Shown: positions 1 to 64,000 of the stretch, piece after piece
Layout of the letters: each line of letters starts with the position of its first letter
Numbering within the stretch: the stretch's first letter is position 1
Assembly: GCA_017993775.1 (NCBI GenBank)
Contig: JAGOMA010000013.1
Span: 1-64,000 of the forward strand
Length of the DNA stretch: 64,000 nucleotides
Direction of reading: 5' to 3'
Source: Chloroflexota bacterium
GTDB lineage: Bacteria > Chloroflexota > Anaerolineae > Promineifilales > Promineifilaceae
Program-made: the position numbers and the translations under genes
The notes under the pieces: model-generated
Database searches by the model: none
The model's input: the letters and a program-made list of their open reading frames with translations, nothing else
What the model was told of the DNA's origin: nothing

Positions 1-23
1 CCCCAGCCCCCAGCCCCCAATCT

Positions 24-956
24 CTATTTAAACACCACCCTCGGCTCTAATGCCAGCGTGCTTTCCCACCACGGCCGTATCCGGCCGCCGATGGGACGAC
101 CGACCCAGCGTTCCATGTCGTAAATAATGGGCCACAGTTTTTCAAAATCGACGCCGGTTCCCAATCCCATTTTGTAGGCCAGGAAAACCAGGTCTTCGGT
201 GGCCAGGTTGCCGGCCGCGCCGGGGGCGAAGGGGCAGCCGCCCAGGCCGCCCAGGCTGCTGTCGAAGATGCGCACGCCGGCTTGCAAGGCGGTGGTGGCG
301 TTGGCCAACCCCATGGCTTGCGTGTCGTGCAGGTGGACGGCCAGCCGGTTCATGTCCAGGCGGCGGCCCAAATCTTCCATGAGGCGGCCCACGGAAAGCG
401 GATCGGCGTGGCCGATGGTGTCGGCGATGGCCAGTTCGTCGGCGCCCAGTTCCCACAGTTTTTCGGCCATAGCGATGGTGCGGTACGGGTTAGTGCGCCC
501 TTCAAAGGGACACACCCAGGCGGTCATCACGTAAACCCGGGTCCAAATGCCTGCTTGTTTGGCCTGGGCGACCAGACTGCGGGTCATTACGAATGCTTCC
601 TGAGACGACATGCGGGTATTGTTCTGGCTGAAGCTCTCGCTCACCGATACGCCGCAGGCGATGGCCCGGCAGCCGGCGGCGACGGCGCGGTCATAGCCGC
701 GCTGGTTGAAGACGAGGCCGATGAATTGGGTGGGGTAACGGCCGTGTTTTTCCAGCGCCGTGGTCATTACTTCATCCGCATCAGCCATTTGGGGAACTGC
801 TTTGGGGTGTACAAAACTGGTTAGCTCGATGTATTGCAGCCCGGCATCGACAAGACCATCCACCAATCGGTTTTTGCGCGCCGTGCTGATGGGGTTGGCC
901 TCGTTTTGCAGGCCATCCCGTGGACCTACTTCATACACTTTGAAAAAATCGCTCAT
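24..956 (-). CDS. mvaB: Hydroxymethylglutaryl-CoA lyase
   Basis: Predicted to cleave 3-hydroxy-3-methylglutaryl-CoA to acetyl-CoA and acetoacetate, the last step of leucine breakdown, in the cytoplasm. The 310-residue product is a complete TIM-barrel lyase of the HMGL family. GPRDGLQNE is at residues 11-19, the metal-site HLHDT at 208-212, and the signature GGLGGCPFAPGAAGN at 236-250, with the catalytic cysteine at about C241. The ATG at 956 is preferred to an in-frame start 27 bases upstream because GGAGG lies about seven bases before it and the protein then begins directly at the barrel. No other leucine-degradation gene is next to it; its neighbour is a rhodanese on the same strand about 200 bp upstream. 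Isopropylmalate-type or homocitrate-type lyases are unlikely given the HMGL cysteine signature. Confidence 0.93.
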   Translation of the reverse strand: MSDFFKVYEVGPRDGLQNEANPISTARKNRLVDGLVDAGLQYIELTSFVHPKAVPQMADADEVMTTALEKHGRYPTQFIGLVFNQRGYDRAVAAGCRAIACGVSVSESFSQNNTRMSSQEAFVMTRSLVAQAKQAGIWTRVYVMTAWVCPFEGRTNPYRTIAMAEKLWELGADELAIADTIGHADPLSVGRLMEDLGRRLDMNRLAVHLHDTQAMGLANATTALQAGVRIFDSSLGGLGGCPFAPGAAGNLATEDLVFLAYKMGLGTGVDFEKLWPIIYDMERWVGRPIGGRIRPWWESTLALEPRVVFK

Positions 957-1044
957 AGTTTGTCCTCCGGGGACAGCACTCAATAAGCGGTTAAAAACGA
1001 AACAAGAGTCTAGCCCGTCAGGTTAAGTCCTGCGTATCGTAGCC

Positions 1045-1090
1045 GCGGTATCCCTACCACGTATTTCCCAAAACGCGGTAAGGATACCGC
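1045..1090. repeat. Imperfect intergenic inverted repeat
   Basis: Arms GCGGTATCCCTACC (1045-1058) and GGTAAGGATACCGC (1077-1090) pair at 13 of 14 positions around an 18-base loop, in the spacer between the rhodanese and HMG-CoA lyase genes. No T-run follows on either strand, so it is not an obvious terminator. The rest of 957-1162 shows nothing else. Confidence 0.6.
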
Positions 1091-1162
1091 AGCTGCAAAT
1101 TCTACGAATAAGACATGAAATTATTTTTGTAACAAAGGGCTAAGTATTTTTCGAGTGGCTGT

Positions 1163-1525
1163 TTAATACTGCCCAACCAAGGGATCGACTTCCAGGGCGT
1201 AGGCGTTAATGCCGCCTTCCAGGTTGAACACGTTTTGCCAACCTTGCCGCAGCAGCCACATCGTCACCTGGGCGCTGCGAATGCCATGGTGACACATTAC
1301 CACAATTTCCACCGTTTTATCGGCCAAAATCAAGTCGGGTAAAGCTGCGGGGCCACGACGAGAAAGCTCGCTCATAGGCGCACATTCTGTCTCGCCGGCC
1401 AGATTCGCTTGTTGATATTCCAGAGGTTCGCGCACGTCTAACAAGATGAATTGAGAGCTGCCAGTGCGGCGTTGGTTTAGTTTTTCGGCAACTTCGTGGA
1501 CGGAAATTTGGGGCAATGAAATCAT
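1163..1525 (-). CDS. Single-domain rhodanese-like protein
   Basis: A 120-residue cytoplasmic rhodanese, expected to carry sulfur as a persulfide or act as a sulfurtransferase. The active-site loop CHHGIRS starts at C78, which is the catalytic cysteine, and LLDVREPLEY at about 28-37 is the conserved rhodanese strand. The length fits a single-domain protein of the GlpE/PspE size class. The ATG at 1525 is chosen because AAAGGA lies about eight bases upstream; an earlier in-frame ATG at 1570 would add 15 residues with no domain content. The substrate and the physiological acceptor cannot be read from the sequence, and the neighbours give no clear pathway link. Confidence 0.88.
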   Translation of the reverse strand: MISLPQISVHEVAEKLNQRRTGSSQFILLDVREPLEYQQANLAGETECAPMSELSRRGPAALPDLILADKTVEIVVMCHHGIRSAQVTMWLLRQGWQNVFNLEGGINAYALEVDPLVGQY

Positions 1526-1675
1526 ACGCAGTTCCTTTGTATTGTGCGATACAGGCGGGAATCTGTGCAAAGTCTATCATAATCTCCTTGCTTAGAGTAT
1601 AACCAGAAATTGTGGCCCAGACCGGACAATTTTGGGAAAACAGACTGGTCTACGGTTAAATTGAAGTCTGTAGGC

Positions 1676-1742
1676 TGTAAGTGGTAAGCGGCAAATGGTA
1701 AGCGGTAAATGGTAAATGGTAAATGGTAAGTGGTAAGCGGAA
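1676..1742. repeat. Degenerate short tandem repeat in spacer
   Basis: A run of the heptamer-like unit GGTAAAT/GGTAAGC/GGTAAGT repeats about eight times. It occupies the 368-bp gap between the divergent rhodanese gene (start 1525) and the binding-protein gene at 1894. The same gap holds two ACGGCCGT palindromes (1803-1810, 1835-1842). No promoter is clear enough to call. Confidence 0.7.
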
Positions 1743-1893
1743 GCGGTTAGCTTTGGGTTGTGGGTTTTGGTTCTTGCTCTGGAAAATCTCCAGATCAGGG
1801 ATACGGCCGTCAGATGATAATAGTAGTAACTTATACGGCCGTTTTCTGGCACAATAGAGAGGTGATTTACCTAACTCAAAAGGAAATGCAGCG

Positions 1894-2829
1894 ATGTCTG
1901 ACCTGAACTTTAAATTCCTGGCCTTCCTTTTTTTTGCCGTTATCCTGGGCGCTTGTACCGCAACGGCCGTGCCCAGCCCCACCGCGCCGCCATCTGCCGC
2001 TAACGGCCGTACCCTCGTCATTGGCGATATTTCTGACGAAGCCGCCGAAACCATACGGGGAACCCAGCCCCTGGCCGATTACCTGGCCGCGCAGCTCAGC
2101 GAATATGGCATCACCAAAGGCGAAGTCAAAATTGCCCCCGACCTGGAAACCATGGTTTCGTGGATGCGCGATGGCCAGGTAGATTTATACTTCGACAGTC
2201 CATACCCTGCGCTGGTGATCAGCCAGGAGACCAATGCCATCCCCATCCTGCGCCGCCTGAAATTTGGCGTCGACCAGTATCACACCGTTTTTTTTAGCCG
2301 GGCGGACGCCAAGTTCACTTCCCCCGCTGACCTGAAGGGACAGATTGTGGTATTCGAAGAGCCATTTTCGACTTCCGGCTACATGCTGCCGCTCGCCTAC
2401 CTCATCCAGCAAGGGCTGCGGCCGGTGGAAAAGGCAGATTTAGACACGGCCGTTTCCCCCGACGAAGTGGGCTACGTATTCAGCACAGCCGACAACACCA
2501 CACTACAATGGGTTCTCAGCGGCCGAGCGCCAGTCGGCGTAACCGACAACGTCACCTTCAGCCGCCTGCCCGCCGAAACCCGGGCCGAACTGACTGTCTT
2601 TGCGACAACCAGCGATGTGCCCCGACAATTAGTCCTTGTCGCCGCCGGCATAGACGAAACCTTACGCGCCGCCCTCAAAAACGCGCTCTTGACCATGGAC
2701 GAGAATGAAGCTGGACAGGCCGCACTGGAAACCTTCCTCACGACCGAATTTACCGAATTCCCCGAAGGGCCAGAACACGCCCTGGCCGATATGCAAGCAT
2801 TGTATAGGCTGGTTCAAGAACAAGAATGA
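1894..2829 (+). CDS. PhnD-like periplasmic-binding lipoprotein
   Basis: A 311-residue extracytoplasmic ligand-binding protein resembling the phosphate/phosphite/phosphonate binding family (PhnD-like). Hydrophobic residues 7-20 end in a lipobox LGAC with the lipid cysteine at C21. The body has PhnD-type features: DLYFDSPYPALVI at about 92-104, an SPADLKGQIVVFEEP segment near 150-165 and a ligand-loop STSGYMLP after it. The stop codon overlaps the start of the hybrid kinase by four bases (ATGA), so the two are translationally coupled. No ABC permease or ATPase follows. The likely role is therefore to present a ligand to the membrane kinase rather than to feed a transporter. The ligand is unknown. 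Three ACGGCCGT palindromes lie in its reading frame, two of them inside the low-complexity linker after the lipobox. Confidence 0.82.
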   Translation: MSDLNFKFLAFLFFAVILGACTATAVPSPTAPPSAANGRTLVIGDISDEAAETIRGTQPLADYLAAQLSEYGITKGEVKIAPDLETMVSWMRDGQVDLYFDSPYPALVISQETNAIPILRRLKFGVDQYHTVFFSRADAKFTSPADLKGQIVVFEEPFSTSGYMLPLAYLIQQGLRPVEKADLDTAVSPDEVGYVFSTADNTTLQWVLSGRAPVGVTDNVTFSRLPAETRAELTVFATTSDVPRQLVLVAAGIDETLRAALKNALLTMDENEAGQAALETFLTTEFTEFPEGPEHALADMQALYRLVQEQE

Positions 2830-5072
2830 TCATTCAGGCATGGAAACGGCTGCCCCTGGCCGTTAAGTTAACCTTCATCATCACCTTCATCGTCGTCCTG
2901 GTTGTGGCGATGCTCACGACGCTTTCTGTGCGCCGCGAAAGACAAACCTTTCAACGAGAATTGGAGCAGCAGGCCAAACTATTGCTGGACACACTTTCCG
3001 CCAGCAGCGCGGATTCGTTATATTTTCTGGATGGCGATTTCCTGGCCGATTTGATGGAAAATATGGGCAAATTCGAGGTGGTGACCTTTGGCCGGATTTA
3101 CGACGCCGACGGCCGTGTCGTCGCCGACGCCCTCAACCCGGACGCCCGTTTTACCATCAGCCCTGATCCTTTTGGACAGCAGCTCTTGCAAAGCGAAGGC
3201 GTCATTTTTGATTGGCGGGCCGATCAACTCATTGCCGGGCAGGCTGTGCAAGTGGGCGCGCAGCGCATCGGCGCGGTCAGCGTAGGGCTGCCCACGGCCC
3301 CGCTCACAGCCAAGCTAGATTATCTCGGCCAACAAGTCACCATCGTCGCTTTCATCGTCATCCTGGTGGGCATGACGCTGGCGCTGCTGTTCAGCCGCTC
3401 CATCACCGATCCCTTGCAGGACATGATCAAAGCTACCCAGCGCATTCAGGGCGGCGACCTTTCCTATCACCTGCAAACCGCCAGCGGCGATGAATTAGCG
3501 CAGCTCGCTTCCCACTTCAATGAGATGACCGACCAACTCGCCCATACGCTCAATCAAATGGAAGCCGAAATTGAGGAGCGCAAACGCGCACAGGCGGACC
3601 TGGAATTAGCCAAAGAAGCCGCCGAAACCGCGAACCGCGCCAAAAGCACCTTTCTGGCAAACATGAGCCATGAACTGCGCACGCCCTTAAACGCTATTTT
3701 GGGGTTTTCAGAATTGATGGCCCGCGATCAGGCCATCGCCAACCAGCACTACGAAAACCTGCAAGCCATCAGCCGCAGCGGCGAGCATTTGTTGAGTCTG
3801 ATCAATCAAGTGCTAGACATGTCGAAAATCGAAGCCGGCCGCATGACCATTAGCGAGCGCGATTTTGATCTGTACCGCCTGTTGACCGACCTGGAGATGA
3901 TGTTTCACCTGAAGGCGCAAGAAAATCGCGTGCGGTTGATTGTGGAACGCCACCCGGAAGTGCCGCAGCACATTCGCAGCGACGAAATAAAACTGCGCCA
4001 AATTTTGATCAATTTACTCAATAATGCGTTTAAGTTTACAAAAGAGGGGTATGTGATGCTGCGGGTGGATTGTCGGCGGGAAACGGCCGTTTCCCATTCC
4101 CCTCCCACCTACACCCTCATGTTTACCGTCGAAGACACCGGCACCGGCATCGAACCCGACGAAATCGGCCATCTGTTTGACGCCTTCGCCCAAACCAAAA
4201 CCGGACGCGACCTGGGCGGCGGCACCGGTCTGGGGCTTTCCCTCAGCCGCCAATTTGCGCAGCTTCTCGGCGGCGACCTGACCGCCCGCAACGTCCGAGA
4301 CGAGATAGGGTTCGGGGCTATATTCCAATTTCAAATCCTTGTGAGTTTGGTAGAGGGCAGTTTTTCTACCAGCTACCCGCCGCCGCCGCCGCACCAGATT
4401 ATCGGTCTGGAGCCAGGGCAACCCGATTATCGACTGCTCATCGTGGACGATAATTACGATAACCGGCTGGTGCTGGCGCGTCTGTTGGCGCCGCTGGGGT
4501 TTGCCATCCGCCAGGCGGAAAACGGCAAACAGGCGGTGGAACAATGGCACGCCTGGCGGCCTCATCTCATCTGGATGGACCTGCACATGCCGGAAATGGA
4601 TGGCCTGACAGCCAGTCGGCGCATCAAAGCCCACCCCCATGGCCAGGAAACCATCATCATTGCCACAACGGCGACGGCGTTCACGGTAAATATCGAAGAC
4701 ATCACCAACTCTGGTTGTAATGACTTTATCCGCAAACCGGCGCAGGCAAACGAGATCTTCGAGGTTTTACAGCGGCATTTGGGTGTAAGATATGTGCATG
4801 GCGCACAGGGGAACCAACGGTACACGGCCGTTTCCCCCCTCGCTCAATCTTCCGACACCGCCCTCAGCGAGGCGATTGCCCAATTACCACCCGGCCTGAT
4901 CGTTGGCTTACAGCAAGCCGCCACCCAAACCGACATGACGGCCGTGGCCAATTACCTGCAACAAATTCAACAACAAGACGCCGCTGTGGCCGAATTCTTA
5001 AAAAACCTGGCCGATCGATTTGAATATGACAAAATCCTAACGCTTGTGAAAGCCCAAAAACTCACTCCCTAA
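2826..5072 (+). CDS. Membrane hybrid sensor histidine kinase
   Basis: A 748-residue hybrid kinase. Transmembrane helices are at about 12-32 and 170-190 and flank an extracytoplasmic sensor of about 135 residues. A HAMP domain (about 190-245), a short coiled coil, and HisKA with SHELRTP (phospho-accepting His at H282) follow. The HATPase shows LINLLNNAFKF, DTGTGIEPDE and GGGTGLGLS. A C-terminal receiver has LIVDDN, phospho-accepting Asp at D585 (WMDLHMPEMDG) and RKP. The final 80 residues are helical and could be a degenerate phosphotransfer-like tail. It is coupled by a four-base overlap to the PhnD-like lipoprotein and followed six bases later by a receiver-kinase, giving a three-gene signalling unit. 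An 18-bp perfect palindrome (4078-4095) encodes a loop between the N and G boxes. Confidence 0.92.
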   Translation: MIIQAWKRLPLAVKLTFIITFIVVLVVAMLTTLSVRRERQTFQRELEQQAKLLLDTLSASSADSLYFLDGDFLADLMENMGKFEVVTFGRIYDADGRVVADALNPDARFTISPDPFGQQLLQSEGVIFDWRADQLIAGQAVQVGAQRIGAVSVGLPTAPLTAKLDYLGQQVTIVAFIVILVGMTLALLFSRSITDPLQDMIKATQRIQGGDLSYHLQTASGDELAQLASHFNEMTDQLAHTLNQMEAEIEERKRAQADLELAKEAAETANRAKSTFLANMSHELRTPLNAILGFSELMARDQAIANQHYENLQAISRSGEHLLSLINQVLDMSKIEAGRMTISERDFDLYRLLTDLEMMFHLKAQENRVRLIVERHPEVPQHIRSDEIKLRQILINLLNNAFKFTKEGYVMLRVDCRRETAVSHSPPTYTLMFTVEDTGTGIEPDEIGHLFDAFAQTKTGRDLGGGTGLGLSLSRQFAQLLGGDLTARNVRDEIGFGAIFQFQILVSLVEGSFSTSYPPPPPHQIIGLEPGQPDYRLLIVDDNYDNRLVLARLLAPLGFAIRQAENGKQAVEQWHAWRPHLIWMDLHMPEMDGLTASRRIKAHPHGQETIIIATTATAFTVNIEDITNSGCNDFIRKPAQANEIFEVLQRHLGVRYVHGAQGNQRYTAVSPLAQSSDTALSEAIAQLPPGLIVGLQQAATQTDMTAVANYLQQIQQQDAAVAEFLKNLADRFEYDKILTLVKAQKLTP
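4078..4095. repeat. Longest perfect ACGGCCGT-centred palindrome
   Basis: GGGAAACGGCCGTTTCCC is an 18-bp perfect palindrome inside the hybrid kinase gene, reading as the loop residues R-E-T-A-V-S. It is the best extended example of the dispersed family and falls between two conserved kinase boxes, where an insertion would be tolerated. Confidence 0.85.
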
Positions 5073-5078
5073 CCCACC

Positions 5079-6158
5079 ATGCAACGAATCGCTAAAAACA
5101 TTCTGGTTGTTGATGATAATGCCACCAATTTACGGCTTCTGGTGAACATCTTATCCTCGGCCGGCTACGTGGTACGGCCGGCGCGCAGCGGAGCCATTGC
5201 GCTGGCTTCCATCTACGCTGCCCTGCCCGACCTCATCTTGCTGGACGTGATGATGCCCGAAATGGACGGCTATGAAGTGTGCCGCCGCCTGAAAGAAGAT
5301 GAACATACCCGCGATATTCCCGTCATTTTTATCAGCGCCCTCAACGATTTGGAGGAAAAGGTTAAATCGTTCGCCCTGGGGGCAGTCGATTACATCCCCA
5401 AACCCTTTCACGCCGAAGAAGTTCTGGCGCGCATCAACACCCACCTCACCATCCGCCATTTGCAAAACGACCTGATGGACCAGATTGCCGAACTGGACGC
5501 CTTTGCCCATACCGTCGCCCATGATCTCAAAAGTCCGCTGGCGCTCGTCACCGGTTTTGCCGACCTGCTACTCGAGGACAACGCCACTCTGACGCAAGAC
5601 CAGCAGCATTTGTACCTGGACAAAATTCAAAAAGCCGGAAAGAAAGCCGTGAATATCATCGATGAATTGCTGCTTCTGGCCAGCGTTCACCGGCAAGATG
5701 TGCAGCTAACGCCCATCAATATGGCGCAAGTCTTGCTGCAAGCGCAAGATCGCCTCTATGGGGAATTCCGCGAAGATACGGAGATTGTGCAGCCGGAAAA
5801 TTGGCCAGAGGCGTTGGGTTACGCGCCGTGGCTGGAAGAAGTCTGGGTCAATTATCTGAGCAATGCGCTGAAATATGGGGGACGGCCGTTGCGCCTGGTT
5901 TTAGGCGCAGAACCATTAGCCGACGGCCAGATTCGCTTTTGGATTCGTGATAATGGGCCGGGCATCCCCGCCCAACAGCAAAATGCCCTGTTTACCGAAT
6001 TTGTCCGCATCAGCGAGAGTAAGGGAGAAGGTTACGGCCTGGGGCTGTCTATCGTGCGGCGCATTATCGAAAAATTATCTGGCCGGGTTGGCGTTGTCAG
6101 CCAGGAAGGTAAAGGGAGCGAGTTTTATTTTACGCTCCCGGCAGGGGCAGAGGAATAG
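5079..6158 (+). CDS. Receiver-headed histidine kinase
   Basis: A 359-residue soluble protein with an N-terminal receiver (about 6-125: VVDDN, phospho-acceptor D56 in LLDVMMPEMDG, conserved KPF near 110). A HisKA domain follows with AHDLKSP, phospho-accepting His at H148, then a HATPase with NYLSNALKYGG, DNGPGIP and GYGLGLSIVRR. This order (receiver first, kinase second) is typical of secondary kinases that are switched by an upstream kinase. It lies six bases after the membrane hybrid kinase in the same direction, so a relay from PhnD-like protein to hybrid kinase to this protein is a reasonable inference. No DNA-binding output domain is encoded nearby, so the final target is not visible. Confidence 0.9.
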   Translation: MQRIAKNILVVDDNATNLRLLVNILSSAGYVVRPARSGAIALASIYAALPDLILLDVMMPEMDGYEVCRRLKEDEHTRDIPVIFISALNDLEEKVKSFALGAVDYIPKPFHAEEVLARINTHLTIRHLQNDLMDQIAELDAFAHTVAHDLKSPLALVTGFADLLLEDNATLTQDQQHLYLDKIQKAGKKAVNIIDELLLLASVHRQDVQLTPINMAQVLLQAQDRLYGEFREDTEIVQPENWPEALGYAPWLEEVWVNYLSNALKYGGRPLRLVLGAEPLADGQIRFWIRDNGPGIPAQQQNALFTEFVRISESKGEGYGLGLSIVRRIIEKLSGRVGVVSQEGKGSEFYFTLPAGAEE

Positions 6159-6159
6159 G

Positions 6160-6238
6160 TGGGAGACGGGGAGATTAGCAGATTGGTAGAAGGGGAGATG
6201 GGAGATTGGAGATTGGAGGGGTAGGGTCCAATCTCCAA
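6160..6238. repeat. Degenerate GAGATTGG-type repeat
   Basis: The gap between two convergent genes consists almost wholly of G-A-rich units such as GGGAGATTGGAGATTGGAG, followed by CCAATCTCCAA, so it can fold back on itself. Related tracts recur at 13160-13245, 14281-14352, 25474-25546 and 55562-55655. Confidence 0.7.
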
Positions 6239-6245
6239 TTTTTTG

Positions 6246-7601
6246 TTATAGGGGCAAGCCGTTTTGGGCGATGACGCTCTGATACCAGCGGGCGCTGTCT
6301 TTGAGCAAACGCTGCTGCGTGGCAAAATCGATCCACACCAGACCAAAGCGCTGCCGGTAGCCCTCGGCCCACTCAAAATTATCCATCAGCGACCAGACAA
6401 AATAACCGGCCAGGGGCACGCCATTTTGCCTTGCCCGATGGGCGGCCAGGAAATGAGCTTGCAAGTAGTCGATGCGGCGTTGATCGGCGATACGGCCGTT
6501 CTCGTCCGGCCCATCGGCATAGCTGCACCCATTCTCCGTGACATAAATTTTGGGCGCCTGATACTCAAAATGCAGCCGGTTCAAGAGCTGATACAGACCG
6601 TCGGGGTACACTTCCCAGCCCATATCCGTATGCTCCTCGGCCGGCGCGGCGACGATGACGTGGGGCAAATTGTCGGCCACGTCGTGATCGCGCACGACAA
6701 TGCGGGTGTAATAATTGATGCCCAGGAAATCAATGGGCGCAGCAATGGCGTCCAGATCGCCCGGTTGGACGAAATCGAATCCGCGCGGGAAATGGGGGGC
6801 GTATACGGCCGTTGCATCAGCCGGATACCCACGACCAAAAACCGGGTCCAAAAACCAGCGGTTAAACGTGCCATCCAACTGGCGGGCCAGCTTTTGGTCG
6901 GCGGCACTGGGCGAAGCCGCCTGTACATGCATCAAGTTCAGCGTAATGCCCACGTCGGCGTTTGGGCTGTTCTGGCGCAGCACCGGCACACTCCAGCCAT
7001 GCGCCAGCAGCAGGTGATGAGCAGCCCGCACCGCCTGCGCCGTATCCTGCACACCCGGGGCATGGACGCCGGAATCGTACCCCATCATGGATGAAACCCA
7101 CGGCTCGTTAAAGGTAATCCAATGCGTCACGCGGTCGCCCAAACGACGCGAAACCACATCGGCATAATTCACAAACGCTTCGGCCGTCGCCCGCGCCGGC
7201 CAGCCCCCGGCGTCTTCCAACACCTGGGGCATATCCCAATGGTAGAGTGTCACAAACGGCGTGATGTTGGCCGCGAGCAAAGAATCGACCAACCGGTCGT
7301 AAAAGGCCAATCCGGGCTGGTTGATGGGGCCACGGCCGTTTGGCAGCACGCGCGGCCAGGCAACGGAAAACCGGTAGGCGCTAACGCCCAGGCTGGCCAT
7401 CAGGGCCACATCTTCCGGGTAACGGTGATAATGGTCACAGGCAATATCGCCGGTGTCGCCGTCTTTGGTTTTGCCCGGCGTATGGGAAAAACGATCCCAA
7501 ATGGATTCGCTCTTGCCATCTGCCAATGGCGCGCCCTCAATTTGATAGGAGGATGTGGCGGTCCCCCATAAAAAGTCAGCGGGAAATTGAATTGTGGTCA
7601 T
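6246..7601 (-). CDS. GH1 family beta-glucosidase
   Basis: A complete 451-residue glycoside hydrolase family 1 enzyme, expected to release glucose (or galactose/fucose) from beta-linked oligosaccharides in the cytoplasm; no signal peptide is visible. The acid/base glutamate is E166 in TFNEPW and the nucleophile is E356 in YVTENG. Other family marks are FLWGTATSSYQIEG at 10-23, the YHWDMP stretch at 120-125 and NFEWAEGY near 408-415. The ATG at 7601 has AAGGAAA just upstream. The next gene on the same strand (7661-8560) is an aldose-epimerase-fold protein about 60 bp upstream, suggesting a carbohydrate-utilisation pair. The exact sugar cannot be deduced. The window's sugar ABC importer lies 20 kb away. 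Confidence 0.95.
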   Translation of the reverse strand: MTTIQFPADFLWGTATSSYQIEGAPLADGKSESIWDRFSHTPGKTKDGDTGDIACDHYHRYPEDVALMASLGVSAYRFSVAWPRVLPNGRGPINQPGLAFYDRLVDSLLAANITPFVTLYHWDMPQVLEDAGGWPARATAEAFVNYADVVSRRLGDRVTHWITFNEPWVSSMMGYDSGVHAPGVQDTAQAVRAAHHLLLAHGWSVPVLRQNSPNADVGITLNLMHVQAASPSAADQKLARQLDGTFNRWFLDPVFGRGYPADATAVYAPHFPRGFDFVQPGDLDAIAAPIDFLGINYYTRIVVRDHDVADNLPHVIVAAPAEEHTDMGWEVYPDGLYQLLNRLHFEYQAPKIYVTENGCSYADGPDENGRIADQRRIDYLQAHFLAAHRARQNGVPLAGYFVWSLMDNFEWAEGYRQRFGLVWIDFATQQRLLKDSARWYQSVIAQNGLPL

Positions 7602-7660
7602 TGTTTCCTTTTTTGTTCGGCAAAAATTCGTGCGGCTGGGCCGAATTTTCAGTCGGGTTG

Positions 7661-8560
7661 TCAGTCGCCTAAAAAGCGGGCGATTAAATCTCGGATGTCG
7701 GCAGGGGTGTGAGACGGTTTGATGGGGTGGTGGAGTTCCCAGGTTTCGCGGTGGCTAATGCTTTGGCCGGGCTGAACAACCGTGAGCGGCCCTAACGATT
7801 CCAGCTCCAGACATTGGTTGTTGGCGTATATTTCGGCGTTGCAGCCAAAATCAGGATGGGCACGGCCGTCTAGCACATCAAACCGCTTCACAAATAATAC
7901 ATCATCCAGGCAGTAGGCCAGCCAGCCCTGCCGGTTAAACGTGCCAATTTTCACCGGCTCCGCCAAAATTGTCGGTCCCACCAGGACAAAATCGTCGATG
8001 AGATGCAGGCGCGGGTCGGCCAATTGGGTGTAGGGCCACAGGGTAAGCTGGCGATTGGGCAGCAGCCCATCCGCATCCAACGCGCCAACCTGCTGTGGCA
8101 GCACGGCCGTTCCGCCCAAACGCATCTGGGTAATGGCCCAGGGGGCCAGTTCCACCGGCCACACGCCGTTGTTGAGCAGGGTATGCTTGAGAATCAGGCC
8201 GGGGGCATCCTCGCGCAGCGTCACGGTAATCGATTTGCGGATTCCCGTTTCCGGTTCTTGGGGCGCGGTCAGCCGCACCCCGCCCGGCAGCTCGGTAATG
8301 GTCAGGCCGTCGTTATCGGGCATGTAGGTGCGGGCCATGGTTTCCGGCGCGTGCCACAACCGATGACCGCCGCGAATGTTGAAACGGCCGTGCGCCGTCT
8401 CCCAGAAGTTCTCTGGCGTTTCGGCCAACAAATTTTTGTCCGATCCGGCCACAAACAAACGCACCAGCCGCGGACCGGCCTCAGCCAGATACTCCAGGCG
8501 AATCCATTTGTTCTCCAGGCTGCTTGTGGGCAAGCCATAAAAATCACCACTCATCTTCAT
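7661..8560 (-). CDS. Aldose-epimerase-fold protein (DUF4380-like)
   Basis: A 299-residue protein with the beta-sandwich sequence pattern of galactose-mutarotase-like proteins, closest in feel to DUF4380. There is an N-terminal segment ENKWIRLEYLAEAGPRLVRL, then GGHRLWHAPE at about 64-73, paired strands, and a C-terminal NNQCLELESLGPLTVVQPG followed by HRETWEL. Family members bind or modify sugars, but a catalytic His/Glu pair cannot be assigned with certainty here. It is on the same strand as, and about 60 bp upstream of, the GH1 beta-glucosidase, consistent with handling the released sugar. The start at 8560 is supported by GGAAGG upstream; a second in-frame ATG two codons later is possible. 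Confidence 0.7.
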   Translation of the reverse strand: MKMSGDFYGLPTSSLENKWIRLEYLAEAGPRLVRLFVAGSDKNLLAETPENFWETAHGRFNIRGGHRLWHAPETMARTYMPDNDGLTITELPGGVRLTAPQEPETGIRKSITVTLREDAPGLILKHTLLNNGVWPVELAPWAITQMRLGGTAVLPQQVGALDADGLLPNRQLTLWPYTQLADPRLHLIDDFVLVGPTILAEPVKIGTFNRQGWLAYCLDDVLFVKRFDVLDGRAHPDFGCNAEIYANNQCLELESLGPLTVVQPGQSISHRETWELHHPIKPSHTPADIRDLIARFLGD

Positions 8561-8587
8561 ATTCTTCCTTCCTTCAAAATATCGGCC

Positions 8588-8649
8588 AAGACCCCAAGGG
8601 TCTGATACTCAAATAACCCAAATTCTCAAGATCAAACCCTTGGGGTTTT
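8588..8649. repeat. CCCYAAGGG hairpin, copy 1
   Basis: Left arm around AAGACCCCAAGGG (8588-8600) and right arm around AAACCCTTGGGG (8634-8645) form a long-loop inverted repeat upstream of the epimerase-like gene. It is one of seven related elements in the window (9604, 21711, 35913, 44810, 46492, 54530). Confidence 0.75.
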
Positions 8650-8710
8650 GGCGGTTGACCTGGCCAAAAATATCACAATCCGTCTGGCGCGCCTATGGTA
8701 ATTTTGTGGG

Positions 8711-8826
8711 GATTTGCGATTTACGATTTGCGATTTGCGATTAGGGACTTTATCCATCTCGCCTCTCCACTCCGCATTCCGCACTCCGCATTCCGCATTC
8801 CGCACTCCGCACTCCGCACTCCGCAC
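8711..8826. repeat. Two simple tandem repeats in spacer
   Basis: 8711-8743 is a GATTTGCG/GATTTACG degenerate repeat. 8771-8826 is eight tandem copies of the heptamer TCCGCAT/TCCGCAC. Together they fill most of the 364-bp gap before the TetR gene, ahead of its promoter. Confidence 0.85.
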
Positions 8827-8834
8827 TGGCTTGA

Positions 8835-8863
8835 TTGACAAACGGCCGTTCCTTGTATAAAAT
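8835..8863 (+). promoter_or_regulatory. Sigma70-type promoter of the tetR-ABC operon
   Basis: A perfect -35 box TTGACA (8835-8840) is followed after 17 bases by TAAAAT (8858-8863), a five-of-six match to the -10 consensus. An ACGGCCGT palindrome (8842-8849) sits within the spacer. The predicted start point falls inside the dyad at 8864-8881, and the TetR start codon follows at 8925. Confidence 0.6.
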
Positions 8864-8881
8864 TTAGACCATCTAGTCTAA
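8864..8881. promoter_or_regulatory. Candidate TetR operator
   Basis: TTAGAC, six bases, GTCTAA: a perfect inverted repeat immediately after the predicted -10 box. A direct repeat of CGGTTTAAC follows at 8887-8908. Its position fits autorepression by the TetR-family product encoded just downstream. Confidence 0.55.
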
Positions 8882-8924
8882 CCATACGGTTTAACCATTC
8901 GGTTTAACACAAAAGGAGAGCAGC

Positions 8925-9545
8925 ATGCCTCGACCTCGTTTTGAAAATTTATCGCCGGAAAAACGGGAGCTTCTCCTGGAAACGGCCGCTAAAGCCTTTG
9001 CCGCCAACGGCTACGAACACGCCTCCATGAACCAGATTTTAGCCGACGCAGGCATGAGCAAAGGGGCGGCATACTATTATTTCGATAACAAGGCGGATTT
9101 GTATGCGGCAACCATTAACCACTACCTGGGCGAATTTTTGGGCGAACAAGGGCTGGATTTTTCGGTGGTAACGGCCGTTACCTTCTGGCCCACCCTCTTG
9201 CACGTTTACCAGGAGCAGTTCAGAGGGTTCGCGGAACGGCCGTGGGTCTTTGGCCTGGTCAAATCGGGGGGACCGGTGGCCGCAGAAATGATGGCCGAAG
9301 GCCCCATGGCCGAACTATGGCAAACCCTCACCACTCTGCTAGACAACCTGATCCGGCGCGGGCGAGAGCTGGGCATCGTGCGGACCGATTTGCCCGAAGA
9401 CCTGCTCATCTCCCTGGTGATGGCTCTGGACGAAACCCACGACCGCTGGCTGCTGAAACAACTCGACGACCCCGCCTCAACCGCTCTGGAATCGGCCGCC
9501 GAGCGCATGCTCAACTTGCTCCAACGCCTGCTGTCGCCTGCCTGA
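8925..9545 (+). CDS. TetR/AcrR-family transcriptional regulator
   Basis: A 206-residue one-component repressor. The N-terminal helix-turn-helix covers about residues 12-58, with AAKAFAANGYEHASMNQILA and GMSKGAAYYYFDNKADLY, the standard TetR DNA-binding signature. The remaining helices form an effector-binding domain of unknown ligand. Start and AAAGGAG ribosome site are clear. It precedes an ABC exporter in the same direction, with a strong promoter and an inverted repeat upstream, so repression of itself and the transporter by an unknown drug or metabolite is the simplest reading. The family is certain; the ligand is not. Confidence 0.92.
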   Translation: MPRPRFENLSPEKRELLLETAAKAFAANGYEHASMNQILADAGMSKGAAYYYFDNKADLYAATINHYLGEFLGEQGLDFSVVTAVTFWPTLLHVYQEQFRGFAERPWVFGLVKSGGPVAAEMMAEGPMAELWQTLTTLLDNLIRRGRELGIVRTDLPEDLLISLVMALDETHDRWLLKQLDDPASTALESAAERMLNLLQRLLSPA

Positions 9546-9603
9546 GCCGCCGGCTCCAGGCGCCCTGTGAATGGTTCTGGGTAAATTATTTTTGTAACCA
9601 TAC

Positions 9604-9663
9604 AGACCCCAAGGGTTTGCTCTTAAGAATTTGAATGAGTTAGGTACCAAACCCTTGGGGTCT
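9604..9663. repeat. CCCYAAGGG hairpin, copy 2
   Basis: AGACCCCAAGGGTTTG (9604-9619) and CAAACCCTTGGGGTCT (9648-9663) are perfect 16-bp arms between tetR and the ABC ATPase gene. It ends 15 bases before the ATPase start, so it could influence expression of the downstream genes. Confidence 0.85.
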
Positions 9664-9678
9664 TGCCAGAGGAACCTG

Positions 9679-10539
9679 ATGATTACCGTACAAGATTTGC
9701 AATTTACGTATGCCAAAACGGCCGTTCCGGCCATCCATGCCCTCAACTTCACCGTGCAGCGCGGCGAAATCTTCGGCTTTTTGGGGCCGAGCGGGGCGGG
9801 CAAATCCACCACGCAAAAGATTCTCATCGGCCTGCTGCAAGGCTATCAGGGGCGCGTCGCCGTCTTGGGGCGCGATCTGACCGGTTGGGGATCGGATTAT
9901 TACGAACGCATCGGCGTGGCCTTTGAGCTGCCGAACCATTATCTGAAGTTAACGGCCGTGGAAAACCTCGCCTACTTCGCCTCTCTGTACAGCCGGGCCA
10001 CAATCCCCCCGCAGGATCTTCTGGCGCTGGTCGGCCTGGCCGATGACGGCCACATGCCCGTCGGCCAATTCTCCAAGGGCATGAAAAACCGCCTGACGCT
10101 GGCCCGCGCCCTGCTCCACAACCCCGAACTGCTGTTCCTCGACGAGCCGACGGCCGGGCTAGACCCCATGAACGCCCGCCGCGTGCGCGACCTGATCAAA
10201 GCGCAGCAAGAAGCAGGCAAAACCATCTTCCTGACCACCCACGACATGACGGTGGCCGAAGCGCTGTGCGACCGCGTCGCCTTCATTGTGGATGGGGCCA
10301 TCGACCTGATCGATTCGCCCCGGCAGCTGAAGCTGACTTATGGCGAGCCGTTGGTGCGCGTGGAATATGTGGCCAACGGTTCCGACCAATCCACACTGGA
10401 AGAATTTGCGCTGGCCGGGCTGGCGGAGAACGGCCGTTTCCAATCCATCCTGCGCCAATACCCGCTGCAAACCATCCACTCGCAAGAGGCCACGTTGGAA
10501 GAAATCTTCATCCGCGTGACCGGGAGAAGCCTGGCATGA
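9679..10539 (+). CDS. ABC exporter ATP-binding protein
   Basis: A 286-residue nucleotide-binding subunit. Walker A GPSGAGKST is at 36-44, the Q-loop region and the signature FSKGMKNRLTLARALL follow, and Walker B is LLFLDEPTAGLDP with a switch histidine in TTHDM. The C-terminal 70 residues resemble those of multidrug or ABC-2 export ATPases. The ATG at 9679 is preferred because AGAGGA lies just upstream; an earlier in-frame start at 9631 would translate part of a spacer hairpin. Its stop overlaps the first permease start by four bases (ATGA). The cluster architecture (ATPase plus two small permeases with a TetR regulator) resembles the mycobacterial fluoroquinolone exporter type, but the substrate here is unknown. 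Confidence 0.92.
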   Translation: MITVQDLQFTYAKTAVPAIHALNFTVQRGEIFGFLGPSGAGKSTTQKILIGLLQGYQGRVAVLGRDLTGWGSDYYERIGVAFELPNHYLKLTAVENLAYFASLYSRATIPPQDLLALVGLADDGHMPVGQFSKGMKNRLTLARALLHNPELLFLDEPTAGLDPMNARRVRDLIKAQQEAGKTIFLTTHDMTVAEALCDRVAFIVDGAIDLIDSPRQLKLTYGEPLVRVEYVANGSDQSTLEEFALAGLAENGRFQSILRQYPLQTIHSQEATLEEIFIRVTGRSLA

Positions 10540-11228
10540 CCCGCTTACAATCGACCATACTCTGGGACATGCGCCTGCAATTTCGCAACGGCTTTTATTA
10601 CGCCTCGCTGGTCATCGTCGTGGTCTGCATCGCCCTGCTCAGCCAGATTTCCCCCGCCTACCTGACCTGGATTTTTCCGGCGGTCATTCTGAGCAATCTG
10701 GTGGTGGGAACCTTTTACTTTTTAGGCGGGCTGGTGCTGCTGGAAAAAGGCGAAGGCACGCTGACCGCCCAAATCGTCACCCCGCTGCGCCAGGGCGAGT
10801 ATCTGGCCGCCAAAGTCATCACCCTCACCGGGCTGGCCATTTTGGAGAATGGCGCGTTCACGCTGTATGCGTTTCGCGGGTCGGTGCGGCTGCTGCCGCT
10901 GCTGCTGGGCGTGGCGCTGGCAGCGGCATTGTATTGTCTGGCGGGTTTCCTGGTGGTGGTGGGCTACGATTCGATCAACGCCTACCTGCTGCCATCCATG
11001 GCCGCCGTCTCTGCTTTTTCCCTGCCGATGATGGCCTATCTGATGCAGTGGGATTCCTGGTGGATATATGTTCATCCCTGGCAGGCGCCGCTGGTGCTGC
11101 TGCAAGCGGCCTGGGAACCCATCACCCTGTGGCAGTGGGTGTATGGCCTGGGATACAGCCTGCTCTGGCTGGCGATTTTATTCGCGGCCAGCCGCCGCGC
11201 GTTTTACAAGTTTGTGATCACGGTCTGA
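10536..11228 (+). CDS. ABC-2 type exporter permease, first subunit
   Basis: A 230-residue membrane protein with about six hydrophobic helices (for example around residues 22-44, 48-72, 95-125, 130-160 and 200-220). It contains LLEKGEGTLTAQIVTPLRQGEYLAAKV, the cytoplasmic segment typical of ABC-2 permeases. It is coupled to the ATPase gene by a four-base ATGA overlap. It is followed by a second permease of similar size with the matching DGTLLALQVTPL segment, so the two probably form a heterodimeric channel. Confidence 0.85.
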   Translation: MTRLQSTILWDMRLQFRNGFYYASLVIVVVCIALLSQISPAYLTWIFPAVILSNLVVGTFYFLGGLVLLEKGEGTLTAQIVTPLRQGEYLAAKVITLTGLAILENGAFTLYAFRGSVRLLPLLLGVALAAALYCLAGFLVVVGYDSINAYLLPSMAAVSAFSLPMMAYLMQWDSWWIYVHPWQAPLVLLQAAWEPITLWQWVYGLGYSLLWLAILFAASRRAFYKFVITV

Positions 11229-11259
11229 TTTTTTGCACGGCCGTTTAACGGGTACATCT

Positions 11260-12000
11260 ATGAATTGGGTACAGGTTTTTCAATCTCTAGGACCGGTGGA
11301 TGCGCGTAATGTGCGGCGGGATGCGCTGCTGCGCTGGCTGATTTTGGCTCCGGTGGGGCTGGCGGTGGCGGTGCGATGGGTGATGCCGGGGCTGTTAACG
11401 GCCGTTTCCGCCATCCTCCACGTCGATCTGATGCCCTACTTCCCGCCTCTGATGGGCTTCGGGCTGATCATCCTGGTCCCTTATCTGACGGGGATGGTGA
11501 TCGGCTTTTTACTGCTGGACCAAAAAGACGACGGCACGCTGCTGGCCCTCCAGGTGACGCCGCTTCCCCTGCGGCTCTACCTTGCCTACCGGCTGTCGGC
11601 CCCCATGCTGGTCAGTGTGGTCATGACGCTGATCGCCGCGCCGCTGTCGGGCATCGTTGGTTTGGGCGTGGGGCCGCTGTTGTTGGTGGCGGTTGGTGCG
11701 GCTCCGACTGCGCCGCTGTTTGCGCTGGCGCTGACGGCCGTGGCCCAAAACAAAGTGCAAGGGCTGGCCCTCACCAAAACGGCCGGGGTCTTCATGCTGC
11801 CACCGATGATCGCCTATTTTGTTACCGCCAACTGGCAGATTTTGCTGGGTCTGGTTCCGACGTATTGGCCGGCCAAGATGTTGTGGGCCGCTCAGGCGGA
11901 ACAAAGCGCCTTCTGGTTTTACTGGGTGGTCGGGCTGGCGTACCAACTGGCGCTGCTCTGGCTGCTGGGACAACAGTTTGACCGGGTGATGCACCGGTAG
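11260..12000 (+). CDS. ABC-2 type exporter permease, second subunit
   Basis: A 246-residue membrane protein with about six predicted helices and the segment LLDQKDDGTLLALQVTPLPL that parallels the one in the preceding permease. It begins 31 bp after the first permease. The ATG at 11260 is taken because the peptide from the in-frame ATG at 11233 is charged and reads through an ACGGCCGT palindrome; the ribosome site before 11260 is weak. It is the last gene of the tetR-exporter operon. A spacer hairpin (12009-12039) follows. Confidence 0.85.
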   Translation: MNWVQVFQSLGPVDARNVRRDALLRWLILAPVGLAVAVRWVMPGLLTAVSAILHVDLMPYFPPLMGFGLIILVPYLTGMVIGFLLLDQKDDGTLLALQVTPLPLRLYLAYRLSAPMLVSVVMTLIAAPLSGIVGLGVGPLLLVAVGAAPTAPLFALALTAVAQNKVQGLALTKTAGVFMLPPMIAYFVTANWQILLGLVPTYWPAKMLWAAQAEQSAFWFYWVVGLAYQLALLWLLGQQFDRVMHR

Positions 12001-12008
12001 CGGGAAGA

Positions 12009-12039
12009 GACCTGACAGGTTTTAGAAACCTGTCAGGTC
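12009..12039. repeat. GACCTGACAGG hairpin, copy 1
   Basis: GACCTGACAGGTTT (12009-12022) and AAACCTGTCAGGTC (12026-12039) are perfect 14-bp arms with a three-base loop just after the second permease gene. No T-run follows on the plus strand. Copies 2 and 3 are at 16655-16687 and 62221-62254. Confidence 0.85.
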
Positions 12040-12047
12040 GTCGTCTT

Positions 12048-12131
12048 CAGGCGCTAGATCATCGTTTTCAGGCACTGGATCATCATTTTTCCCCACTGGA
12101 TCATCATTTTCCCCTGCTGACGCATTGTTTT
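12048..12131. repeat. Four 21-bp tandem units
   Basis: Four exact-length 21-bp units, each ending in TTTT, run at 12048-12068, 12069-12089, 12090-12110 and 12111-12131. The middle two are nearly identical (CACTGGATCATCATTTT core). Read on the minus strand they give an open acidic repeat around E-N-D-D-P-V, ending at a stop at 12022-12024, but no start codon is visible. A decayed gene end or a pure DNA repeat are both possible. Confidence 0.75.
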
Positions 12132-12264
12132 CCCCCGCCCGCAACTGCGAACCTATGCTAAAATCGCCCCAGACACGAATGAAAATCCAACCTTCCGGAG
12201 GTTTTCAGGTTAGGACAAAGTTGAGACAGAAACCTCCGGGAGGTTTATTTACGGAGAAGATTGC

Positions 12265-13155
12265 ATGACAGAAAAAATCGGATTTATTGGTTTAGGCATT
12301 ATGGGCGGCGGCATGGCCCACAATTTGTTAAAGGCGGGCTTCGACGTGACCGTGTGGAATCGCACGGCCGTACGCATGGAACCATTGGTCGCCGCCGGCG
12401 CAAAGGCGGGCCGCAGCCCGGCCGACGTGGCCGCGCAGTGCGACGTGATTTTGGTGTGTGTTAGTGATACGCCAGACGTAACGGCCGTGATTTTAGGCGC
12501 GGACGGCGTGATCGAAAGCGCCAAGGCCGGGTCGCTGGTAGTCGATCACAGCACCATCAGCCCCACGGCCACCAAAGAAATCGCCGCGCAGCTCAGCGCC
12601 AAAGGCGTGCACATGCTCGACGCGCCCATCAGCGGCGGCAGCGAAGGGGCGGCCAAAGGCACGCTCAGCATCATGGTCGGCGGCGACGCGGCGCAGTTTG
12701 AGCGCGCCCTGCCTGTTTTCCAGGCGATGGGCAAGACCATCACCCATGTCGGCGGCACGGGAGCCGGCCAGACGGTGAAGCTGGTCAATCAAATCCTGGT
12801 GGTGGTGACGATGTTGGGAGTGGCCGAGGCGTTGTTGTTTGCCGAGGCTGGGGGATTAGATTTGGCGAAGACGTTGACGGCCGTTTCCGGCGGCGCGGCC
12901 GGCAGTTGGTCGCTCAGCAACCGCGGCCCACAAATGGTCCAGCGCGACTGGCGACCCGGCTTCACCATCGACCTGCAACAAAAAGATTTGCGCCTGGTCC
13001 TGGAAGCAGCCGATCAATTCGGCGTGCCCACCCTGGGCACAAGCATGGTCTTCCAACTCTACCGCACCCTCCAGCAGCAAGGCCTGGGCAGCGAAGGCAA
13101 CCACGCTCTAGTGAAGGCGCTGGAGAATCTGGCGGGGATGGAGATTGGGGAGTAG
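12265..13155 (+). CDS. Beta-hydroxyacid dehydrogenase (GarR/MmsB-like)
   Basis: A 296-residue NAD(P)-dependent oxidoreductase of the 3-hydroxyisobutyrate/tartronate-semialdehyde reductase family. The Rossmann motif GLGIMGGGMA is at 9-18, the substrate-binding DAPISGGSEGA at about 119-129, and the catalytic lysine is K172 in GAGQTVKLVNQ. It has the normal length for the family. A GGAGAAG ribosome site precedes the ATG. The exact substrate (3-hydroxyisobutyrate, tartronate semialdehyde or a related acid) cannot be decided. With the HMG-CoA lyase 11 kb away a role in branched-chain amino-acid breakdown is possible but is not shown by the context. Confidence 0.9.
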   Translation: MTEKIGFIGLGIMGGGMAHNLLKAGFDVTVWNRTAVRMEPLVAAGAKAGRSPADVAAQCDVILVCVSDTPDVTAVILGADGVIESAKAGSLVVDHSTISPTATKEIAAQLSAKGVHMLDAPISGGSEGAAKGTLSIMVGGDAAQFERALPVFQAMGKTITHVGGTGAGQTVKLVNQILVVVTMLGVAEALLFAEAGGLDLAKTLTAVSGGAAGSWSLSNRGPQMVQRDWRPGFTIDLQQKDLRLVLEAADQFGVPTLGTSMVFQLYRTLQQQGLGSEGNHALVKALENLAGMEIGE

Positions 13156-13159
13156 GGGT

Positions 13160-13245
13160 AGAGAGATAGGGGATGGGGAGAAAGGGAGATTAGAGATCGG
13201 AGATTGAGTACATCCGATCTCCGGTCTCTAATCTCCAATCACTGC
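13160..13245. repeat. Fold-back GAGATTAGAGATCGG repeat
   Basis: The gap between two convergent genes is a degenerate GGAGATT/GATCGG run followed by its approximate complement (CCGATCTCCGG, TCTCTAATCTCC), capable of forming a long imperfect hairpin. Confidence 0.65.
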
Positions 13246-13248
13246 TTT

Positions 13249-14244
13249 CTACTCCACCAGAATCCCCTCAATCGCGGCCAGTTCCTCGTCGCTGAAGGCA
13301 AGATTGTGCGTGGCGGCCACGGCTTCCTCGACATGGCGCACTTTACTCGCGCCGATGAGCGCGGAAGTCATCGTGGGCCGGCGCAGGGTCCAGGCGATGG
13401 CCATCTGGGCCATAGATTGGCCGCGCGCCTGAGCGATCTCATTCAGTTTGGCCACCTTCGCCAGACGAGTTTGTGTCACTTTATCGCCCCAGTGGAGCTG
13501 ATTTTCATATTTGGCCGCGCGTGACCCATCGGGCACATCTTGCAGGTATTTGTTGGTCAGAATGCCCTGAGCCAGCGGCGAAAAGCCAATGCAGCCGATG
13601 CCTTCATCCTCTAAAACATCCAGCAGTCCATCCTCAATCCAGCGGTCGAACATGTTGTAACGCGGCTGGTGGATGAGGCAGGGTGTGCCCAGCTGGCGCA
13701 AAATCTTGGCTGCGGCGCGCGTCTGTTCCGGGCTGTAGGTGGAAATGCCCGCATACAGCGCCCGCCCGCTGCGCACGATAAAATCCAGTGCGCCCATCGT
13801 CTCTTCCAAGGGCGTGTTGGGATCGGGCCGGTGGTGGTAGAAGATGTCTACATATTCCAGGCCCATGCGCTTGAGGCTTTGGTCGCAGCTGGCGACGAGG
13901 TATTTGCGCGAGCCCCATTCGCCATAGGGGCCGGGCCACATATCGTACCCCGCTTTGCTGGAGATGATCAGTTCGTCGCGGTAAGGCTTCAGGTCTTTGG
14001 CCATGATACGACCGAAGGTCTCTTCGGCGGAACCGTAGGGCGGGCCGTAATTGTTGGCCAGATCAAAATGGGTAATGCCCAGGTCGAAAGCGCGGTGGAT
14101 GACGGCACGGCCGTTTTCAAACACATCCACCCCACCAAAGTTGTACCACAACCCCAGCGAGACGGGCGGCAGTTGCAAGCCGCTGCGGCCGCTGCGGCGG
14201 TAGGTCAGGGTTTCGTAACGCGAATCAGCAGGCAAATAAGTCAT
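13249..14244 (-). CDS. Aldo/keto reductase, YghZ/Gpr-like
   Basis: A 331-residue NADPH-dependent aldo/keto reductase. The catalytic tetrad can be placed at D61, Y66 (NNYGPPYGSAEE), K97 (ISSKAGYDMWPGPYGEWGSR) and H137 or H138 (YHHRPD). The NNYGPPYGSAEE and WPGPYGEWGSRK stretches are those of the L-glyceraldehyde-3-phosphate reductase (YghZ) subgroup. That is the most probable activity, a route for detoxifying the L-isomer. The ATG at 14244 follows an AAAGGAG site. It stands alone between repeat-filled spacers. Confidence 0.9.
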   Translation of the reverse strand: MTYLPADSRYETLTYRRSGRSGLQLPPVSLGLWYNFGGVDVFENGRAVIHRAFDLGITHFDLANNYGPPYGSAEETFGRIMAKDLKPYRDELIISSKAGYDMWPGPYGEWGSRKYLVASCDQSLKRMGLEYVDIFYHHRPDPNTPLEETMGALDFIVRSGRALYAGISTYSPEQTRAAAKILRQLGTPCLIHQPRYNMFDRWIEDGLLDVLEDEGIGCIGFSPLAQGILTNKYLQDVPDGSRAAKYENQLHWGDKVTQTRLAKVAKLNEIAQARGQSMAQMAIAWTLRRPTMTSALIGASKVRHVEEAVAATHNLAFSDEELAAIEGILVE

Positions 14245-14280
14245 TGCAGGCTCCTTTTGTAAGATGGGTTTATTTTACAC

Positions 14281-14352
14281 GAGTATTGGCGATTGGAGAT
14301 TGGCGATTGGAGATCGGCGATTGGAGATCGGCAATTGGCGATTGGCGATTGG
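14281..14352. repeat. Tandem GATTGGCGATTGGAGAT repeat
   Basis: About eight degenerate copies of GGCGATTGG/GGAGATTGG/GGAGATCGG lie head to tail between the aldo/keto reductase start and the DUF1232 stop. The repeat belongs to the same family as the tracts at 6160 and 13160. Confidence 0.8.
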
Positions 14353-14356
14353 GGGA

Positions 14357-14761
14357 TCAGGGGTGCAGGCGGTGGTAGATGAACAGGAGCAGGGCCACGG
14401 CCGTAGCCAACCAAATAGCCACGATGACGGCCGTTGCGCCCCAACTAACCGGCGTGCCCTCGGCCAGGGCTTCTTTCGACCGGATGCGCGCCTCGGCCAG
14501 CGCCTCGGCGGGAATCATTTTTAGCGCCAGCCAGATGCCCAACGGTACCAAAATCAGGTCATCGAGGTAGCCCAACACGGGAATGGGGTCAGGAATCAGG
14601 TCGATGGGACTGACGGCATAGGCCACCACGCAGGCGGCAAAAATCCGCGCCGGCCAGGAGACGCGGGGGTCCTGGTAAGCCAGGTACAGCGCGTACACTT
14701 CAACCTTCAGGGCGGCAACGCGCTGCCGCCAACCGGATGTTTCCCGTTTGTTTTCTGTCAT
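14357..14761 (-). CDS. YkvA-family small membrane protein (DUF1232)
   Basis: A 134-residue protein with the DUF1232 core: AYAVSPIDLIPDPIPVLGYL at about residues 52-71 and DDLILVPLGIWLALKMIP after it, plus a C-terminal transmembrane helix. The function of DUF1232 proteins is not established. The start codon lies three bases after the stop of the upstream membrane protein gene, with no separate ribosome site, so translation is probably coupled. Two ACGGCCGT palindromes lie near its 3' end. Confidence 0.85.
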   Translation of the reverse strand: MTENKRETSGWRQRVAALKVEVYALYLAYQDPRVSWPARIFAACVVAYAVSPIDLIPDPIPVLGYLDDLILVPLGIWLALKMIPAEALAEARIRSKEALAEGTPVSWGATAVIVAIWLATAVALLLFIYHRLHP

Positions 14762-14764
14762 GGT

Positions 14765-15301
14765 TTACTGGTCAGAATCGAACCTGGCTTTTTCATCGGC
14801 TTTGAGGGATTGGAGCCAGTCGGCTTCGTTGGATGGGTGGGAAACGGCCGTTTCTCCCCTCGCTCGCTCTTTCTTCATCCCCCGCCGCGCTTCAAAAGCA
14901 TACAAAAACATAGCAATCAAGGCTAATAATGCGCCCGGCCCCAGGCACATACCCACAGCAAAGCCCAAATTCGGCAAAAACTTCGCCGGTTCGTCATACA
15001 ACAACGTGGCCAACAGGCCAAACGCAAATATCGTCGCGCCCATGAACCAGACCACCATGGCTACCAGCAAAATAGGTCCGGCGACGTTAAAACGACGACG
15101 CAAACCCACCATCACCGCCCCGCCCACGCTGGCCAACGCCAACCCCAGGAAAAACGGCGCCAGCTCATAAAACGTTTCCCCGGTCCCCGGAGACGACAGC
15201 GCCAGCACCGACGCGGCGCACACACAGCCCACCACGGTCAAAAAGCCAAAAAACGCGACAACCAGCGTTTCGCCGGTGAATTTTCTCCCAGATGAACTCA
15301 T
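14765..15301 (-). CDS. Four-helix membrane protein of unknown function
   Basis: A 178-residue protein with four hydrophobic segments (about residues 10-32, 42-62, 72-95 and 105-130) and a charged C-terminal tail of about 45 residues. I do not recognise the family. The ATG at 15301 is chosen for the GGAG site upstream; a start at 15355 would add 18 unremarkable residues. The tail contains an E-T-A-V-S insert encoded by an extended ACGGCCGT palindrome (14841-14854). It is coupled to the DUF1232 gene, so the two membrane proteins probably act together. Confidence 0.7.
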   Translation of the reverse strand: MSSSGRKFTGETLVVAFFGFLTVVGCVCAASVLALSSPGTGETFYELAPFFLGLALASVGGAVMVGLRRRFNVAGPILLVAMVVWFMGATIFAFGLLATLLYDEPAKFLPNLGFAVGMCLGPGALLALIAMFLYAFEARRGMKKERARGETAVSHPSNEADWLQSLKADEKARFDSDQ

Positions 15302-15444
15302 ATCGCAGCTTCTCCACTGTGCAAATTGGCTGAATCTTACCCCCGCTTCCTTCAATCCTCAAACCAACCGCTTAAGCTCCCCATAAGGTAGCCAGAAGAT
15401 GCTTTTAAAGGCAAACGGCCGTTCCCCAGCTATTCTATACCCAT

Positions 15445-15498
15445 ATGTGCGGACGCTATCTACGGAAGACAGACAGCGCCCGCCGGAGAAGAGAATGA
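15445..15498 (+). pseudogene. Possible remnant of an SRAP (HMCES/YedK) gene start
   Basis: An ATG at 15445 opens a 17-codon frame beginning M-C-G-R-Y-L-R-K-T-D, which ends at a TGA at 15496. M-C-G-R-[YF] is the highly conserved N-terminus of SRAP proteins, in which Cys2 forms the crosslink to abasic DNA, and R-K-T-D fits family members. No continuation is readable downstream, so this looks like a truncated relic. It is short, so chance cannot be excluded. Confidence 0.35.
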
Positions 15499-15537
15499 GG
15501 AGTTGGCGGGTATTCGGCCGGCAGGCAAACCCTGACA

Positions 15538-15615
15538 ATTCAGCCCAAGGCTGAATACTCGCCCCGACATTAAAATAACCCGATGCACCATATTACGCAT
15601 CACGCATCACGCATC
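15538..15615. repeat. Hairpin and ACGCATC repeat upstream of moxR
   Basis: ATTCAGCC-CAA-GGCTGAAT (15538-15556) is a perfect 8-bp stem. 15594-15615 is a tandem run of the heptamer ACGCATC. With an ACGGCCGT at 15414 and the possible SRAP remnant, this accounts for the 355-bp spacer before the MoxR gene. Confidence 0.75.
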
Positions 15616-15656
15616 AGATCCATAAACAGCTCAAATACCCCAAAAGGAGATCACCC

Positions 15657-16649
15657 ATGGACATCTCAACCGTTCGTCAACTGAACCAGCGCGTCGAAAT
15701 AGAGGCGCGTTTTTTGCAAGAATTACTCAACGAAGTCAACAAAGTCATGGTCGGGCAAGAAGCGTTGGTCCAACGTGTCCTCATCGCCCTGCTGGCCGAT
15801 GGCCACATTTTACTAGAAGGCGTGCCCGGCCTGGCCAAAACCCTGCTTGTTAAAACAACCGCCCAGGCCATCCAGGCCGATTTTTCGCGCATCCAGTTCA
15901 CGCCCGATTTGCTGCCCGCCGACCTCGTGGGCACGCAAATCTACAATCCCAAAACCGGCGAATTCAGCGTCCATCAGGGGCCGTTATTCGCCAATCTGGT
16001 TTTGGCCGATGAAATTAACCGCGCCCCGGCCAAGGTGCAAAGCGCCTTGCTAGAAGCGATGCAAGAACGGCAGATCACCATCGGCGATGTGACCTACAAA
16101 ATGGATGATTTGTTCCTGGTGTTGGCCACGCAAAACCCCATCGAACAAGAAGGCACCTACCCGCTGCCCGAAGCGCAAGTGGATCGCTTTATGCTCAAAG
16201 TGCGCGTCGATTACCCGACCCGCGCCGAAGAACGGCTGATTATCGAGCGCATGACCGGCGCGCCTTTGCCGCCCGTCCGCCCGGTGATTGCCCCGCAGGA
16301 TATTTTGCGCGCCCGCGAAACGGTGCGCCAGGTGTATGTGGACGACAAAATCAAGGAATACGTGCTGGATCTGGTCCTGACGACGCGCAACCCCGGCTCC
16401 AACGGCCTGAGCGATCTGAAGAATTTAATCGAGTTTGGCGCGTCGCCGCGTGCGTCCATTAGCCTGATTACGGCCGCGCGCGCCCATGCATTCTTAAACG
16501 GCCGTGGCTTTGTCACCCCTGAAGACATCAAACAAATGGCCCCCGACGTGCTGCGTCACCGCATCATCACTACCTACGAGGCCGAAGCGGAAAATGTAAC
16601 CAGCGACCACATTGTGCAGCGGATTTTGAATTACACGAACGTACCGTAA
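15657..16649 (+). CDS. MoxR-family AAA+ ATPase
   Basis: A 330-residue AAA+ ATPase of the MoxR branch, thought to act as a chaperone or activator for VWA-domain proteins. Walker A GVPGLAKT is at 55-62, and Walker [25 protein letters not shown] is at about 114-137. Sensor 1 is [18 protein letters not shown] and an arginine-bearing sensor 2 region follows. A clear AAAGGAG site precedes the ATG. It opens the long same-strand cluster (15657-25451) of DUF58, VWA, TPR, BatD and BatE proteins, which is the standard genomic partner set. Confidence 0.95.
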
Positions 16650-16654
16650 GGTTG

Positions 16655-16687
16655 AGACCTGACAGGTTTGCGAAACCTGTCAGGTCT
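16655..16687. repeat. GACCTGACAGG hairpin, copy 2
   Basis: AGACCTGACAGGTTT (16655-16669) and AAACCTGTCAGGTCT (16673-16687) are perfect 15-bp arms with a three-base loop, six bases after the MoxR stop codon. No T-run follows, so it is not a classical terminator. Confidence 0.9.
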
Positions 16688-16694
16688 GGAAAGG

Positions 16695-16739
16695 ATGCGT
16701 GAGGCGTGAGGCGTGATCAACGCCTCACGCCTCACGCAT
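16695..16739. repeat. Perfect 20-bp inverted repeat built from GCGTGAG units
   Basis: Arms at 16695-16714 and 16720-16739 are exact complements around a five-base loop (GATCA). Each arm is itself a tandem of GCGTGAG. It separates the MoxR and DUF58 genes and ends 13 bases before the DUF58 start, over its ribosome site region. Confidence 0.9.
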
Positions 16740-16752
16740 CACGGAGCTTCCC

Positions 16753-17640
<888 letters not shown>

Positions 17641-17666
17641 GATGTGAAGCGTGATGTGTGATGCGT

Positions 17667-17699
17667 GAAGCGTGATGAAAAATTCACGCATCACGCTTC
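17667..17699. repeat. GAAGCGTGATG inverted repeat
   Basis: GAAGCGTGATG (17667-17677) and CATCACGCTTC (17689-17699) are perfect 11-bp arms following further GCGTGAT units from 17641. It is related in sequence to the repeat at 16695 but not identical. Confidence 0.8.
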
Positions 17700-17868
17700 C
17701 TGCAAGTTTGTCGCCAAAAGTTCCTAAGTTTCCCTTAAGGCAGCCAATAGCTGCCTTTAAAGCCCCCCTGCCCCCCTGCCTGATATTCTAAAGTCATCAC
17801 AAATGAACCGCTCACGTTACTCCGGCGACCAAACCGGAAAAACGTTTATTGAATCAGGAGAACATAGC

Positions 17869-18351
17869 ATGAACAAGTGGATTTTGGGCATTATTTTAGC
17901 GATTGGTTTCTTAGCCATGGGCGCCGCCGCGCCGACCTATGCCGCCGGAACGGCCGTTTCCCGCCCCTTCACCGGCACATTCGCAGGCACCGTTTACGGC
18001 GATTTTGGCAGCAGCGCGCCGCTGACCCTCACCTTAACCCAACGCGGCAATACGGTAGAAGGCACGGCCGTTATCGGCGATGGGTTAGAAGTGAACGCGG
18101 GTGGCTTTTGCGGCACGGCCGTTGTCCCTGCCACCAGCGCCACCGCCAACGGCGTCACCACCAATCGTCAGCCGCGCCATCTCACTGCCAGCATCCCCTT
18201 CCAGGTAAGCGGCATGGACATCACCGCCCGAGCCACCGGCGATTTAGCCGCCGACGGCCAGGAATTGAACTTTGAAGTCAAAATCGACACGCCTTTGCTT
18301 TGCGGCCGCGACCCGATCATCAGCGGCACATTGCTGCCAGTTATTGATTGA
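17869..18351 (+). CDS. Secreted protein of unknown function
   Basis: A 160-residue exported protein with a signal peptide (residues 1-26, cleavage probably after A-P-T-Y-A). The mature part is beta-rich and dominated by Thr/Ala/Gly, with segments such as PLTLTLTQRGNTVEGTAVIG. I do not recognise a family. ATG at 17869 has AGGAG upstream, and an earlier in-frame ATG at 17803 would place 22 polar residues before the signal sequence. Three ACGGCCGT palindromes fall in frame as T-A-V. It lies inside the Bat cluster but is followed by its own terminator-like hairpin, so it may be separately expressed. Confidence 0.65.
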   Translation: MNKWILGIILAIGFLAMGAAAPTYAAGTAVSRPFTGTFAGTVYGDFGSSAPLTLTLTQRGNTVEGTAVIGDGLEVNAGGFCGTAVVPATSATANGVTTNRQPRHLTASIPFQVSGMDITARATGDLAADGQELNFEVKIDTPLLCGRDPIISGTLLPVID

Positions 18352-18449
18352 GGCTTCATAAGGTTGGCTTAAGCTAACGATACGCAGCCTTTAAAGTACA
18401 AACATCGTTCGACTGGTAAGCTATTAAAGAATCGTTTTCCTCCTTGTAT

Positions 18450-18493
18450 GGGGGTAGAGAGCACCTAAGCCAGCCCTCTACCCCCGATTTTTT
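18450..18493 (+). terminator. Rho-independent terminator
   Basis: GGGGGTAGAG (18450-18459) pairs with CTCTACCCCC (18476-18485) and is followed by GATTTTTT. It sits about 100 bp after the secreted-protein gene and before the next cluster gene. Confidence 0.75.
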
Positions 18494-18565
18494 ACCAAAC
18501 ATCACCAATGCGGGCCGTGACTGATAAAGAACACGGCGAACCGACAACCCAGGAGGCCATCACCT

Positions 18566-19558
18566 ATGAAAAAATTTCTACCCATTGTCGCCCTGCTCAT
18601 GGCCTTATTCGCCGTAGGCTCTGTGGCGGCGCAGTCCCAAACCCAGGCGGCCATCACCGCCAGCCCGGACAACGTGACCGTTGGCGATCCGATTCAATTG
18701 ACGGTGACTGTGACACACCCGGCCGGCACGCAGGCCATCATGCCGGAGTTGGAACCGACCTGGGGTGATTTCATTGTTCGCGGGCAGTCGCCCGTGACTA
18801 CCACGGACAACGGCGACGGCACAGTTACCAGCACGCAAATCATCGACGCGCGGCTGTTTGCCCCCGGCGCTTTCCAAACGCCGTCCCTGACCATTACCAT
18901 CGCCGACAGCAGCGGCCAGACCAGCAGCCTGACGGCCGTACCCATCACCCTGAACGTGCAATCTGTTTTGGTTGATGGCGACACGCAGCTCCGCGACATC
19001 AAGCCGCAATCCAGCCTGCCGCTGCCCGCCAGTTGGCCCTGGATAGCCGCCGGATTAACCGCTCTCGCCGCCGCCATCGTCTGGTTGGCGTACCGGCGCG
19101 GGCAAGCGGCCAGCGACAACCGCCTGCCGCACGAAGTAGCTCTGGACGCGCTAACGGCCGTTGAAAAGCAGCAGTTAGCCGAGAACGGCCGTTTCAAAGA
19201 ACATTACAGCCTGATCACCAACACTCTGCGCGCCTATGTTGAACAAACCCAGGCCATCCAGGCCACCGATCTCACAACGACCGAGCTTAAATCCGAATTA
19301 CGCCAAACGACCTTAACAACAACCCAGGCCCGGCAGTTTATCGACCTGCTGCAAGCTGGCGACCTGGTGAAATTTGCCCGCTTCACGCCAGACATCACCA
19401 GCGCCCACGCCCTCGTGGCCGAAGCCCGCACATTCGTCGAAGCGACCAAACCCCTGCCGGAAGAAAAAGAGCAACAACCGAAGAAAAAGGATAGAAGGTT
19501 GTCAGTTCAATCGCCAATCGCCAATCTTCAATCTTCCCAAACGGAGGCCACCCCATGA
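18566..19558 (+). CDS. BatD-like membrane protein with DUF4381-like tail
   Basis: A 330-residue protein. It has a signal peptide (1-21), a beta-sandwich resembling BatD/Ig-like domains (about 28-145), a transmembrane helix (about 155-175), and a cytoplasmic helical region beginning HEVALDAL that resembles the C-terminal domain of DUF4381/BatD proteins. An AGGAGG site precedes the start. It overlaps the following VWA gene by four bases (ATGA). Its last 20 residues (around S-P-I-A-N-L-Q-S-S) are encoded by a tract of the GCCAATC/TTCAATC spacer repeat family, so a repeat has run into the coding sequence. A role as membrane anchor or partner of the VWA protein is likely from context. Confidence 0.75.
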   Translation: MKKFLPIVALLMALFAVGSVAAQSQTQAAITASPDNVTVGDPIQLTVTVTHPAGTQAIMPELEPTWGDFIVRGQSPVTTTDNGDGTVTSTQIIDARLFAPGAFQTPSLTITIADSSGQTSSLTAVPITLNVQSVLVDGDTQLRDIKPQSSLPLPASWPWIAAGLTALAAAIVWLAYRRGQAASDNRLPHEVALDALTAVEKQQLAENGRFKEHYSLITNTLRAYVEQTQAIQATDLTTTELKSELRQTTLTTTQARQFIDLLQAGDLVKFARFTPDITSAHALVAEARTFVEATKPLPEEKEQQPKKKDRRLSVQSPIANLQSSQTEATP

Positions 19559-20568
19559 CAACCACCTTTCGTTTTGCAACTCCCTGGCTGCTGGCCTTGC
19601 TGGCCATCGTGCCGATGCTGGCTTATCTGCGCTGGCAAATGGGGCGGAACGGCCGTCCGGCCAGTGTGCGCTACGCGGCCGTCCATCTGGTTAGCGGTCT
19701 GAAACCAACCTGGCGCATGACCTGGAGGCCGGTTTTAACGGCCGTGCGCCTGCTGGCCATCACCCTCATCATCATCGCCCTGGCCCGGCCACAGCTTGGC
19801 CACGCCCAGGAAATCATTCATGGGCAAGGCGTAGAAATCGCCCTGGCGCTGGACATCAGCGGCAGCATGGCCTCGCTGGATTTTCAGCCCAGCAACCGGC
19901 TGGAAGCAGCCAAGGGTGTGATTGATGCGTTTGTGGCGGAACGGCCGTACGACAAAATCGGCCTCGTTATCTTCAGCAGCGAAGCCTTCGCCCAAAGCCC
20001 GCTAACCCTCGACCAAAACATGCTGCGCCGCTCGCTGGATCAGGTCGAATTAGCCACCGATCTGGGCCTGGAAGACGGCACAGCCATCGGCATGGGGCTG
20101 GCCAATGCCGCCAACATGCTCAGCGGCAGCGACGCCCAGAGCAAAGTCATCATCCTGCTCACCGATGGCGTCAACAACGCCGGTCAGATCGACCCATTAA
20201 CGGCCGCCGAAGCCGCCCAGGCCTTAGGCATCAAAATCTACACCATCGGCGCAGCCAAACCCGGGCAAGTTCCCGTGCCGGTCGATTCCATCTTCGGCGG
20301 GCAGCAAATTGTCATGCAAGAGAGCCAGCTCGATGAAGCCACCTTGCAGCAAGTCGCCCAGCTCACCGGCGGCCAATACTTCCGCGCCGAAGACACCGAC
20401 GGCCTGAAGCAAATCTACGAAGAAATCAACCAGCTCGAACAATCCGACGTCGAGGTGCAAGTTTTTAACAATTACGACGAGTTAGCTATCTGGCTGCTCC
20501 TGCCCGCCTTCCTGCTGCTGATTTTGGAATTGGCACTGCGTAAGACGGTGTTTCGGACGATTCCGTAA
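19555..20568 (+). CDS. VWA-domain membrane protein, BatA type
   Basis: A 337-residue protein: an N-terminal hydrophobic segment (about 8-25), a second helix (about 60-78), a von Willebrand A domain with MIDAS motif DISGS (D100, S102, S104), conserved threonine and LLTDG later, and a C-terminal transmembrane helix. This is the standard BatA layout. It is translationally coupled to the upstream BatD-like protein. The next gene is a second protein of identical layout, so the two probably form a pair at the membrane. MoxR, encoded at 15657, is the expected ATPase partner. Confidence 0.92.
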   Translation: MTTTFRFATPWLLALLAIVPMLAYLRWQMGRNGRPASVRYAAVHLVSGLKPTWRMTWRPVLTAVRLLAITLIIIALARPQLGHAQEIIHGQGVEIALALDISGSMASLDFQPSNRLEAAKGVIDAFVAERPYDKIGLVIFSSEAFAQSPLTLDQNMLRRSLDQVELATDLGLEDGTAIGMGLANAANMLSGSDAQSKVIILLTDGVNNAGQIDPLTAAEAAQALGIKIYTIGAAKPGQVPVPVDSIFGGQQIVMQESQLDEATLQQVAQLTGGQYFRAEDTDGLKQIYEEINQLEQSDVEVQVFNNYDELAIWLLLPAFLLLILELALRKTVFRTIP

Positions 20569-20574
20569 AAAGAG

Positions 20575-20655
20575 ATTTACGATTTGCGATTTGCGATTAG
20601 CCCTCAATCGAAACTCGTAAATCCAAAATCGTAAATCGTAAATCGCAAATCCAAA
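20575..20655. repeat. Fold-back GATTTGCGATT repeat
   Basis: A run of GATTTACGATTTGCG units is followed by its approximate complement (CGTAAATCC, ATCGTAAATCGCAAATCC), filling the gap between the two VWA genes. The second VWA gene has only a weak ribosome site after it. Confidence 0.7.
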
Positions 20656-20664
20656 AGTGCAATT

Positions 20665-21708
20665 ATGACATTCGCTAAACCAACTTTCTTATACTTTTTC
20701 GCCCTTGTCCCGCTGTTCGCCGTATTTTTGGTCTGGGCCAACAACCGGCGTAAGGCAGATTTATCTCGGTTGGGCGACCGGACCTTGATCGACCGTTTGA
20801 GCGCCGGCATCAACTGGCAGGGCCGCCGCTGGCGGTCGGTGCTGTGGCTGGTGGCGCTGACCCTGATTATCGTCGCCCTGGCCCGGCCGCAGTGGGGGTC
20901 CGAAGTGCAAACCATCGATCAGGAAGGTTTGCAGGTGATGGTCGCTCTGGATGTTTCGCAGTCCATGCTGGCCGAAGATATTAAGCCCAACCGCCTGGAA
21001 CGCGCCAAACTAGAGATTTCCGACCTGATGGACCGGCTGAACGGCGACGAAATTGGCCTGGTGTTATTTTCCGGGGCGAGTTTCATCCAGTTCCCGCTGA
21101 CATCGGATTACAACACGGCGCGGATGTACCTGGATGGGGCGAATCCCTCTGTCATTTCCCGGCCGGGCACGGCAATTGGGGATGCGATTCGCACGGCCGT
21201 TTCCGGTTTTGATGAATCGCTCGACAGTCAAAAAGTCCTCATCGTCATCTCCGACGGCGAAGACCGCGAAACCGACCCCCTGGCCGCCGCCCAAGAAGCC
21301 GCCGACCAGGGCATCCTCATCTACACCATCGGCTTCGGCACACCCGAAGGCGAGCCGGTCCCCGAAACCGACGCCTTCGGCAACGTCACCGGCTACAAAC
21401 GCAACGCCCAGGGCGAAGTGGTCATTTCCAAACTCGACGAAAGCACCTTACAAGAGGTCGCCCAAATTGGCGGCGGGCAGTACTTCCGCGCCGGGGCCAA
21501 CGCCAGCGAACTCGACAACCTGCTGAATGAATTGGACACCTTGCAAAGGGCACAGTTGGAAACCCGCTTCAACACCCGCATGATCGAACGCTACCAGGGT
21601 TTCCTGCTGGTGGCCCTGCTGGTCCTGGTCATTGCCGAACTGATACCCGACCGAGTGAGGGCAAAGAAATTTAAGAACCAGGAGCAAAGATTGCCCGCCA
21701 CTCATTAA
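20665..21708 (+). CDS. VWA-domain membrane protein, BatB type
   Basis: A 347-residue paralogue of the preceding VWA protein: transmembrane segments near 5-24 and 58-72, MIDAS motif DVSQS (D96, S98, S100), VISDGED downstream, and a final helix near 310-330. BatB proteins normally carry this arrangement. The ribosome site is not obvious, so the ATG at 20665 rests on alignment with its neighbour. It is followed by a TPR protein of the BatC type. Confidence 0.9.
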   Translation: MTFAKPTFLYFFALVPLFAVFLVWANNRRKADLSRLGDRTLIDRLSAGINWQGRRWRSVLWLVALTLIIVALARPQWGSEVQTIDQEGLQVMVALDVSQSMLAEDIKPNRLERAKLEISDLMDRLNGDEIGLVLFSGASFIQFPLTSDYNTARMYLDGANPSVISRPGTAIGDAIRTAVSGFDESLDSQKVLIVISDGEDRETDPLAAAQEAADQGILIYTIGFGTPEGEPVPETDAFGNVTGYKRNAQGEVVISKLDESTLQEVAQIGGGQYFRAGANASELDNLLNELDTLQRAQLETRFNTRMIERYQGFLLVALLVLVIAELIPDRVRAKKFKNQEQRLPATH

Positions 21709-21710
21709 CC

Positions 21711-21807
21711 AGACCCGAAGGGTTCCCATGTTTTTAACTTGAGAAGATTGATCCCATCTGGAAGATTGGACCAATCTGGAACCCCCAAGAGCAAACCCTT
21801 AGGATCT
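21711..21807. repeat. CCCYAAGGG hairpin, copy 3, with nested ATTGGACCAAT
   Basis: AGACCCGAAGGGTT (21711-21724) and CAAACCCTTAGGATCT (21792-21807) are outer arms; a small palindrome around GATTGGACCAATC lies between them. The element fills the gap between the BatB-like and TPR genes. Confidence 0.7.
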
Positions 21808-21841
21808 GTAGAGTGACACTTCCATCTTTTGGAGAAAAATC

Positions 21842-22792
21842 ATGAAATCATCCCGAAAAACCATCGCCAAAACCGCCGCCATCATGGCTCTGCTGCTTGC
21901 ATTGCTGGCGGGAGGTCTCTTCTTTGTCACCCGCAGCAGTTCACCGGCGGCGCGGCTGCTGCGCCAGGGCAATCTGGCCTTCGCCGATAACAACTTTATG
22001 GATGCGCTGGGCGCTTACCAACTGGCGCAAGGCCGCTTCCCGCAGTTGGCCGAGCCGTTTTACAACGCCGCCAACGCCCTTTACCGCCAGGAAAGCTACG
22101 CAGACGCCATCGCTCAAATCGATCAGGCGCTGTTGAACAACGCCAGCGATGACCTGGCTCAGAGCAGTTTTTATAACAAGGGGAACGCCGCCTACAGCAG
22201 CCAGGATTTGGCAACGGCCGTGCAATCCTACATCCAGGCCCTGCTCATCAACCCCCAGGACGCCGACGCCAAATACAACCTGGAACTGGCCCTCCAGCAG
22301 CAAGAACAACAGCAGAACCAGGAACAACAAGACCAAGACCAGCAAAATCAAGATCAACAGAATCAGGATCAGCAAAATCAGGACCAACAAGATCAACCCG
22401 CGCAAGACGAGTCTAAAGACGGGCAAAATCAGGACGGCCAACCGCAAGATCAGCCACAAAACGGCGATCAGCCGACAGACCAGCCCCAAGACCAAAACCA
22501 GGATGGGCAAAATTCTGACCAGACCGACCAAACTGACCAAAGTAACCAGGGCGACCAGGGCGAGCAGCCGCCACAAGACAACCAGCCCCAACCAGGCCAG
22601 GGACAGCCGCAAGAAGGCAATTCACCCAACCAGCCGCCGCAAAACGGCATGGTTCCGCAGCCCGGCCAGCGCATGACTTCCGAGCAAGCTCGCCAACTGC
22701 TGCTGTCTATTGCCCAAGGGTCTGGCACGCTGCAAGAACGATTACAACAAATTTTCACCTCGCAGCGCCCACCATCGGCGCAGGATTGGTAA
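21842..22792 (+). CDS. TPR protein with Gln/Asn/Asp-rich tail, BatC type
   Basis: A 316-residue protein with an N-terminal membrane anchor (about 15-35) and two to three tetratricopeptide repeats (about 40-150). A long low-complexity segment rich in Gln, Asn and Asp runs over about 155-275, and a short helical end begins near MTSEQARQLLLSIAQG. BatC homologues are TPR proteins of similar size, and the MTSEQARQLL-type end is common in them. The repetitive segment is a simple expansion of codons around CAAGACCAG. GGAGAAAA precedes the start. It is seven bases from the next gene (BatD), so they are co-transcribed. Confidence 0.87.
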   Translation: MKSSRKTIAKTAAIMALLLALLAGGLFFVTRSSSPAARLLRQGNLAFADNNFMDALGAYQLAQGRFPQLAEPFYNAANALYRQESYADAIAQIDQALLNNASDDLAQSSFYNKGNAAYSSQDLATAVQSYIQALLINPQDADAKYNLELALQQQEQQQNQEQQDQDQQNQDQQNQDQQNQDQQDQPAQDESKDGQNQDGQPQDQPQNGDQPTDQPQDQNQDGQNSDQTDQTDQSNQGDQGEQPPQDNQPQPGQGQPQEGNSPNQPPQNGMVPQPGQRMTSEQARQLLLSIAQGSGTLQERLQQIFTSQRPPSAQDW

Positions 22793-22798
22793 GCAACC

Positions 22799-24595
22799 AT
22801 GAACAAACAAAAACAAACAAACAACGAAGGCCAAAAAGCGAGAACCGGCATGAAAAAATCATGGAAACTCACGAGCATAATTGTCGCGGTTGTGGCCGCG
22901 CTGCTGATTGTGGCCGCGCCCGGCTTTGCCCAAAACAATCCGATTACGGCCGTTATAGACCGCAATACCTTAACCACCGACGAGACGCTCGTCCTGACCG
23001 TCGAGGTAACAGGCCAGGCCGACCCGCCGCTCATCCCTTATCTGGATGGGTTTGATGTGCTGGCCACCGGCAGCAGCAGCAACATCAGCATCACAAATGG
23101 CGCGATCAGCTCCGGCACGAGCTACCAATATCGCCTGCAGCCCATCATCGCCGGCGACCTGACCATTCCGGCCCTGAGCGTGGTGATCGATGGCGTGACC
23201 TACAGCACCATGCCCATCCCCGTCCGCGTGACTCAGGGCGGCGGGGCAGCCCAACCGAACAGCGGTTTTGCGCCGCCTGCGCCCGCTGCCGGTCAATCTG
23301 CCGCCGCGCCGACCGAATTAAACGGCCAGGATTTATACGTGGAAGCCATTGTGGATAACCCTACCCCTTTCCAGGGCGAAACGATGACCTACATTTTCCG
23401 CTTTTATCAGGCGGTGAATATTGGCCGTGATCCCAGCTACGAACCCCCGGCGTTCAGCGGCTTTTGGACCGATGGCGACCCGCAGCAAAACGATTACACC
23501 GTGGAAGCGGCCAATCGCACCTACCGCGTCAGCGAAGTGCAGACGACGCTGGCTCCCACGGCCGTTGGCCCAGTTGCCATCAGCCCCACCAGGTTATACA
23601 TCCCTGGCAGCCTGTTTGAAAGCAGCCGCACGCTGGAAACCTATCCGGTTACTGTGGATGTGCAGCCCTGGCCGCAAGGCGCGCCCGCCGATTTTAAGGG
23701 CGCGGTCGGCAAATTCAGCCTCACGGCCAAAGTAGACGCGACCGAAACCAAAGTCAACGAACCGGTAACGCTGCAACTGATTTTGAGCGGCGAAGGCAAC
23801 CTGAACACCGCCGGCGACCCCGTCTGGACGGAGGGCGCGGAATGGCGCGCCTTTGACCAGCAATCTGCCCTGGACACGCAAAAACAAGCGGGCAAAATCA
23901 GCGGGCAGAAGGTGTTCGAGCGGCTGCTCATCCCCACGCAGGCGGGCGATCTGACCATTCCGGCCATCAGCTACAGCTATTTCAACCCGGAAACGGCCGT
24001 CTACGAAACACTCACTACCGACCCCATCATCGTCACCGTCGCGCCGGGAGCCGCAGACACGGCCGTTGCCGATGCAAACGCCTCCGTGCCCGCCGCGCCA
24101 GACGCCGCCAGCGACATCCGGGCTTTTAAAGTGGCGTCCGGCAAACCGGCCGCCGCGCCGCTGACCAACCGGTCGGTGTATTGGCTGCTGTGGCTCGTGC
24201 CGCTGGCGCTGGTGGGCGGGCAGGTTGTGTACGGCCGTCGGCAAGCTTATTTGGCCGGCAACAGCGACAAGGTGCGCCGCCAGCAAGCCGCCAAAACCGC
24301 GCGTCAGGCTCTCATGGCCGCCCAACGCGACCATCAGGAAGCCCACGCCGCGGCCGCTCAGGTCTTCAACGCTTACCTGGCCGACAAACTCGGCCGAGCT
24401 GTCAGCGGCCACACGCGCCCCGAACTGGCCGCGCTGCTGCAGGCGCAAGGTCTAAGCGATGCCCTGGTGGGCAGCGTGGCCTCGTTTCTGGATGCCTGCG
24501 AATACGGCCGTTACGCCCCCAGCGGCAGCGCCGACCACACCGCCATCTGGGAGATGGCCGCGCAGTTAATCGACACTTTGGACAACGAACTTTAG
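22799..24595 (+). CDS. BatD-family membrane protein
   Basis: A 598-residue exported protein with a signal sequence (residues 18-45 from the first ATG, ending around A-P-G-F-A). Tandem Ig-like beta domains (about 50-430) follow, with segments such as VDNPTPFQGETMTYIFRFYQ and KVNEPVTLQLILSGEGNL that are characteristic of BatD. Then come a transmembrane helix (about 462-480) and a cytoplasmic helical tail. An in-frame ATG at 22850 is a possible true start and gives a cleaner signal peptide. BatD is the large periplasmic partner of the VWA pair. Seven bases separate it from the TPR gene upstream. Confidence 0.9.
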   Translation: MNKQKQTNNEGQKARTGMKKSWKLTSIIVAVVAALLIVAAPGFAQNNPITAVIDRNTLTTDETLVLTVEVTGQADPPLIPYLDGFDVLATGSSSNISITNGAISSGTSYQYRLQPIIAGDLTIPALSVVIDGVTYSTMPIPVRVTQGGGAAQPNSGFAPPAPAAGQSAAAPTELNGQDLYVEAIVDNPTPFQGETMTYIFRFYQAVNIGRDPSYEPPAFSGFWTDGDPQQNDYTVEAANRTYRVSEVQTTLAPTAVGPVAISPTRLYIPGSLFESSRTLETYPVTVDVQPWPQGAPADFKGAVGKFSLTAKVDATETKVNEPVTLQLILSGEGNLNTAGDPVWTEGAEWRAFDQQSALDTQKQAGKISGQKVFERLLIPTQAGDLTIPAISYSYFNPETAVYETLTTDPIIVTVAPGAADTAVADANASVPAAPDAASDIRAFKVASGKPAAAPLTNRSVYWLLWLVPLALVGGQVVYGRRQAYLAGNSDKVRRQQAAKTARQALMAAQRDHQEAHAAAAQVFNAYLADKLGRAVSGHTRPELAALLQAQGLSDALVGSVASFLDACEYGRYAPSGSADHTAIWEMAAQLIDTLDNEL

Positions 24596-24656
24596 AACGA
24601 CTGGAGACAAGGAGAGCCGAGATGAATCTGTGTCCGCTCTCCCAAAGGCAGCTATC

Positions 24657-25451
24657 ATGAAAAAAACACTCACCACCATGCTTATTTTTTTGAGTCTGGC
24701 TCTCATCTTGGGGCTTTTGGCAGGGCGATCGCTGCTGGCGCAGACGGCCGACATGAGCGTAGCCAATTCTTTGGCGGCCAACGGCCGTTACGCTGAAGCC
24801 GCCCAGGCCTACCAACAACTCATCGACCAGGGCGCGGCTGACAGCGCCGTTTATTACAATCTGGGCAATGCCTACATGCGCCTGGGCAACGTGGGGCAGG
24901 CCATTGTCAATTATCAACGCGCCGCCCGGCTAGACCCGCGCGACCCCGACATACAGGCCAATCTGGCTGCGGCCCGCGCCCAGGCCATCGACCAATTTCC
25001 GGCCGAAACGGGCAGCCCGCTGGACAATTTCGCGGTCGCTGCCAGCCGCGTGGCCTCCATTAACGAGATGGCTTTGCTGGCTTTAGGGCTGTGGTTTGGG
25101 TTTGGCCTGTTGTGGTTTATCTATCGCCAAAGCCAACACGGCCGTAAGCGCGACATGCTGCAATTCGGCGTAAGTTTAGCCGGGCTGCTGGTGGTTCTGG
25201 CGGTGAGCGCGTTGGGCAGCCGGTTGGTGGTGGAAAACGGCCGTCAATCCGGCGTCATTGTGGCCGATACCGTCAGCGTCAGCGCCGAACCCAGCGCCAA
25301 TATGAACACCGATTTCGATCTACACAACGGGGCGGAAGTAACCATCAGCCAGCAGCGCGGCAGTTGGGTACAGGTTTCTTTGCCCGGTGGGCAGGTCAAC
25401 GGCTGGGTGCCGGTTGAGGCCATCGAGCCAATAATTTATCCGGCATCCTAA
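24657..25451 (+). CDS. TPR-SH3 membrane protein, BatE type
   Basis: A 264-residue protein with an N-terminal hydrophobic anchor (about 6-25), TPR repeats (about 35-110, for example YYNLGNAYMRLGNVGQAIVNYQRAARLDP in part), two transmembrane helices (about 138-158 and 172-192) and a C-terminal bacterial SH3 domain (about 205-260). This is the BatE arrangement. Start at 24657 follows AAGG and gives the usual MKK signal start; an earlier ATG at 24630 is less likely. It closes the Bat-type cluster. Confidence 0.88.
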   Translation: MKKTLTTMLIFLSLALILGLLAGRSLLAQTADMSVANSLAANGRYAEAAQAYQQLIDQGAADSAVYYNLGNAYMRLGNVGQAIVNYQRAARLDPRDPDIQANLAAARAQAIDQFPAETGSPLDNFAVAASRVASINEMALLALGLWFGFGLLWFIYRQSQHGRKRDMLQFGVSLAGLLVVLAVSALGSRLVVENGRQSGVIVADTVSVSAEPSANMNTDFDLHNGAEVTISQQRGSWVQVSLPGGQVNGWVPVEAIEPIIYPAS

Positions 25452-25473
25452 AAAACACGGATTGAACAACTGA

Positions 25474-25546
25474 CGGCAGACGGGAGACTGGAGACTGGAG
25501 ACCAGGGACTGGGGATTGAATCAGTCTTTAATCTCCAGTCACGAAT
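25474..25546. repeat. Degenerate GGAGACTGGAGACC repeat
   Basis: Units of GGGAGACTGGAGACTGGAGACC are followed by TAATCTCCAGTC, another fold-back spacer tract. It fills most of the gap before the response-regulator gene. Confidence 0.65.
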
Positions 25547-25653
25547 TTTAGTTTCGCCGGTTATTTCGCCCCAGTTCCGAAGCCCTGTCCGGCGTTAACG
25601 AATCCTAAAAGAATCTGATAAAATCGCCCAGAATCTTTTCAGGATGGGACACA

Positions 25654-26367
25654 ATGGCCAAACATATTCTTGTGGTAGACGATGACGCCCTGATGCGCCG
25701 CAGCATCAGCTTTAAGCTAGAGCAGTCTGGTTATCGCGCCAGCACGGCCGTTAGCGCCGAAGATGCGCTGGCCCTGGCGCGGCGCGACCGACCCGATCTC
25801 ATCCTGTTGGACATCGGCCTGCCCGGAATGGATGGCATGGAAGCCCTGCGCCATTTTCACAACGAAATCGAAAACGTGCCGGTGATTTTTGTCTCTGCCC
25901 GGCGGCGTGAACTGGACACCATTTTGGGCCTGGAGCTGGGCGCGGATGATTACATCACCAAACCGTTTAACCTGGACGTGCTGTTGGCTCATGTGAAGGC
26001 AGTGCTGCGCCGCACGGCCGCTCCGGCGCCAGAACCTGGGGAACGGCCGTTACCCATCACCGTCGGCGACCTCATCATCGACCCCGCCGCCCACACCGTC
26101 CACGTAGCCGGCCAACAACTCGACCTGCCTGCTAAAGAATTTGCCGTCCTTTACACCCTGGCTCAGGAAGCCGGTTACGTGGTGGCCATGGACGATTTGT
26201 TGAATCGGGTGTGGGGCGCAGAATTTCTAGGCGAGCCGCAGGTCGTTTATGTGCATGTTCGCTGGCTGCGCGAAAAAATTGAAGAAGACCCACAAAAACC
26301 GCAGCGCCTGCTGACCGTGCGCGGCGTGGGCTACAAATTGGTTCCCCACGAGGTCAGCAAAGAGTAG
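25654..26367 (+). CDS. OmpR-family response regulator
   Basis: A 237-residue regulator: receiver domain (about 4-118) with VVDDD, phospho-acceptor D53 in LLDIGLPGMDG and lysine near 102 in ITKPF, then a winged-helix DNA-binding domain (about 135-235) with the recognition-helix region VVYVHVRWLREKIEEDP. It is followed nine bases later by its histidine kinase. The pair lies directly after the Bat-type cluster in the same direction, so it may respond to the same conditions, but no shared operator is visible. Confidence 0.95.
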   Translation: MAKHILVVDDDALMRRSISFKLEQSGYRASTAVSAEDALALARRDRPDLILLDIGLPGMDGMEALRHFHNEIENVPVIFVSARRRELDTILGLELGADDYITKPFNLDVLLAHVKAVLRRTAAPAPEPGERPLPITVGDLIIDPAAHTVHVAGQQLDLPAKEFAVLYTLAQEAGYVVAMDDLLNRVWGAEFLGEPQVVYVHVRWLREKIEEDPQKPQRLLTVRGVGYKLVPHEVSKE

Positions 26368-26376
26368 CAGGCAGCC

Positions 26377-27762
26377 ATGTCTTTACGCGGCCGTTTTATC
26401 CTCAGCCACATTTTGCCTCTTTTGCTCATCCTGCCCCTGATCGGCGCGGCGCTCATTTACCTGCTGGAAACCCAGGTGCTGCTGCAAAACCTTTCGGCCA
26501 GCCTGACCCAACAGGCGGCCATTATCAGCGCGGTGGCCAACGGCCGTCCGGAAATCTGGACCAACAGCGACCAGGCCCGGGCATTCCTCGCGCAAATAGA
26601 CGATCAACTCGACAGCAATATCACCCTGCTGGCCCCTTCCGGCGATTCCCTGGCCGCGTCCGAAACGCAGCCAGCGGCAGAAATCCCAACCCCGGACATC
26701 AACGCCCTGCTGGCGAATCGGCAACAAGTCATTATTACCTATCGGTTGGATGAACAGTCGGCCACAATTTTTGTGCCTGTAACCAACGTCAACCAGCAGT
26801 TAATTGGCATTGTGGAAGTCTCGGACGACCTGGAAAGTGTGGCCGGTAGTTTTACGCCGCTCAGCCGGTTTGTGCTGATTGTGCTGCTGGGCGGCCTGGC
26901 GGCGGGTAGTTTGATTGGCTGGATTCTGGCGATTCGTCTGGAAAAACCGATTGGCGGCGTCACCACGGCCGTTGCCGACATCGCCGCCGGTCAGCGCACC
27001 GACCCAATTCCCGAAACAGGCACAAAAGAAACCAAAGAATTGGCCCGCTCGGTGAACGTGTTGGCGACGCGCCTGCGCGAATTGGAAGAGACACGGCAGC
27101 GGCTGCTGGCCAATCTGGTGCATGAATTGGGACGGCCGTTAGGGGCGCTCAAAGCGGCCGTCAACGTGCTGCGCGAAGGAGCCGGAGAAGACCCGGCGCT
27201 GCGTGAAGAACTGCTGGAAGGCATGGACAACACCATCAGCCACATGGAACCACTGCTCGACGACCTGACCCGGCTGCACGGCCAAATCCTGGGCAACATC
27301 ACCTTCAACCTGCAGCAAATCCAACTGGATGTCTGGCTGCCGCCGCTGCTGCTTCCCTGGCGCGCCGCCGCCCAGGAAAAAGGCCTGCTCTGGCACAGCG
27401 ACATTCCGCAGCATTTGCCCGCCGTAACCGCCGACCCGGATCGTCTGGCGCAGGCGGTGGGCAATCTGGTCAGCAACGCCATCAAATACACGCCAACCGG
27501 CGGCTCGGTGGCCGTTTCGGCCGGCGAGACAGACGCCGACGTCTGGATTGAGGTGAAGGACACGGGTCCGGGCATCGCGCCGGATGAGCAGGCGCGTATT
27601 TTCGAGGCGTTTTACCGCAGCAATCGGGGCCGGCGTTTTCCACAGGGACTGGGGTTGGGACTGACCATTGCGAAGGAGATAGTGGTGGGGCAAAACGGCC
27701 GTCTCACCCTCACTTCCACTCCCGGCCAGGGCAGCGCCTTCACCATCCACCTCCCCAAATAA
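26377..27762 (+). CDS. Sensor histidine kinase
   Basis: A 461-residue membrane kinase: transmembrane helix (about 10-30), an extracytoplasmic sensor of about 130 residues, a second helix (about 165-187), HAMP (about 188-240), HisKA with VHELGRPLGALKAAV and phospho-accepting His at H249, and HATPase with NLVSNAIKYTPTGG, DTGPGIAPDE and GLGLGLTIAKEI. The H-box reads HELGRP rather than HELRTP, an uncommon but functional-looking variant. It is the partner of the preceding OmpR-type regulator. Confidence 0.95.
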   Translation: MSLRGRFILSHILPLLLILPLIGAALIYLLETQVLLQNLSASLTQQAAIISAVANGRPEIWTNSDQARAFLAQIDDQLDSNITLLAPSGDSLAASETQPAAEIPTPDINALLANRQQVIITYRLDEQSATIFVPVTNVNQQLIGIVEVSDDLESVAGSFTPLSRFVLIVLLGGLAAGSLIGWILAIRLEKPIGGVTTAVADIAAGQRTDPIPETGTKETKELARSVNVLATRLRELEETRQRLLANLVHELGRPLGALKAAVNVLREGAGEDPALREELLEGMDNTISHMEPLLDDLTRLHGQILGNITFNLQQIQLDVWLPPLLLPWRAAAQEKGLLWHSDIPQHLPAVTADPDRLAQAVGNLVSNAIKYTPTGGSVAVSAGETDADVWIEVKDTGPGIAPDEQARIFEAFYRSNRGRRFPQGLGLGLTIAKEIVVGQNGRLTLTSTPGQGSAFTIHLPK

Positions 27763-27763
27763 A

Positions 27764-27822
27764 AAACGCGGATAAACACGAATAACCATTCGTGCCATCC
27801 GCGTTCATCCACGCGCTATTTT
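27764..27822. repeat. CGCGGATAAACACGAAT spacer repeat
   Basis: ACGCGGATAAACACGAAT is followed by its approximate complement ATTCGTGCCATCCGCGTTCATCC, filling the gap between two convergent genes. Related tracts are at 40515-40600 and 50898-50962. Confidence 0.7.
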
Positions 27823-27828
27823 GCTTCT

Positions 27829-28671
27829 CTACCCTTTCAACGCTCCCGACATCAGGCCGCGCAAAAAATATCGGCCCAAGAAAATATAGATAATCAACGT
27901 CGGAATCGCCGCTACCAGCGACGCGGCCATCTGCACATTCCAGGCAATGATCTGGCTGCCCGCCAGATTGTTCAGCGCCACCGTAATCGGCCAGTTTTCC
28001 GGACTCGTCAATACAACGGCAAACAGGAAATCATTCCACGCGGCCGTAAACTGCCAGATCAACACCACCACAAACGCCGGCGCCGAAACCGGCAAAAAGA
28101 TGTGGTAATACGTTTCCAACAAGCCCGCGCCGTCAATTCGCGCCGCTTCCACCATTTCTTTGGGCACAGTAATATAATAACTGCGAAACGTCAGCGTCGT
28201 AATCGGAATGCCGTAGATGATATGCGTCAGCGCCAGGCCCGGAATGCTGCCATACAAACCCGTCGTGCGCATAAACTGCACCAGCGGAATTAAAATACTC
28301 TGGTATGGAATAAACATCCCAAACAACAGCAGCGGAAACACAATGTCCGCGCCGGGGAAACGCCAGCGGGTCAGGACAAAACCATTGATCGAACCCAGCA
28401 TCGCCGAAATAGCAGCCGTCGGAATCACCAGGCGCAAACTGTTCCACAAATGCGGCGCTAACTGATTATAAGCCGCCACAAAGTTGTCCAGAGCCAGCCC
28501 AGACGGCAAATTCCACATCGTCTTCAGGCTAACTTCGTCAAAGCTTTTAAATCCGGTCACCAACATCACGTACATTGGCAGCAAATAAAAGATGGACATT
28601 ATCAGCAGCAAAATGTACAACCAGGCGCGTGTTGGGGGGCGGCGCGGTGCATCAGCCACTCTTGCTCTCAT
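27829..28671 (-). CDS. Sugar ABC transporter permease, MalG type
   Basis: A 280-residue inner-membrane subunit of a carbohydrate uptake (CUT1) system with six predicted helices. The cytoplasmic coupling motif EMVEAARIDGAGLLETYYHI (about residues 174-193) is the EAA loop that docks the ATPase, and GALKG ends the protein as is usual. Its start overlaps the stop of the MalF-type gene by four bases. No ATPase gene is in the operon, so a shared MsmK/UgpC-type ATPase encoded elsewhere is implied. Confidence 0.94.
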   Translation of the reverse strand: MRARVADAPRRPPTRAWLYILLLIMSIFYLLPMYVMLVTGFKSFDEVSLKTMWNLPSGLALDNFVAAYNQLAPHLWNSLRLVIPTAAISAMLGSINGFVLTRWRFPGADIVFPLLLFGMFIPYQSILIPLVQFMRTTGLYGSIPGLALTHIIYGIPITTLTFRSYYITVPKEMVEAARIDGAGLLETYYHIFLPVSAPAFVVVLIWQFTAAWNDFLFAVVLTSPENWPITVALNNLAGSQIIAWNVQMAASLVAAIPTLIIYIFLGRYFLRGLMSGALKG

Positions 28672-29564
28672 GTTGTGGATTCCTCCCGCAGTGTTTGGTA
28701 AAGGTAAGGAATCACCAAAACCGCCACACTCAATAACAACAGAATACCGATGGACGCGCCACGGCCGTAAAACTGCCCATCAAACGTCGTCGTCCACATA
28801 TACACAGACGGCACGTCCAACGCAACCTGCTTCCCGGCCACCGCAATAATCAGATCAAACACCTTCAGCGAAATGTGGCCCAGGATAATCATCGCGCTTA
28901 ACGTCACCGGCCATAACAGCGGCAAAATAATCCGACGGTAAATATAAATTTCAGAAGCGCCATCCACACGCGCCGCTTCCCGCAACGATTCGGGAATTGC
29001 CCGCAAGCCGCCCAGATACAAAGCCATCGTATACCCAGACATTTGCCAGATAGCCGGAATCGCAATGGCCGCAATGCCCCAGTTCGGCGTGGTATGCCAC
29101 TTATTCACCAGAAAATCCAGCCCCAACGAATCAAACAAAAGGTTCAGGCCGCTCATGCGCGACCCCATCGCCGGATTCATCAGCCAACGCCAGACCACGC
29201 CGGTCACAATAAACGAAATCGCCATGGGGAAAAGGAACAAGCTGCGAAAAAAAGATTCGCCGCGCAGCCCCTGATCCAGCAAAATCGCCAGACCAACGCC
29301 TAAAAACAAACACCCCCCAACAAATAAAATCGTAAATACCAGGGTATTACGAACATCAATGTGAAAGCGCGGATCCTTAAACAAACCCAGATAATTCCCC
29401 AGGCCGATAAACTCATAATCAGGCAGCAGCCCAATCCAATTGCTTAACGATACCCGCACCGACCAGGCAATAAACCCGTACACGAAGATCAGCACCGCCA
29501 AAATCGATGGCGACACCAGAACCATCGCCACAATGGTATCTTTGTCGAGCTTCTTTAGCGCCAT
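28668..29564 (-). CDS. Sugar ABC transporter permease, MalF/UgpA type
   Basis: A 298-residue CUT1 permease with six predicted helices and the EAA loop ESLREAARVDGASEIYIYRR (about residues 196-215). The ATG at 29564 has AAAGGGA upstream; an earlier in-frame ATG at 29621 would translate the terminator-like hairpin before it. It forms the channel with the MalG-type subunit encoded immediately downstream. Between it and the binding-protein gene lies an intercistronic hairpin with T-run. Confidence 0.94.
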   Translation of the reverse strand: MALKKLDKDTIVAMVLVSPSILAVLIFVYGFIAWSVRVSLSNWIGLLPDYEFIGLGNYLGLFKDPRFHIDVRNTLVFTILFVGGCLFLGVGLAILLDQGLRGESFFRSLFLFPMAISFIVTGVVWRWLMNPAMGSRMSGLNLLFDSLGLDFLVNKWHTTPNWGIAAIAIPAIWQMSGYTMALYLGGLRAIPESLREAARVDGASEIYIYRRIILPLLWPVTLSAMIILGHISLKVFDLIIAVAGKQVALDVPSVYMWTTTFDGQFYGRGASIGILLLLSVAVLVIPYLYQTLREESTT

Positions 29565-29577
29565 AAGGCATCCCTTT

Positions 29578-29618
29578 AAAAAAAGGGGCGAGTACAAGCA
29601 CAATCCTGTACTCGCCCC
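29578..29618 (-). terminator. Intercistronic terminator or attenuator
   Basis: On the minus strand GGGGCGAGTACA (29618-29607) pairs with TGTACTCGCCCC (29596-29585), followed by seven T residues. It lies between the binding-protein gene and the permease genes. That is the usual place for partial termination that keeps binding protein in excess over the membrane subunits. Confidence 0.85.
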
Positions 29619-29637
29619 CACAAGAACTTAACCTAAA

Positions 29638-32196
29638 TTATTGGCAAGGACCGGAAGCAGCACAGGCGTCAACCAATGCCGTCTGGAAACCAGCCACATC
29701 GCCACTGCCCAAGAACAAACCCAGCGCGGTATCAATTTCCGATTTCCAACTGTCGTTGGCCACCACGCCGTGGGTCAGACTGCCCACCACGGTATTGCTG
29801 GCCCAATCATCCATCGCCGATTGCAGGTATTCGCCATACAAAGCGCGGTCGCCATCGCTGCGCGCCGGGATAGAACCTTTGACCGGGTTGAAGGCGTCTT
29901 GCCCTTCCAGAGAGCCAGCAACCGTCAGCCAGGCAATGGCGGTGTCACGGTGCGGCGCGCCTACGGGCAGCACAAAGCTGTCGGAAAGGAATTGGAAGTT
30001 GCCGACCGTGCCCGGAACAGGCGCCCAGGTATAACCTTCTTGCGGCACAGAGCCAAGCTCGCGGAAGAAGCCTTCCTGCCAGTCGCCCATCACGTTAAAA
30101 GCGGCGTCGCCATCCAAAACGATCTGACCGGCATCCTGCCAGCTTAGAGCCGAAGCGTCGCTGTTGACGTAGGTGAGGACTTTGGCGTAATTGTCCAACG
30201 CCTGCGTTACCTCAGCGCTGGCCCAATCGCCGCTGCCATCCCATAACGCGTTGTACCCATCGGGACCAAGCGACGCCAGGAGAACCGTTTCAAAGAGGTG
30301 CATGGCTGTCCATTGTTCGCCCATCGCCAGGGGGGCATCCATGCCGTTGGCTTGCAAGGTGTCCATGGCGGCAAACCATTCGTCAAGCGTCGTCGGCATG
30401 TCGATGCCGTTGTCGGCCAGGACGGTGGGGTTGGCCCACAGAACATTGGCGCGGTGGATGTTCACCGGCACGGAGTAGATGTTGCCATCTTGCGAGATGA
30501 GAGGGATGAGGGTGGCGGGCATGACGTCCAGCCACTTGTTTTCTTCATAGAGGAAGTTCAATGGTTCCAACTGGCCGGCGGCCACGTAGGTGCCGATGAG
30601 TTCCTGACCGGCATGGCCTTGCCAGCTATCTGGGGCATCACCAGCCTGGAGGCGGGTGGCCAACACTGCGCGGGCATTGGTGCCGGCGCCGCCGGCCACG
30701 GCCGCGTTCTGGAATTCAACATTGGGGTATTTTTCAGCAAATACTTTGATCATGGCTTCGAGGCCGGCCGCTTCGCCGCCGCCTGTCCACCAGGAGAATA
30801 CTTCCACCGGACCAGAAACATCGGCCATTGCCCCTTCAGCGGGAGCAGTGTCTAAAGCCTGCTGATTCGAAGCGCCAGCGGCCGCCGCGAGAGCGGATTG
30901 CAGCGTGGCTACATCGCCGCCAGCCAGGTACAGACCCAGGGCGGTGTCAATTTCCGATTTCCAACTGTCGTTGGCCACCACGCCGTGGGTCAGGCTGCCC
31001 ACCACGGTATTGCTGGCCCAATCATCCATCGCCGATTGCAGGTATTCGCCGTACAAAGCGCGATCGCCATCGCTGCGCGCCGGGATAGAACCTTTGACCG
31101 GGTTGAAGGCGTCTTGCCCTTCCAGGGAGCCGGCAACTGTCAGCCAGGCAATGGCGGCGTCACGGTGCGGCGCACCCACGGGCAGCACAAAGCTGTCGGA
31201 GAGGAACTGGAAGTTGCCAGCCGTGCCGGGAACAGGCGCCCAGACATAATCCACGTTGGGGGCTTTGCCCAATTCGCGGAAGAACCCTTCTTGCCAGTCG
31301 CCCATCACGTTGAAGGCGGCATCGCCATCAATGACCAGTTGGCCAGCGTCTTGCCAGCTTAGAGCTGAGGCGTCGCTGTTGGTGTAGGTGAGGGCTTTGG
31401 CGTAATTGTCCAATGCCTGCGTGAACTCGGCGCTGGCCCAATCACCGGAGCCATCCCACATGGCGTTGTAGCCATCGGGGCCTAAAGAGGCCAGCATGAT
31501 GGTTTCAAAAAGGTGCATGGCGGTCCATTGTTCACCCATGGCCAGCGGGGCGTCCATGCCATTGGCTTGCAGGGTGTCCATGGCGGCAAACCACTCATCC
31601 AAAGTTGTCGGCATTTCCAGGCCATTATCGGCCAGGACGGTGGGGTTGGCCCACAGAACGTTGGCGCGGTGGATGTTGACCGGCACGGAGTAGATGTTGC
31701 CATCTTGGGAAATGAGGGGGATGAGGGTGGCGGGCATAACATCCAGCCATCCATTTTGTTCGTAGAGGAAGTTTAATGGTTCCAACTGACCGGCGGCCAC
31801 GTAGGTGCCGATGAGTTCCTGACCGGCATGGCCTTGCCAGCTATCCGGGGCATCGCCAGCCTGGAGGCGGGTGGCCAACACTGCGCGGGCATTGGTGCCG
31901 GCGCCGCCGGCTACGGCCGCGTTCACAAATTCGATGTCTGGATATTTTTCTTGGAAGACTTTGATCATGGCTTCCAGGCCGGCGGCTTCGCCACCACCGG
32001 TCCACCAGGAAAAGACTTCGACCATGTTGCCGCCTTCGGCGGGCATCTCGGCTGGCGCTTCGGTGGGGGCGGCTTCTACGGCCGTTTCCGGCGCAGTTGT
32101 CGCGGCGGGTTGGTCAGTTGTGCTGCCGCCGCAAGCGGCCAATAACAGAGCGAACACAATCAACAACAAGACGGGTAAATAATGGGTCTTCTTCAT
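29638..32196 (-). CDS. Double-domain sugar-binding lipoprotein (tandem duplication)
   Basis: An 852-residue lipoprotein made of two nearly identical family-1 extracellular solute-binding domains in one frame. The signal peptide ends in a lipobox LLAAC with lipid Cys at C22, followed by a Pro/Ala/Thr/Glu linker. Domain 1 begins VEVFSWWTGGGEAAG at about residue 59 and domain 2 begins with the same residues at 464. Both share long identical stretches such as RLQAGDAPDSWQGHAGQE and IPARSDGDRALYGEY. I estimate about nine identical residues in ten; differences are spread along the domain. The usual binding protein has one domain of about 400 residues. It heads the operon for the two sugar permeases. 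Start ATG 32196 has GAGGAG upstream. The sugar is unknown. Confidence 0.93.
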   Translation of the reverse strand: MKKTHYLPVLLLIVFALLLAACGGSTTDQPAATTAPETAVEAAPTEAPAEMPAEGGNMVEVFSWWTGGGEAAGLEAMIKVFQEKYPDIEFVNAAVAGGAGTNARAVLATRLQAGDAPDSWQGHAGQELIGTYVAAGQLEPLNFLYEQNGWLDVMPATLIPLISQDGNIYSVPVNIHRANVLWANPTVLADNGLEMPTTLDEWFAAMDTLQANGMDAPLAMGEQWTAMHLFETIMLASLGPDGYNAMWDGSGDWASAEFTQALDNYAKALTYTNSDASALSWQDAGQLVIDGDAAFNVMGDWQEGFFRELGKAPNVDYVWAPVPGTAGNFQFLSDSFVLPVGAPHRDAAIAWLTVAGSLEGQDAFNPVKGSIPARSDGDRALYGEYLQSAMDDWASNTVVGSLTHGVVANDSWKSEIDTALGLYLAGGDVATLQSALAAAAGASNQQALDTAPAEGAMADVSGPVEVFSWWTGGGEAAGLEAMIKVFAEKYPNVEFQNAAVAGGAGTNARAVLATRLQAGDAPDSWQGHAGQELIGTYVAAGQLEPLNFLYEENKWLDVMPATLIPLISQDGNIYSVPVNIHRANVLWANPTVLADNGIDMPTTLDEWFAAMDTLQANGMDAPLAMGEQWTAMHLFETVLLASLGPDGYNALWDGSGDWASAEVTQALDNYAKVLTYVNSDASALSWQDAGQIVLDGDAAFNVMGDWQEGFFRELGSVPQEGYTWAPVPGTVGNFQFLSDSFVLPVGAPHRDTAIAWLTVAGSLEGQDAFNPVKGSIPARSDGDRALYGEYLQSAMDDWASNTVVGSLTHGVVANDSWKSEIDTALGLFLGSGDVAGFQTALVDACAASGPCQ

Positions 32197-32309
32197 ATCT
32201 GCTTTCTCCTCGTTAGATAGACATGAACCACAAATCACAGCCCACGGCTAAGGGGTTTTAGGGCTGGTAAAGTGACTATACTGAAGAAAGGGGGTTCATT
32301 CAAGGGCGT

Positions 32310-32329
32310 TTGTGACATATGTGCGACAA
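32310..32329. promoter_or_regulatory. Weak dyad upstream of the sugar operon
   Basis: TTGTGACATATGTGCGACAA pairs at seven of ten positions and lies about 115 bp upstream of the binding-protein start, a plausible place for an operator. No regulator gene is adjacent. The rest of 32197-32426 shows no other structure. Confidence 0.25.
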
Positions 32330-32426
32330 ATATATGCCATTGTTTGGGTAAGTTGTACAAAAATTGAGCTGGCAGTTGGTGGGTAGGGGGGATATGAACG
32401 GGCGAATGGGTCAGATTGTTAGCCCG

Positions 32427-33680
32427 TTAACGCACAATGTCTAGTTCGCGCAGGGTGGTCAGGATGGTGTCGCGGCGAATGGGTTTGGAGTGAAAACGGG
32501 TTGCGCCGAGCGAGTATGCCAATTCGGGGTCGTTAAAAACGGAGCATACGATAATCGGGATGGTAGCGGTTTGCGGCTGGCTGCGAAGAATCTGCAAAAT
32601 TTCCCAGCCGCTCGCGCCGGGAATCATCACGTCTAAAATGATGGCGTCGGGGATGAGTTCTTGGGCCAGTTTTAGCCCTTCGGGACCGCTGGTGGAGGTG
32701 ATGACGCGGCAGTCGTGGCCGGTGAGATACCGATCGAGCAGTTCCACCAGCCCTTCGTTATCGTCCACGACCAGAATCACGGCGGCGTGGCTGGTGAGAT
32801 TGAGTACGATGGCCTGACGGCCGTTCATCCCCATCTCCTGCCGTATTGTCCAGCCTAACCGGCCGACAAGCTGCTCAATGACCTCATCCACAATTGGCGC
32901 GTCGCCGGAATCGACCGGCACATAGCCCAACGTCAGCATAACCTGCTCCTGGCGCGGGTTGAGACGCACGGTAAGCGACTCCTTTTCGGCCAGGCGTATC
33001 AGACGACTAAACAGGCTGACGAATATTTGTTGGGAAACGGCCGTGTCCACAGACACCACCACCGCTTCATCCGGCATGGTGAGGGCAAACGACAGGCCAT
33101 GCTGCTCCGCCAGAGGAGACACCGCTTTCAGGGCATCCCGCAGCAATCCGCGCAAATCCAACGGCTGCAAATGGGTCTCTAACAACGAAATCTCGGCGGC
33201 CACCGAGGATAATTCATGCGCCGAAAAGGCCGTCTCGATCAGGTCGTCGGGGGCTAAATCGGCCTGCTCTTCGGGCTGGGTTTCCTGGCGACGCGCCCAC
33301 AAAATCGCGGCGACGCTTTCTTCGCCACGGCGCAGCGACCGGTGGGCCTGACGCGCCGATAAACCCAGCCGGTTGGCGGCGTCTTGCACTGTCACGCCTT
33401 CGATATAACGAAGTTGGAGTAAATTGTAGAGGCGCGCATCGGAAACCTGGGACGATGAATGCGGGCCGGGGCTGATGGCTTCTATGGCGGTGATCAATTC
33501 GCGCCGCAGGTGGTGGCCAAGCGTCTGGTTGGCTGGCATTCGAGCGGGGGCAAAGGCGGCCGCCAGGGGCAGCCGCTGCAAAAAGTTGAAATCATAGAGG
33601 TGTTCCAGCGCCTGTTTTACCTGGTCCACAAAGTCTTTGGACGGGGCGGCCGGATCGGGAAATGGTTCAATGTGACTCAT
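32427..33680 (-). CDS. HTH-receiver regulator with degenerate kinase-like middle
   Basis: A 417-residue protein of unusual build. Residues 60-130 contain a sigma-70 region-4-like helix-turn-helix (LQLRYIEGVTVQDAANRLGL then SARQAHRSLRRGEE). Residues 150-290 look like a degenerate histidine-kinase dimerisation/ATPase region without clear N, G1 or G2 boxes. Residues 295-417 are a receiver with VVDDN, acceptor Asp in IILDVMIPGASGW and lysine in HSKPI. It overlaps the upstream hybrid kinase gene by four bases, so it is presumably the kinase's output partner. It may bind DNA through the region-4-like segment. The role of the middle region is not known. Confidence 0.75.
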   Translation of the reverse strand: MSHIEPFPDPAAPSKDFVDQVKQALEHLYDFNFLQRLPLAAAFAPARMPANQTLGHHLRRELITAIEAISPGPHSSSQVSDARLYNLLQLRYIEGVTVQDAANRLGLSARQAHRSLRRGEESVAAILWARRQETQPEEQADLAPDDLIETAFSAHELSSVAAEISLLETHLQPLDLRGLLRDALKAVSPLAEQHGLSFALTMPDEAVVVSVDTAVSQQIFVSLFSRLIRLAEKESLTVRLNPRQEQVMLTLGYVPVDSGDAPIVDEVIEQLVGRLGWTIRQEMGMNGRQAIVLNLTSHAAVILVVDDNEGLVELLDRYLTGHDCRVITSTSGPEGLKLAQELIPDAIILDVMIPGASGWEILQILRSQPQTATIPIIVCSVFNDPELAYSLGATRFHSKPIRRDTILTTLRELDIVR

Positions 33681-35863
33681 ACGGATTCTGTGGCCGGCGT
33701 GGGTTTTAGGCCTGCCAGCGCCGCTTTTAGAAAATGCAAGGTTTCGGCCGGATGCCAGGGCGTAGACTGAACAATCCTGACCTGATGCCCATATTGTGCC
33801 AGGGTCTCTTCAATATAGCTAGTCGCCGTGAGCAAAATAACGGACACGGCCGTTAATTCCGGCGTGTTTTGCATGGTTTCCAGCACCGCAAAACCATCCA
33901 CTTCCGGCATCATCAAATCGAGGATAACCAGATCGGGCGGCGATTGGCGCATGGCCAGCAGCCCACTGCGCCCTTCATAAGCGATGCGGACGGCGAAACG
34001 GCCGTTTCGCGCCCCCAAACTGCGCTCGACCAACTGGCAGACGCCCGGATTGTCATCAATCACCAACACATCATGCACACCACCGATACGGTCAATTTCG
34101 GCCAACAGATGGGCAAAATCGATGGGTTTGGTGAGGCAGGCGCGCGCGCCCAGCGTGGTGGCCATCCACGACTGGCTGGGCAGGGAGCACTCGATGATGG
34201 GCGCCGTGACGCCTTCTGTTAGCGTCGGGTCGGCCTGCTGCCCGGGCTGGACGTTTACCAGCACGGCCAATGGGTGCTGCACGGCGGCCAGGGCAGCCAG
34301 CGATTCGCCGTCTTCCAGGGGAATGACGGCAAAATTATCCAGATGGCGGGCGATCAGGCTGCGTACCTGGGCGTCTGGTTCTACCAGGAGCAGACACGGC
34401 CGTATCTGGCGAACGGGCGGTTCCATCGGGCGGGTGCGGTAAAGATGGCCTGCCGGTTCGGCCAGCGGGTCGATGGGCAGCGTGAAGGAGAAAACAGAAC
34501 CCTGGCCCAGAACGCTTTCGACCCAGATACGGCCGTCGTGGGCTTCCACAAAACGCTGGCAGATGGCCAATCCCAAACCCGCGCCGCCATGGCTGCGGCT
34601 GAGGGAATAATCGACTTGATAAAACTCGGTGAAGATGTCGTCCAATTTTTCGGCCGGGATACCTGGCCCGGTGTCCTGCACGTGGACGGTGATGTGGTTG
34701 GCTTCGGAGACGGCCGTTAACGTGACACTGCCCGACGTCGTGAAACGGTGAGCATTGTTGAGCAAATTCAACAGCACCTGACGAATCCGCGTCTGATCTA
34801 TGGCCACTTCCGGCAGGGCCTCATCCACCACCACCCGCAAAGTCACAGCATCCGATTTTTCAAACAAATTGCCCACAATAGCCGCCGCTTCGCGCATCAA
34901 AGCAGCCAGATCGGTCGGCTCTTTTTTCAGGGTGAAACCCACCATTTCAAAGCGGGAAAGGTCCAAAATATCATCGATCATTTCCAGCAGGTGGCGGCTG
35001 TTGCGATAAATCTGGTAAACATCGCGCATGAGCGGCGGCGGCAATCCTTCCGGGCCATACACCTCCGGCGACAGGTACATCACTTCGCTAAAGCCTAAAA
35101 TAATGCTCAATGGGGTGCGCAGTTCATGGCTGATGTTGGCCGCAAATTGTTCTTTGAGCTGGCGCGCCTGTTGGGCTTCTTTATGGGCAATCATCAATTC
35201 ATATTCGGTTCGCTCGCGGATGTCGTTGACAATGCGCAGCGATTTGACCATGGAACGCAGTTCGGCTTGCTGGCTGCGGGTTGTGGCTAGCAGGGATTTG
35301 CTTTGTTCGTTCATCTGCCAGACCCAATCCAGGGTGGTGTAGAGCGTGCGCACAGCCAAAACAGCGATAGCCGCGGCTAAGACAAGCAGGCAAAGAACGG
35401 GAGCCAGATCGTAGGGGCGCAGGTCGTTGAGGGACAGATAAGCTGCCAATGCGCCAACGGCAACGGCCGTGCCAAATTCACTATTCCGCACCAGTAATGA
35501 ATTGCCAAAAACGAGCAGCAGCCCTGTGTAGGGTATCCAGGGCATCGAAAACAGCCACATCGCCAGCAAGAGAACGGCCGTTGCCCCCCACACCAACGCC
35601 CACCGCGCCACAGCCGGATGATCTACGCGCAGCCACAAAACAGACACGCCCAACGCAGAAACCGCAAACCAAAACAGCAGCATGTCCAGCGGAAAAGCCA
35701 CCGGCGATTCATAAAACAACACCAAAAGCTGCGCCACCGCCAGAACCAAGATCACCAGGCGCAGGGTCAGTTGGCCGCGTAAATCTTCCAGGTTCACGCG
35801 CAAACTTTCCAGACGCGGCTGGGCGGCATCGGGAAATTTAATTGTCGGGACTATGTCGGTCAT
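33677..35863 (-). CDS. Multi-helix hybrid histidine kinase with two receivers
   Basis: A 728-residue kinase with five to six N-terminal transmembrane helices (about 30-170) and almost no extracytoplasmic domain, a coiled coil, HisKA with ISHELRTPLS and His at H246, and a HATPase (LLNLLNNAHRF, DTGPGIPAEK, GGAGLGLAI). Two receivers follow. The first has lost the acceptor aspartate (LAVLVNVQPG where LLLLDVMMP is usual) but keeps a lysine. The second has VIDDN and D in LVILDLMMPEVDG but lacks the usual lysine (QSTPW). ATG 35863 is taken because AAGG lies just upstream; a GTG two codons earlier is possible. It overlaps the HTH-receiver gene by four bases. Confidence 0.9.
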   Translation of the reverse strand: MTDIVPTIKFPDAAQPRLESLRVNLEDLRGQLTLRLVILVLAVAQLLVLFYESPVAFPLDMLLFWFAVSALGVSVLWLRVDHPAVARWALVWGATAVLLLAMWLFSMPWIPYTGLLLVFGNSLLVRNSEFGTAVAVGALAAYLSLNDLRPYDLAPVLCLLVLAAAIAVLAVRTLYTTLDWVWQMNEQSKSLLATTRSQQAELRSMVKSLRIVNDIRERTEYELMIAHKEAQQARQLKEQFAANISHELRTPLSIILGFSEVMYLSPEVYGPEGLPPPLMRDVYQIYRNSRHLLEMIDDILDLSRFEMVGFTLKKEPTDLAALMREAAAIVGNLFEKSDAVTLRVVVDEALPEVAIDQTRIRQVLLNLLNNAHRFTTSGSVTLTAVSEANHITVHVQDTGPGIPAEKLDDIFTEFYQVDYSLSRSHGGAGLGLAICQRFVEAHDGRIWVESVLGQGSVFSFTLPIDPLAEPAGHLYRTRPMEPPVRQIRPCLLLVEPDAQVRSLIARHLDNFAVIPLEDGESLAALAAVQHPLAVLVNVQPGQQADPTLTEGVTAPIIECSLPSQSWMATTLGARACLTKPIDFAHLLAEIDRIGGVHDVLVIDDNPGVCQLVERSLGARNGRFAVRIAYEGRSGLLAMRQSPPDLVILDLMMPEVDGFAVLETMQNTPELTAVSVILLTATSYIEETLAQYGHQVRIVQSTPWHPAETLHFLKAALAGLKPTPATESV

Positions 35864-35912
35864 GGTCACCTTTTCTTCAGGGCATCTTCACAGGTGCGAG
35901 TTTTTGCTCAAT

Positions 35913-35973
35913 AGACCCTAAGGGTTTGAGACAGCGCACGGCCGAAAGACTCGCTACCAAACCCTTAGGGTCT
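35913..35973. repeat. CCCYAAGGG hairpin, copy 4 (perfect arms)
   Basis: AGACCCTAAGGGTTTG (35913-35928) and CAAACCCTTAGGGTCT (35958-35973) are perfect 16-bp arms in the spacer upstream of the hybrid kinase. The loop includes a near-match to the ACGGCCGT palindrome, and a full copy follows at 36034. Confidence 0.9.
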
Positions 35974-36163
35974 CGCTTCTTTCGTCAATCTTGCATCAGT
36001 CAGGGCATCTTCGTGCCTTAACATTGTAAGCAGACGGCCGTTCTTTGTCTAAACTTTGTTTTTACGGTCGGGCGGCTTCACCCCAACCCTATGATTTCTT
36101 CATCGCTTCTACACATCCGGGCATTAATATCAGGGCATTACTGGAAACAAATTGGAGGTTTTC

Positions 36164-37063
36164 ATGAACAAACAAATAACCTGGGTTACGGCCGTTGTGG
36201 CTATCGCCCTTTTAGTTTTACTCAGCGCTTGCGCTACCGATACATCTTCAACCGTTCCGCTGCCAGCGGAAAGCGGCATCAACACCGGCGACACGGCCGT
36301 CGCGCCCGCAGTGCAACCCGACGAGGCGGCTGTGGTGGTGGAATTAGAAGCCGTCAACGAACCACTCACAACCGATACGCTGGCGGCAGAAACGGCCGTT
36401 GCCCCCAACACAGCCCCAGTCGGTAATCTGGTCGAAAACAGCACACTGACGCTGACGGCCGTTACCAACTTGACGGCCGTAGAAATCGACGGCCTGCTGT
36501 ACATGCGTGAAGAAGAAAAACTGGCCCACGATGTCTACGTCGCTCTATATGAAATGTGGGGACTGCCCGTCTTTAGCAACATCGCCACCAGCGAGCAAAT
36601 GCACACCGAGTCCGTCCTGGCGCTGCTTAACCAGTACAATTTGGCTGATCCGGCCAGCAGTTTGGGCGTAGGCGAGTTTGCCAACCCGGCCCTGCAAGCG
36701 CTGTACAATCAGCTCATCACTCAGGGTAGCCAGTCGGCCATAGATGCCATCCTTGTCGGCGGTCTCATCGAAGAAACCGACATTCTGGACCTGGAAACAC
36801 ACCTGGCGGAAACAGCCCAGGCCGGTATCATCCAGGTGTATGAAAACTTATTGAGCGGCTCCGCCAACCACCTCAGTTCGTTTGCCTCGCAGTATACCCG
36901 GCAGACCGGAGCGGCTTACGAAGGGCAGGTTCTCTCAGCGGAAGAATTGGCCGCCCTGCTGCAAAACGCTCCCGGTAACGGCCAGGGTGGTCAGGGCCAA
37001 AATCGCGGCCAGGGCCAGGGAGGCCAGGGTCAAGGCCAGGGACGGGGAACCGGACAATCGTAG
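36164..37063 (+). CDS. DUF2202 lipoprotein with palindrome-rich linker
   Basis: A 299-residue lipoprotein: signal with lipobox LLSAC (Cys near residue 21), a linker of about 85 residues, and a ferritin-like DUF2202 domain (about 110-240: MREEEKLAHDVYVALYEMWG, then TSEQMHTESVLALLNQY). It ends in a Gly/Gln-rich tail built on G-Q-G-Q-G repeats. The Glu and His residues in those two helices are the likely metal ligands of the ferritin-like fold. GGAGG lies before the ATG at 36164. The linker is encoded around five ACGGCCGT palindromes within 293 bp. A terminator follows at 37095. The next gene also encodes a membrane-attached metal/haem protein. Confidence 0.87.
   Translation: MNKQITWVTAVVAIALLVLLSACATDTSSTVPLPAESGINTGDTAVAPAVQPDEAAVVVELEAVNEPLTTDTLAAETAVAPNTAPVGNLVENSTLTLTAVTNLTAVEIDGLLYMREEEKLAHDVYVALYEMWGLPVFSNIATSEQMHTESVLALLNQYNLADPASSLGVGEFANPALQALYNQLITQGSQSAIDAILVGGLIEETDILDLETHLAETAQAGIIQVYENLLSGSANHLSSFASQYTRQTGAAYEGQVLSAEELAALLQNAPGNGQGGQGQNRGQGQGGQGQGQGRGTGQS
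36188..36480. repeat. Local cluster of five ACGGCCGT palindromes
   Basis: Copies at 36188, 36293, 36392, 36455 and 36473, all in the same frame as T-A-V, encode the signal-proximal linker of the DUF2202 lipoprotein. It is the densest cluster I noticed. Confidence 0.9.
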
Positions 37064-37094
37064 TAAACAACCAGGTTTAAACCTGAGTCAGGCC

Positions 37095-37130
37095 AAGGCG
37101 GAGACGGATTACCAGTCTCCGCCTTCTTTT
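37095..37130 (+). terminator. Rho-independent terminator
   Basis: AAGGCGGAGAC (37095-37105) pairs with GTCTCCGCCTT (37115-37125) around a nine-base loop and is followed by CTTTT, about 30 bp after the DUF2202 gene. Confidence 0.85.
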
Positions 37131-37318
37131 GTTGGAATTTAAGGTGAATTTAAGGCAATTTAGGCTATATTTAAATCTCCACATTCCCAACCCGGTTATG
37201 ATTCGCAGGTTGCCAGCAGTGCTGGCGCAAGACACGTTGCGGCGCTATTGCGCGCCGTCAAAACCATTTGATGTTGGTTTCTGCCTCAAGCCAACATCGC
37301 CACAGGAGAAAATCATTT

Positions 37319-37804
37319 ATGAAACGCATCGCTCTCATAGTTTTAGGCGTCCTTGTTGGTGGATTCTTGCTCATACAGCTGGTACCGTACGGCCGTAATC
37401 ACGACAACCCACCCGTTGTTCAGGAACCCAACTGGGACAGCCCGGAAACCCGCGCTCTGGCGGAACGCGCCTGTTTCGCCTGCCACAGCAACGAAACCGT
37501 CTGGCCCTGGTACAGCAACATCGCCCCTGTGTCCTGGCTTACGCAGCACGATACTGAAGAAGGCCGCCAGATTCTTAATTTCTCGGAATGGGGCGTAAAC
37601 GGCCGTCGGCAAGAAGCCGACGAAATCGGCGAAGCGATTCAAGAAGGGAGTATGCCCATGCCGATGTTCCTGATCACTCATCCGGAAGCCCGCCTGACCG
37701 ACGCCGAAAAACAAGCCCTGATCCGCGGGTTGGCCGCGACGACCGGCAGCAGCTTCAGCGGCGAATCGGGCGAATCGGGCGAATCTGATCACGATAACGA
37801 TTAA
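37319..37804 (+). CDS. Membrane-anchored haem-binding domain protein
   Basis: A 161-residue protein with one N-terminal helix (about 3-24) and a haem-binding domain of the short cytochrome type. RACFACHSNETVWPWYSNIAPVSW-like residues include the CxxCH motif at about 58-62, followed by a methionine-rich stretch SMPMPMFLITHPEARLTDAEKQ that may hold the distal ligand. This matches the Haem_bd family, usually found outside the cytoplasm. AGGAG precedes the ATG at 37319. Its tail is a short G-E-S repeat. It may act with the ferritin-like lipoprotein upstream, but a terminator separates the two. Confidence 0.85.
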   Translation: MKRIALIVLGVLVGGFLLIQLVPYGRNHDNPPVVQEPNWDSPETRALAERACFACHSNETVWPWYSNIAPVSWLTQHDTEEGRQILNFSEWGVNGRRQEADEIGEAIQEGSMPMPMFLITHPEARLTDAEKQALIRGLAATTGSSFSGESGESGESDHDND

Positions 37805-37834
37805 CGCCTCTTTCGGACCTCGTTCTCACGCCAC

Positions 37835-38022
37835 CCTGCCAGGGAGCAGCCTGGCAGGTCTTCCTCTCCTTTTTATTGCATATCCCGCTCCGGCTCGTTA
37901 CAATGCCCTTATACAGTACTGGACAATGGCGATTTGCATCCCTGTGGACCCTTAGTAATCGTTTAAAAAAATCAAACGGTCCGGATTGAACCAATCTTTA
38001 GAGATTGGACCAATCTCGCCGA
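37835..38022. repeat. Two spacer hairpins before the subtilase gene
   Basis: CCTGCCAGG (37835-37843) and CCTGGCAGG (37850-37858) form one stem. Further on, GATTGAACCAATCTTTAGAG and GATTGGACCAATCTC (about 37984-38019) make a second, related to tracts near 21750 and 62055. These are the only structures in the 321-bp gap. Confidence 0.7.
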
Positions 38023-38125
38023 GTTAATGATCAGCGGTTAGTTAGGATTTTCAGATTTTTGCCCATTCCAGTGCATACATTCTCAGAACAATTTACCACC
38101 ACAGAAAAAAGAGGGGAACACGTTC

Positions 38126-40417
38126 ATGCAGCAAAAACAACCGGTGTGGCAGATAACGGCCGTTCTATTCTGGTCATTCATTGTTTTGCTTATTGTGGTT
38201 TCTGGTTCGCAGCCCACGCGCGCCGCCGCCTGGGAAGACAAAGTCGATCCCTGGGTCTTAGAAACCGCCAACACACAGTCCCAAACTGAATTCCTGGTTT
38301 ACCTGACCACACAGGCAGACCTGACAGCGGCCAATGCTCTGGCCACAAAAGCGGCAAAAGGGCAGTGGGTGTACGAACAGCTCACGGCCGTTGCCCAACA
38401 AACGCAGCCCGACCTCCTCAAAACCCTGGACGCCGCCGGGGTAACCTACCAATCCTTCTGGGTCGCCAATATGGTTTGGGTGCGCGGCGACGCCGCCCTG
38501 ATCGAAAATCTGGCCCGCCGCCCGGATGTCGCGCATCTCTACGCCAACCCCGCCGTGCGCGGTCTGGACCCCATGCCCCTCACACTGGAAGACCTAAAAG
38601 CCATCGACGGCATCGAGTGGAACATCAACAAAGTTGGCGCGCCATCCGTTTGGGCGGCCGGCTACACCGGCCATACCATCGTCATCGGCGGCCAAGACAC
38701 CGGCTACGATTGGACCCATCCCGCCCTTAAAAACCATTATCGCGGCTGGAGCGGCTCTGTGGCCAACCACAACTACAACTGGCACGACGCCATCCACACC
38801 ACCGGCAGCAGCTGCGGCGCAGACTCGCCCTTCCCCTGTGACGACCATTATCATGGCACGCACACCATGGGCACAATGGTCGGCGACGATGGCGGCGTCA
38901 ACCAGATTGGCATGGCTCCCGGCGCCAAGTGGATTGGCTGCCGCAACATGAATTCCGGCGTGGGCACACCGACCACCTATGCCGAATGTTATCAATGGTT
39001 CATCGCCCCCACCAATCTAAACAACCAATACCCCGACCCGAGCAAAGCGCCCGACGTGATCAACAATTCCTGGGGCTGCCCGGTGGATGAGGGCTGCACG
39101 GACCCCAACGTGCTGCTGACGGTGGTCAACAACGTGCGCGCCGCCGGCATTGTTACGGTGCATTCAGCCGGTAATGAAGGGTCGGCTTGCAGTTCCGTCC
39201 AAACTCCGGCGGCAATTTACGACGCTTCCTTCACGGTTGGCTCAACCGACAGCAACGACAACATCGCCGGTTCCAGCAGCCGTGGGCCGGTGACGGTGGA
39301 TGGCAGCGGTCGGCCCAAACCAGACATTTCGGCGCCAGGGGTGAGTGTGCGATCCAGCATTCCCGGCGGAACCTACACCTATCTGAGCGGCACGAGCATG
39401 GCCGGGCCGCACGTGGCCGGGCTGGTGGCTTTGTTGTTGTCGGCGCGGCCAGATTTGGCCGGACAGGTGGATGAGATCGAGACGATTATTACCAGCACGG
39501 CCGTTCCGCGCACCACCACCCAAACCTGCGGCGGCGTAGCCGGCAGCCAAATCCCCAACAACACCTACGGTTGGGGGCGCATTGATGCCCTGGCGGCGGT
39601 GGAATTTGCCCTGGAGCCACAGCTTCACCTGACCAAAGCGGCGTCGGACACGGCCGTTTCCCCCGGCGACCTGCTCACCTACACCCTGTCCATCAGCCAA
39701 ACCAACGGCGTCAGCCCCCTGACCAACCTCATCCTCACAGACACGCTACCGGTTGGCACAACATTTATCACGGCGACGCTGCCCTTTACCCAAACCGGAC
39801 CCACCATCACCTGGAACCGGGCCGGCCTGGCTGAAGGGGATGTGTGGCAGGCGGCGTTAGTGGTGCTAGTTCCATCGGACAGCACGGAAACTTCTGTGGA
39901 AAATGTGTATTATGGCGTGGCAGCGGCTGGGGCCACGGCCGTTACCGGCCCCATTGTCAGCGTCACCATCGAACAACCAACCGCCCAATTACACCTGCAA
40001 AAGCATGTATCTGAAGCCATTATCGAACCGGGCGAAACCCTAACCTACAGCCTCAGCCTTACCCAGAGCAGCACCCTGCCGCCCTCGCCATTACCCGGCC
40101 CGCCAACGGCCGTCAGCAACCTTGTCCTGACCGATACGCTGCCAGTCGGCACAACATTTATCACGGCCACGCTGCCCTTCACCCAAACTGGCGATGTCTT
40201 CACCTGGAATCGGGGCAGCCTGGCGACAGGCGATGTCTGGCAGGTGGAACTGGTGGTGGAAGTGCCGCTAGACACGACGCATTCGGCCGTGCAAAACACA
40301 ACCTATGGCGCGTGGGGAGTAGGGGCAACGGCCGTGACCGGCCCGCCCATCATCACCCTCATTCGGCCACAATTCAACCTGTATTTCCCGCGAATCGCCG
40401 CGAATCCGGCTGATTAA
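38126..40417 (+). CDS. Secreted subtilisin-like serine protease with two DUF11 domains
   Basis: A 763-residue exported S8-family protease. It has a signal peptide (about 10-32), an inhibitor-like propeptide (about 45-140), and a catalytic domain with D191 (GGQDTGYDW), H243 (YHGTHTMGT) and S424 (SGTSMAGPHVAG). NNSWG and SAGNEG form the oxyanion region. The C-terminal part (about 490-755) holds two DUF11/conserved-repeat domains. Each has the near-identical stretch LPVGTTFITATLPFTQTG, so they arose by duplication. No sortase or transmembrane anchor is visible. A GAGGGG site precedes the ATG. The natural substrate is unknown. Confidence 0.92.
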   Translation: MQQKQPVWQITAVLFWSFIVLLIVVSGSQPTRAAAWEDKVDPWVLETANTQSQTEFLVYLTTQADLTAANALATKAAKGQWVYEQLTAVAQQTQPDLLKTLDAAGVTYQSFWVANMVWVRGDAALIENLARRPDVAHLYANPAVRGLDPMPLTLEDLKAIDGIEWNINKVGAPSVWAAGYTGHTIVIGGQDTGYDWTHPALKNHYRGWSGSVANHNYNWHDAIHTTGSSCGADSPFPCDDHYHGTHTMGTMVGDDGGVNQIGMAPGAKWIGCRNMNSGVGTPTTYAECYQWFIAPTNLNNQYPDPSKAPDVINNSWGCPVDEGCTDPNVLLTVVNNVRAAGIVTVHSAGNEGSACSSVQTPAAIYDASFTVGSTDSNDNIAGSSSRGPVTVDGSGRPKPDISAPGVSVRSSIPGGTYTYLSGTSMAGPHVAGLVALLLSARPDLAGQVDEIETIITSTAVPRTTTQTCGGVAGSQIPNNTYGWGRIDALAAVEFALEPQLHLTKAASDTAVSPGDLLTYTLSISQTNGVSPLTNLILTDTLPVGTTFITATLPFTQTGPTITWNRAGLAEGDVWQAALVVLVPSDSTETSVENVYYGVAAAGATAVTGPIVSVTIEQPTAQLHLQKHVSEAIIEPGETLTYSLSLTQSSTLPPSPLPGPPTAVSNLVLTDTLPVGTTFITATLPFTQTGDVFTWNRGSLATGDVWQVELVVEVPLDTTHSAVQNTTYGAWGVGATAVTGPPIITLIRPQFNLYFPRIAANPAD

Positions 40418-40514
40418 AGGATCAGCACCACAGCGACCGGGAATTGCCAACTGAATTTGCCCCTCAATTCCACCGTCGCAGAAAAGGGAGACTTCATCAG
40501 TGGGACACACCACC

Positions 40515-40600
40515 ACAAATGAAAATCCGCAGATTTCGCCGATGACGCCGATTTTGCTCCGTGTTTATCCGCGTTCATCCGTGTCCTATTTTCAAGGGAG
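40515..40600. repeat. Spacer tract related to CGCGGATAAACACGGA
   Basis: AAATCCGCAGATTTCGCCG, then TCCGTGTTTATCCGCGTTCATCCGTG: a member of the same family as 27764 and 50898. It ends just before the ribosome site of the next gene. Confidence 0.65.
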
Positions 40601-40606
40601 GAAATC

Positions 40607-41503
40607 ATGAAACGTGCAGTCAGCGTCAGCTTAGGCAGTTCTGAGCGCGACAAACAAGTGGAAATCGAGCTGTTCGGTGAAAAAGTAATCATCGAACGGC
40701 AAGGCACAGATGGCGATGTAGACAAAGCCATCGCCCGCTTTACGGAATTAGACGGCCAGGTTGATGCCTTTGGCGTGGGCGGCATCGACCTCTGGGTGCA
40801 AATGGGCGACAAGCGCTACCCCATTCACGATGCCCAAAAATTGGTCAAAAATGTACACCAGACGCCCGTAGTTGATGGCAGCGGCCTGAAAAATACCCTT
40901 GAGCGCATGGTCGTGCAAACGTTGATCGATGAATTAGGGCCGCAAATGGCCAACGGCCGTGTCCTCATCACCGTCGGCGTAGACCGGTATGGCATGACGC
41001 TGGCCTTCTTTGAAAACAATTACGAAGTGGTTTGCGGCGACCTGATGTTTGCTCTGGGCATTGGCATTCCCGTGCGCTCGCTCAAGCAGCTGCACCTGTT
41101 AGCCAAATTCCTGGTTCCCATCGCCACCCGCCTGCCGCTGAAAATGCTCTACCCCACCGGCGAAAAACAAGACGAAATCATCCCCAAATTTACCAAATAT
41201 TACGAATGGGCAACGGTCATCGCCGGCGACTGCCACTACATCCGGCGGCACATGCCGGCCAATTTGCAAGACAAGATCATCGTCACCAATACGACCACCA
41301 TGAAGGATATGGATTTGTTCCGCGAACGGGGCGTGACCCATGTGATCACCACCACGCCCCAGTTGGACGGCCGTTCCTTTGGCACCAACATGATGGAAGC
41401 CGCGTTAACGGCCGTAGCCGACAAAAAACGCCCGCTCTCCCATGCCGAACTCAGCGACATGCTCCGCCAACTCAACATGAAACCATCCATCCACAAATTA
41501 TGA
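40607..41503 (+). CDS. Quinate-5-dehydrogenase-like protein of uncertain function
   Basis: A 298-residue cytoplasmic protein. Its opening, MKRAVSVSLGSSERDKQVEI, and the stretches FGVGGIDLWVQMGDKRYPI and PVVDGSGLKNTLERMVVQ match proteins that databases often label quinate 5-dehydrogenase, though the basis for that label is not clear to me. A cofactor motif is not evident. The ribosome site AGGGAGGAAATC is strong. It is followed 52 bp later by a nucleotidyltransferase and then a PAP2 phosphatase, both in the same direction, so a role in modifying or activating a small polar metabolite or a lipid head group is possible but unproven. Confidence 0.55.
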   Translation: MKRAVSVSLGSSERDKQVEIELFGEKVIIERQGTDGDVDKAIARFTELDGQVDAFGVGGIDLWVQMGDKRYPIHDAQKLVKNVHQTPVVDGSGLKNTLERMVVQTLIDELGPQMANGRVLITVGVDRYGMTLAFFENNYEVVCGDLMFALGIGIPVRSLKQLHLLAKFLVPIATRLPLKMLYPTGEKQDEIIPKFTKYYEWATVIAGDCHYIRRHMPANLQDKIIVTNTTTMKDMDLFRERGVTHVITTTPQLDGRSFGTNMMEAALTAVADKKRPLSHAELSDMLRQLNMKPSIHKL

Positions 41504-41555
41504 GTCTGCACCCAAACAAACCAACACCCCAGCAGACAACAGGAGGAAAATCCTA

Positions 41556-42329
41556 ATGGACTGTATCATCATCGCGGGTGGGCTGGCCACCCCGGAAGAA
41601 CCGATGTACGCCCTCACTCAGGGCAAACCCAAAGCGCTTTTAACCATGGGCAACCGCACCATGCTAGAGCGCGTCGTCGATGCCGTGCAAGGCTCGCAGT
41701 ACGTAGATGAAGTTGTCGTGGTAGGCTTAGGCAGCGATATGGGCATGACCTTTCAGCGCCCGGTCAACCACCTGCCCGATCATGGCAGCCTGGTAGCCAA
41801 TATCGTCGCCGGCGTCAATTGGGTACGCGAACGCGACCCCAACGTCAAAATTGTCTTGGGCGCTTCCGCCGACGTGCCGCTGATAACCAGCCAGATGGTC
41901 GACACCTTGATCGATATGTGCCGTCCATTCGACGCGGGCATTTATTACACCTATGCCAGCCGCGAAACCATGGAAAAACGCTTTCCTCATTCCAACCGCA
42001 CCTTTGTTAAACTGAAGGGCATAGAAATTGCCGGCGGCGACCTGGGAATGCTGGACCCGGCCATCCTCACCAACAATGAAGAACTGTTCACCGCCCTTTC
42101 CAATGCCCGCAAACACGCCTGGAAAATTGCGCGCGTTGTCGGCATTGGCCTGCTGCTAAAATTCTTGTTCCGCCGCCTGGGACCAAAGGAAATTGAAGCC
42201 GAAGGCCGCCGCGTATTGGGCATGCCGCTGAAAACCATCAACCTGCCCTACGCGGAGATGGCGATGGATGCCGACAAACCCCACCAGGTAGAAATGCTGC
42301 GCGCCGAGTTGGAGCAATTAAGTCGGTAA
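41556..42329 (+). CDS. MobA-like nucleotidyltransferase
   Basis: A 257-residue NTP-transferase of the GT-A fold. The nucleotide-binding opening is IIAGGLATPEEPMYALTQGKPKALLTMG (residues 4-31), with the conserved glycines and GKPKALL typical of sugar- or molybdopterin-type transferases. A metal-binding aspartate in ASADVPLI lies at about residue 110, matching the D-x-P pattern. The likely reaction is transfer of a nucleotide to a phosphorylated acceptor; neither is identified. AGGAGG precedes the ATG. It is sandwiched between the quinate-dehydrogenase-like gene and a PAP2 gene. Confidence 0.85.
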   Translation: MDCIIIAGGLATPEEPMYALTQGKPKALLTMGNRTMLERVVDAVQGSQYVDEVVVVGLGSDMGMTFQRPVNHLPDHGSLVANIVAGVNWVRERDPNVKIVLGASADVPLITSQMVDTLIDMCRPFDAGIYYTYASRETMEKRFPHSNRTFVKLKGIEIAGGDLGMLDPAILTNNEELFTALSNARKHAWKIARVVGIGLLLKFLFRRLGPKEIEAEGRRVLGMPLKTINLPYAEMAMDADKPHQVEMLRAELEQLSR

Positions 42330-42370
42330 CGTATGGTGGCCACGCAGCACGCGCCACATTCACACTTTGC

Positions 42371-42859
42371 ATGAACTTCACTGCCTTGCTTGATCGTGAC
42401 AAAGCCTGGTCGCAGCGGTTAGCCGACCGGGTGGCGGGCCGATTTAGCCACAAGCTGGCCTGGCTGCTGGCGCGTTCCGGCGACAGTTGGTTGTGGGCGT
42501 TGATTATTATTTGGTTGGTGTGGCGCTGGCAGCCTGTGGGCTGGGTTTTGTTGTGGGTGGTGGTGGTCACGGCCGTTATCGTGGCCATCAGCAAAGGTAT
42601 TTTTCAGCGCAGACGGCCGTCTGGCCCTGGCCGCGCCCTCTCCACCGACAAATACTCTTTCCCGTCTGGTCATGCCGCCCGCGCCGCAGCCGTCGCCCTG
42701 ACGCTGTCTTTTGCCCTGCCCATTTGGACGCCGGTGTGGCTGGTTTGGGCCACGGCCGTTTCCCTCGCCCGCGTCGCCCTTTCCCGCCACTACCTATCCG
42801 ACATCTGCGCCGGTTGGCTCGTCGGCTTGCCGACAGCCCTGCTAATTAATCTGCTGTAG
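42371..42859 (+). CDS. PAP2-family phosphatase
   Basis: A 162-residue membrane phosphatase of the PAP2 superfamily. The three signature blocks are present: KGIFQRRRPSGPGR (motif 1), YSFPSGHAARAAA (motif 2, with the catalytic histidine) and SRHYLSDICAGWLVG (motif 3, nucleophile histidine), with four to five helices around them. Such enzymes remove phosphate from lipid phosphates or undecaprenyl diphosphate. No good ribosome site precedes the ATG. It lies 41 bp after the nucleotidyltransferase, so a shared pathway is plausible. Confidence 0.92.
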   Translation: MNFTALLDRDKAWSQRLADRVAGRFSHKLAWLLARSGDSWLWALIIIWLVWRWQPVGWVLLWVVVVTAVIVAISKGIFQRRRPSGPGRALSTDKYSFPSGHAARAAAVALTLSFALPIWTPVWLVWATAVSLARVALSRHYLSDICAGWLVGLPTALLINLL

Positions 42860-42925
42860 CAACAACATCTTATCAGTGATGGCTAGACGTCCCTTTAGAG
42901 TCAATCTTTTCCTACGAGGTCTCTT

Positions 42926-43939
42926 ATGAACCCCAATTACATCGCCATCGAAGGCGTTATCGGCGTGGGCAAAACCACCCTGGCCCGCCTGCTCCAGCCC
43001 CGCTTTGCCGCCTCCATTCTGCTGGAAGTTTTCGAGGAAAACCCGTTCCTGGCCGAATTTTACGGCGACCGCGAGCGCTACGCCTTCCAAACCCAACTTT
43101 TTTTCTTGCTCAGTCGCTATCATCAACAGCGCCTGGCCGTGCCTGAAGCGCTGCACCGTGGCATGCTCATTTCCGACTACACGTTTGCCAAGGATGAATT
43201 GTTTGCCTGGCTAAACCTGAAGGACGACGAGCTGGCGATGTACGGCCGTGTCCATGCCGCCCTCGGTGAAAAAATCCCTAAACCCGGCCTCATCGTCTAC
43301 CTGCACGCCGACCATGATCTGCTGATGCGCCGCATCACCCTGCGCGACCGTCCTTACGAGCGCAACATGGACCCCAACTACATCCGCGAACTAACCTCGG
43401 CCTACGAAGCGTGGCTTTCTAATCTGCAAGACATCCCCGTACTCACCATCGACACCAACAACCTGGATTTCCTGGCCCGCGACGAAGACCTGAACCACGT
43501 CGAAACCATTATCCGCGCCGCCCTGGCACAGCAGCCTGCCCCTTCGCCCGACAGCGAAGCGCGGCAAACCCTGCTCAACGGCGGCGGGCTGCCAGCTTAT
43601 CAGCAGTTTCACCGCCAATTGGACGCCAGCAAAAACTTCGACCCTGACCTGTTCTTTAATTATATTTTGCTGATGGAGGAAACGGGCGAAATTGCCAGCG
43701 AACTGGTGAAGGTGTGGGGTGACAGCCGGCGGTTGGGGGAAGACGGCCGTTCCGCCGCCGAAGCCCACCAGGAAGCCCTCAACCGCCATCGCGCCAACCT
43801 GCGCGGCGAGTTGGCCGACCTGCTGGCCTACACGCTCAAACTCGCCAACTACGCCGGCATCGACCTGGAACAGGCTTATCTGGAAAAAATGAAACAAAAC
43901 ATCGGCCGCCAATGGCCCCAGGAACGGACCCTGCCGTAA
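42926..43939 (+). CDS. Deoxynucleoside kinase fused to a MazG-like domain
   Basis: A 337-residue fusion. Residues 1-200 are a deoxyadenosine/deoxycytidine-type kinase: P-loop EGVIGVGKTT (9-18), DRERY- and D-E-L-type catalytic residues, and the LID-like RRITLRDRPYER region. Residues 215-335 are a MazG-like nucleotide pyrophosphohydrolase domain with MEETGEIASELVKVWGD and ELADLLAYTLKLA, the paired acidic metal-binding helices. Such a fusion would couple nucleoside salvage to removal of surplus or damaged nucleoside triphosphates. ACGAGGT precedes the ATG. The frame is continuous with no sign of a shift. Confidence 0.82.
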   Translation: MNPNYIAIEGVIGVGKTTLARLLQPRFAASILLEVFEENPFLAEFYGDRERYAFQTQLFFLLSRYHQQRLAVPEALHRGMLISDYTFAKDELFAWLNLKDDELAMYGRVHAALGEKIPKPGLIVYLHADHDLLMRRITLRDRPYERNMDPNYIRELTSAYEAWLSNLQDIPVLTIDTNNLDFLARDEDLNHVETIIRAALAQQPAPSPDSEARQTLLNGGGLPAYQQFHRQLDASKNFDPDLFFNYILLMEETGEIASELVKVWGDSRRLGEDGRSAAEAHQEALNRHRANLRGELADLLAYTLKLANYAGIDLEQAYLEKMKQNIGRQWPQERTLP

Positions 43940-44140
43940 GCCTGTGCAAGTGTTCGGGTTGCGAAGGCCGTTAGATGGCGGCCCTGACCAAAGATATTTT
44001 GTGCGATAACGCCTGACGATTGGCAAATACCAGATTGAAAAGGGTGCAACTAGACACGGCCGTTGGTGTTCTCACTAGAGATATGGCCAGACTTCGGCCC
44101 GATTAAGCACCATTAATTGTTGAGATAAGGAGAAAATCGA

Positions 44141-44791
44141 ATGACGTTTGAATTGCTGTGCGCCACCATCATTGCTTTATTATTTGGTACGATGATTTGT
44201 TTTGGCGGTTATCGCCTGTTTCTGGCGCTTCTACCGATTTGGGGATTCTTTTTCGGCTTCGGCCTGGGCGCGCAGAGCGTCCAACTCTTGTTTGGTCAGG
44301 GATTTTTGTCCACCGTAACCGGTTGGGTGGTCGGATTTGTTGTAGCCATCCTGTTCTCTGTTTTGTCTTATTTGTTTTATGCGTGGGCCGTGGCCATTAT
44401 CGCCGGATCGCTGGGGTATGGTCTGGGCATTGCCCTGATCGGCGTGTTCAGCGCCAACCTGACGCTGATTAGCTGGTTCGTGGGCATGATCATGGCGGCT
44501 GTGTTTATCATTATCACCTTCCGCTTCGCGCTGGCGAAGTATATGATCATTGTGGCCACGGCCGTTGGCGGAGCCGCCGCTACCATTGCCACCCTGGTCA
44601 TCGGTGTCGATAACGTGCAGCTCCTGCGCCTGGCCGAAAATCCCGCCAAAGTCATGGCCACCGGCTCCTTTATCTGGACGCTGTTGTTTTTGTTGATGGC
44701 CGGGGCCGGCATTGCCATGCAAGTCGCCGTTAATCGCGTGTATGAAATTGAAGCCTACAATCGTTGGGCAGAAATTCAAGCCCAGGCCTGA
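44141..44791 (+). CDS. DUF4203-like multi-helix membrane protein
   Basis: A 216-residue membrane protein with seven predicted hydrophobic segments and little else. The glycine-rich GGYRLFLALLPIWGFFFGFGLG near residues 23-44 resembles DUF4203/TMEM198-like proteins. Function is unknown. AAGGAG precedes the ATG. Upstream, an ACGGCCGT palindrome (44056) lies in the spacer. A hairpin and a bidirectional terminator follow the gene. Confidence 0.7.
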   Translation: MTFELLCATIIALLFGTMICFGGYRLFLALLPIWGFFFGFGLGAQSVQLLFGQGFLSTVTGWVVGFVVAILFSVLSYLFYAWAVAIIAGSLGYGLGIALIGVFSANLTLISWFVGMIMAAVFIIITFRFALAKYMIIVATAVGGAAATIATLVIGVDNVQLLRLAENPAKVMATGSFIWTLLFLLMAGAGIAMQVAVNRVYEIEAYNRWAEIQAQA

Positions 44792-44809
44792 TCGCTTTCC
44801 TGAAAAGGA

Positions 44810-44842
44810 AGACCCTAAGGGTTTCTTAAACCTTTAGGGTCT
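44810..44842. repeat. CCCYAAGGG hairpin, copy 5
   Basis: AGACCCTAAGGGTTT (44810-44824) and AAACCTTTAGGGTCT (44828-44842), with one mismatched pair and a three-base loop. It is the short-loop version of the family, just upstream of the bidirectional terminator. Confidence 0.85.
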
Positions 44843-44844
44843 AT

Positions 44845-44882
44845 AAAAAAGCGCGCCGCCAAAATTGGCGGCGCGCTTTTTT
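44845..44882. terminator. Bidirectional rho-independent terminator
   Basis: AAAAAAGCGCGCCGCC and GGCGGCGCGCTTTTTT form a stem around AAAATT, with a T-run after it on both strands. It separates the convergent genes ending at 44791 (+) and 44901 (-). Confidence 0.97.
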
Positions 44883-44900
44883 GTCAGGCAATCATGGCCA

Positions 44901-46469
44901 TCAAACTTCTTGCTCTTCAAACACCGCCAAAGAAGTAATCAGCAGCATGACGATGAGGGTAACGCTGGCGGCCAAAGCGCCCGCATTGGCCGTCGCCGAT
45001 CCCAGCCCCATTTGGCTGGCCCAGGCCACCAACCCGGATGGCGCAACCGAGCCGACCACCGGCAGCGCGCCCATCAGCAGTAGCAGTACAGCACCCAACA
45101 AGCCCAGCCCCGCACCCGACCCCACCGAATTGCCGATGGCGCTGCCAAGCAGGGCAACGGCCGTATAACAAAGCAGCCAGACCCACAACAACCCGCTGCC
45201 CAACAGGAAAGCCACAAAGTCCAACGGCCCGAACAATACCAGGGTGTAGTAATACGTGGCCAGGGCCGCCAGCAAAAAAGCTACCGCATACAGCAAGGCC
45301 TGAGCGACAAATTTGCTGAGCAAAAACGCCCAGCGCGGCATGGGCTTGCTGAGAATGAGCGCCGCAGTGCCGCGTTCTTTTTCACCAGCCACTGCGCCCA
45401 TGCCCACCAATATGGCGATGATGAACCCAAACTGGGTGATGTTTTTAATGTACTGGACGATGGCGTCGTTGATCGTGGGCTGTGGGATAAGGTCGGCGAA
45501 CTGTTCCGCGCCTTCAACCATGGTTAACATTTGCGGTGTGAATTTGGCCAGCAGCGGCGACATCAGCCCAAACAGCAGAAAGACAGCCCAAATGACCAAT
45601 ACTCGGCGCGTGCGCCACTGCTGCAGCAGCTCTTTGCGTGTGGCTGTCATAAAGGCGCGCCATTCTTCACGCACGGCCGTTACCCGATGCGGTTGCGCCA
45701 ATTCCGCCTTGTCTCGCGTCCACCATAACCAGCTTGCGCCGGGAATCAGGGCCGCAGCGAAGATCAATTCCATCTGCCAGCCCGGCACAGCCAGCGCCGA
45801 CAGGTAAACGGCCGTCGTATCCACCAGTGCATGATACCCCACGCCCACCACAAAATAGAGTGGGTTTCGCCGGGCAAACGCCTGCCACACCATCATCGTT
45901 ACCACCACATGCAAACTCATCGCCACCATACGTTCGATCACCGGAATCACAGCCGCCAACGGTGAGGCCAGGAAGAACGACAACTGCTGCTCCACGGCCG
46001 TCAGTTGTTCCGGCGACAGGTTCAATGTATTCAGGTCGGTGTTTTGCAGGCTGAACAGCGAACTCGCTGAGCCGGCCACCAACACGCCGCCAATCAACAT
46101 CGCCTCAATGCCGCCATGCCCCAAACCCACCATGACGCCCTCGGTCCACCGATGCGCTTTGTTGAAGCGGCGCAGCAGCCCAATCGCCGCCGCCCGCGCC
46201 ACGCCTTCAGACAAACCCGCCGACATACCCAGGATAACGGCCGTTTGCAGCAGTTTTGGCGCGTCGGCAGCCACCGGACCAATCACCCCCAGGTCGGTCA
46301 GCCAATTGTTGAGGGGAATGTGGTACGCCTGCGACGCGACAAAAGCCGCCGCCCCCGCACAAAACAAATACCAGGGCACGACCACGCGCCGCCGCCACCA
46401 TACCGCCGCGCCCACCGGCAATAAAATCATGACAAGAACTGCAATTGTATAAGCCAGGATTAACATCAT
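44901..46469 (-). CDS. YhfC-family membrane protein fused to ABC-2 permease
   Basis: A 522-residue membrane protein in two parts. Residues 1-250 match the YhfC family of putative intramembrane metalloproteases: GLSEGVAR (E88, R92), EGVMVGLGHGGIEAM (E110, H118, E122), and histidines at about 187 and 213. Residues 265-522 are an ABC-2 type permease: a charged loop EEWRAFMTATRKELLQQWRTRR, then helices and GAVAGEKERGTAALILSKPMPR. The frame is unbroken. It follows the ABC ATPase gene of the same operon, which probably pairs with the permease half. A fusion of these two families suggests export coupled to proteolysis or CAAX-like processing, but no substrate is visible. The ATG at 46466 is an equal alternative. 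Confidence 0.82.
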   Translation of the reverse strand: MMLILAYTIAVLVMILLPVGAAVWWRRRVVVPWYLFCAGAAAFVASQAYHIPLNNWLTDLGVIGPVAADAPKLLQTAVILGMSAGLSEGVARAAAIGLLRRFNKAHRWTEGVMVGLGHGGIEAMLIGGVLVAGSASSLFSLQNTDLNTLNLSPEQLTAVEQQLSFFLASPLAAVIPVIERMVAMSLHVVVTMMVWQAFARRNPLYFVVGVGYHALVDTTAVYLSALAVPGWQMELIFAAALIPGASWLWWTRDKAELAQPHRVTAVREEWRAFMTATRKELLQQWRTRRVLVIWAVFLLFGLMSPLLAKFTPQMLTMVEGAEQFADLIPQPTINDAIVQYIKNITQFGFIIAILVGMGAVAGEKERGTAALILSKPMPRWAFLLSKFVAQALLYAVAFLLAALATYYYTLVLFGPLDFVAFLLGSGLLWVWLLCYTAVALLGSAIGNSVGSGAGLGLLGAVLLLLMGALPVVGSVAPSGLVAWASQMGLGSATANAGALAASVTLIVMLLITSLAVFEEQEV

Positions 46470-46491
46470 CTTTTCAACCTAAAAAACAACC

Positions 46492-46554
46492 AAGACCCGA
46501 AGGGTTTTTTGCCCGGTACCTCCAAGTAACCAGGGACAAAACCCTTCGGGTCTT
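46492..46554. repeat. CCCYAAGGG hairpin, copy 6 (perfect arms)
   Basis: AAGACCCGAAGGGTTTT (46492-46508) and AAAACCCTTCGGGTCTT (46538-46554) are perfect 17-bp arms, located between the ABC ATPase gene and the fused permease gene of one operon. It could therefore act as an intercistronic RNA structure. Confidence 0.92.
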
Positions 46555-46565
46555 TCCAAGGTCGC

Positions 46566-47507
46566 CTATGCGCTCATTTGCAAAAACACGTCTTCCAACG
46601 ACGGCCGTATCCATTCATACCGCGTCAGCGCCACGCCTTGCGCCAGCACCAGCGGCAAAATTTGCTGCTTTGCCTTTTCTGGATTAGCGACAGTGATACG
46701 CACGGCCGTTGCATCCAGGTTGTCTGGCGTAACGGCCGTTACCCAATCGGCCTGCTCCAGCGCGGCAATGAGCGACGGCCGTAATCCCTCACACGCCCGG
46801 TCCAACACCAGCGCAATCACATTGGTGGCATACCGCGACAACAACTCGTCTCGTGCGGCCACCAGCAGCAGTTTGCCCTTGTGGATGATGCCCACCGTAT
46901 CGCACACCCGCTCCACATCGCCCAAAATATGGCTGGACAAAAACACCGTCACGTTGCCGCGCAGCCGGTTGATCAGGTCCAAAACCTCATATCGCCCCGC
47001 CGGATCCAACGCGCTCGTCGGCTCATCCAAAAAGAGAACGGGCGGCCGGTGCAGCAGCGCCTGGGCAATGCCCAATCGCTGCCCCATCCCGCCGGAAAAA
47101 CCGCCAATGCGCCGTTTCGCCGCGTCTTCCAGGTCTACCAGGGCCAGCACCTCGCCAATGCGCTGTTTGCGCGTTGGCCCATCCAGATTAAAAATCCGGC
47201 CCACATAATCCAGATATTCCAAGGGCGTCATCCAGTTATAAAACGCCGGGTCCTGAGGCAGATAGCCAAACGCGGTGCGCGCGGCGCTGTCGGAATTCGT
47301 CGTTTCCATACCTTGAATCCAGGCTGAACCGGCCGACGGCCGTGCCAGGCCAGTCATCAGGCGAATGGCTGTCGTCTTGCCAGCCCCATTTCGCCCCAAA
47401 AAGCCAAATACCGACCCGGCGGCCACTGTCAGGTCTAGCCCGGACAACGCCTGCACGTCGCCATACTGCTTACTTAAATTTTCGCAATGAATTGCCGGTT
47501 GGTTCAT
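46566..47507 (-). CDS. ABC transporter ATP-binding protein
   Basis: A 313-residue ATPase: Walker A GRNGAGKTT (about 39-47), signature FSGGMGQRLGIAQALL, Walker B VLFLDEPTSALDP and an H-loop SSHIL. A C-terminal region of about 90 residues is typical of ABC-2 exporters. The ATG at 47507 is used because GGAG lies just upstream and the protein then opens at the domain; a longer reading from 47618 is not supported. Its partner is the fused permease downstream. It follows the PLDc_N gene by about 20 bases. Confidence 0.92.
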   Translation of the reverse strand: MNQPAIHCENLSKQYGDVQALSGLDLTVAAGSVFGFLGRNGAGKTTAIRLMTGLARPSAGSAWIQGMETTNSDSAARTAFGYLPQDPAFYNWMTPLEYLDYVGRIFNLDGPTRKQRIGEVLALVDLEDAAKRRIGGFSGGMGQRLGIAQALLHRPPVLFLDEPTSALDPAGRYEVLDLINRLRGNVTVFLSSHILGDVERVCDTVGIIHKGKLLLVAARDELLSRYATNVIALVLDRACEGLRPSLIAALEQADWVTAVTPDNLDATAVRITVANPEKAKQQILPLVLAQGVALTRYEWIRPSLEDVFLQMSA

Positions 47508-47526
47508 ACTCTCCAATCTCCAGGCT

Positions 47527-47733
47527 CTAATCTTCACCCCGCCCGACCAAAAAATAGATAATCGGCCCGATGGTGTTGACAAAGATGATGACCAGGACCC
47601 AAATCCATTTTGGCCCACGGGCAGACGGCCGTCGCGCCAAATCTATCAACGCCGCAATCATCAAACCCAATTGTAAAATGACCAATGGCAGCAGCAGCGC
47701 CAGATTTTGTTGTACCCACTCTAAACCAGTCAT
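47527..47733 (-). CDS. PLDc_N-domain small membrane protein
   Basis: A 68-residue two-helix membrane protein with the short PLDc_N/phospholipase-D-nuclease N-terminal pattern (helix, RRPSARGPKWIWVLVIIFVN, then TIGPIIYFLVGR). Such proteins commonly accompany ABC-2 exporters with a PadR- or ArsR-type regulator; their role is unknown. It overlaps the upstream regulator gene by four bases and precedes the ABC ATPase. Confidence 0.87.
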   Translation of the reverse strand: MTGLEWVQQNLALLLPLVILQLGLMIAALIDLARRPSARGPKWIWVLVIIFVNTIGPIIYFLVGRGED

Positions 47734-48284
47734 GTTGTTTCCGTTCCTTTTTCGTTGACGGGATGGTTGATAAAAACAAATTTGCGTTTAGCACGGCCGT
47801 TTCCCGGTTTATTTGTCGCCAGTTTGACAAACGCCGCGTTTAAATCCGCATGTAACGTATCCATTTCAGCTAGCGAAGCATAAAAAAACAGTTCCGAATA
47901 ACCCACCCGGTCAGCCAGCAGATCCAGACCGCCCGTGTCCGCCTCGGTCGTTTCCAGGTAATCGGCAAACCCCCGCATCACATTCATGATGTAAGTGGTG
48001 AAGTACTGCATGTGCTCAACGGCCGTTAAATTAGCCACGTCATCAGCATCGAGATGCAGCGGCTGCGCCAATTGGTACGTTTTCTCCTGAATCCCATTCA
48101 CCAACCGCGCCTCCGTCACGGCGATTATCTCGCCGGCCAACAGCAGCTTCAGGTGGCGATAAATGGAGGATTTTGGCACATCGGGCAGTTGATCGGCCAA
48201 CTCCTGGGTGGTCAAGGTCTCTCCGGCCAGCACCTGCAAAATGCGAAAGCGCACCGGATGCAATATCAGATCGGCTTTTTTCAT
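47730..48284 (-). CDS. Winged-helix transcriptional regulator (ArsR-like)
   Basis: A 184-residue regulator with an N-terminal winged helix (about 1-75: LHPVRFRILQVLAGETLTTQ, then ELADQLPDVPKSSIYRHLKLL) and an effector-binding or dimerisation helical part. An inverted repeat upstream (48316-48339) may be its own operator. It is the first gene of the operon that continues with the PLDc_N protein, ABC ATPase and YhfC-ABC permease, and overlaps the second by four bases. The regulator is thus likely to control that exporter. The effector is unknown. Confidence 0.88.
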   Translation of the reverse strand: MKKADLILHPVRFRILQVLAGETLTTQELADQLPDVPKSSIYRHLKLLLAGEIIAVTEARLVNGIQEKTYQLAQPLHLDADDVANLTAVEHMQYFTTYIMNVMRGFADYLETTEADTGGLDLLADRVGYSELFFYASLAEMDTLHADLNAAFVKLATNKPGNGRAKRKFVFINHPVNEKGTETT

Positions 48285-48315
48285 CGCTCTTTCCTATTTT
48301 ATTATCAACGTTGCG

Positions 48316-48339
48316 AACATTATCATTATTGATAATGTT
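48316..48339. promoter_or_regulatory. Candidate operator of the exporter operon
   Basis: AACATTATC, six bases, GATAATGTT: a perfect 9-bp-arm dyad 32 bp upstream of the regulator start codon, in an AT-rich stretch unlike its surroundings. This position suits autoregulation by the winged-helix protein. Confidence 0.65.
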
Positions 48340-48468
48340 ATTCAATATAATAATGAGATATTCCCATTTTGTCAAGCAGTTGCCCGCCGTCTGGTCAGGC
48401 AACTCAGCCGGCGGCGCTGCACAGCGCTGACAAAAGAATAAGCCGGTCGTTCACCTCATCGCGGGATC

Positions 48469-48504
48469 AAAAAGTCTCTGGCACTGCACCAGTGCCAGAG
48501 ACTT
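48469..48504 (-). terminator. Rho-independent terminator of the Flp pilin gene
   Basis: CAGTGCCAGAGACTT and its complement (48472-48486 with 48490-48504) form a perfect 15-bp stem with a three-base loop. On the minus strand it is followed by TTTTT (48473-48469). It lies 95 bp after the pilin stop. The remainder of the 314-bp gap upstream of it is featureless apart from the operator. Confidence 0.9.
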
Positions 48505-48598
48505 CAGGTGGCGATTATCCAAAGGATGGCCGCCGTTCAATTATGAGATGTCCAGACTGCTAACTTGCAAACCTTGCCCAGATCAACCGCCAGCAGGC

Positions 48599-49021
48599 TT
48601 AATCATCAATGCGCGGGCCATACCCGGCCGAAGACGATCCCCCATCACCGCTGGTCACGGTGATGGTCCCGGCGTGATGCCCCACACGGGAGACCGTCAG
48701 GGTGCAGGTGCTGGTACAGTTAACCGGACCAGCCGTATGATTGCTTTGCGAATCAACGGCCGTAATCGTCGTGGGCGAATTCACCGTCACTGTGACACTA
48801 ACATTATTACCCTGACCGCCGTTGCTGCGTTCGGCCGTAACACTGGCAATGCCCCCACCGCCCCCACCCAATGAACTGCTGATCTGGCTGAATACCTCGC
48901 CAACCTGCGGCCCCAAAATGGTTAAAATGGCGATGATAACGACCGCCACTAGCATCAGGAGCAAGGCATACTCAACCAGGCCTTGCCCCTGATCTCTGCG
49001 CTTCTGCAATAATTTGTTCAT
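48599..49021 (-). CDS. Flp-type pilin with C-terminal extension
   Basis: A 140-residue protein with a type IVb pilin (Flp) N-terminus: short positive leader, then the hydrophobic helix GQGLVEYALLLMLVAVVIIA with the Gly-x-x-x-x-Glu pattern at the prepilin cleavage site (E17 or so). A Gly-rich linker (GGGGGG) and a beta-rich extension of about 85 residues follow, rich in Thr/Val/Ser. The extension is longer than in most Flp pilins. No prepilin peptidase or Tad secretion gene lies nearby, so assembly machinery must be elsewhere. It is transcribed alone, with its own terminator. Confidence 0.85.
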   Translation of the reverse strand: MNKLLQKRRDQGQGLVEYALLLMLVAVVIIAILTILGPQVGEVFSQISSSLGGGGGGIASVTAERSNGGQGNNVSVTVTVNSPTTITAVDSQSNHTAGPVNCTSTCTLTVSRVGHHAGTITVTSGDGGSSSAGYGPRIDD

Positions 49022-49297
49022 GATAAAACCTCACTTAGATAAAAGTAAAAAGAGATACGGATAAAAAATGTGGGGTTAATCATAAAGTAAACCGCTACCA
49101 GATGACAATACCTCATCTGTACTAAAACAGACCAATATCAAAGTAACTCGCCAAATCGATCCCTGCATTTCTTCTCCAAATTGGTACACTTATGCCTGAT
49201 CATCTTTTAACGCAACATTTTGGAGAATGGGGTATCCCAAGACCCTTTACTTCTCTGCGTTCGCCGCGCTCTGCGGTGACATTCTAAGGAGACAACA
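49022..49297. other. Spacer between divergent pilin and GGT genes
   Basis: A 276-bp divergent gap. It is AT-rich near the pilin gene and, at about 49244-49284, includes TTCTCTGCGTTCGCCGCGC and TCTGCGG, a fragment of the spacer family seen at 62101-62170. No promoter is clear enough to call. Confidence 0.5.
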
Positions 49298-50887
49298 ATG
49301 CCAGGAGTTATTTCTGCCGGCGGGCCGCAAACGGCCGTTGCCGGAGCCACCATCCTACAACAGGGCGGGAACGCCGTCGACGCCGCCGTTGCCGCCTCAT
49401 TCGCCTCGTTTATCGCCGAAACCGGCGTGGTCCACCTGGGCGGCAGCGGCATCGCCCATATTTTCGACCCGCAAAACGGCCGTTCCTTCGTCTACGATTT
49501 CTTTTCCACCACCCCTGGGCTAGACGGCCGTCCGCCGGCCAAGATGGATTTTCAGGCCGTCACCATTGATTTCGGCGCGACCACCCAGAGTTTCCACCTG
49601 GGCCGCGCCTCCGTCGCCGTGCCCGGCAACATCGCCGGACTCTGCACCCTGGCCAGCAACCACGGCCGTCTCCCCCTGACCACCCTCCTCCAACCGGCCA
49701 TCAAACTGGCCGAAGAAGGCACAGCCATCGAGCCGTTCCAGGCCGATACCTGCGACCTGCTGGCTCCGCTGTACACCCACACCGCCGGGATGCGTGAAAT
49801 TTTTGCCGCCAACGGCCGTATCATCCAACCCGGCGAGCACCTCCACATCCCCCACCTGGCCGACACGCTGCGGGCGTTGGCGGCAGAAGGGGCGGATTAT
49901 GCCCGAAACGGCCGTCTCGCCCAGGCCATCCTCGCCGACCAGCAAGCCCACGGCGGTCTGCTCACCGCCGCCGATTTAGCCGGTTATCAAGTGCGCCAAC
50001 TACCCTCCATCCGCCTCCCCTACCGCGAATTTGAGCTGCTGCTGCCGCCGCCTAGTTCCACCGGCGGCGTCCTAACCGCCTTCACCATGAAGCTGCTCGC
50101 CGGCTTCAACGTGCGCCACCTCCGGCACGGTTCCGCCGCCCACCTCCAGTTGTTATACGAAGTGATGGCCGCCGCCAGCCGCGCACGCATCCACTGGGAC
50201 CGCAGCAGCGAGTCACTGCCGGTCGACGATGCGCTGGCCCATTTCCTCAGCGACGCCTTCATCGCCCGCTACCACGACGAAATCGAAACCGCCCTGGCGG
50301 AAAAAACACCCTCCGCCGGCCCCGCCGAACCGAAAAGCGCCAACAACACCAGCCACCTCAGCGTCATTGATGGCGACGGTTTGGCCGTCAGCCTGACCAC
50401 CACGGCCGGGGAATCGGCCGGATTTGTCGTGCCGGGCACAGGCTACATCCCCAACAACATGCTCGGCGAGGAAGATTTGCACCCCAACGGCTTCCACACC
50501 CGCCCCGCCGGACAGCGCCTGCCCACCATGATGACGCCCACCATCGTCCTGAAAGATGGCCAGACGCGATTAGTCCTGGGCAGCGGCGGCAGCGTACGCA
50601 TTCGCAGCGCCATCTTGCAAGTGCTCAGCAATTTGCTTGATTTTCGCCTGCCGTTGCACGAGGCGGTGAACACTGCCCGCGTACACATCGAAAACGGCGT
50701 CTTGCAGTGCGAACATGGGTATGACGAAACGGCCGTCGCCGAACTCGAATCCCTGGGCTACGCGGTCAACCGCTGGCCGACCCGCAGCATCTACTTTGGC
50801 GGCGCGCACAGCGTCTCCCGCACCGACAACGGCCGTTTCGTAGCCGCCGGCGACAACCGACGAGGCGGCGCAACGGCCGTTGCCTAA
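49298..50887 (+). CDS. Gamma-glutamyltransferase-family Ntn hydrolase
   Basis: A 529-residue protein of the gamma-glutamyltranspeptidase family, expected to self-cleave before Thr351 (NNTSHLSV) to make a large and a small subunit, with Thr351 as nucleophile. Other marks are GGNAVDAAVAASFA near 28-41, HLGGSGIAHIF, and GQRLPTMMTPTIVLKDGQ in the small subunit. No signal peptide is seen, so the enzyme may act in the cytoplasm on glutathione-like or other gamma-glutamyl substrates. AAGGAG precedes the ATG. It begins a same-strand series (GGT, DUF711, MurE-like, DUF6391, HolA). Confidence 0.88.
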   Translation: MPGVISAGGPQTAVAGATILQQGGNAVDAAVAASFASFIAETGVVHLGGSGIAHIFDPQNGRSFVYDFFSTTPGLDGRPPAKMDFQAVTIDFGATTQSFHLGRASVAVPGNIAGLCTLASNHGRLPLTTLLQPAIKLAEEGTAIEPFQADTCDLLAPLYTHTAGMREIFAANGRIIQPGEHLHIPHLADTLRALAAEGADYARNGRLAQAILADQQAHGGLLTAADLAGYQVRQLPSIRLPYREFELLLPPPSSTGGVLTAFTMKLLAGFNVRHLRHGSAAHLQLLYEVMAAASRARIHWDRSSESLPVDDALAHFLSDAFIARYHDEIETALAEKTPSAGPAEPKSANNTSHLSVIDGDGLAVSLTTTAGESAGFVVPGTGYIPNNMLGEEDLHPNGFHTRPAGQRLPTMMTPTIVLKDGQTRLVLGSGGSVRIRSAILQVLSNLLDFRLPLHEAVNTARVHIENGVLQCEHGYDETAVAELESLGYAVNRWPTRSIYFGGAHSVSRTDNGRFVAAGDNRRGGATAVA

Positions 50888-50897
50888 ATTATAGTCG

Positions 50898-50962
50898 CAC
50901 GGAAAACACGGATTGGATGGATTTTCACGGATAAAAATCCGCGTCAGCCGTTAAATCCGGGG
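50898..50962. repeat. CACGGATTGGATGG-type spacer tract
   Basis: GGAAAACACGGATTGGATGG, then CACGGATAAAAATCCGCGTC: the third copy of the spacer family found at 27764 and 40515. It lies between the GGT and DUF711 genes. Confidence 0.6.
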
Positions 50963-50990
50963 CAGCCGTGTATCCCTCAACAAAACACAC

Positions 50991-52190
50991 ATGGACATTC
51001 GCTCAATCACCCTGTTCAGCAATTGGAACGCCCTGCCGGACAACACAGCCGATTTTTTGGTCGCCGGCCGCGCCGCCTTCCCGTATCCGGTGCAATCCGC
51101 CCGCGCCGCCTTCCCGCCCTTTCCCGACTGGCTGCCGCTCGCCAATCTCAACGCTGCAATCTCCAATCTCCAATCTCAACTCCCCGCCCTCGGTCTCAAC
51201 TATGCCAGCCTCGGCCCCGTGCAACTAGACCATGACCCCGCCTGGCTAGCAGCCATCCCGCGCATGTTGGGCCAAAGCGACGCCCTGTTTGTAACGGCCG
51301 AAATTGCCGACAGCCACGGCCGTATCTCCCCCGCCCGCTGTCACCAAATCGCCCGCATCATCCAACAGATCAGCACGCTGCAAACCAACGGCTTTGGCAA
51401 TCTCTACTTCGCGGCGTTGGCCCACTGCCCACCCGGCTCACCCTTCTTCCCCGTAGCCTACCACGATGGCGGCGCGCCCGGCTTCGCCCTGGCCATCGAA
51501 GCGGCCGATCTGGCCCAAGCCGCCATCGCCGCCAGCCGCACTCTGGCCGAAGCCCGCGCCAATCTCGTCACGGCTATCGAAACGGCCGCTAACCAGATCA
51601 CGGCCGTTGCCGAAGCATTGGCAGCGCAGTTCGGTCTGGCCTATCGCGGCCTCGATTTCTCCCTGGCCCCTTATCCTACCGCCGACAAAAGCCTGGCCGG
51701 GGCGCTGGAAGCCCTGGGCCTGCCCTACATCGGCGCGCATGGCAGCCTGTTCGCCGCCGGATTTGTGACCGAGGCGATTGGCCGCGCCCGCTTCCCGCGC
51801 TGCGGCTTTTCCGGCCTGATGCTGCCGGTGCTGGAAGACAGCGTGCTGGCGCAGCGCGCCGGCGACGGGCTGGTGACGGTGCAGGATTTGTTGAGCTACG
51901 CGGCCGTGTGCGGCGTGGGGCTGGACACCGTGCCGCTGCCCGGCGACGTCAGCACAGCCAGTCTGGCGGGCATTTTGCTGGATGTGGCCATGCTGGCCGC
52001 GCGCCTGGGCAAACCACTGACGGCGCGGCTCATGCCCCTGCCCGGTCTGGCAGCCGGCGACGCGGTACAGTTCGACTTCCCTTATTTTGCGCCCAGCCGC
52101 GTGATGGCCGTGTCGGGTGCTGGCGTGACTGGCTTAATGGCCGATGGAGAACGGCCGTCTCTACTGGACATCCACAAAATTAACCGCTAA
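50991..52190 (+). CDS. DUF711/UPF0210-family protein
   Basis: A 399-residue protein of the DUF711 (UPF0210, PFL-like) family, recognised by the start MDIRSITLF and by DFSLAPYPT, GCGFSGLMLPVLED and VCGVGLDTVPLPGD in the second half. The family's function is not known. No good ribosome site precedes the ATG. Around residues 51-65 the protein contains N-L-N-A-A-I-S-N-L-Q-S-Q-L-P, encoded by AATCTCCAATCTCC. That tract belongs to the spacer repeat family, so a repeat has entered the reading frame in a poorly conserved region. Confidence 0.85.
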   Translation: MDIRSITLFSNWNALPDNTADFLVAGRAAFPYPVQSARAAFPPFPDWLPLANLNAAISNLQSQLPALGLNYASLGPVQLDHDPAWLAAIPRMLGQSDALFVTAEIADSHGRISPARCHQIARIIQQISTLQTNGFGNLYFAALAHCPPGSPFFPVAYHDGGAPGFALAIEAADLAQAAIAASRTLAEARANLVTAIETAANQITAVAEALAAQFGLAYRGLDFSLAPYPTADKSLAGALEALGLPYIGAHGSLFAAGFVTEAIGRARFPRCGFSGLMLPVLEDSVLAQRAGDGLVTVQDLLSYAAVCGVGLDTVPLPGDVSTASLAGILLDVAMLAARLGKPLTARLMPLPGLAAGDAVQFDFPYFAPSRVMAVSGAGVTGLMADGERPSLLDIHKINR

Positions 52191-52201
52191 AGTAGCCCTT
52201 G

Positions 52202-53914
52202 ATGAACGATTTGCCCACCCCCACCCCAACCCATTCACGCTCTCTGAAGCAGCTTCTGGCCGATTGGGCCACGGCCGTGCAGCACACCAATCACCCCCAA
52301 CCACCCGCCTACCACGGCCCCGACGCGACAATCACCCACCTGACCGAAAACACCCAGGAGGTCACGCCAGGAGCCGGGTTTGTGGCGCGTGTGCGCGTTG
52401 GCAGCGACGGCCACCCGTACATCGGGCAGGCATTGGCGCGGGGCGCGAGCCTGATCCTGGCGCAGCGCCCGGCGGCCGATCTGGGGCTGGCCATTCCCGA
52501 CGGCGTGGCTTATCTGAAAGTGGCCGACACTGCGGAAGCGGCGGCCTGGCTGGCCGCCGCCTGGGAAGATTTCCCTGGCCGCCAGTTGGTGATGATTGGC
52601 GTCACGGGCACGGATGGCAAAACGACGACCAGCAGTATTTTGCACAGCATCTTGCAGGCGGCCGGCCTGCGCGTGGGGCTGCTGAGTACGCTCAAAGCGG
52701 TGGTCGGCGAGAAAGAAGAACCCCTGGCGCCGCACGTCACCACGCCGGAAGCGCCGGTGGTGCAGCGTTACCTGCGCCGCATGGTGGACGCCGGTCTGAC
52801 GCACTGCATTTTGGAATCGACGTCGCATGGATTGGCGCAGCATCGGGTAACGGCCGTCGACTTCGATATCGCCGTGATCACCAACATCACCCACGAACAC
52901 CTGGACTACCATGGCAGCTACGAAGGCTATTTTGCCGCCAAAGCCCGCCTGTTCACCAGCCTGCTGCTGGACGATTGGGCCATCGAGACGCGCAATCCGG
53001 CCAAAAAGCAGGTGGCAAAGACGGCCGTGCTCAACCACGATGACAGCTCATTTGCCCGCTTGCAAGCCATTCCCGTGCCGCATCAGGTTAGCTATGGCCT
53101 CTCTTGCCGCGCCGATGTGACGACAAGCAGCGTCAGATACGACCCCGACCAGACCTGGTTCGACGTGCAGATTTCCTCACCGCTGGGGCGTGTAAACGGC
53201 CGTGTCCCGCCAACCGCGCACACCATCATCGTGCCTTGTGTCACCCACCTGCTGGGCGAGTTCAACCTCTACAACATTCTGGCCGCCACAGCTGCCGCTC
53301 GCGTGCTGCAAATCGCCCCAGAAGCCATCCAGGCCGGGCTGGCAGCCGTGCAGGGTGTCAGCGGGCGAATGGAACGCATCCACGGCGGGCAGCCCTTCCT
53401 GACCATCGTCGATTTTGCCCACACGCCCAACTCGTTGGAACGTTCGATTGCGGCGGCACGGCAGATGGTGGCTGAGCAGAACGGCCGTGTCCTCACCGTA
53501 TTTGGCAGCGCCGGCAAACGCGACGTCGAAAAACGGCGCATGATGGCCGAAATTTCCGCCCAACACGCCGACATCACCATCCTGACAGCCGAAGACCCGC
53601 GCACCGAATCGCTGGATGACATTTTAGAGATGATGGCCTTTGGCTGCCGCAGCCAAGGCAGCGTAGAAGGCAGCACCTTCTGGCGCATGCCCGATCGCGG
53701 CGCGGCCATTTATTTCGCCCTGACCCTGGCGCGGCCACAGGATGTGGTGCTTATTTGCGGCAAAGGTCACGAGCAAACCATGTGTTTTGGCGTCACCGAA
53801 TATCCCTGGGACGACCGGAAAGCCGCCCTGGCCGCCATCAAAGCCTTCCTGGCCAAAGAACCAATGCCCGACCTGGGCCTGCCGACGGGGAACGGATTGA
53901 CGATTGACGATTGA
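52202..53914 (+). CDS. MurE-like Mur ligase
   Basis: A 570-residue Mur ligase resembling UDP-N-acetylmuramoyl-tripeptide synthetase (MurE). The P-loop GVTGTDGKTTT is at about 133-143. TTPEAP, ESTSHGLAQHR and THEHLDYHGSYEGY mark the central domain, and DFAHTPNSLERSI and GKGHEQTMCFG the third. The MurE-type DNPR motif is replaced by TAEDPRTES, so the amino acid added is uncertain; MurE normally adds meso-diaminopimelate or lysine. The ATG at 52202 is preceded by TTG at 52199, which is not preferred. Other peptidoglycan genes are not adjacent, so this could be a MurE paralogue. Confidence 0.82.
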   Translation: MNDLPTPTPTHSRSLKQLLADWATAVQHTNHPQPPAYHGPDATITHLTENTQEVTPGAGFVARVRVGSDGHPYIGQALARGASLILAQRPAADLGLAIPDGVAYLKVADTAEAAAWLAAAWEDFPGRQLVMIGVTGTDGKTTTSSILHSILQAAGLRVGLLSTLKAVVGEKEEPLAPHVTTPEAPVVQRYLRRMVDAGLTHCILESTSHGLAQHRVTAVDFDIAVITNITHEHLDYHGSYEGYFAAKARLFTSLLLDDWAIETRNPAKKQVAKTAVLNHDDSSFARLQAIPVPHQVSYGLSCRADVTTSSVRYDPDQTWFDVQISSPLGRVNGRVPPTAHTIIVPCVTHLLGEFNLYNILAATAAARVLQIAPEAIQAGLAAVQGVSGRMERIHGGQPFLTIVDFAHTPNSLERSIAAARQMVAEQNGRVLTVFGSAGKRDVEKRRMMAEISAQHADITILTAEDPRTESLDDILEMMAFGCRSQGSVEGSTFWRMPDRGAAIYFALTLARPQDVVLICGKGHEQTMCFGVTEYPWDDRKAALAAIKAFLAKEPMPDLGLPTGNGLTIDD

Positions 53915-53947
53915 CAATTTACTATTCGTCTAGCAATGGAGGAAACC

Positions 53948-54523
53948 ATGCTCTCAGAAACCATCAGCCGAATTCAACGCAACCACGGATTGGAACACGC
54001 AACCATCCACGTACTGAGCGAGAAGCACAAGAATTTCAGCGCGCAGGGAAACTCCGACCACCTGGGATTTCACCTGAACATTTACGGCAATGTGACCGAA
54101 GCGGGCGTGTTTGCCGCTGTGGAAGAGGCGTACCGGCGCATGAAGGGCGGCGAGGCCAGCCTGGCGGTGCATCCCAACTGCGGCACGGTGCTGCTAACCA
54201 CAGCCACGATGGCCACTCTGGCGGCGCAAACCACGCTGGCCCTGGAACAAAGACGGCAGCGACGGCCGTCGCTGGACCTGTCTGTAATCGCCAACAGTTT
54301 ACCCACGGCCGTTCTGGCCGTGGTGGTGGCGCTGATTGTGTCACGGCCGTTGGGCATTTACCTCCAGGCCCGCTACACCACCGACGGCGACCTGCGCGAT
54401 TTGCAGCTCGTCAGCATCGAAAAAATCCAGCCCTCGCCCGTAACCCGGCTCTTCCAACTCTTGCTCACCGGCGGCAGCAAAGACCGCCAACCCACAGCCT
54501 ACCGCATCCGCACCAGGGGATGA
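53948..54523 (+). CDS. DUF6391 membrane protein
   Basis: A 191-residue protein with the DUF6391 opening RNHGLEHATIHVLSEKHKNF at about 10-29 and HPNCGTVLLTT near 75-85, followed by two transmembrane helices and a tail. The His/Glu/His and Cys residues may bind a metal, but no activity is known. The ATG at 53948 is chosen because GGAGG lies six bases upstream, while that at 53936 overlaps it. It follows the MurE-like gene by about 30 bases. Confidence 0.78.
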   Translation: MLSETISRIQRNHGLEHATIHVLSEKHKNFSAQGNSDHLGFHLNIYGNVTEAGVFAAVEEAYRRMKGGEASLAVHPNCGTVLLTTATMATLAAQTTLALEQRRQRRPSLDLSVIANSLPTAVLAVVVALIVSRPLGIYLQARYTTDGDLRDLQLVSIEKIQPSPVTRLFQLLLTGGSKDRQPTAYRIRTRG

Positions 54524-54529
54524 TAAACG

Positions 54530-54590
54530 AGACCCCAAGGGTTTTGCCCCGCGCAGCGCGAAACAACTCCATGTAAAACCCTTGAGGCCT
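54530..54590. repeat. CCCYAAGGG hairpin, copy 7
   Basis: AGACCCCAAGGGTTTT (54530-54545) pairs with AAAACCCTTGAGGCCT (54575-54590) with two mismatches, in the gap before holA. Confidence 0.8.
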
Positions 54591-54603
54591 GGACCATTTT
54601 TCT

Positions 54604-55557
54604 ATGTTCTACATTTTTCACGGCAAAGATACCCATGCGCAAAAAGAAATGCTGGCCGATTTGATCAGCAAATCAGGCGATCCGGCTATGCTGGATTTAA
54701 ACACAACGCGCCTGGATGGTCTGGTTTCGCTTAACAATTTGCGGCATGCGTGCAGCGCCATGCCCTTCCTGGCCGATGTGCGGCTGATCCTTGTCTCCGG
54801 GCTGTTTACCGCCAAGCCAGACAAAGCCTATCTTAAGGAATTGGCCGATTATCTGCCGCAAATGCCTGAGACCACCCGGCTATTTTTTCTGGAACCCGAC
54901 GAACTTTCCGGCAGCCATCCCATCCTGAAGCTGGCCGAAGCGGAGAAAACGGGGTTTGCCAAGCTGTTCAAACCGCTGGAAGGCGCGCAGTTAGATCGTT
55001 GGATTCGGCAGCAGGTGGAGGAGCGAAACGGCCGTATCGCCCCCCACGCCATCCACTTGCTTTCAATCAACATCGGCAGCAATATGGAAATTCTGGAAAA
55101 CGAGATCGAAAAGCTGACGCTCTACAAAGGCGAGGCCGAAATCACCGGCGACGACGTGACCCTGATGTCGCCTTATCTGGCCGAAGCCAGCATTTTTGAT
55201 CTGGTGGACGCGCTGGGAAATCGTAACAGCAAGAAAGCGTCCTTACTGCTGCAACAAAAATTCAACGAAGGGACCGATCCCTTTTACCTATTTTCCATGT
55301 TTGTGCGCCAGTTCCGGCTGCTCATTCAGGTGAAAGAAATGGTTGATGCAGGCAGCCGCGCCCAGGCCATCAGCCAGCGCTTGAAGATGCATAGTTTTGT
55401 GGCCGGCAAGCTTTACCAACAAAGCGCCCAGTTCAGCCTGCCCCAGCTTGAGCAAATTTACCGCCACCTGCTAGAAGTCGATGTGGCCGTCAAAACCGGT
55501 CGCAACGACATGGTGACGGCGCTGAACCTGCTGGTCGCGGCACTGACAGCGCCCTAG
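54604..55557 (+). CDS. holA: DNA polymerase III delta subunit
   Basis: A 317-residue clamp-loader subunit that opens the sliding clamp during DNA replication. The arrangement is of the HolA family: an N-terminal AAA+-like domain that has lost the nucleotide motifs (FHGKDTHAQKEMLADLIS, residues 5-22), the TTRLFFLEPDE segment, then a helical domain with NIGSNMEILENEIEKLTLY and the conserved EASIFDLVDALGNRN stretch, and a C-terminal collar with RQFRLLIQVKEM. Length is usual for the family. No ribosome site is evident before the ATG, so an alternative start is possible. The gene lies after DUF6391 in the same direction. Confidence 0.9.
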   Translation: MFYIFHGKDTHAQKEMLADLISKSGDPAMLDLNTTRLDGLVSLNNLRHACSAMPFLADVRLILVSGLFTAKPDKAYLKELADYLPQMPETTRLFFLEPDELSGSHPILKLAEAEKTGFAKLFKPLEGAQLDRWIRQQVEERNGRIAPHAIHLLSINIGSNMEILENEIEKLTLYKGEAEITGDDVTLMSPYLAEASIFDLVDALGNRNSKKASLLLQQKFNEGTDPFYLFSMFVRQFRLLIQVKEMVDAGSRAQAISQRLKMHSFVAGKLYQQSAQFSLPQLEQIYRHLLEVDVAVKTGRNDMVTALNLLVAALTAP

Positions 55558-55561
55558 GGAA

Positions 55562-55655
55562 AGGAGATTGGAATTTAGAGACTGGAGACCTTCCAATCCC
55601 CAATCCCCAATCCCTAATCCCTAATCCCTAATCCCTAATCCCCATCCCCCATCTC
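55562..55655. repeat. Tandem CCCCAATCCCTAATCC repeat
   Basis: GGAGATTGGAATTTAGAGACTGGAGACC is followed by about ten copies of CCCTAATC/CCCCAATC. It fills the gap between two convergent genes and is the longest tract of its kind here. The minus-strand gene ends inside it. Confidence 0.8.
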
Positions 55656-56672
55656 CGGGTACGCCCACAAGCCAGGAAAGCCGCCGGTGTGCAGGAAGAT
55701 CACGGTGTCGTCGGGGGTGAAACGGCCGTTTCCCACCCCATCCACCAGCCCCGCCATCGCCTTGCCCGTGTACACCGGGTCCAGCAGGATGCCTTCCGTG
55801 CGCGCCAGCAGGCGCACGGCCGTGCGCGATTCTTCCGTCAGCGCCGCATACCCTGGTCCTACGTAAGTCCCTTCAATGATGGGCACATCAACTGGCTGGA
55901 AGGAATGAGTTTCGCCTAAAGCCGCGCACAACTCACTCGCCAGACGCGCCAGACTGGCCGGAAAGGCTTTCCACAGCTTGCCCACGTCAATGCCCAGCAC
56001 GCGAATCGGCGAATCGAGCAGAGCAAACCCGGCCAGCAACCCGGCCAGCGTGCCGCCGGTCCCGGCCGCCGTGATCACCGTCACCCGCGCCAAATCCAGC
56101 CCCAAAGCCACCGCCTGCTCGTGAATTTCCCGCGCCGCGTCCACGTAACCCAGGCAGCCGGTGACGGTGTGGCCGCCGACCGGCATAAAATACGCGCCCG
56201 GTCCCACCAACGCCGCCGAGACCCATCGCACCAGCCGGTTGGTGGCTTCCAACGTCATCGAGGCCGCCCCGCCGCCGCCAAAGGGGATGAAGTGCAATTT
56301 CGCGCCGAGGAGCGCATCGAGCAAGAGATTGCCCTGGAGGGTGGACGGCCGTTTCTCAAAAAAGAACAGGTGGGCTTCCAACCCCAGACGAGCGCAGGCG
56401 GCGGCCGTCATGCGGGCGTGGTTGGATTGCAGCCCGCCGTAGGTGATGACTTTCCGTTGGCCCCGGGTCAACACCTCGGCCATCAAAAAAGCCAGTTTGC
56501 GCCCTTTGTTGCCGCCGAAGGCCGGCCCGATGGTGTCGTCGCGCTTGATCCAGAGAGATGGACCGCCCAAGACGGCCGTCAGCCGGGGCAGAGGTTCCAG
56601 GGGTGTGGGCAACTGCGCCAATGGCAGGCGGGGGAATTGGGTCAGGCGGTCTTGCAGTTGGGCCGGAAGCAT
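55635..56672 (-). CDS. PLP-dependent ACC deaminase/D-cysteine desulfhydrase-like enzyme
   Basis: A 345-residue fold-type II PLP enzyme. The PLP lysine is K56 within GGNKGRKLAF, and glycine-rich TAAGTGGTLAG later binds the cofactor phosphate. IKRDDTIGPAF precedes the lysine, as in ACC deaminase and D-cysteine desulfhydrase. Which of these activities applies cannot be decided. The ATG at 56672 is used; a TTG at 56678 is the alternative. It is alone on its strand, followed downstream by the spacer repeat. Confidence 0.87.
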   Translation of the reverse strand: MLPAQLQDRLTQFPRLPLAQLPTPLEPLPRLTAVLGGPSLWIKRDDTIGPAFGGNKGRKLAFLMAEVLTRGQRKVITYGGLQSNHARMTAAACARLGLEAHLFFFEKRPSTLQGNLLLDALLGAKLHFIPFGGGGAASMTLEATNRLVRWVSAALVGPGAYFMPVGGHTVTGCLGYVDAAREIHEQAVALGLDLARVTVITAAGTGGTLAGLLAGFALLDSPIRVLGIDVGKLWKAFPASLARLASELCAALGETHSFQPVDVPIIEGTYVGPGYAALTEESRTAVRLLARTEGILLDPVYTGKAMAGLVDGVGNGRFTPDDTVIFLHTGGFPGLWAYPEMGDGD

Positions 56673-56734
56673 GGGCAATTGTCAATGGGGATCCGTCAAT
56701 TGTCAATTTTGCATGGGGGCAATTTGGCCCGTTT

Positions 56735-56772
56735 AAAAAGCAGGGGCAGGACACCGCCCGATGTCCTGCCCC
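56735..56772 (-). terminator. Rho-independent terminator
   Basis: On the minus strand GGGGCAGGACA pairs with TGTCCTGCCCC (56772-56762 with 56753-56743), followed by TGCTTTTT. It lies about 60 bp after the stop of the gene that ends at 56832 and before the start of the PLP-enzyme gene. Confidence 0.9.
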
Positions 56773-56831
56773 ACAAAAGGACTTAACCACTATCTGATGA
56801 GCGAGATCAGATGGGTAACAGGGAAAGGCTC

Positions 56832-57380
56832 CTACCGCACCCAGAGACGCCGGGTCGGCGTGTAGATGGAATCTAAAAGCAAGCTGTAACCCCGCCGCTG
56901 CGCAATATCATCGGCCGTTACCAACATTACGTTGGTAAGCGAATGCAACGTGGCAAACAGGGGTGATGGCAGATCTTTCACCGCCTGGGTCAGATACCCG
57001 TCCAGAGCCAGGAGGTACGAGCGCAGCGCCGCCGAATTAGAGGCCACCACGACAAGCAAATTCAGGGTGGGGTCCAGCGGCACGGCCGTTTCCGTTTGCG
57101 CGTCCGGATTCAGATTCGGATCGAAATAATGCACGGCCTGAACATGTTCATCCACAGCGCCGATCGCCTTGGCCAGACCAACAGCCAGATGGAATTTAAA
57201 GTATTCCACAAAATCAGGCCGCGCCATCAGCAGCGGCAGGTCATAAGCGCGATAGGGCAGGGTCATCTTATGGCGCGCCTGGTCCAAGGCGGCGTCGCAC
57301 AGTTGTTCGGCGGTGATGGGCAGACTGGCAAATTGGGTATCGGGTAAAATGTTTTCTTCGACCAGTGCAGTTCGGGTCAT
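56832..57380 (-). CDS. Hypothetical protein of unknown function
   Basis: A 182-residue soluble protein, mostly helical, with no signal peptide or membrane helix. I do not recognise a family. Visible features include a polar N-terminus, LCDAALDQARHKMTLPYRAY, a segment SNSAALRSYLLALDGYLTQA and a basic C-terminal end (YTPTRRLWVR). AAGGAG precedes the ATG at 57380. Two ACGGCCGT copies lie in the gap upstream (57450, 57475). A terminator follows. Its neighbours (PLP enzyme, two-component pair) give no functional clue. Confidence 0.75.
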   Translation of the reverse strand: MTRTALVEENILPDTQFASLPITAEQLCDAALDQARHKMTLPYRAYDLPLLMARPDFVEYFKFHLAVGLAKAIGAVDEHVQAVHYFDPNLNPDAQTETAVPLDPTLNLLVVVASNSAALRSYLLALDGYLTQAVKDLPSPLFATLHSLTNVMLVTADDIAQRRGYSLLLDSIYTPTRRLWVR

Positions 57381-57522
57381 GGGTAATAATCTCCTTGCGA
57401 ATATGGGAAATAGTGGGCCTGGGTCATACATAGGCAGCACTGTAGCATAACGGCCGTCAAAAACGCATAGAAAAACGGCCGTCGCCCATGAAAATTGTAT
57501 GAAAATTGGCAGCTTACGGGGA

Positions 57523-58224
57523 TTAGCCGGGGCAATCCAACATATAACCCACACCCGGCACGGTGACGATGAGGGTCGGGTTGGCCGGGTCTGGCTCCAG
57601 CTTGCGGCGCAAATAGCGAATGTAAGCCCGCAGGTAATCGAGGTCGTCGCGGTATTCTGGCCCCCACACGGCCGTCAACAACTGTTCATGCAGCAGCACC
57701 TGATTCTGATGCCTGGCCAGTTCGTACAGGAGGTTGTATTCCGTGCGCGTCAGGTGTACGTTGTCACCGGCCACGGCCACCCGCCGCCGCGCCAGATCCA
57801 TGCGCAGCGGACCGCACACAATTTCTGCGTCGGCCGCGTCTCCCTCCTCACGATGGGCGCGCTTTAGCACGGCGCGCACCCGCGCCAACAATTCGCGGGA
57901 GCTGAAGGGTTTGGTCACGTAATCGTCGGCCCCGGCGTCAAAACCACGCAGGATGTCCGATTCCTGCACCTTGGCCGTTAGCAAGATGATGGGTACGTCG
58001 GAAAATTCGCGCACGCGGCGGGCGACGCCAAAGCCGTCCAGGTCGCTGGTCAGCACGATGTCGAGGAGGATGAGGTCGGGTTGGGACACGGCCGTTAACC
58101 GCACCGCCTCCTCGCCATCCCCCGTTGTCAGCACCGCAAACCCGGTCGCCATCATCACCTCACGCACCAGGCGCACAAGTTTTGGCTCATCTTCCACAAT
58201 CAAAATCGTTTGCTTTTGCATCAT
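57523..58224 (-). CDS. OmpR-family response regulator
   Basis: A 233-residue regulator: receiver with LIVEDEPK, acceptor Asp in LILLDIVL (about residue 53) and lysine in DDYVTKPFSS, then a winged-helix domain with LRAYIRYLRRKLEPDP. The ATG at 58224 or 58221 has GGGAGGG upstream and overlaps the kinase stop (TGATG), so it is coupled to the sensor upstream. The kinase-regulator order is opposite to that of the pair at 25654. Confidence 0.94.
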   Translation of the reverse strand: MMQKQTILIVEDEPKLVRLVREVMMATGFAVLTTGDGEEAVRLTAVSQPDLILLDIVLTSDLDGFGVARRVREFSDVPIILLTAKVQESDILRGFDAGADDYVTKPFSSRELLARVRAVLKRAHREEGDAADAEIVCGPLRMDLARRRVAVAGDNVHLTRTEYNLLYELARHQNQVLLHEQLLTAVWGPEYRDDLDYLRAYIRYLRRKLEPDPANPTLIVTVPGVGYMLDCPG

Positions 58225-59519
58225 CACGTCCCTCCCCATTCCCGCAGCGGGATAGAAAAATGAAGCGTCGTCCCCTCGCCTACGGCGCTGTCGGCCCAGA
58301 TACGGCCGCCATGGGCTTCCACGATGGCCCGCGACACCGGCAAGCCCAACCCTGTGCCGGGCACATGGTAGCCGGTCGGCGCCTTCACGCGGAAATACTT
58401 GTCGAACAGCGGAATCAGGTCCTCAGGCGAAATGCCCACGCCCTGATCGGCCACGCTCACCACCACATCCTCGACGCGTACCTTGCCGCTGATAACCACC
58501 AGCCCGCCATCGGGCGAGTATTTGATGGCGTTGTCTAAAATATTGCGGATGACCTGCTTCATGCGCTGCGGGTCTGCGTCGACAATGGGAAATTGCGCCG
58601 GAAAATCCAGCACAAAACGATGTTTACGCGACTGCCGCTGCATTTCTTCCATAATTTCCTGGGCCATGTGCGGCAAGCGCACCGGTTGAAGCTCAATCTC
58701 CAGCTGCCCCACGTCAATGAGCGACGAATCGAGGATCTGAGCGATCATGCCTTCCAGATTGTCGCATTCCGCTTCGATAAGCTGTAAAAATTCGCGGCTC
58801 TTTTCCGGCGCCCAGGTGACCTCTTCTAGAAGTAAGGCGGTGGCGTACCCTTTGATGGCCGCCAGCGGCGTGCGCAGTTCATGGGACAGGGTGGCTAAAA
58901 TTTCGGTGCGCAGGCGGTTGGCTTCGTGGGCTTCGCGGCTGGCAGCGGCGGCCGCATCCAGACGCACGCGGTCAATCTCCAGCCCAACCAGATCGGCCAG
59001 GGCCTGTACGAAGGGCACGTCGCCGGACGAGAAGGTAAGCGGACCGCGCAGGGTTTCCAGCACCAGGACGCCGTATTTCTGCGGACCGGCGGTGATGGGC
59101 GCGGCGATAAGGCTGTGGGGCAGCATGTCGCTGCCATAGGCGCGGCTCATGGCCAGTTGATTGGCCGGACGCAAGCTGCTTTTTTCGGCGGCTACGGCCG
59201 TTTCCGTGCCCAGCAGCCGCGCCTTATTTTCCGTAAACACCCGGCCGGTCACCGATTCCCCCGGCTCCAGGCGCATCGCCAGCACCGCCTCGCGGTCTTG
59301 CAGCGCCGGTCCCCACACCGCCTGTGGCTGAAACACCTGCGCCTGCGGATCCCACAACAAAATCACGCCAAATTCGGCCGGTTCCAGCAGATCGGTAATC
59401 TTCTCAATCACCGATTGCAAGAGCTGCGGCAGGTCTAGCTGGGCGGTTAACACCTCGGCCACCTCGATGATGGCGCGCAGTTTGTTGTTCAACAGGTCAT
59501 TGGTCGGATTGGAGATCAT
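58224..59519 (-). CDS. GAF-domain histidine kinase
   Basis: A 431-residue soluble sensor kinase. It has an N-terminal GAF domain (about 15-190, with ITDLLEPAEFGVILLWDP early and PITAGPQKYGVLVLETL later), a HisKA with LSHELRTPLAAIKGYA (His at about residue 217) and a HATPase with RNILDNAIKYSPDGG, DQGVGISPED and GTGLGLPVSRAI. No transmembrane helix is seen, so a cytoplasmic signal is likely. The gene begins inside the GMC oxidoreductase gene (23-base overlap, same strand), so its translation may depend on that gene. Confidence 0.93.
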   Translation of the reverse strand: MISNPTNDLLNNKLRAIIEVAEVLTAQLDLPQLLQSVIEKITDLLEPAEFGVILLWDPQAQVFQPQAVWGPALQDREAVLAMRLEPGESVTGRVFTENKARLLGTETAVAAEKSSLRPANQLAMSRAYGSDMLPHSLIAAPITAGPQKYGVLVLETLRGPLTFSSGDVPFVQALADLVGLEIDRVRLDAAAAASREAHEANRLRTEILATLSHELRTPLAAIKGYATALLLEEVTWAPEKSREFLQLIEAECDNLEGMIAQILDSSLIDVGQLEIELQPVRLPHMAQEIMEEMQRQSRKHRFVLDFPAQFPIVDADPQRMKQVIRNILDNAIKYSPDGGLVVISGKVRVEDVVVSVADQGVGISPEDLIPLFDKYFRVKAPTGYHVPGTGLGLPVSRAIVEAHGGRIWADSAVGEGTTLHFSIPLREWGGT

Positions 59520-60831
59520 AGGCGCTCTGGATGTGGGCCGCCAGCCGTTTGGCCAGGGCGATGATGGTCAGCACGGTCGGTCGGGCCAGGGCTTCCGGGA
59601 AGACGCTGGCGTCGCAGACGTACAAATTCTTGATTTCGGTTTGCAGGTTGGTATCCAGCATGGTCCCCAGGCGTACGGTGCCGCTGGGATGGGTGCCGCG
59701 AATAGGCGTGGTAAAAATCGTGTCGGGGTCGCAGCCGGCCTGGCGCAAAATCTGCCCGGCGACAGCTTCGGCGCGGGCCAGGCGCTGCCGGTCGTGGGGC
59801 GTGAGACCTTTGTGGATACGGCCGTCTACCCCCACTCCGCCGCTGATTTCATCTTTCAACTTGATCATCACGCCATAGGTGCGCCCCCAGCGATGCCAGG
59901 TCAGCGGGTAAGCCGGGCCTTTCAGGGCCATGATGATGGGGTAGAGCAGCCACGGGTCGATAAGCGTGGAAAACAGCACGCCCAGGTCATCGTCGGCGTA
60001 ACTCCAGGTCATAGGCGGTTCCGTGCCGTTGCCTTTTTCCGGCGCGTAGCCGTAGACCATGACGGTGGTGTCCATGGTCATGCCCTGCCCGGCGGCGGGC
60101 AGGCCGCTGCGCTGCAAAATGCGCGGCGTGCCAATGCCCCCGGCGGCCAGGATGACGATGGGGGCGTGGATGGCAAACGGCCGTCCGCCCACCTTGCCCG
60201 CCACCCCCATCACCACGCCATCTTCGTGCAGCACCTGCTCCACCCGCGCCCCGGTCCATAAATCCAGCCCGTCGGCCACCGCCTGATCCACAAATTCGGC
60301 GGCGTTCCACTTCGCGCCGCAGCGGCAGCCCAACATGCAGGTGGCCTGGCAGTGGAACTGCGGCGCGCGCGCCGGGGACATGAACTTATCCTGCGGCTGC
60401 CAATCCATGCCCAATTCGGCGGCGGCGGCGGCGATGCGGGTGGAAGCCGCGCCGCGCAGCTCGGCGGGCAGCGGGGCAATGAGTAGTTCGTCGCTGGTTT
60501 CGTTGGCGTAGGGGTGGAGGTTGATGCCGTACTTGGCCTGCCAAAAGGGCAACGGCCGTGCCGCGCAGCCGCAGTACATGCTCGTCGCCCCGCCCAGCAT
60601 GAGCGGGCGGATGATGTTCAGCCCTTCGGTGGTGAAGAGCAGCGACCGGCGGTCGCTGTAGAGCATTGCGCCGGGATACGTGCCGTATAGAGGGCTGCCG
60701 CGCCAATCGCGCCCGCGCTCCAGCAGCGTCACGCCCAACCCGGCGTTGGCCCGCGCCAACTGCCGCGCCACGGTGGCCCCGCCCGGCCCGGAGCCGATAA
60801 TCACCACGTCGGTTTGTTTGCTCTGCGTCAT
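59497..60831 (-). CDS. GMC-family flavin oxidoreductase
   Basis: A 444-residue FAD-dependent oxidoreductase of the GMC type. The N-terminal dinucleotide-binding motif VVIIGSGPGGATVARQLA is followed by a catalytic-type central part and a C-terminal GMC domain with GTHPSGTVRLG and YVCDASVFPEALARPTVLTII. The His in GTHPSG is the likely catalytic base. No signal peptide is obvious. Its 3' end overlaps the GAF-kinase gene by 23 bases, so the three genes (oxidase, kinase, regulator) form one transcript. Substrate is unknown; an alcohol or sugar is typical. Confidence 0.88.
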   Translation of the reverse strand: MTQSKQTDVVIIGSGPGGATVARQLARANAGLGVTLLERGRDWRGSPLYGTYPGAMLYSDRRSLLFTTEGLNIIRPLMLGGATSMYCGCAARPLPFWQAKYGINLHPYANETSDELLIAPLPAELRGAASTRIAAAAAELGMDWQPQDKFMSPARAPQFHCQATCMLGCRCGAKWNAAEFVDQAVADGLDLWTGARVEQVLHEDGVVMGVAGKVGGRPFAIHAPIVILAAGGIGTPRILQRSGLPAAGQGMTMDTTVMVYGYAPEKGNGTEPPMTWSYADDDLGVLFSTLIDPWLLYPIIMALKGPAYPLTWHRWGRTYGVMIKLKDEISGGVGVDGRIHKGLTPHDRQRLARAEAVAGQILRQAGCDPDTIFTTPIRGTHPSGTVRLGTMLDTNLQTEIKNLYVCDASVFPEALARPTVLTIIALAKRLAAHIQSAYDLQSDQ

Positions 60832-60879
60832 GGGTCTATTTTAGCACAACGGGCAAGCGGGGCGGGCCGCGAACGGCCG

Positions 60880-62022
60880 TTACTCATCCGTCGCCGATGG
60901 GAACAAGATGCACAGGGTATCAAACGGCAGTTGGGTGCTGATATATTCCTCGCCGTTGACCACGGCTTTAACGGCGTAGGGCTGGCCAAGCAGGGGGTTG
61001 GGAAATTGGGCGGTGCAGAGGAGACGGCCGTCACGCACAGCACACGCCCCTTCCTGCCACGCCCCATCCAGCCAATACACCAGGGCCACGTCGGCCAGGC
61101 GCGTGCCGTCTGGCACAGTGACGGCAAAATCCACCGGCGTGACAACCGGCTCGCCCTGGCATTCATCAGCCAGCGGATCGGTCATAATCAGCGGCCCTTG
61201 CTGGTCGACGTTTACCAGCGGGTACGGGTCGCCGGTGGTCAGATCGGGAGAGGCCACGGCCGTTAGTCCGCGCAAATCAGGCAGCGGGCAGCCCACCTCG
61301 TCGGTCGCCACGGTGAAATCCAGGTCCAGTCGATTGGCCCCATCGCCAGTCAGCGAGCGCATTTGCGTGCCGTAACGCAGGTCTACTTCAAACGGCCGCC
61401 AGTCATAGCTGATCACGCCGTCTGTGACCAACGGGCCGCTGTAAGCCGGCAGCCCTTCGACGATCAACCGGTAACTGCCTGATGTGTCCAGCGGCAGGCG
61501 GAACGTCTGGCAGCCGTTGGCGTCGGCCTCGCAGGCCAGGGTTTGGCGATAATTGGTGGGCGTCACGGCCGTTATCGCCACCCCTTCTTCCCCTACCGGC
61601 GATTGCACCCGGATGGTCAGCGGGTCGGGCGTGGTGGGACAGATGGCCAGGGCCAGTTGCAAAGTGACCGCTTGGGTGGTTGCTTCACAGGCTTCCGGGA
61701 AGGTCGCAGGCACGATGACGGCCGTTTCTCCCGTTTGGTAGCCCGGTTTTTCGGCGCGGATCTCATAGCCGCCGCCGCCGCCAGGGATGAGGGCACGGCC
61801 GTTTACCCGCTCCGGCAAATCTTGCCAGCCGCCGCCGTTGACGCGGTAACTGACCTGCACCCGGTCCAGGGCGGCGTTGTTTTCATCGAGGAGGGTGAGG
61901 GCGACGGCCGTTTGGCCGGCATCGTCGCAAGGGACAGGCGTGGGCGTGGGTGCGGCGGCGCAGGCGGCCAGCCAGCCGACCAGCAGCAAAACGAGCAGGG
62001 AAACGTATGGGGACACTTTCAT
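60880..62022 (-). CDS. Lipoprotein with beta-rich domains, function unknown
   Basis: A 380-residue lipoprotein: signal ending in WLAAC (lipid Cys near residue 21), a Pro/Thr linker, then two or three beta-sandwich domains, the first resembling a carboxypeptidase-regulatory/PEGA-like fold (RVQVSYRVNGGGWQD, then YEIRAEKPGYQTGETAVIV). The rest shows DLRYGTQMRSL and a Cys-rich pattern. I do not recognise a specific family. It lies alone upstream of the GMC gene on the same strand, separated by about 50 bp. Confidence 0.7.
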   Translation of the reverse strand: MKVSPYVSLLVLLLVGWLAACAAAPTPTPVPCDDAGQTAVALTLLDENNAALDRVQVSYRVNGGGWQDLPERVNGRALIPGGGGGYEIRAEKPGYQTGETAVIVPATFPEACEATTQAVTLQLALAICPTTPDPLTIRVQSPVGEEGVAITAVTPTNYRQTLACEADANGCQTFRLPLDTSGSYRLIVEGLPAYSGPLVTDGVISYDWRPFEVDLRYGTQMRSLTGDGANRLDLDFTVATDEVGCPLPDLRGLTAVASPDLTTGDPYPLVNVDQQGPLIMTDPLADECQGEPVVTPVDFAVTVPDGTRLADVALVYWLDGAWQEGACAVRDGRLLCTAQFPNPLLGQPYAVKAVVNGEEYISTQLPFDTLCILFPSATDE

Positions 62023-62049
62023 CGACGGTATCTTCCTCGTTACGAATTT

Positions 62050-62199
62050 GCCAAGATTGGTCCAATCTGGCCTGATTGACTGACAAATCTCAGAATTTTA
62101 CCGCGGAGAGCGCAGAGAACGCGGAGGTTTTCTCTGGTACAAACTCCGCGTTGTTCGCGTTCTCCGCGGTTAGACAAGTTTTGTCAGTCAATCAGCCAA
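62050..62199. repeat. Compound intergenic inverted repeat
   Basis: Outer arms around CCTGATTGACTGACAAA (about 62071-62087) and TTTTGTCAGTCAATCAG enclose a second pair around CCGCGGAGAGCGCAGAG and CGCGTTCTCCGCGG (62101-62169). The whole forms one long imperfect hairpin. A GATTGGTCCAATC palindrome stands just before it. This fills the gap between the lipoprotein and LCP genes. Confidence 0.8.
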
Positions 62200-62220
62200 T
62201 CTGAGGACTCAATTGTAGCC

Positions 62221-62254
62221 AGACCTGACAGGTTTGGGAAAACCTGTCAGGTCT
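62221..62254. repeat. GACCTGACAGG hairpin, copy 3
   Basis: AGACCTGACAGGTTT (62221-62235) and AAACCTGTCAGGTCT (62240-62254) are perfect 15-bp arms with a four-base loop, ending 27 bases before the LCP start codon. Confidence 0.9.
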
Positions 62255-62281
62255 GACCCATCTACGCTAAAATCAGGCGGT

Positions 62282-63781
62282 ATGAAGCGCTCCTTTTCCT
62301 GTTATGTAATTTTAATTGGGCTGCTGACGGCCGTCTGGCTGCTGATTGGCTGCCGCCCTACCACGGTCACGGTCTTACCCACGGTGGCGGCGACGGCCGT
62401 TGTCCAAATCGCCACGCCCGCCGCCCCGGCCGACCAACAGCCCATCACCCTGCCCCCCACCAACACCGCCCAACCAACCAAGCCACCCAACCAACCTATC
62501 CAACCAACCACCACCCTGCCGCCCACATTTACGCCACAGCCCACCCCAACGCCGCGGCCGACGATACGGCCGTTTGCCACCATGCAGGCCACCCCGCCAA
62601 CGGCCGTGCCCAGCCCCATGCCCCCCTTCCCCAAAAGCGAGGCCATCACCAACATCGTCCTGGTGGGCAACGACGTGGCCGAACCGCAAGGCGGCCGCAC
62701 CGACAGCATCATCCTGGTATCCATCAACCGCGAGACAAAAACAGCCACCATGCTCTCGCTGCCGCGCGATTTGTATGTGGTGATTCCCGGCTGGCAAATG
62801 ACCAAAATCAACCTGGCCCTGCCCCACGGCCACGGCGTCGATTACCCCGGCGCAGGCGGCGGCCTGCTGAAAGATACCATCGAATACAACCTGGGCATCC
62901 CGGTCGATTATTACGCGCGCATCGGCTTTGACGGCTTCAAAAGCGTCGTCGACGCCGTGGGCGGCGTGGAGGTGGTGGTTACTTGCGCCCTGCGCGACTG
63001 GCGGCTCAAGTCGCCAGAATCAGACCAGACAGTCGAGGAAAATTGGGAGCAGTTTACCCTGGAACCGGGCGTTTATGCGATGGATGGCGACCTGGCGCTC
63101 TGGTATGCACGTTCGCGGCGCACCACCAACGATTTTGAGCGCGGCCGGCGGCAGCAGCAGGTGCTGCGGGCCATCTTTGATCGCGGCCTGGACCAAAATA
63201 TCATCGCCGACATCCCCGATTTGTGGCGCGTGTATCGGGAGGCGGTAGAAACGGACCTGACGCTGCCGGTGGTACTGGAACTGGCCGCCCTGGCCCCGGC
63301 CGTGCGCGAGAACGGCGTTCAGCATTTGGCCATCGCCGGGGATGCGGTGCAGTCGTGGCAGGAACCGGGGACAGGTTGGTCGACGCAGTTGTTAAGGCCG
63401 GAAACGGCCGTGCCCATTCTGCGCCGGGTCATGCAGCCGCCCGCCCTCAACCGCGCCACCCGCCCGCCCATCGTCGTAGAAATCGTCACCGACAACGAAG
63501 ACCTATACCGGCAAATGGCTGAAAATTTGTCCTGGTATGGCTTTGTGCCGCGCTTTAAGCCCACAAACGACCCGCCACCGGCCCACACGCGCATCGACTA
63601 CTTCGGTCCGAATTTCAAGGGGTCGTACAGCGAACTGTTGAGCTGGCTGTTCAAACAAAGGGCAACGGCCGTTAACCTGACTCCCGACGCAGCCAGCAGC
63701 GCCAACTACCGCGTCACTTTGGGCTACGACGCCGACCCCTGCCTGCCCTCTTTTGTGGCCCCGGTTGGGGAAAATCCTTAA
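62282..63781 (+). CDS. LytR-CpsA-Psr (LCP) family protein
   Basis: A 499-residue membrane-anchored enzyme expected to transfer lipid-linked glycopolymers onto peptidoglycan or a related cell-surface acceptor. One N-terminal helix (about 6-22) is followed by a Pro/Thr linker (about 40-110) and the LCP core (about 115-330: GGRTDSIILVSI, SLPRDLYVVIPG, MTKINLALPHG, YARSRRTTNDFERGRRQQQV). The core holds the conserved arginines and aspartates for the pyrophosphate lipid. A LytR_C-like domain (about 390-480) follows. The ATG at 62282 is favoured as it begins the signal helix directly; a start at 62234 would translate a hairpin. Confidence 0.92.
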   Translation: MKRSFSCYVILIGLLTAVWLLIGCRPTTVTVLPTVAATAVVQIATPAAPADQQPITLPPTNTAQPTKPPNQPIQPTTTLPPTFTPQPTPTPRPTIRPFATMQATPPTAVPSPMPPFPKSEAITNIVLVGNDVAEPQGGRTDSIILVSINRETKTATMLSLPRDLYVVIPGWQMTKINLALPHGHGVDYPGAGGGLLKDTIEYNLGIPVDYYARIGFDGFKSVVDAVGGVEVVVTCALRDWRLKSPESDQTVEENWEQFTLEPGVYAMDGDLALWYARSRRTTNDFERGRRQQQVLRAIFDRGLDQNIIADIPDLWRVYREAVETDLTLPVVLELAALAPAVRENGVQHLAIAGDAVQSWQEPGTGWSTQLLRPETAVPILRRVMQPPALNRATRPPIVVEIVTDNEDLYRQMAENLSWYGFVPRFKPTNDPPPAHTRIDYFGPNFKGSYSELLSWLFKQRATAVNLTPDAASSANYRVTLGYDADPCLPSFVAPVGENP

Positions 63782-63848
63782 ATCGTTCGTTGTGAACATT
63801 CTTCGTCACATTATCATGTAAAACAAAATAGAATTTCAGGAGGCTTTG

Positions 63849-64000
63849 ATGACTAATCCGCAAACAGCTTTACGTGTACAACTGGAAGAAAGCCGGCGAG
63901 AGCTACTGCGTGTGTTGGCTGGGTTGAGCGAGGCGGAGTGGGAAACGGCCGTTTACGCCGAAGGAACCACCTGGCAGGTTATCGACCTGCTGCGCCATCT
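63849..64000 (+). CDS. DinB-like/maleylpyruvate isomerase N-terminal domain protein, partial
   Basis: The first 50 codons of a gene cut by the window edge. The visible part reads as a helix with LRVQLEESRRELLRVLAGLS followed by W-x-x-x-V-Y and W-Q-V-I-D-L-L-R-H-L, the first two helices of the DinB/YfiT-like metal-binding fold (the terminal His is the first metal ligand). CAGGAGG precedes the ATG. An extended ACGGCCGT palindrome (63945-63952) encodes T-A-V. The substrate is not known. Confidence 0.7.
   Translation, partial: MTNPQTALRVQLEESRRELLRVLAGLSEAEWETAVYAEGTTWQVIDLLRH

Follow-up and report, generated by a model that had tools for sequence, protein, structure and literature searches.

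The DNA analysed here, a window of 64 kb, is densely marked with ACGGCCGT, a perfect 8-letter palindrome present in 162 exact copies. Together with its dialects, this word forms a set of highly iterated palindromes that is new and lies outside the cyanobacteria; the sites of the word are nearly frozen in place, even at silent positions, and on average they lie at a flip in GC skew. We put the probability at roughly one in three that this frozen palindrome acts as a Chi-like anchor, signalling in both directions to a machine for DNA repair or recombination.

Abundance and placement of ACGGCCGT

Dinucleotide-preserving shuffles of the window (n = 100) contain a mean of 1.78 copies, with a largest count of 7, and base composition predicts 1.68 per 64 kb. 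The latter value equals the 0.5 per 20 kb given in an earlier sequence-only reading, whose counts of 23 starts up to 10 kb and 47 up to 20 kb were reproduced by a recount. The runner-up palindromic octamer in the window reaches 12 copies, versus 162. The features of the window are listed in Table 1. The longest interval free of the word contains most of an 865-aa frame, which has no Pfam match at E 1e-5 and adjoins two ABC-transporter permease genes.

Table 1. Positions of ACGGCCGT and related features in the 64 kb window.
Feature	Coordinates	Strand	Remark
ACGGCCGT set, 162 copies	71..63952	.	mean spacing ~395 bases in window
First ACGGCCGT copy	71..78	.	
Closest ACGGCCGT pair of the window, 18 bases apart	36455..36480	.	
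Last ACGGCCGT copy	63945..63952	.	
Stretch aligned piecewise to congener G001	24164..50219	.	site conservation, with other contigs
Longest ACGGCCGT-free stretch of the window, 3.3 kb	28769..32077	.	

The whole genome (6.0 Mb) contains 12,611 copies (2,102 per million bases, about one per 480 letters), compared with 237 for a control, TGCCGGCA, which is the same word read backwards. A genome sample of 496.8 kb (8.3%) holds 1,076 copies, far above the 12.7 that an order-3 model predicts after training on the masked sequence of that sample. In the same sample and model, one-offs of the word are in excess at the outer bases (268 versus 146 expected) and depleted at the inner bases (93 versus 164).

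With genes taken from our own simple gene caller, the in-gene copies are distributed over the codon phases as 510/265/131, compared with 11.6/4.7/0.8 expected from codon usage, and the density is 2.27 per kb in genes and 1.66 per kb between genes. The earlier statement that copies occur in all three codon phases, in genes of both orientations and in spacers is thus borne out. The commonest phase (510 of 906) reads Thr-Ala-Val, as might be expected if the word were a functionless mutational quirk or a by-product of codon use. However, every phase exceeds the codon expectation at least 40-fold, the spacers are also well supplied, and the silent positions described below change about 70 times less often inside the word than outside; this explanation is extremely improbable, and after the silent-site result it could hardly be kept without assuming that some process actively restores the word.

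The spacing of copies is near geometric with a mean of 460 bases, except for a deficit below 20 bases and a slight excess at 20–200; spacings in multiples of three are also in excess, as expected from the codon phase. An extended preference, GGAA-ACGGCCGT-TTCC, is symmetric and is seen in all contexts; GGAAACGGCCGTTTCC is an oligonucleotide sequence bearing the word. Wide spread, near-geometric spacing, a symmetric preference and presence in phage-type DNA (see below) would all suit a site for an abundant architectural or segregation protein, kept by selection for chromosome packing. Nevertheless, the lack of a regular spacing counts against such a protein, and binding alone provides no cause for a strand-asymmetric skew that fades over more than 100 bases, which makes it a quite unlikely explanation.

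HIP1 (GCGATCGC) of cyanobacteria was reportedly described by Robinson et al. in 1995. HIP1 and alternate HIPs are treated, and highly iterated palindromes named as a class, in Elhai 2015 (PMC4390886); in the parts of that paper used here, all cases are cyanobacterial, abundances are about 500–2,500 per million bases, single-base deviations of HIP1 fall mostly on its two end bases, and the significance of HIP1 is described as still little known. By anatomy, ACGGCCGT is in the same class of element: it is a GC-rich palindrome of the same density class, with variants at the outer bases and with replacement of the word between relatives. It is not a cyanobacterial HIP, differing in host group (the titled kin of its family are Chloroflexota) and in its CGGCCG core. 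ACGGCCGT is not among the words in the parts of Elhai 2015 (PMC4390886) used here, and no word in its main text begins with CGGCCG; a text search of the literature for ACGGCCGT, judged by title, found no paper on such a word.

Family distribution and conservation of sites

Abundance of ACGGCCGT is a trait of one bacterial family. Twenty-nine of 52 family genomes carry 2,887–15,176 copies, while each of 245 genomes outside the family holds 0–430. Neither outcome that the earlier reading gave as refuting its observation was seen: the genome-wide count is far above expectation, and the same excess does not recur in these outside genomes. Fifty of 115 stretches were retained (density >1.2 per kb, GC <63%), the GC rule excluding a few dense high-GC stretches such as L122 and L152. 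Of 34 dense loci with a known title, 33 belong to Chloroflexota, which, by these named kin, likely include the host family. In four of the family members sampled, other words take its place, namely TCGGCCGA (two genomes), GCGGCCGC (one) and TGCCGGCA (one). CGGCCG is a constant core in three of the four dialects, and some genomes of this family and its order are enriched in the hexamer only (G003, G023, G017 and G035).

Two congeners 7% apart (92.7% identity) have 224 of 238 sites in common. Counted as site-views, 448 of 462 (97.0%) are kept; octamers matched in composition reach 58.9%, and CGGCCG hexamers that are not part of the word 68.3%. At fourfold-silent positions, one of 429 has changed inside the word versus 16.8% of 13,542 outside. 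Intergenic sites are kept less strictly (7 of 182 columns changed), and the flanks show ordinary divergence. Slow insertional spread, which had been offered as one possible cause, is not supported, because 13 of the 14 sites present in one congener only align without a gap and seven differ by a single base.

Uptake sequences (DUS/USS) are also conserved in thousands of copies with dialects between species, and to our knowledge no long-range symmetric skew surrounds them. The genus-level dialects and strong conservation of ACGGCCGT resemble those of an uptake sequence under molecular drive through natural transformation. This origin is nonetheless very unlikely. In Haemophilus and Neisseria, according to the part of PMC1939737 used here, the uptake sequences lack palindromic symmetry, whereas ACGGCCGT is a perfect palindrome; the word is dense in phage-type DNA, more so than in the chromosome sampled, which uptake would not be expected to favour; and a skew out to 100 bases and more is unforeseen.

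Strand composition around ACGGCCGT

On both strands, the DNA 5′ of the perfect word is on average G-rich and the DNA 3′ of it C-rich, and this flip fades over tens to hundreds of bases. At fourfold sites 5′ of the word, the skew is +0.65 at a distance of 4 bases and falls to 0.42 at 10–14, 0.20 at 30–39 and 0.09 at 60–79; around CGGCCG hexamers that are not part of the word, it is near zero at 10 bases and beyond. The flip was shown to depend on the perfect octamer, with an all-base skew at 5–19 of 0.212±0.007 for perfect copies, 0.02±0.014 for outer one-offs and 0.052±0.025 for inner one-offs. The near flanks look the same whatever the codon phase, and in spacers too. Additionally, six contig pieces were tested and the flip runs the same way in every one, although their overall strand skews are of both signs, which argues against an effect of replication direction.

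A flip also marks TCGGCCGA in two genomes, GCGGCCGC in one and TGCCGGCA in one, each a genome where that word abounds; none is seen around GCGGCCGC in G001 (31 sites) or around CGGCCG in G023 and G003. HIP1 displays it in two of the three cyanobacterial genomes analysed, out of four, six tiny contigs of G321 (202–267 bases) having been left out; in the third, G324, there is no HIP1 flip beyond about 4 bases. The parallel with HIP1 drawn from the sequence thus extends to the skew, with a different core.

Hairpins in the flanks were rejected, since flank bases across the word pair no more than their own frequencies predict, and so was a flank motif, the enriched 5-mers matching plain G-richness as judged by eye. 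Polar mismatch repair was judged by unequal transition rates, since a polar repair tract could leave unequal A-G and C-T exchange near the word. A hand-calculated hint of it at fourfold sites disappeared over all columns: the ratio of A-G to C-T exchanges 5–79 bases from the word is 0.98 (within a factor of 1.05), with no asymmetry seen.

ACGGCCGT is denser in phage-type DNA than in the chromosome sampled. Among 19 viral stretches, five exceed 1.8 copies per kb (168 sites; range 2–3.7 per kb), and one of these is clearly a tailed phage: L354 contains major head, portal and terminase genes and has 48 copies in 13.6 kb. The five dense loci lack a long-range flip (−0.006±0.023 at 10–19), and relaxing the cut to >1.0 per kb, which admits nine viral loci with 187 sites, gives a similarly flat result (−0.008±0.021 at 10–19). 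Thirty-one HIP1-dense viral loci do have a flip (0.069±0.011). TCGGCCGA is carried by eight viral stretches, of which only L367 (1.7 kb, 4 copies) matches the density of the five ACGGCCGT loci; in the three that exceed 1.2 per kb, with 15 sites in all, no flip is seen at 10–19 (−0.015±0.070).

Candidate writers and readers of the word

The methylation-directed model of Elhai 2015 for HIP1 (PMC4390886, in the part used) can be transferred to ACGGCCGT: an orphan methyltransferase would mark CGGCCG, and mark-reading mismatch repair would make and keep the octamer as a by-product. We regard this as possible, if rather unlikely. The constant core in three of the four dialects and the hexamer-only enrichment in four genomes are in its favour; the high outer and low inner one-off counts are HIP1-like, and the genomic density falls inside the range, as given in that paper. 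Moreover, G005, G009 and G021, the only three genomes without a PF01555 match, all hold the word at low or intermediate abundance.

The census of enzymes tells against this model, and the earlier suggestion of a methyltransferase target is left unsupported by it. N6/N4-type methyltransferases and D12 enzymes are present, yet none of the families searched tracks the distribution of ACGGCCGT, in which it may differ from HIP1. A C5 methylase as writer was rejected, as PF00145 has no match in eight word-rich genomes (G000, G001, G002, G004, G006, G010, G018 and G019), three of them only 75–78% complete; word-rich G002 has a single PF01555 match, under the cut-off. D12 methylases occur in 31 of 35 family genomes, with or without the word, in several subtypes as judged by eye. 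P0001, a DUF1156-like zinc-ribbon methylase of 667 aa, was at first promising, being present in 26 of 29 word-rich genomes, but it is also found at E <1e-200 in 18 outside-family genomes with at most 287 copies of the word. One stretch (3.7–20 kb) was taken from each of these 18: a CGGCCG excess is clear for G035 and G036 and weaker for G085 and G240, and the remaining 14 show little or no excess. Finally, the rule that a methylated C must follow G does not explain an outer A/T or T/A, a departure from HIP1, and the model of Elhai (PMC4390886), in the part used, does not include a long-range skew.

A signal for repair or recombination, another of the causes named in the sequence-only reading, is favoured by the new evidence, short of proof. 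Chi acts in one direction, the G-rich strand 5′ of the site being the one handed to RecA, and some phages carry the sites. Like the Chi sites of RecBCD and AddAB, ACGGCCGT is a short, GC-rich, over-abundant and species-specific word, and the orientation of its flanks (G-rich strand 5′) is that of the Chi strand given to RecA. It differs in being palindromic, whereas Chi is one-way and we know of no palindromic Chi site. A text search of the literature found no paper joining Chi, GT-rich islands and phage.

The genome of the window encodes an adjacent AddA-like and AddB-like pair on contig C18 (frames of 1,148 and 1,118 aa). PF12705 frames of at least 1,000 aa, of AddAB/RecB type, were found in three of 27 ACGGCCGT-rich genomes (G000, G013 and G028, the window's own included), in a count that used one profile and may miss frames cut by contig ends. 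By this count, no known Chi reader appears common to the word-rich genomes, and AddAB/RecBCD was rejected as the shared reader.

Because the word is palindromic and the GGAA-ACGGCCGT-TTCC preference is symmetric, a dimeric protein would be expected to read it. In the repair-anchor reading, the machine would load at ACGGCCGT, which would read alike from either side, and work outward with a fixed strand polarity, as in break repair or recombination. The skew would be created by this process or by weak selection for its needs, and the sites would be kept if DNA without them were repaired or protected less well. In favour of this reading are the frozen sites, the skew flip with its recurrence in the dialects and around HIP1, the phage-type DNA dense in the word and the AddA/AddB-like pair of the window's genome. 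Counting against it are the rarity of long AddAB/RecB-type frames, the non-palindromic nature of Chi, the missing long-range flip in the five viral loci, the even A-G and C-T exchange and ordinary divergence of the flanks, the looser upkeep of intergenic sites, and the absence of a wide HIP1 flip in G324. HIP1 may likewise be read by a repair machine. More tentatively still, the iterated palindromes of unrelated phyla could be one functional kind, two-way Chi-like anchors for an outward-working repair machine, whose copies would make the chromosome a sawtooth of strand composition, which phages would need to survive, and which would switch dialect within a family together with the reader.

With at least four dialects in one family, this second, independent set of palindromes offers replicates supplied by nature. 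Working words can be told from chance copies by the skew flip, a quantitative signature seen in two phyla, which points to an outward, strand-polar process. In phage-type DNA the word occurs without the flip, so that the need for it can be viewed apart from the trace it leaves on the chromosome. That thousands of sites are nearly frozen is in itself puzzling for population genetics.

Abundance, placement and conservation of the word

The window contains 162 exact copies of the eight-letter palindrome ACGGCCGT (the word; core CGGCCG), compared to 1.78 in shuffled sequences, and a recount reproduced the tallies of the sequence-only reading, 23 copies within the first 10 kb and 47 within the first 20 kb. 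The whole genome assembly of the window (G000; 6.0 Mb, 113 contigs, completeness 92.9%) contains 12,611 copies and 237 of the same word reversed. A sample of 496.8 kb, or 8.3% of the genome, was analyzed in detail; it comprises the window, contigs C98 and C14, and part of C87. The count in this sample far exceeds Markov expectation: 1,076 copies (2.17 per kb) were found where an order-3 model, fitted after masking the word, predicts 12.7. The runner-up palindromic octamer has 76 copies, in line with its own expectation. Single-base variants are depleted when the change is at an inner base (93 vs 164 expected) and in excess when it is at the first or last, outer, base (268 vs 146 expected).

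According to a simple gene caller of our own, 906 copies in the sample are located inside genes (2.27 per kb), 162 are intergenic (1.66 per kb) and 8 lie at edges. The genic copies are distributed over the codon phases as 510/265/131 (11.6/4.7/0.8 predicted from codon use) and over the gene strands as 443/463, in agreement with the earlier description of copies in all codon phases, both gene orientations and spacers. The spacing of copies in the sample is close to geometric with a mean of 460, and multiples of three are over-represented. The transporter in the window (see table) was perhaps acquired recently. The intergenic repeat is a member of a dispersed repeat family.

Coordinates of features in the window, in G000 and in fetched stretches
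Feature	Location	Strand	Remarks
Two ABC-transporter permease genes and an 865-aa frame	window 27829-32235	minus	frame without Pfam match at E 1e-5; overlaps longest word-free stretch
Short intergenic repeat, about 50-120 bases	window 40484-40600		about 50 similar places in congener G001
Prophage-like region (terminase, ParB-type DNA methylase, helicase), 7.4 kb without ACGGCCGT, then dense weak-skew island	G000 C14 66-92 kb (L249, L250)		
DUF1156-like zinc-ribbon methyltransferase, about 670 aa	L190 73-2076; L204 1234-3099		conserved across much of the family and sporadically elsewhere in the class

The word sites are frozen between G000 and its congener G001, whose alignment covers 88.1 kb with 92.7% identity; all conservation figures refer to this one genome pair. 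The alignment contains 224 sites common to both genomes, nine found only in G000 and five found only in G001. Viewed in both directions, 97.0% of the sites are conserved, compared to 58.9% for octamers of equal composition, 68.3% for CGGCCG outside the word, and 52–74% for four other hexamers. Only 1 of 429 fourfold-silent positions within the word differs, compared to 16.8% of 13,542 outside, and the three codon positions within the word are changed at 0.2–0.5%. Intergenic sites are less strictly kept (7 of 182 columns changed, vs 9.6% outside). All but one of the 14 unshared sites are gap-free in the alignment, and seven of these 13 differ at a single base (an outer base in five). Therefore, sites are gained and lost mostly by substitution, not insertion, and the slow insertional spread suggested in the sequence-only reading is not borne out.

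Distribution and dialects

The word was searched for in 297 genomes (52 of the same family, four from a different family within the order, and 241 from the rest of the class). Within the family, 29 genomes contain 2,887–15,176 copies, ten contain 505–1,727 and 13 contain 14–434; the genus of G005 and G025 has 657–2,982. The four and 241 genomes outside the family hold only 0–430 copies, and thus the equal excess in unrelated genomes that would have spoken against the earlier reading was not found. A scan of titled genomes for three close copies returned at least 115 stretches, with numerous chance hits from genomes of high GC content. Among the matches listed, 50 dense loci were kept (density >1.2 per kb and GC <63%). 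For the 34 of them whose titles were read, the name is Chloroflexota, Chloroflexi, Anaerolineae or Ardenticatenaceae in 33 cases and Methanosarcinales in one. The latter locus (L120) is probably a binning contaminant contig, because its Methanosarcinales genome has only 95 CGGCCG. Some dense loci encode proteins 73–86% identical to those of G000 (e.g. L107, L064 and L081, which bear Chloroflexi or Anaerolineae titles). Ten of 55 loci tested match G000 over half a protein, with some identities down to 29%; the five viral loci among the 55 gave no such match.

Family members low in ACGGCCGT contain other words in the stretches sampled: TCGGCCGA in G007 (244 in 160 kb) and G031 (123 in 120 kb), GCGGCCGC in G014 (140 in 100 kb), and TGCCGGCA in G011 (19 in 20 kb; 3,665 genome-wide in the control count). 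No dominant octamer was seen in small samples of G009, G021 and G027. CGGCCG occurs at 3.4 per kb in G003 and G023 without preference in the outer bases, and the hexamer is also in excess in G017 and in two genomes from a different family within the order (G035, 100 vs 18.6; G036, 44 vs 17.0). In stretches of G035 (L509), G003 (L172) and G023 (L321–L324), CGGCCG is about 3–5 times over-abundant and a dominant octamer is absent. The hexamer-only excess in these three genomes is perhaps an earlier or decayed state. Additionally, GCCGGC is strongly over-abundant in two genomes from other families of the class (L521 of G280, 112 vs 27.4; L511 of G085, 67 vs 22.9).

A skew flip around working words

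Whatever the codon phase, and also in intergenic DNA, the near flanks show the preference GGAA-ACGGCCGT-TTCC. On the 5′ side of the word, G is enriched and C depleted at fourfold-silent sites, and the 3′ side is the mirror image. The 5′ fourfold skew is 0.67 at 3 bases, 0.65 at 4, 0.42 at 10–14, 0.35 at 15–19, 0.20 at 30–39, 0.15 at 40–59, 0.09 at 60–79 and 0.05 at 300–400, with A and T almost constant past 20 bases. At fourfold sites around CGGCCG outside the word, the skew is about zero from 10 bases outward, as it is around TGGCCA, save single bins such as −0.155±0.052 at 15–19. Over all positions at 5–19 bases, the skew is 0.212±0.007 for the perfect word (1,076 sites), 0.02±0.014 and 0.052±0.025 for outer (268) and inner (93) one-base variants, and 0.01±0.013 for outer two-base variants (350).

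Between adjacent copies, the skew is negative at first and then turns positive, in each of the six interval-length classes. In each of six contig pieces, it lies above the local strand skew to the left of the word and below it to the right; this same-sense flip argues against a replication-direction effect. Complementarity across the word is no higher than chance, and therefore the flanks do not form a hairpin. Flank divergence between G000 and G001 is ordinary (12–18% at fourfold sites), and no strand asymmetry of transitions was seen near the word over all columns. Therefore, the skew reflects a C/G preference, arising either through mutation or through weak selection.

The flip sets working words apart, in different dialects and in more than one phylum. 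At 10–19 bases, the skew around ACGGCCGT is 0.207±0.010 in G001, 0.208±0.019 in 16 loci from further members of the family and 0.162±0.010 in the 50 dense loci among the matches listed. The dialect words give 0.161±0.020 (G007) and 0.298±0.028 (G031) for TCGGCCGA, 0.244±0.026 (G014) for GCGGCCGC, and 0.191±0.065 (G011; only 19 sites) for TGCCGGCA. At the same distance, no flip was found around GCGGCCGC in G001 (0.014±0.052) or around CGGCCG in G023 (0.014±0.015) and G003 (0.002±0.034). HIP1, the highly iterated palindrome (HIP) of cyanobacteria, was analyzed in genomes related to that of L072 (a record titled uncultured cyanobacterium), where it is abundant. The skew at 10–19 and 20–39 bases is 0.101±0.036 and 0.089±0.025 in G322, and 0.077±0.023 and 0.061±0.016 in G317; HIP1 in G324 shows no flip (0.012±0.031 and 0.020±0.022). 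Elhai 2015 (PMC4390886) describes HIP1 as extended by one or two bases, and its main text contains no words starting with skew, phage or purine.

An IMG/VR scan for three close copies of ACGGCCGT returned 19 stretches, five of which exceed 1.8 per kb (L346, L347, L354, L358 and L362). L354 is a tailed phage because of its major head, portal and terminase genes; partition genes are present in L347 and L362, which could be plasmid-like. The skew in these five loci (168 sites) is 0.174±0.048 at 3–4 bases and −0.006±0.023 at 10–19, and thus the word is carried without the chromosomal footprint. HIP1-dense viral loci (31 loci with 795 sites, picked among the 80 matches listed by density >1.5 per kb and GC <60%) do flip, weakly (0.069±0.011 at 10–19), which counts against a simple rule that viral words lack the footprint. 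In G000, an island adjoining prophage-like genes (C14, 79–92 kb) contains 42 copies with a weak skew of 0.07±0.037 at 5–19.

Candidate writers and readers, and a possible mechanism

PF00145 (C5 methylase) was matched in 14 of 40 genomes, with no match in the word-rich G000, G001, G002, G004, G006, G010, G018 and G019. PF01555, in many kinds, was matched in 37 of 40; the three without it (G005, G009 and G021) are not word-rich, and the single match in word-rich G002 is under the cut-off. D12 (PF02086) occurs in 31 of 35 family genomes, including genomes without the word, in about five subtypes by eye. The 667-residue DUF1156-like zinc-ribbon enzyme P0001 is present in at least 41 of 52 family genomes and at least 26 of 29 word-rich ones; absences are soft because at most four candidates per genome were scored. 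Outside the family, it was found at E below 1e-200 in at least 18 genomes, each with at most 287 copies of the word.

A query of 27 genomes rich in ACGGCCGT gave frames of at least 1,000 residues with the AddAB/RecB nuclease domain (PF12705) in three of them (G000, G013 and G028); such frames were also found in the TCGGCCGA genome G031 and the word-poor G020 and G049. In G000, Pfam and NCBIfam identify the pair on contig C18 as AddA-like and AddB-like, from partial frames with scores below the NCBIfam cut-offs. A shorter protein, of about 285 residues, with this domain is widespread among family members and among the cyanobacteria analyzed, whether the word is present or absent. According to a review of cyanobacterial repair, marine Prochlorococcus and Synechococcus retain recBCD, which is less conserved elsewhere, and group C1 is described as without highly over-abundant HIP1 in Elhai 2015 (PMC4390886). 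Together, these statements provide a lead that recBCD and HIPs may divide labour.

The likeliest mechanism, to which we give roughly one chance in three, is that ACGGCCGT acts as a two-way anchor of a candidate repair or recombination machine, similar to Chi, the recombination signal read by RecBCD/AddAB. The probability is this low because the word-rich genomes queried share no known Chi reader. A dimeric protein would read the word, which fits the palindrome and its symmetric flanks, and the process would run outward with fixed strand polarity, consistent with the skew. Each site would be used or actively restored, as the freezing of sites suggests, and the word would aid protection or repair of linear DNA, which fits its dense carriage by a phage. 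A skew signature of this kind was not found in the literature searched. ACGGCCGT and its dialects are a set of highly iterated palindromes outside cyanobacteria, in which the word, the host group and the variety of dialects are new.
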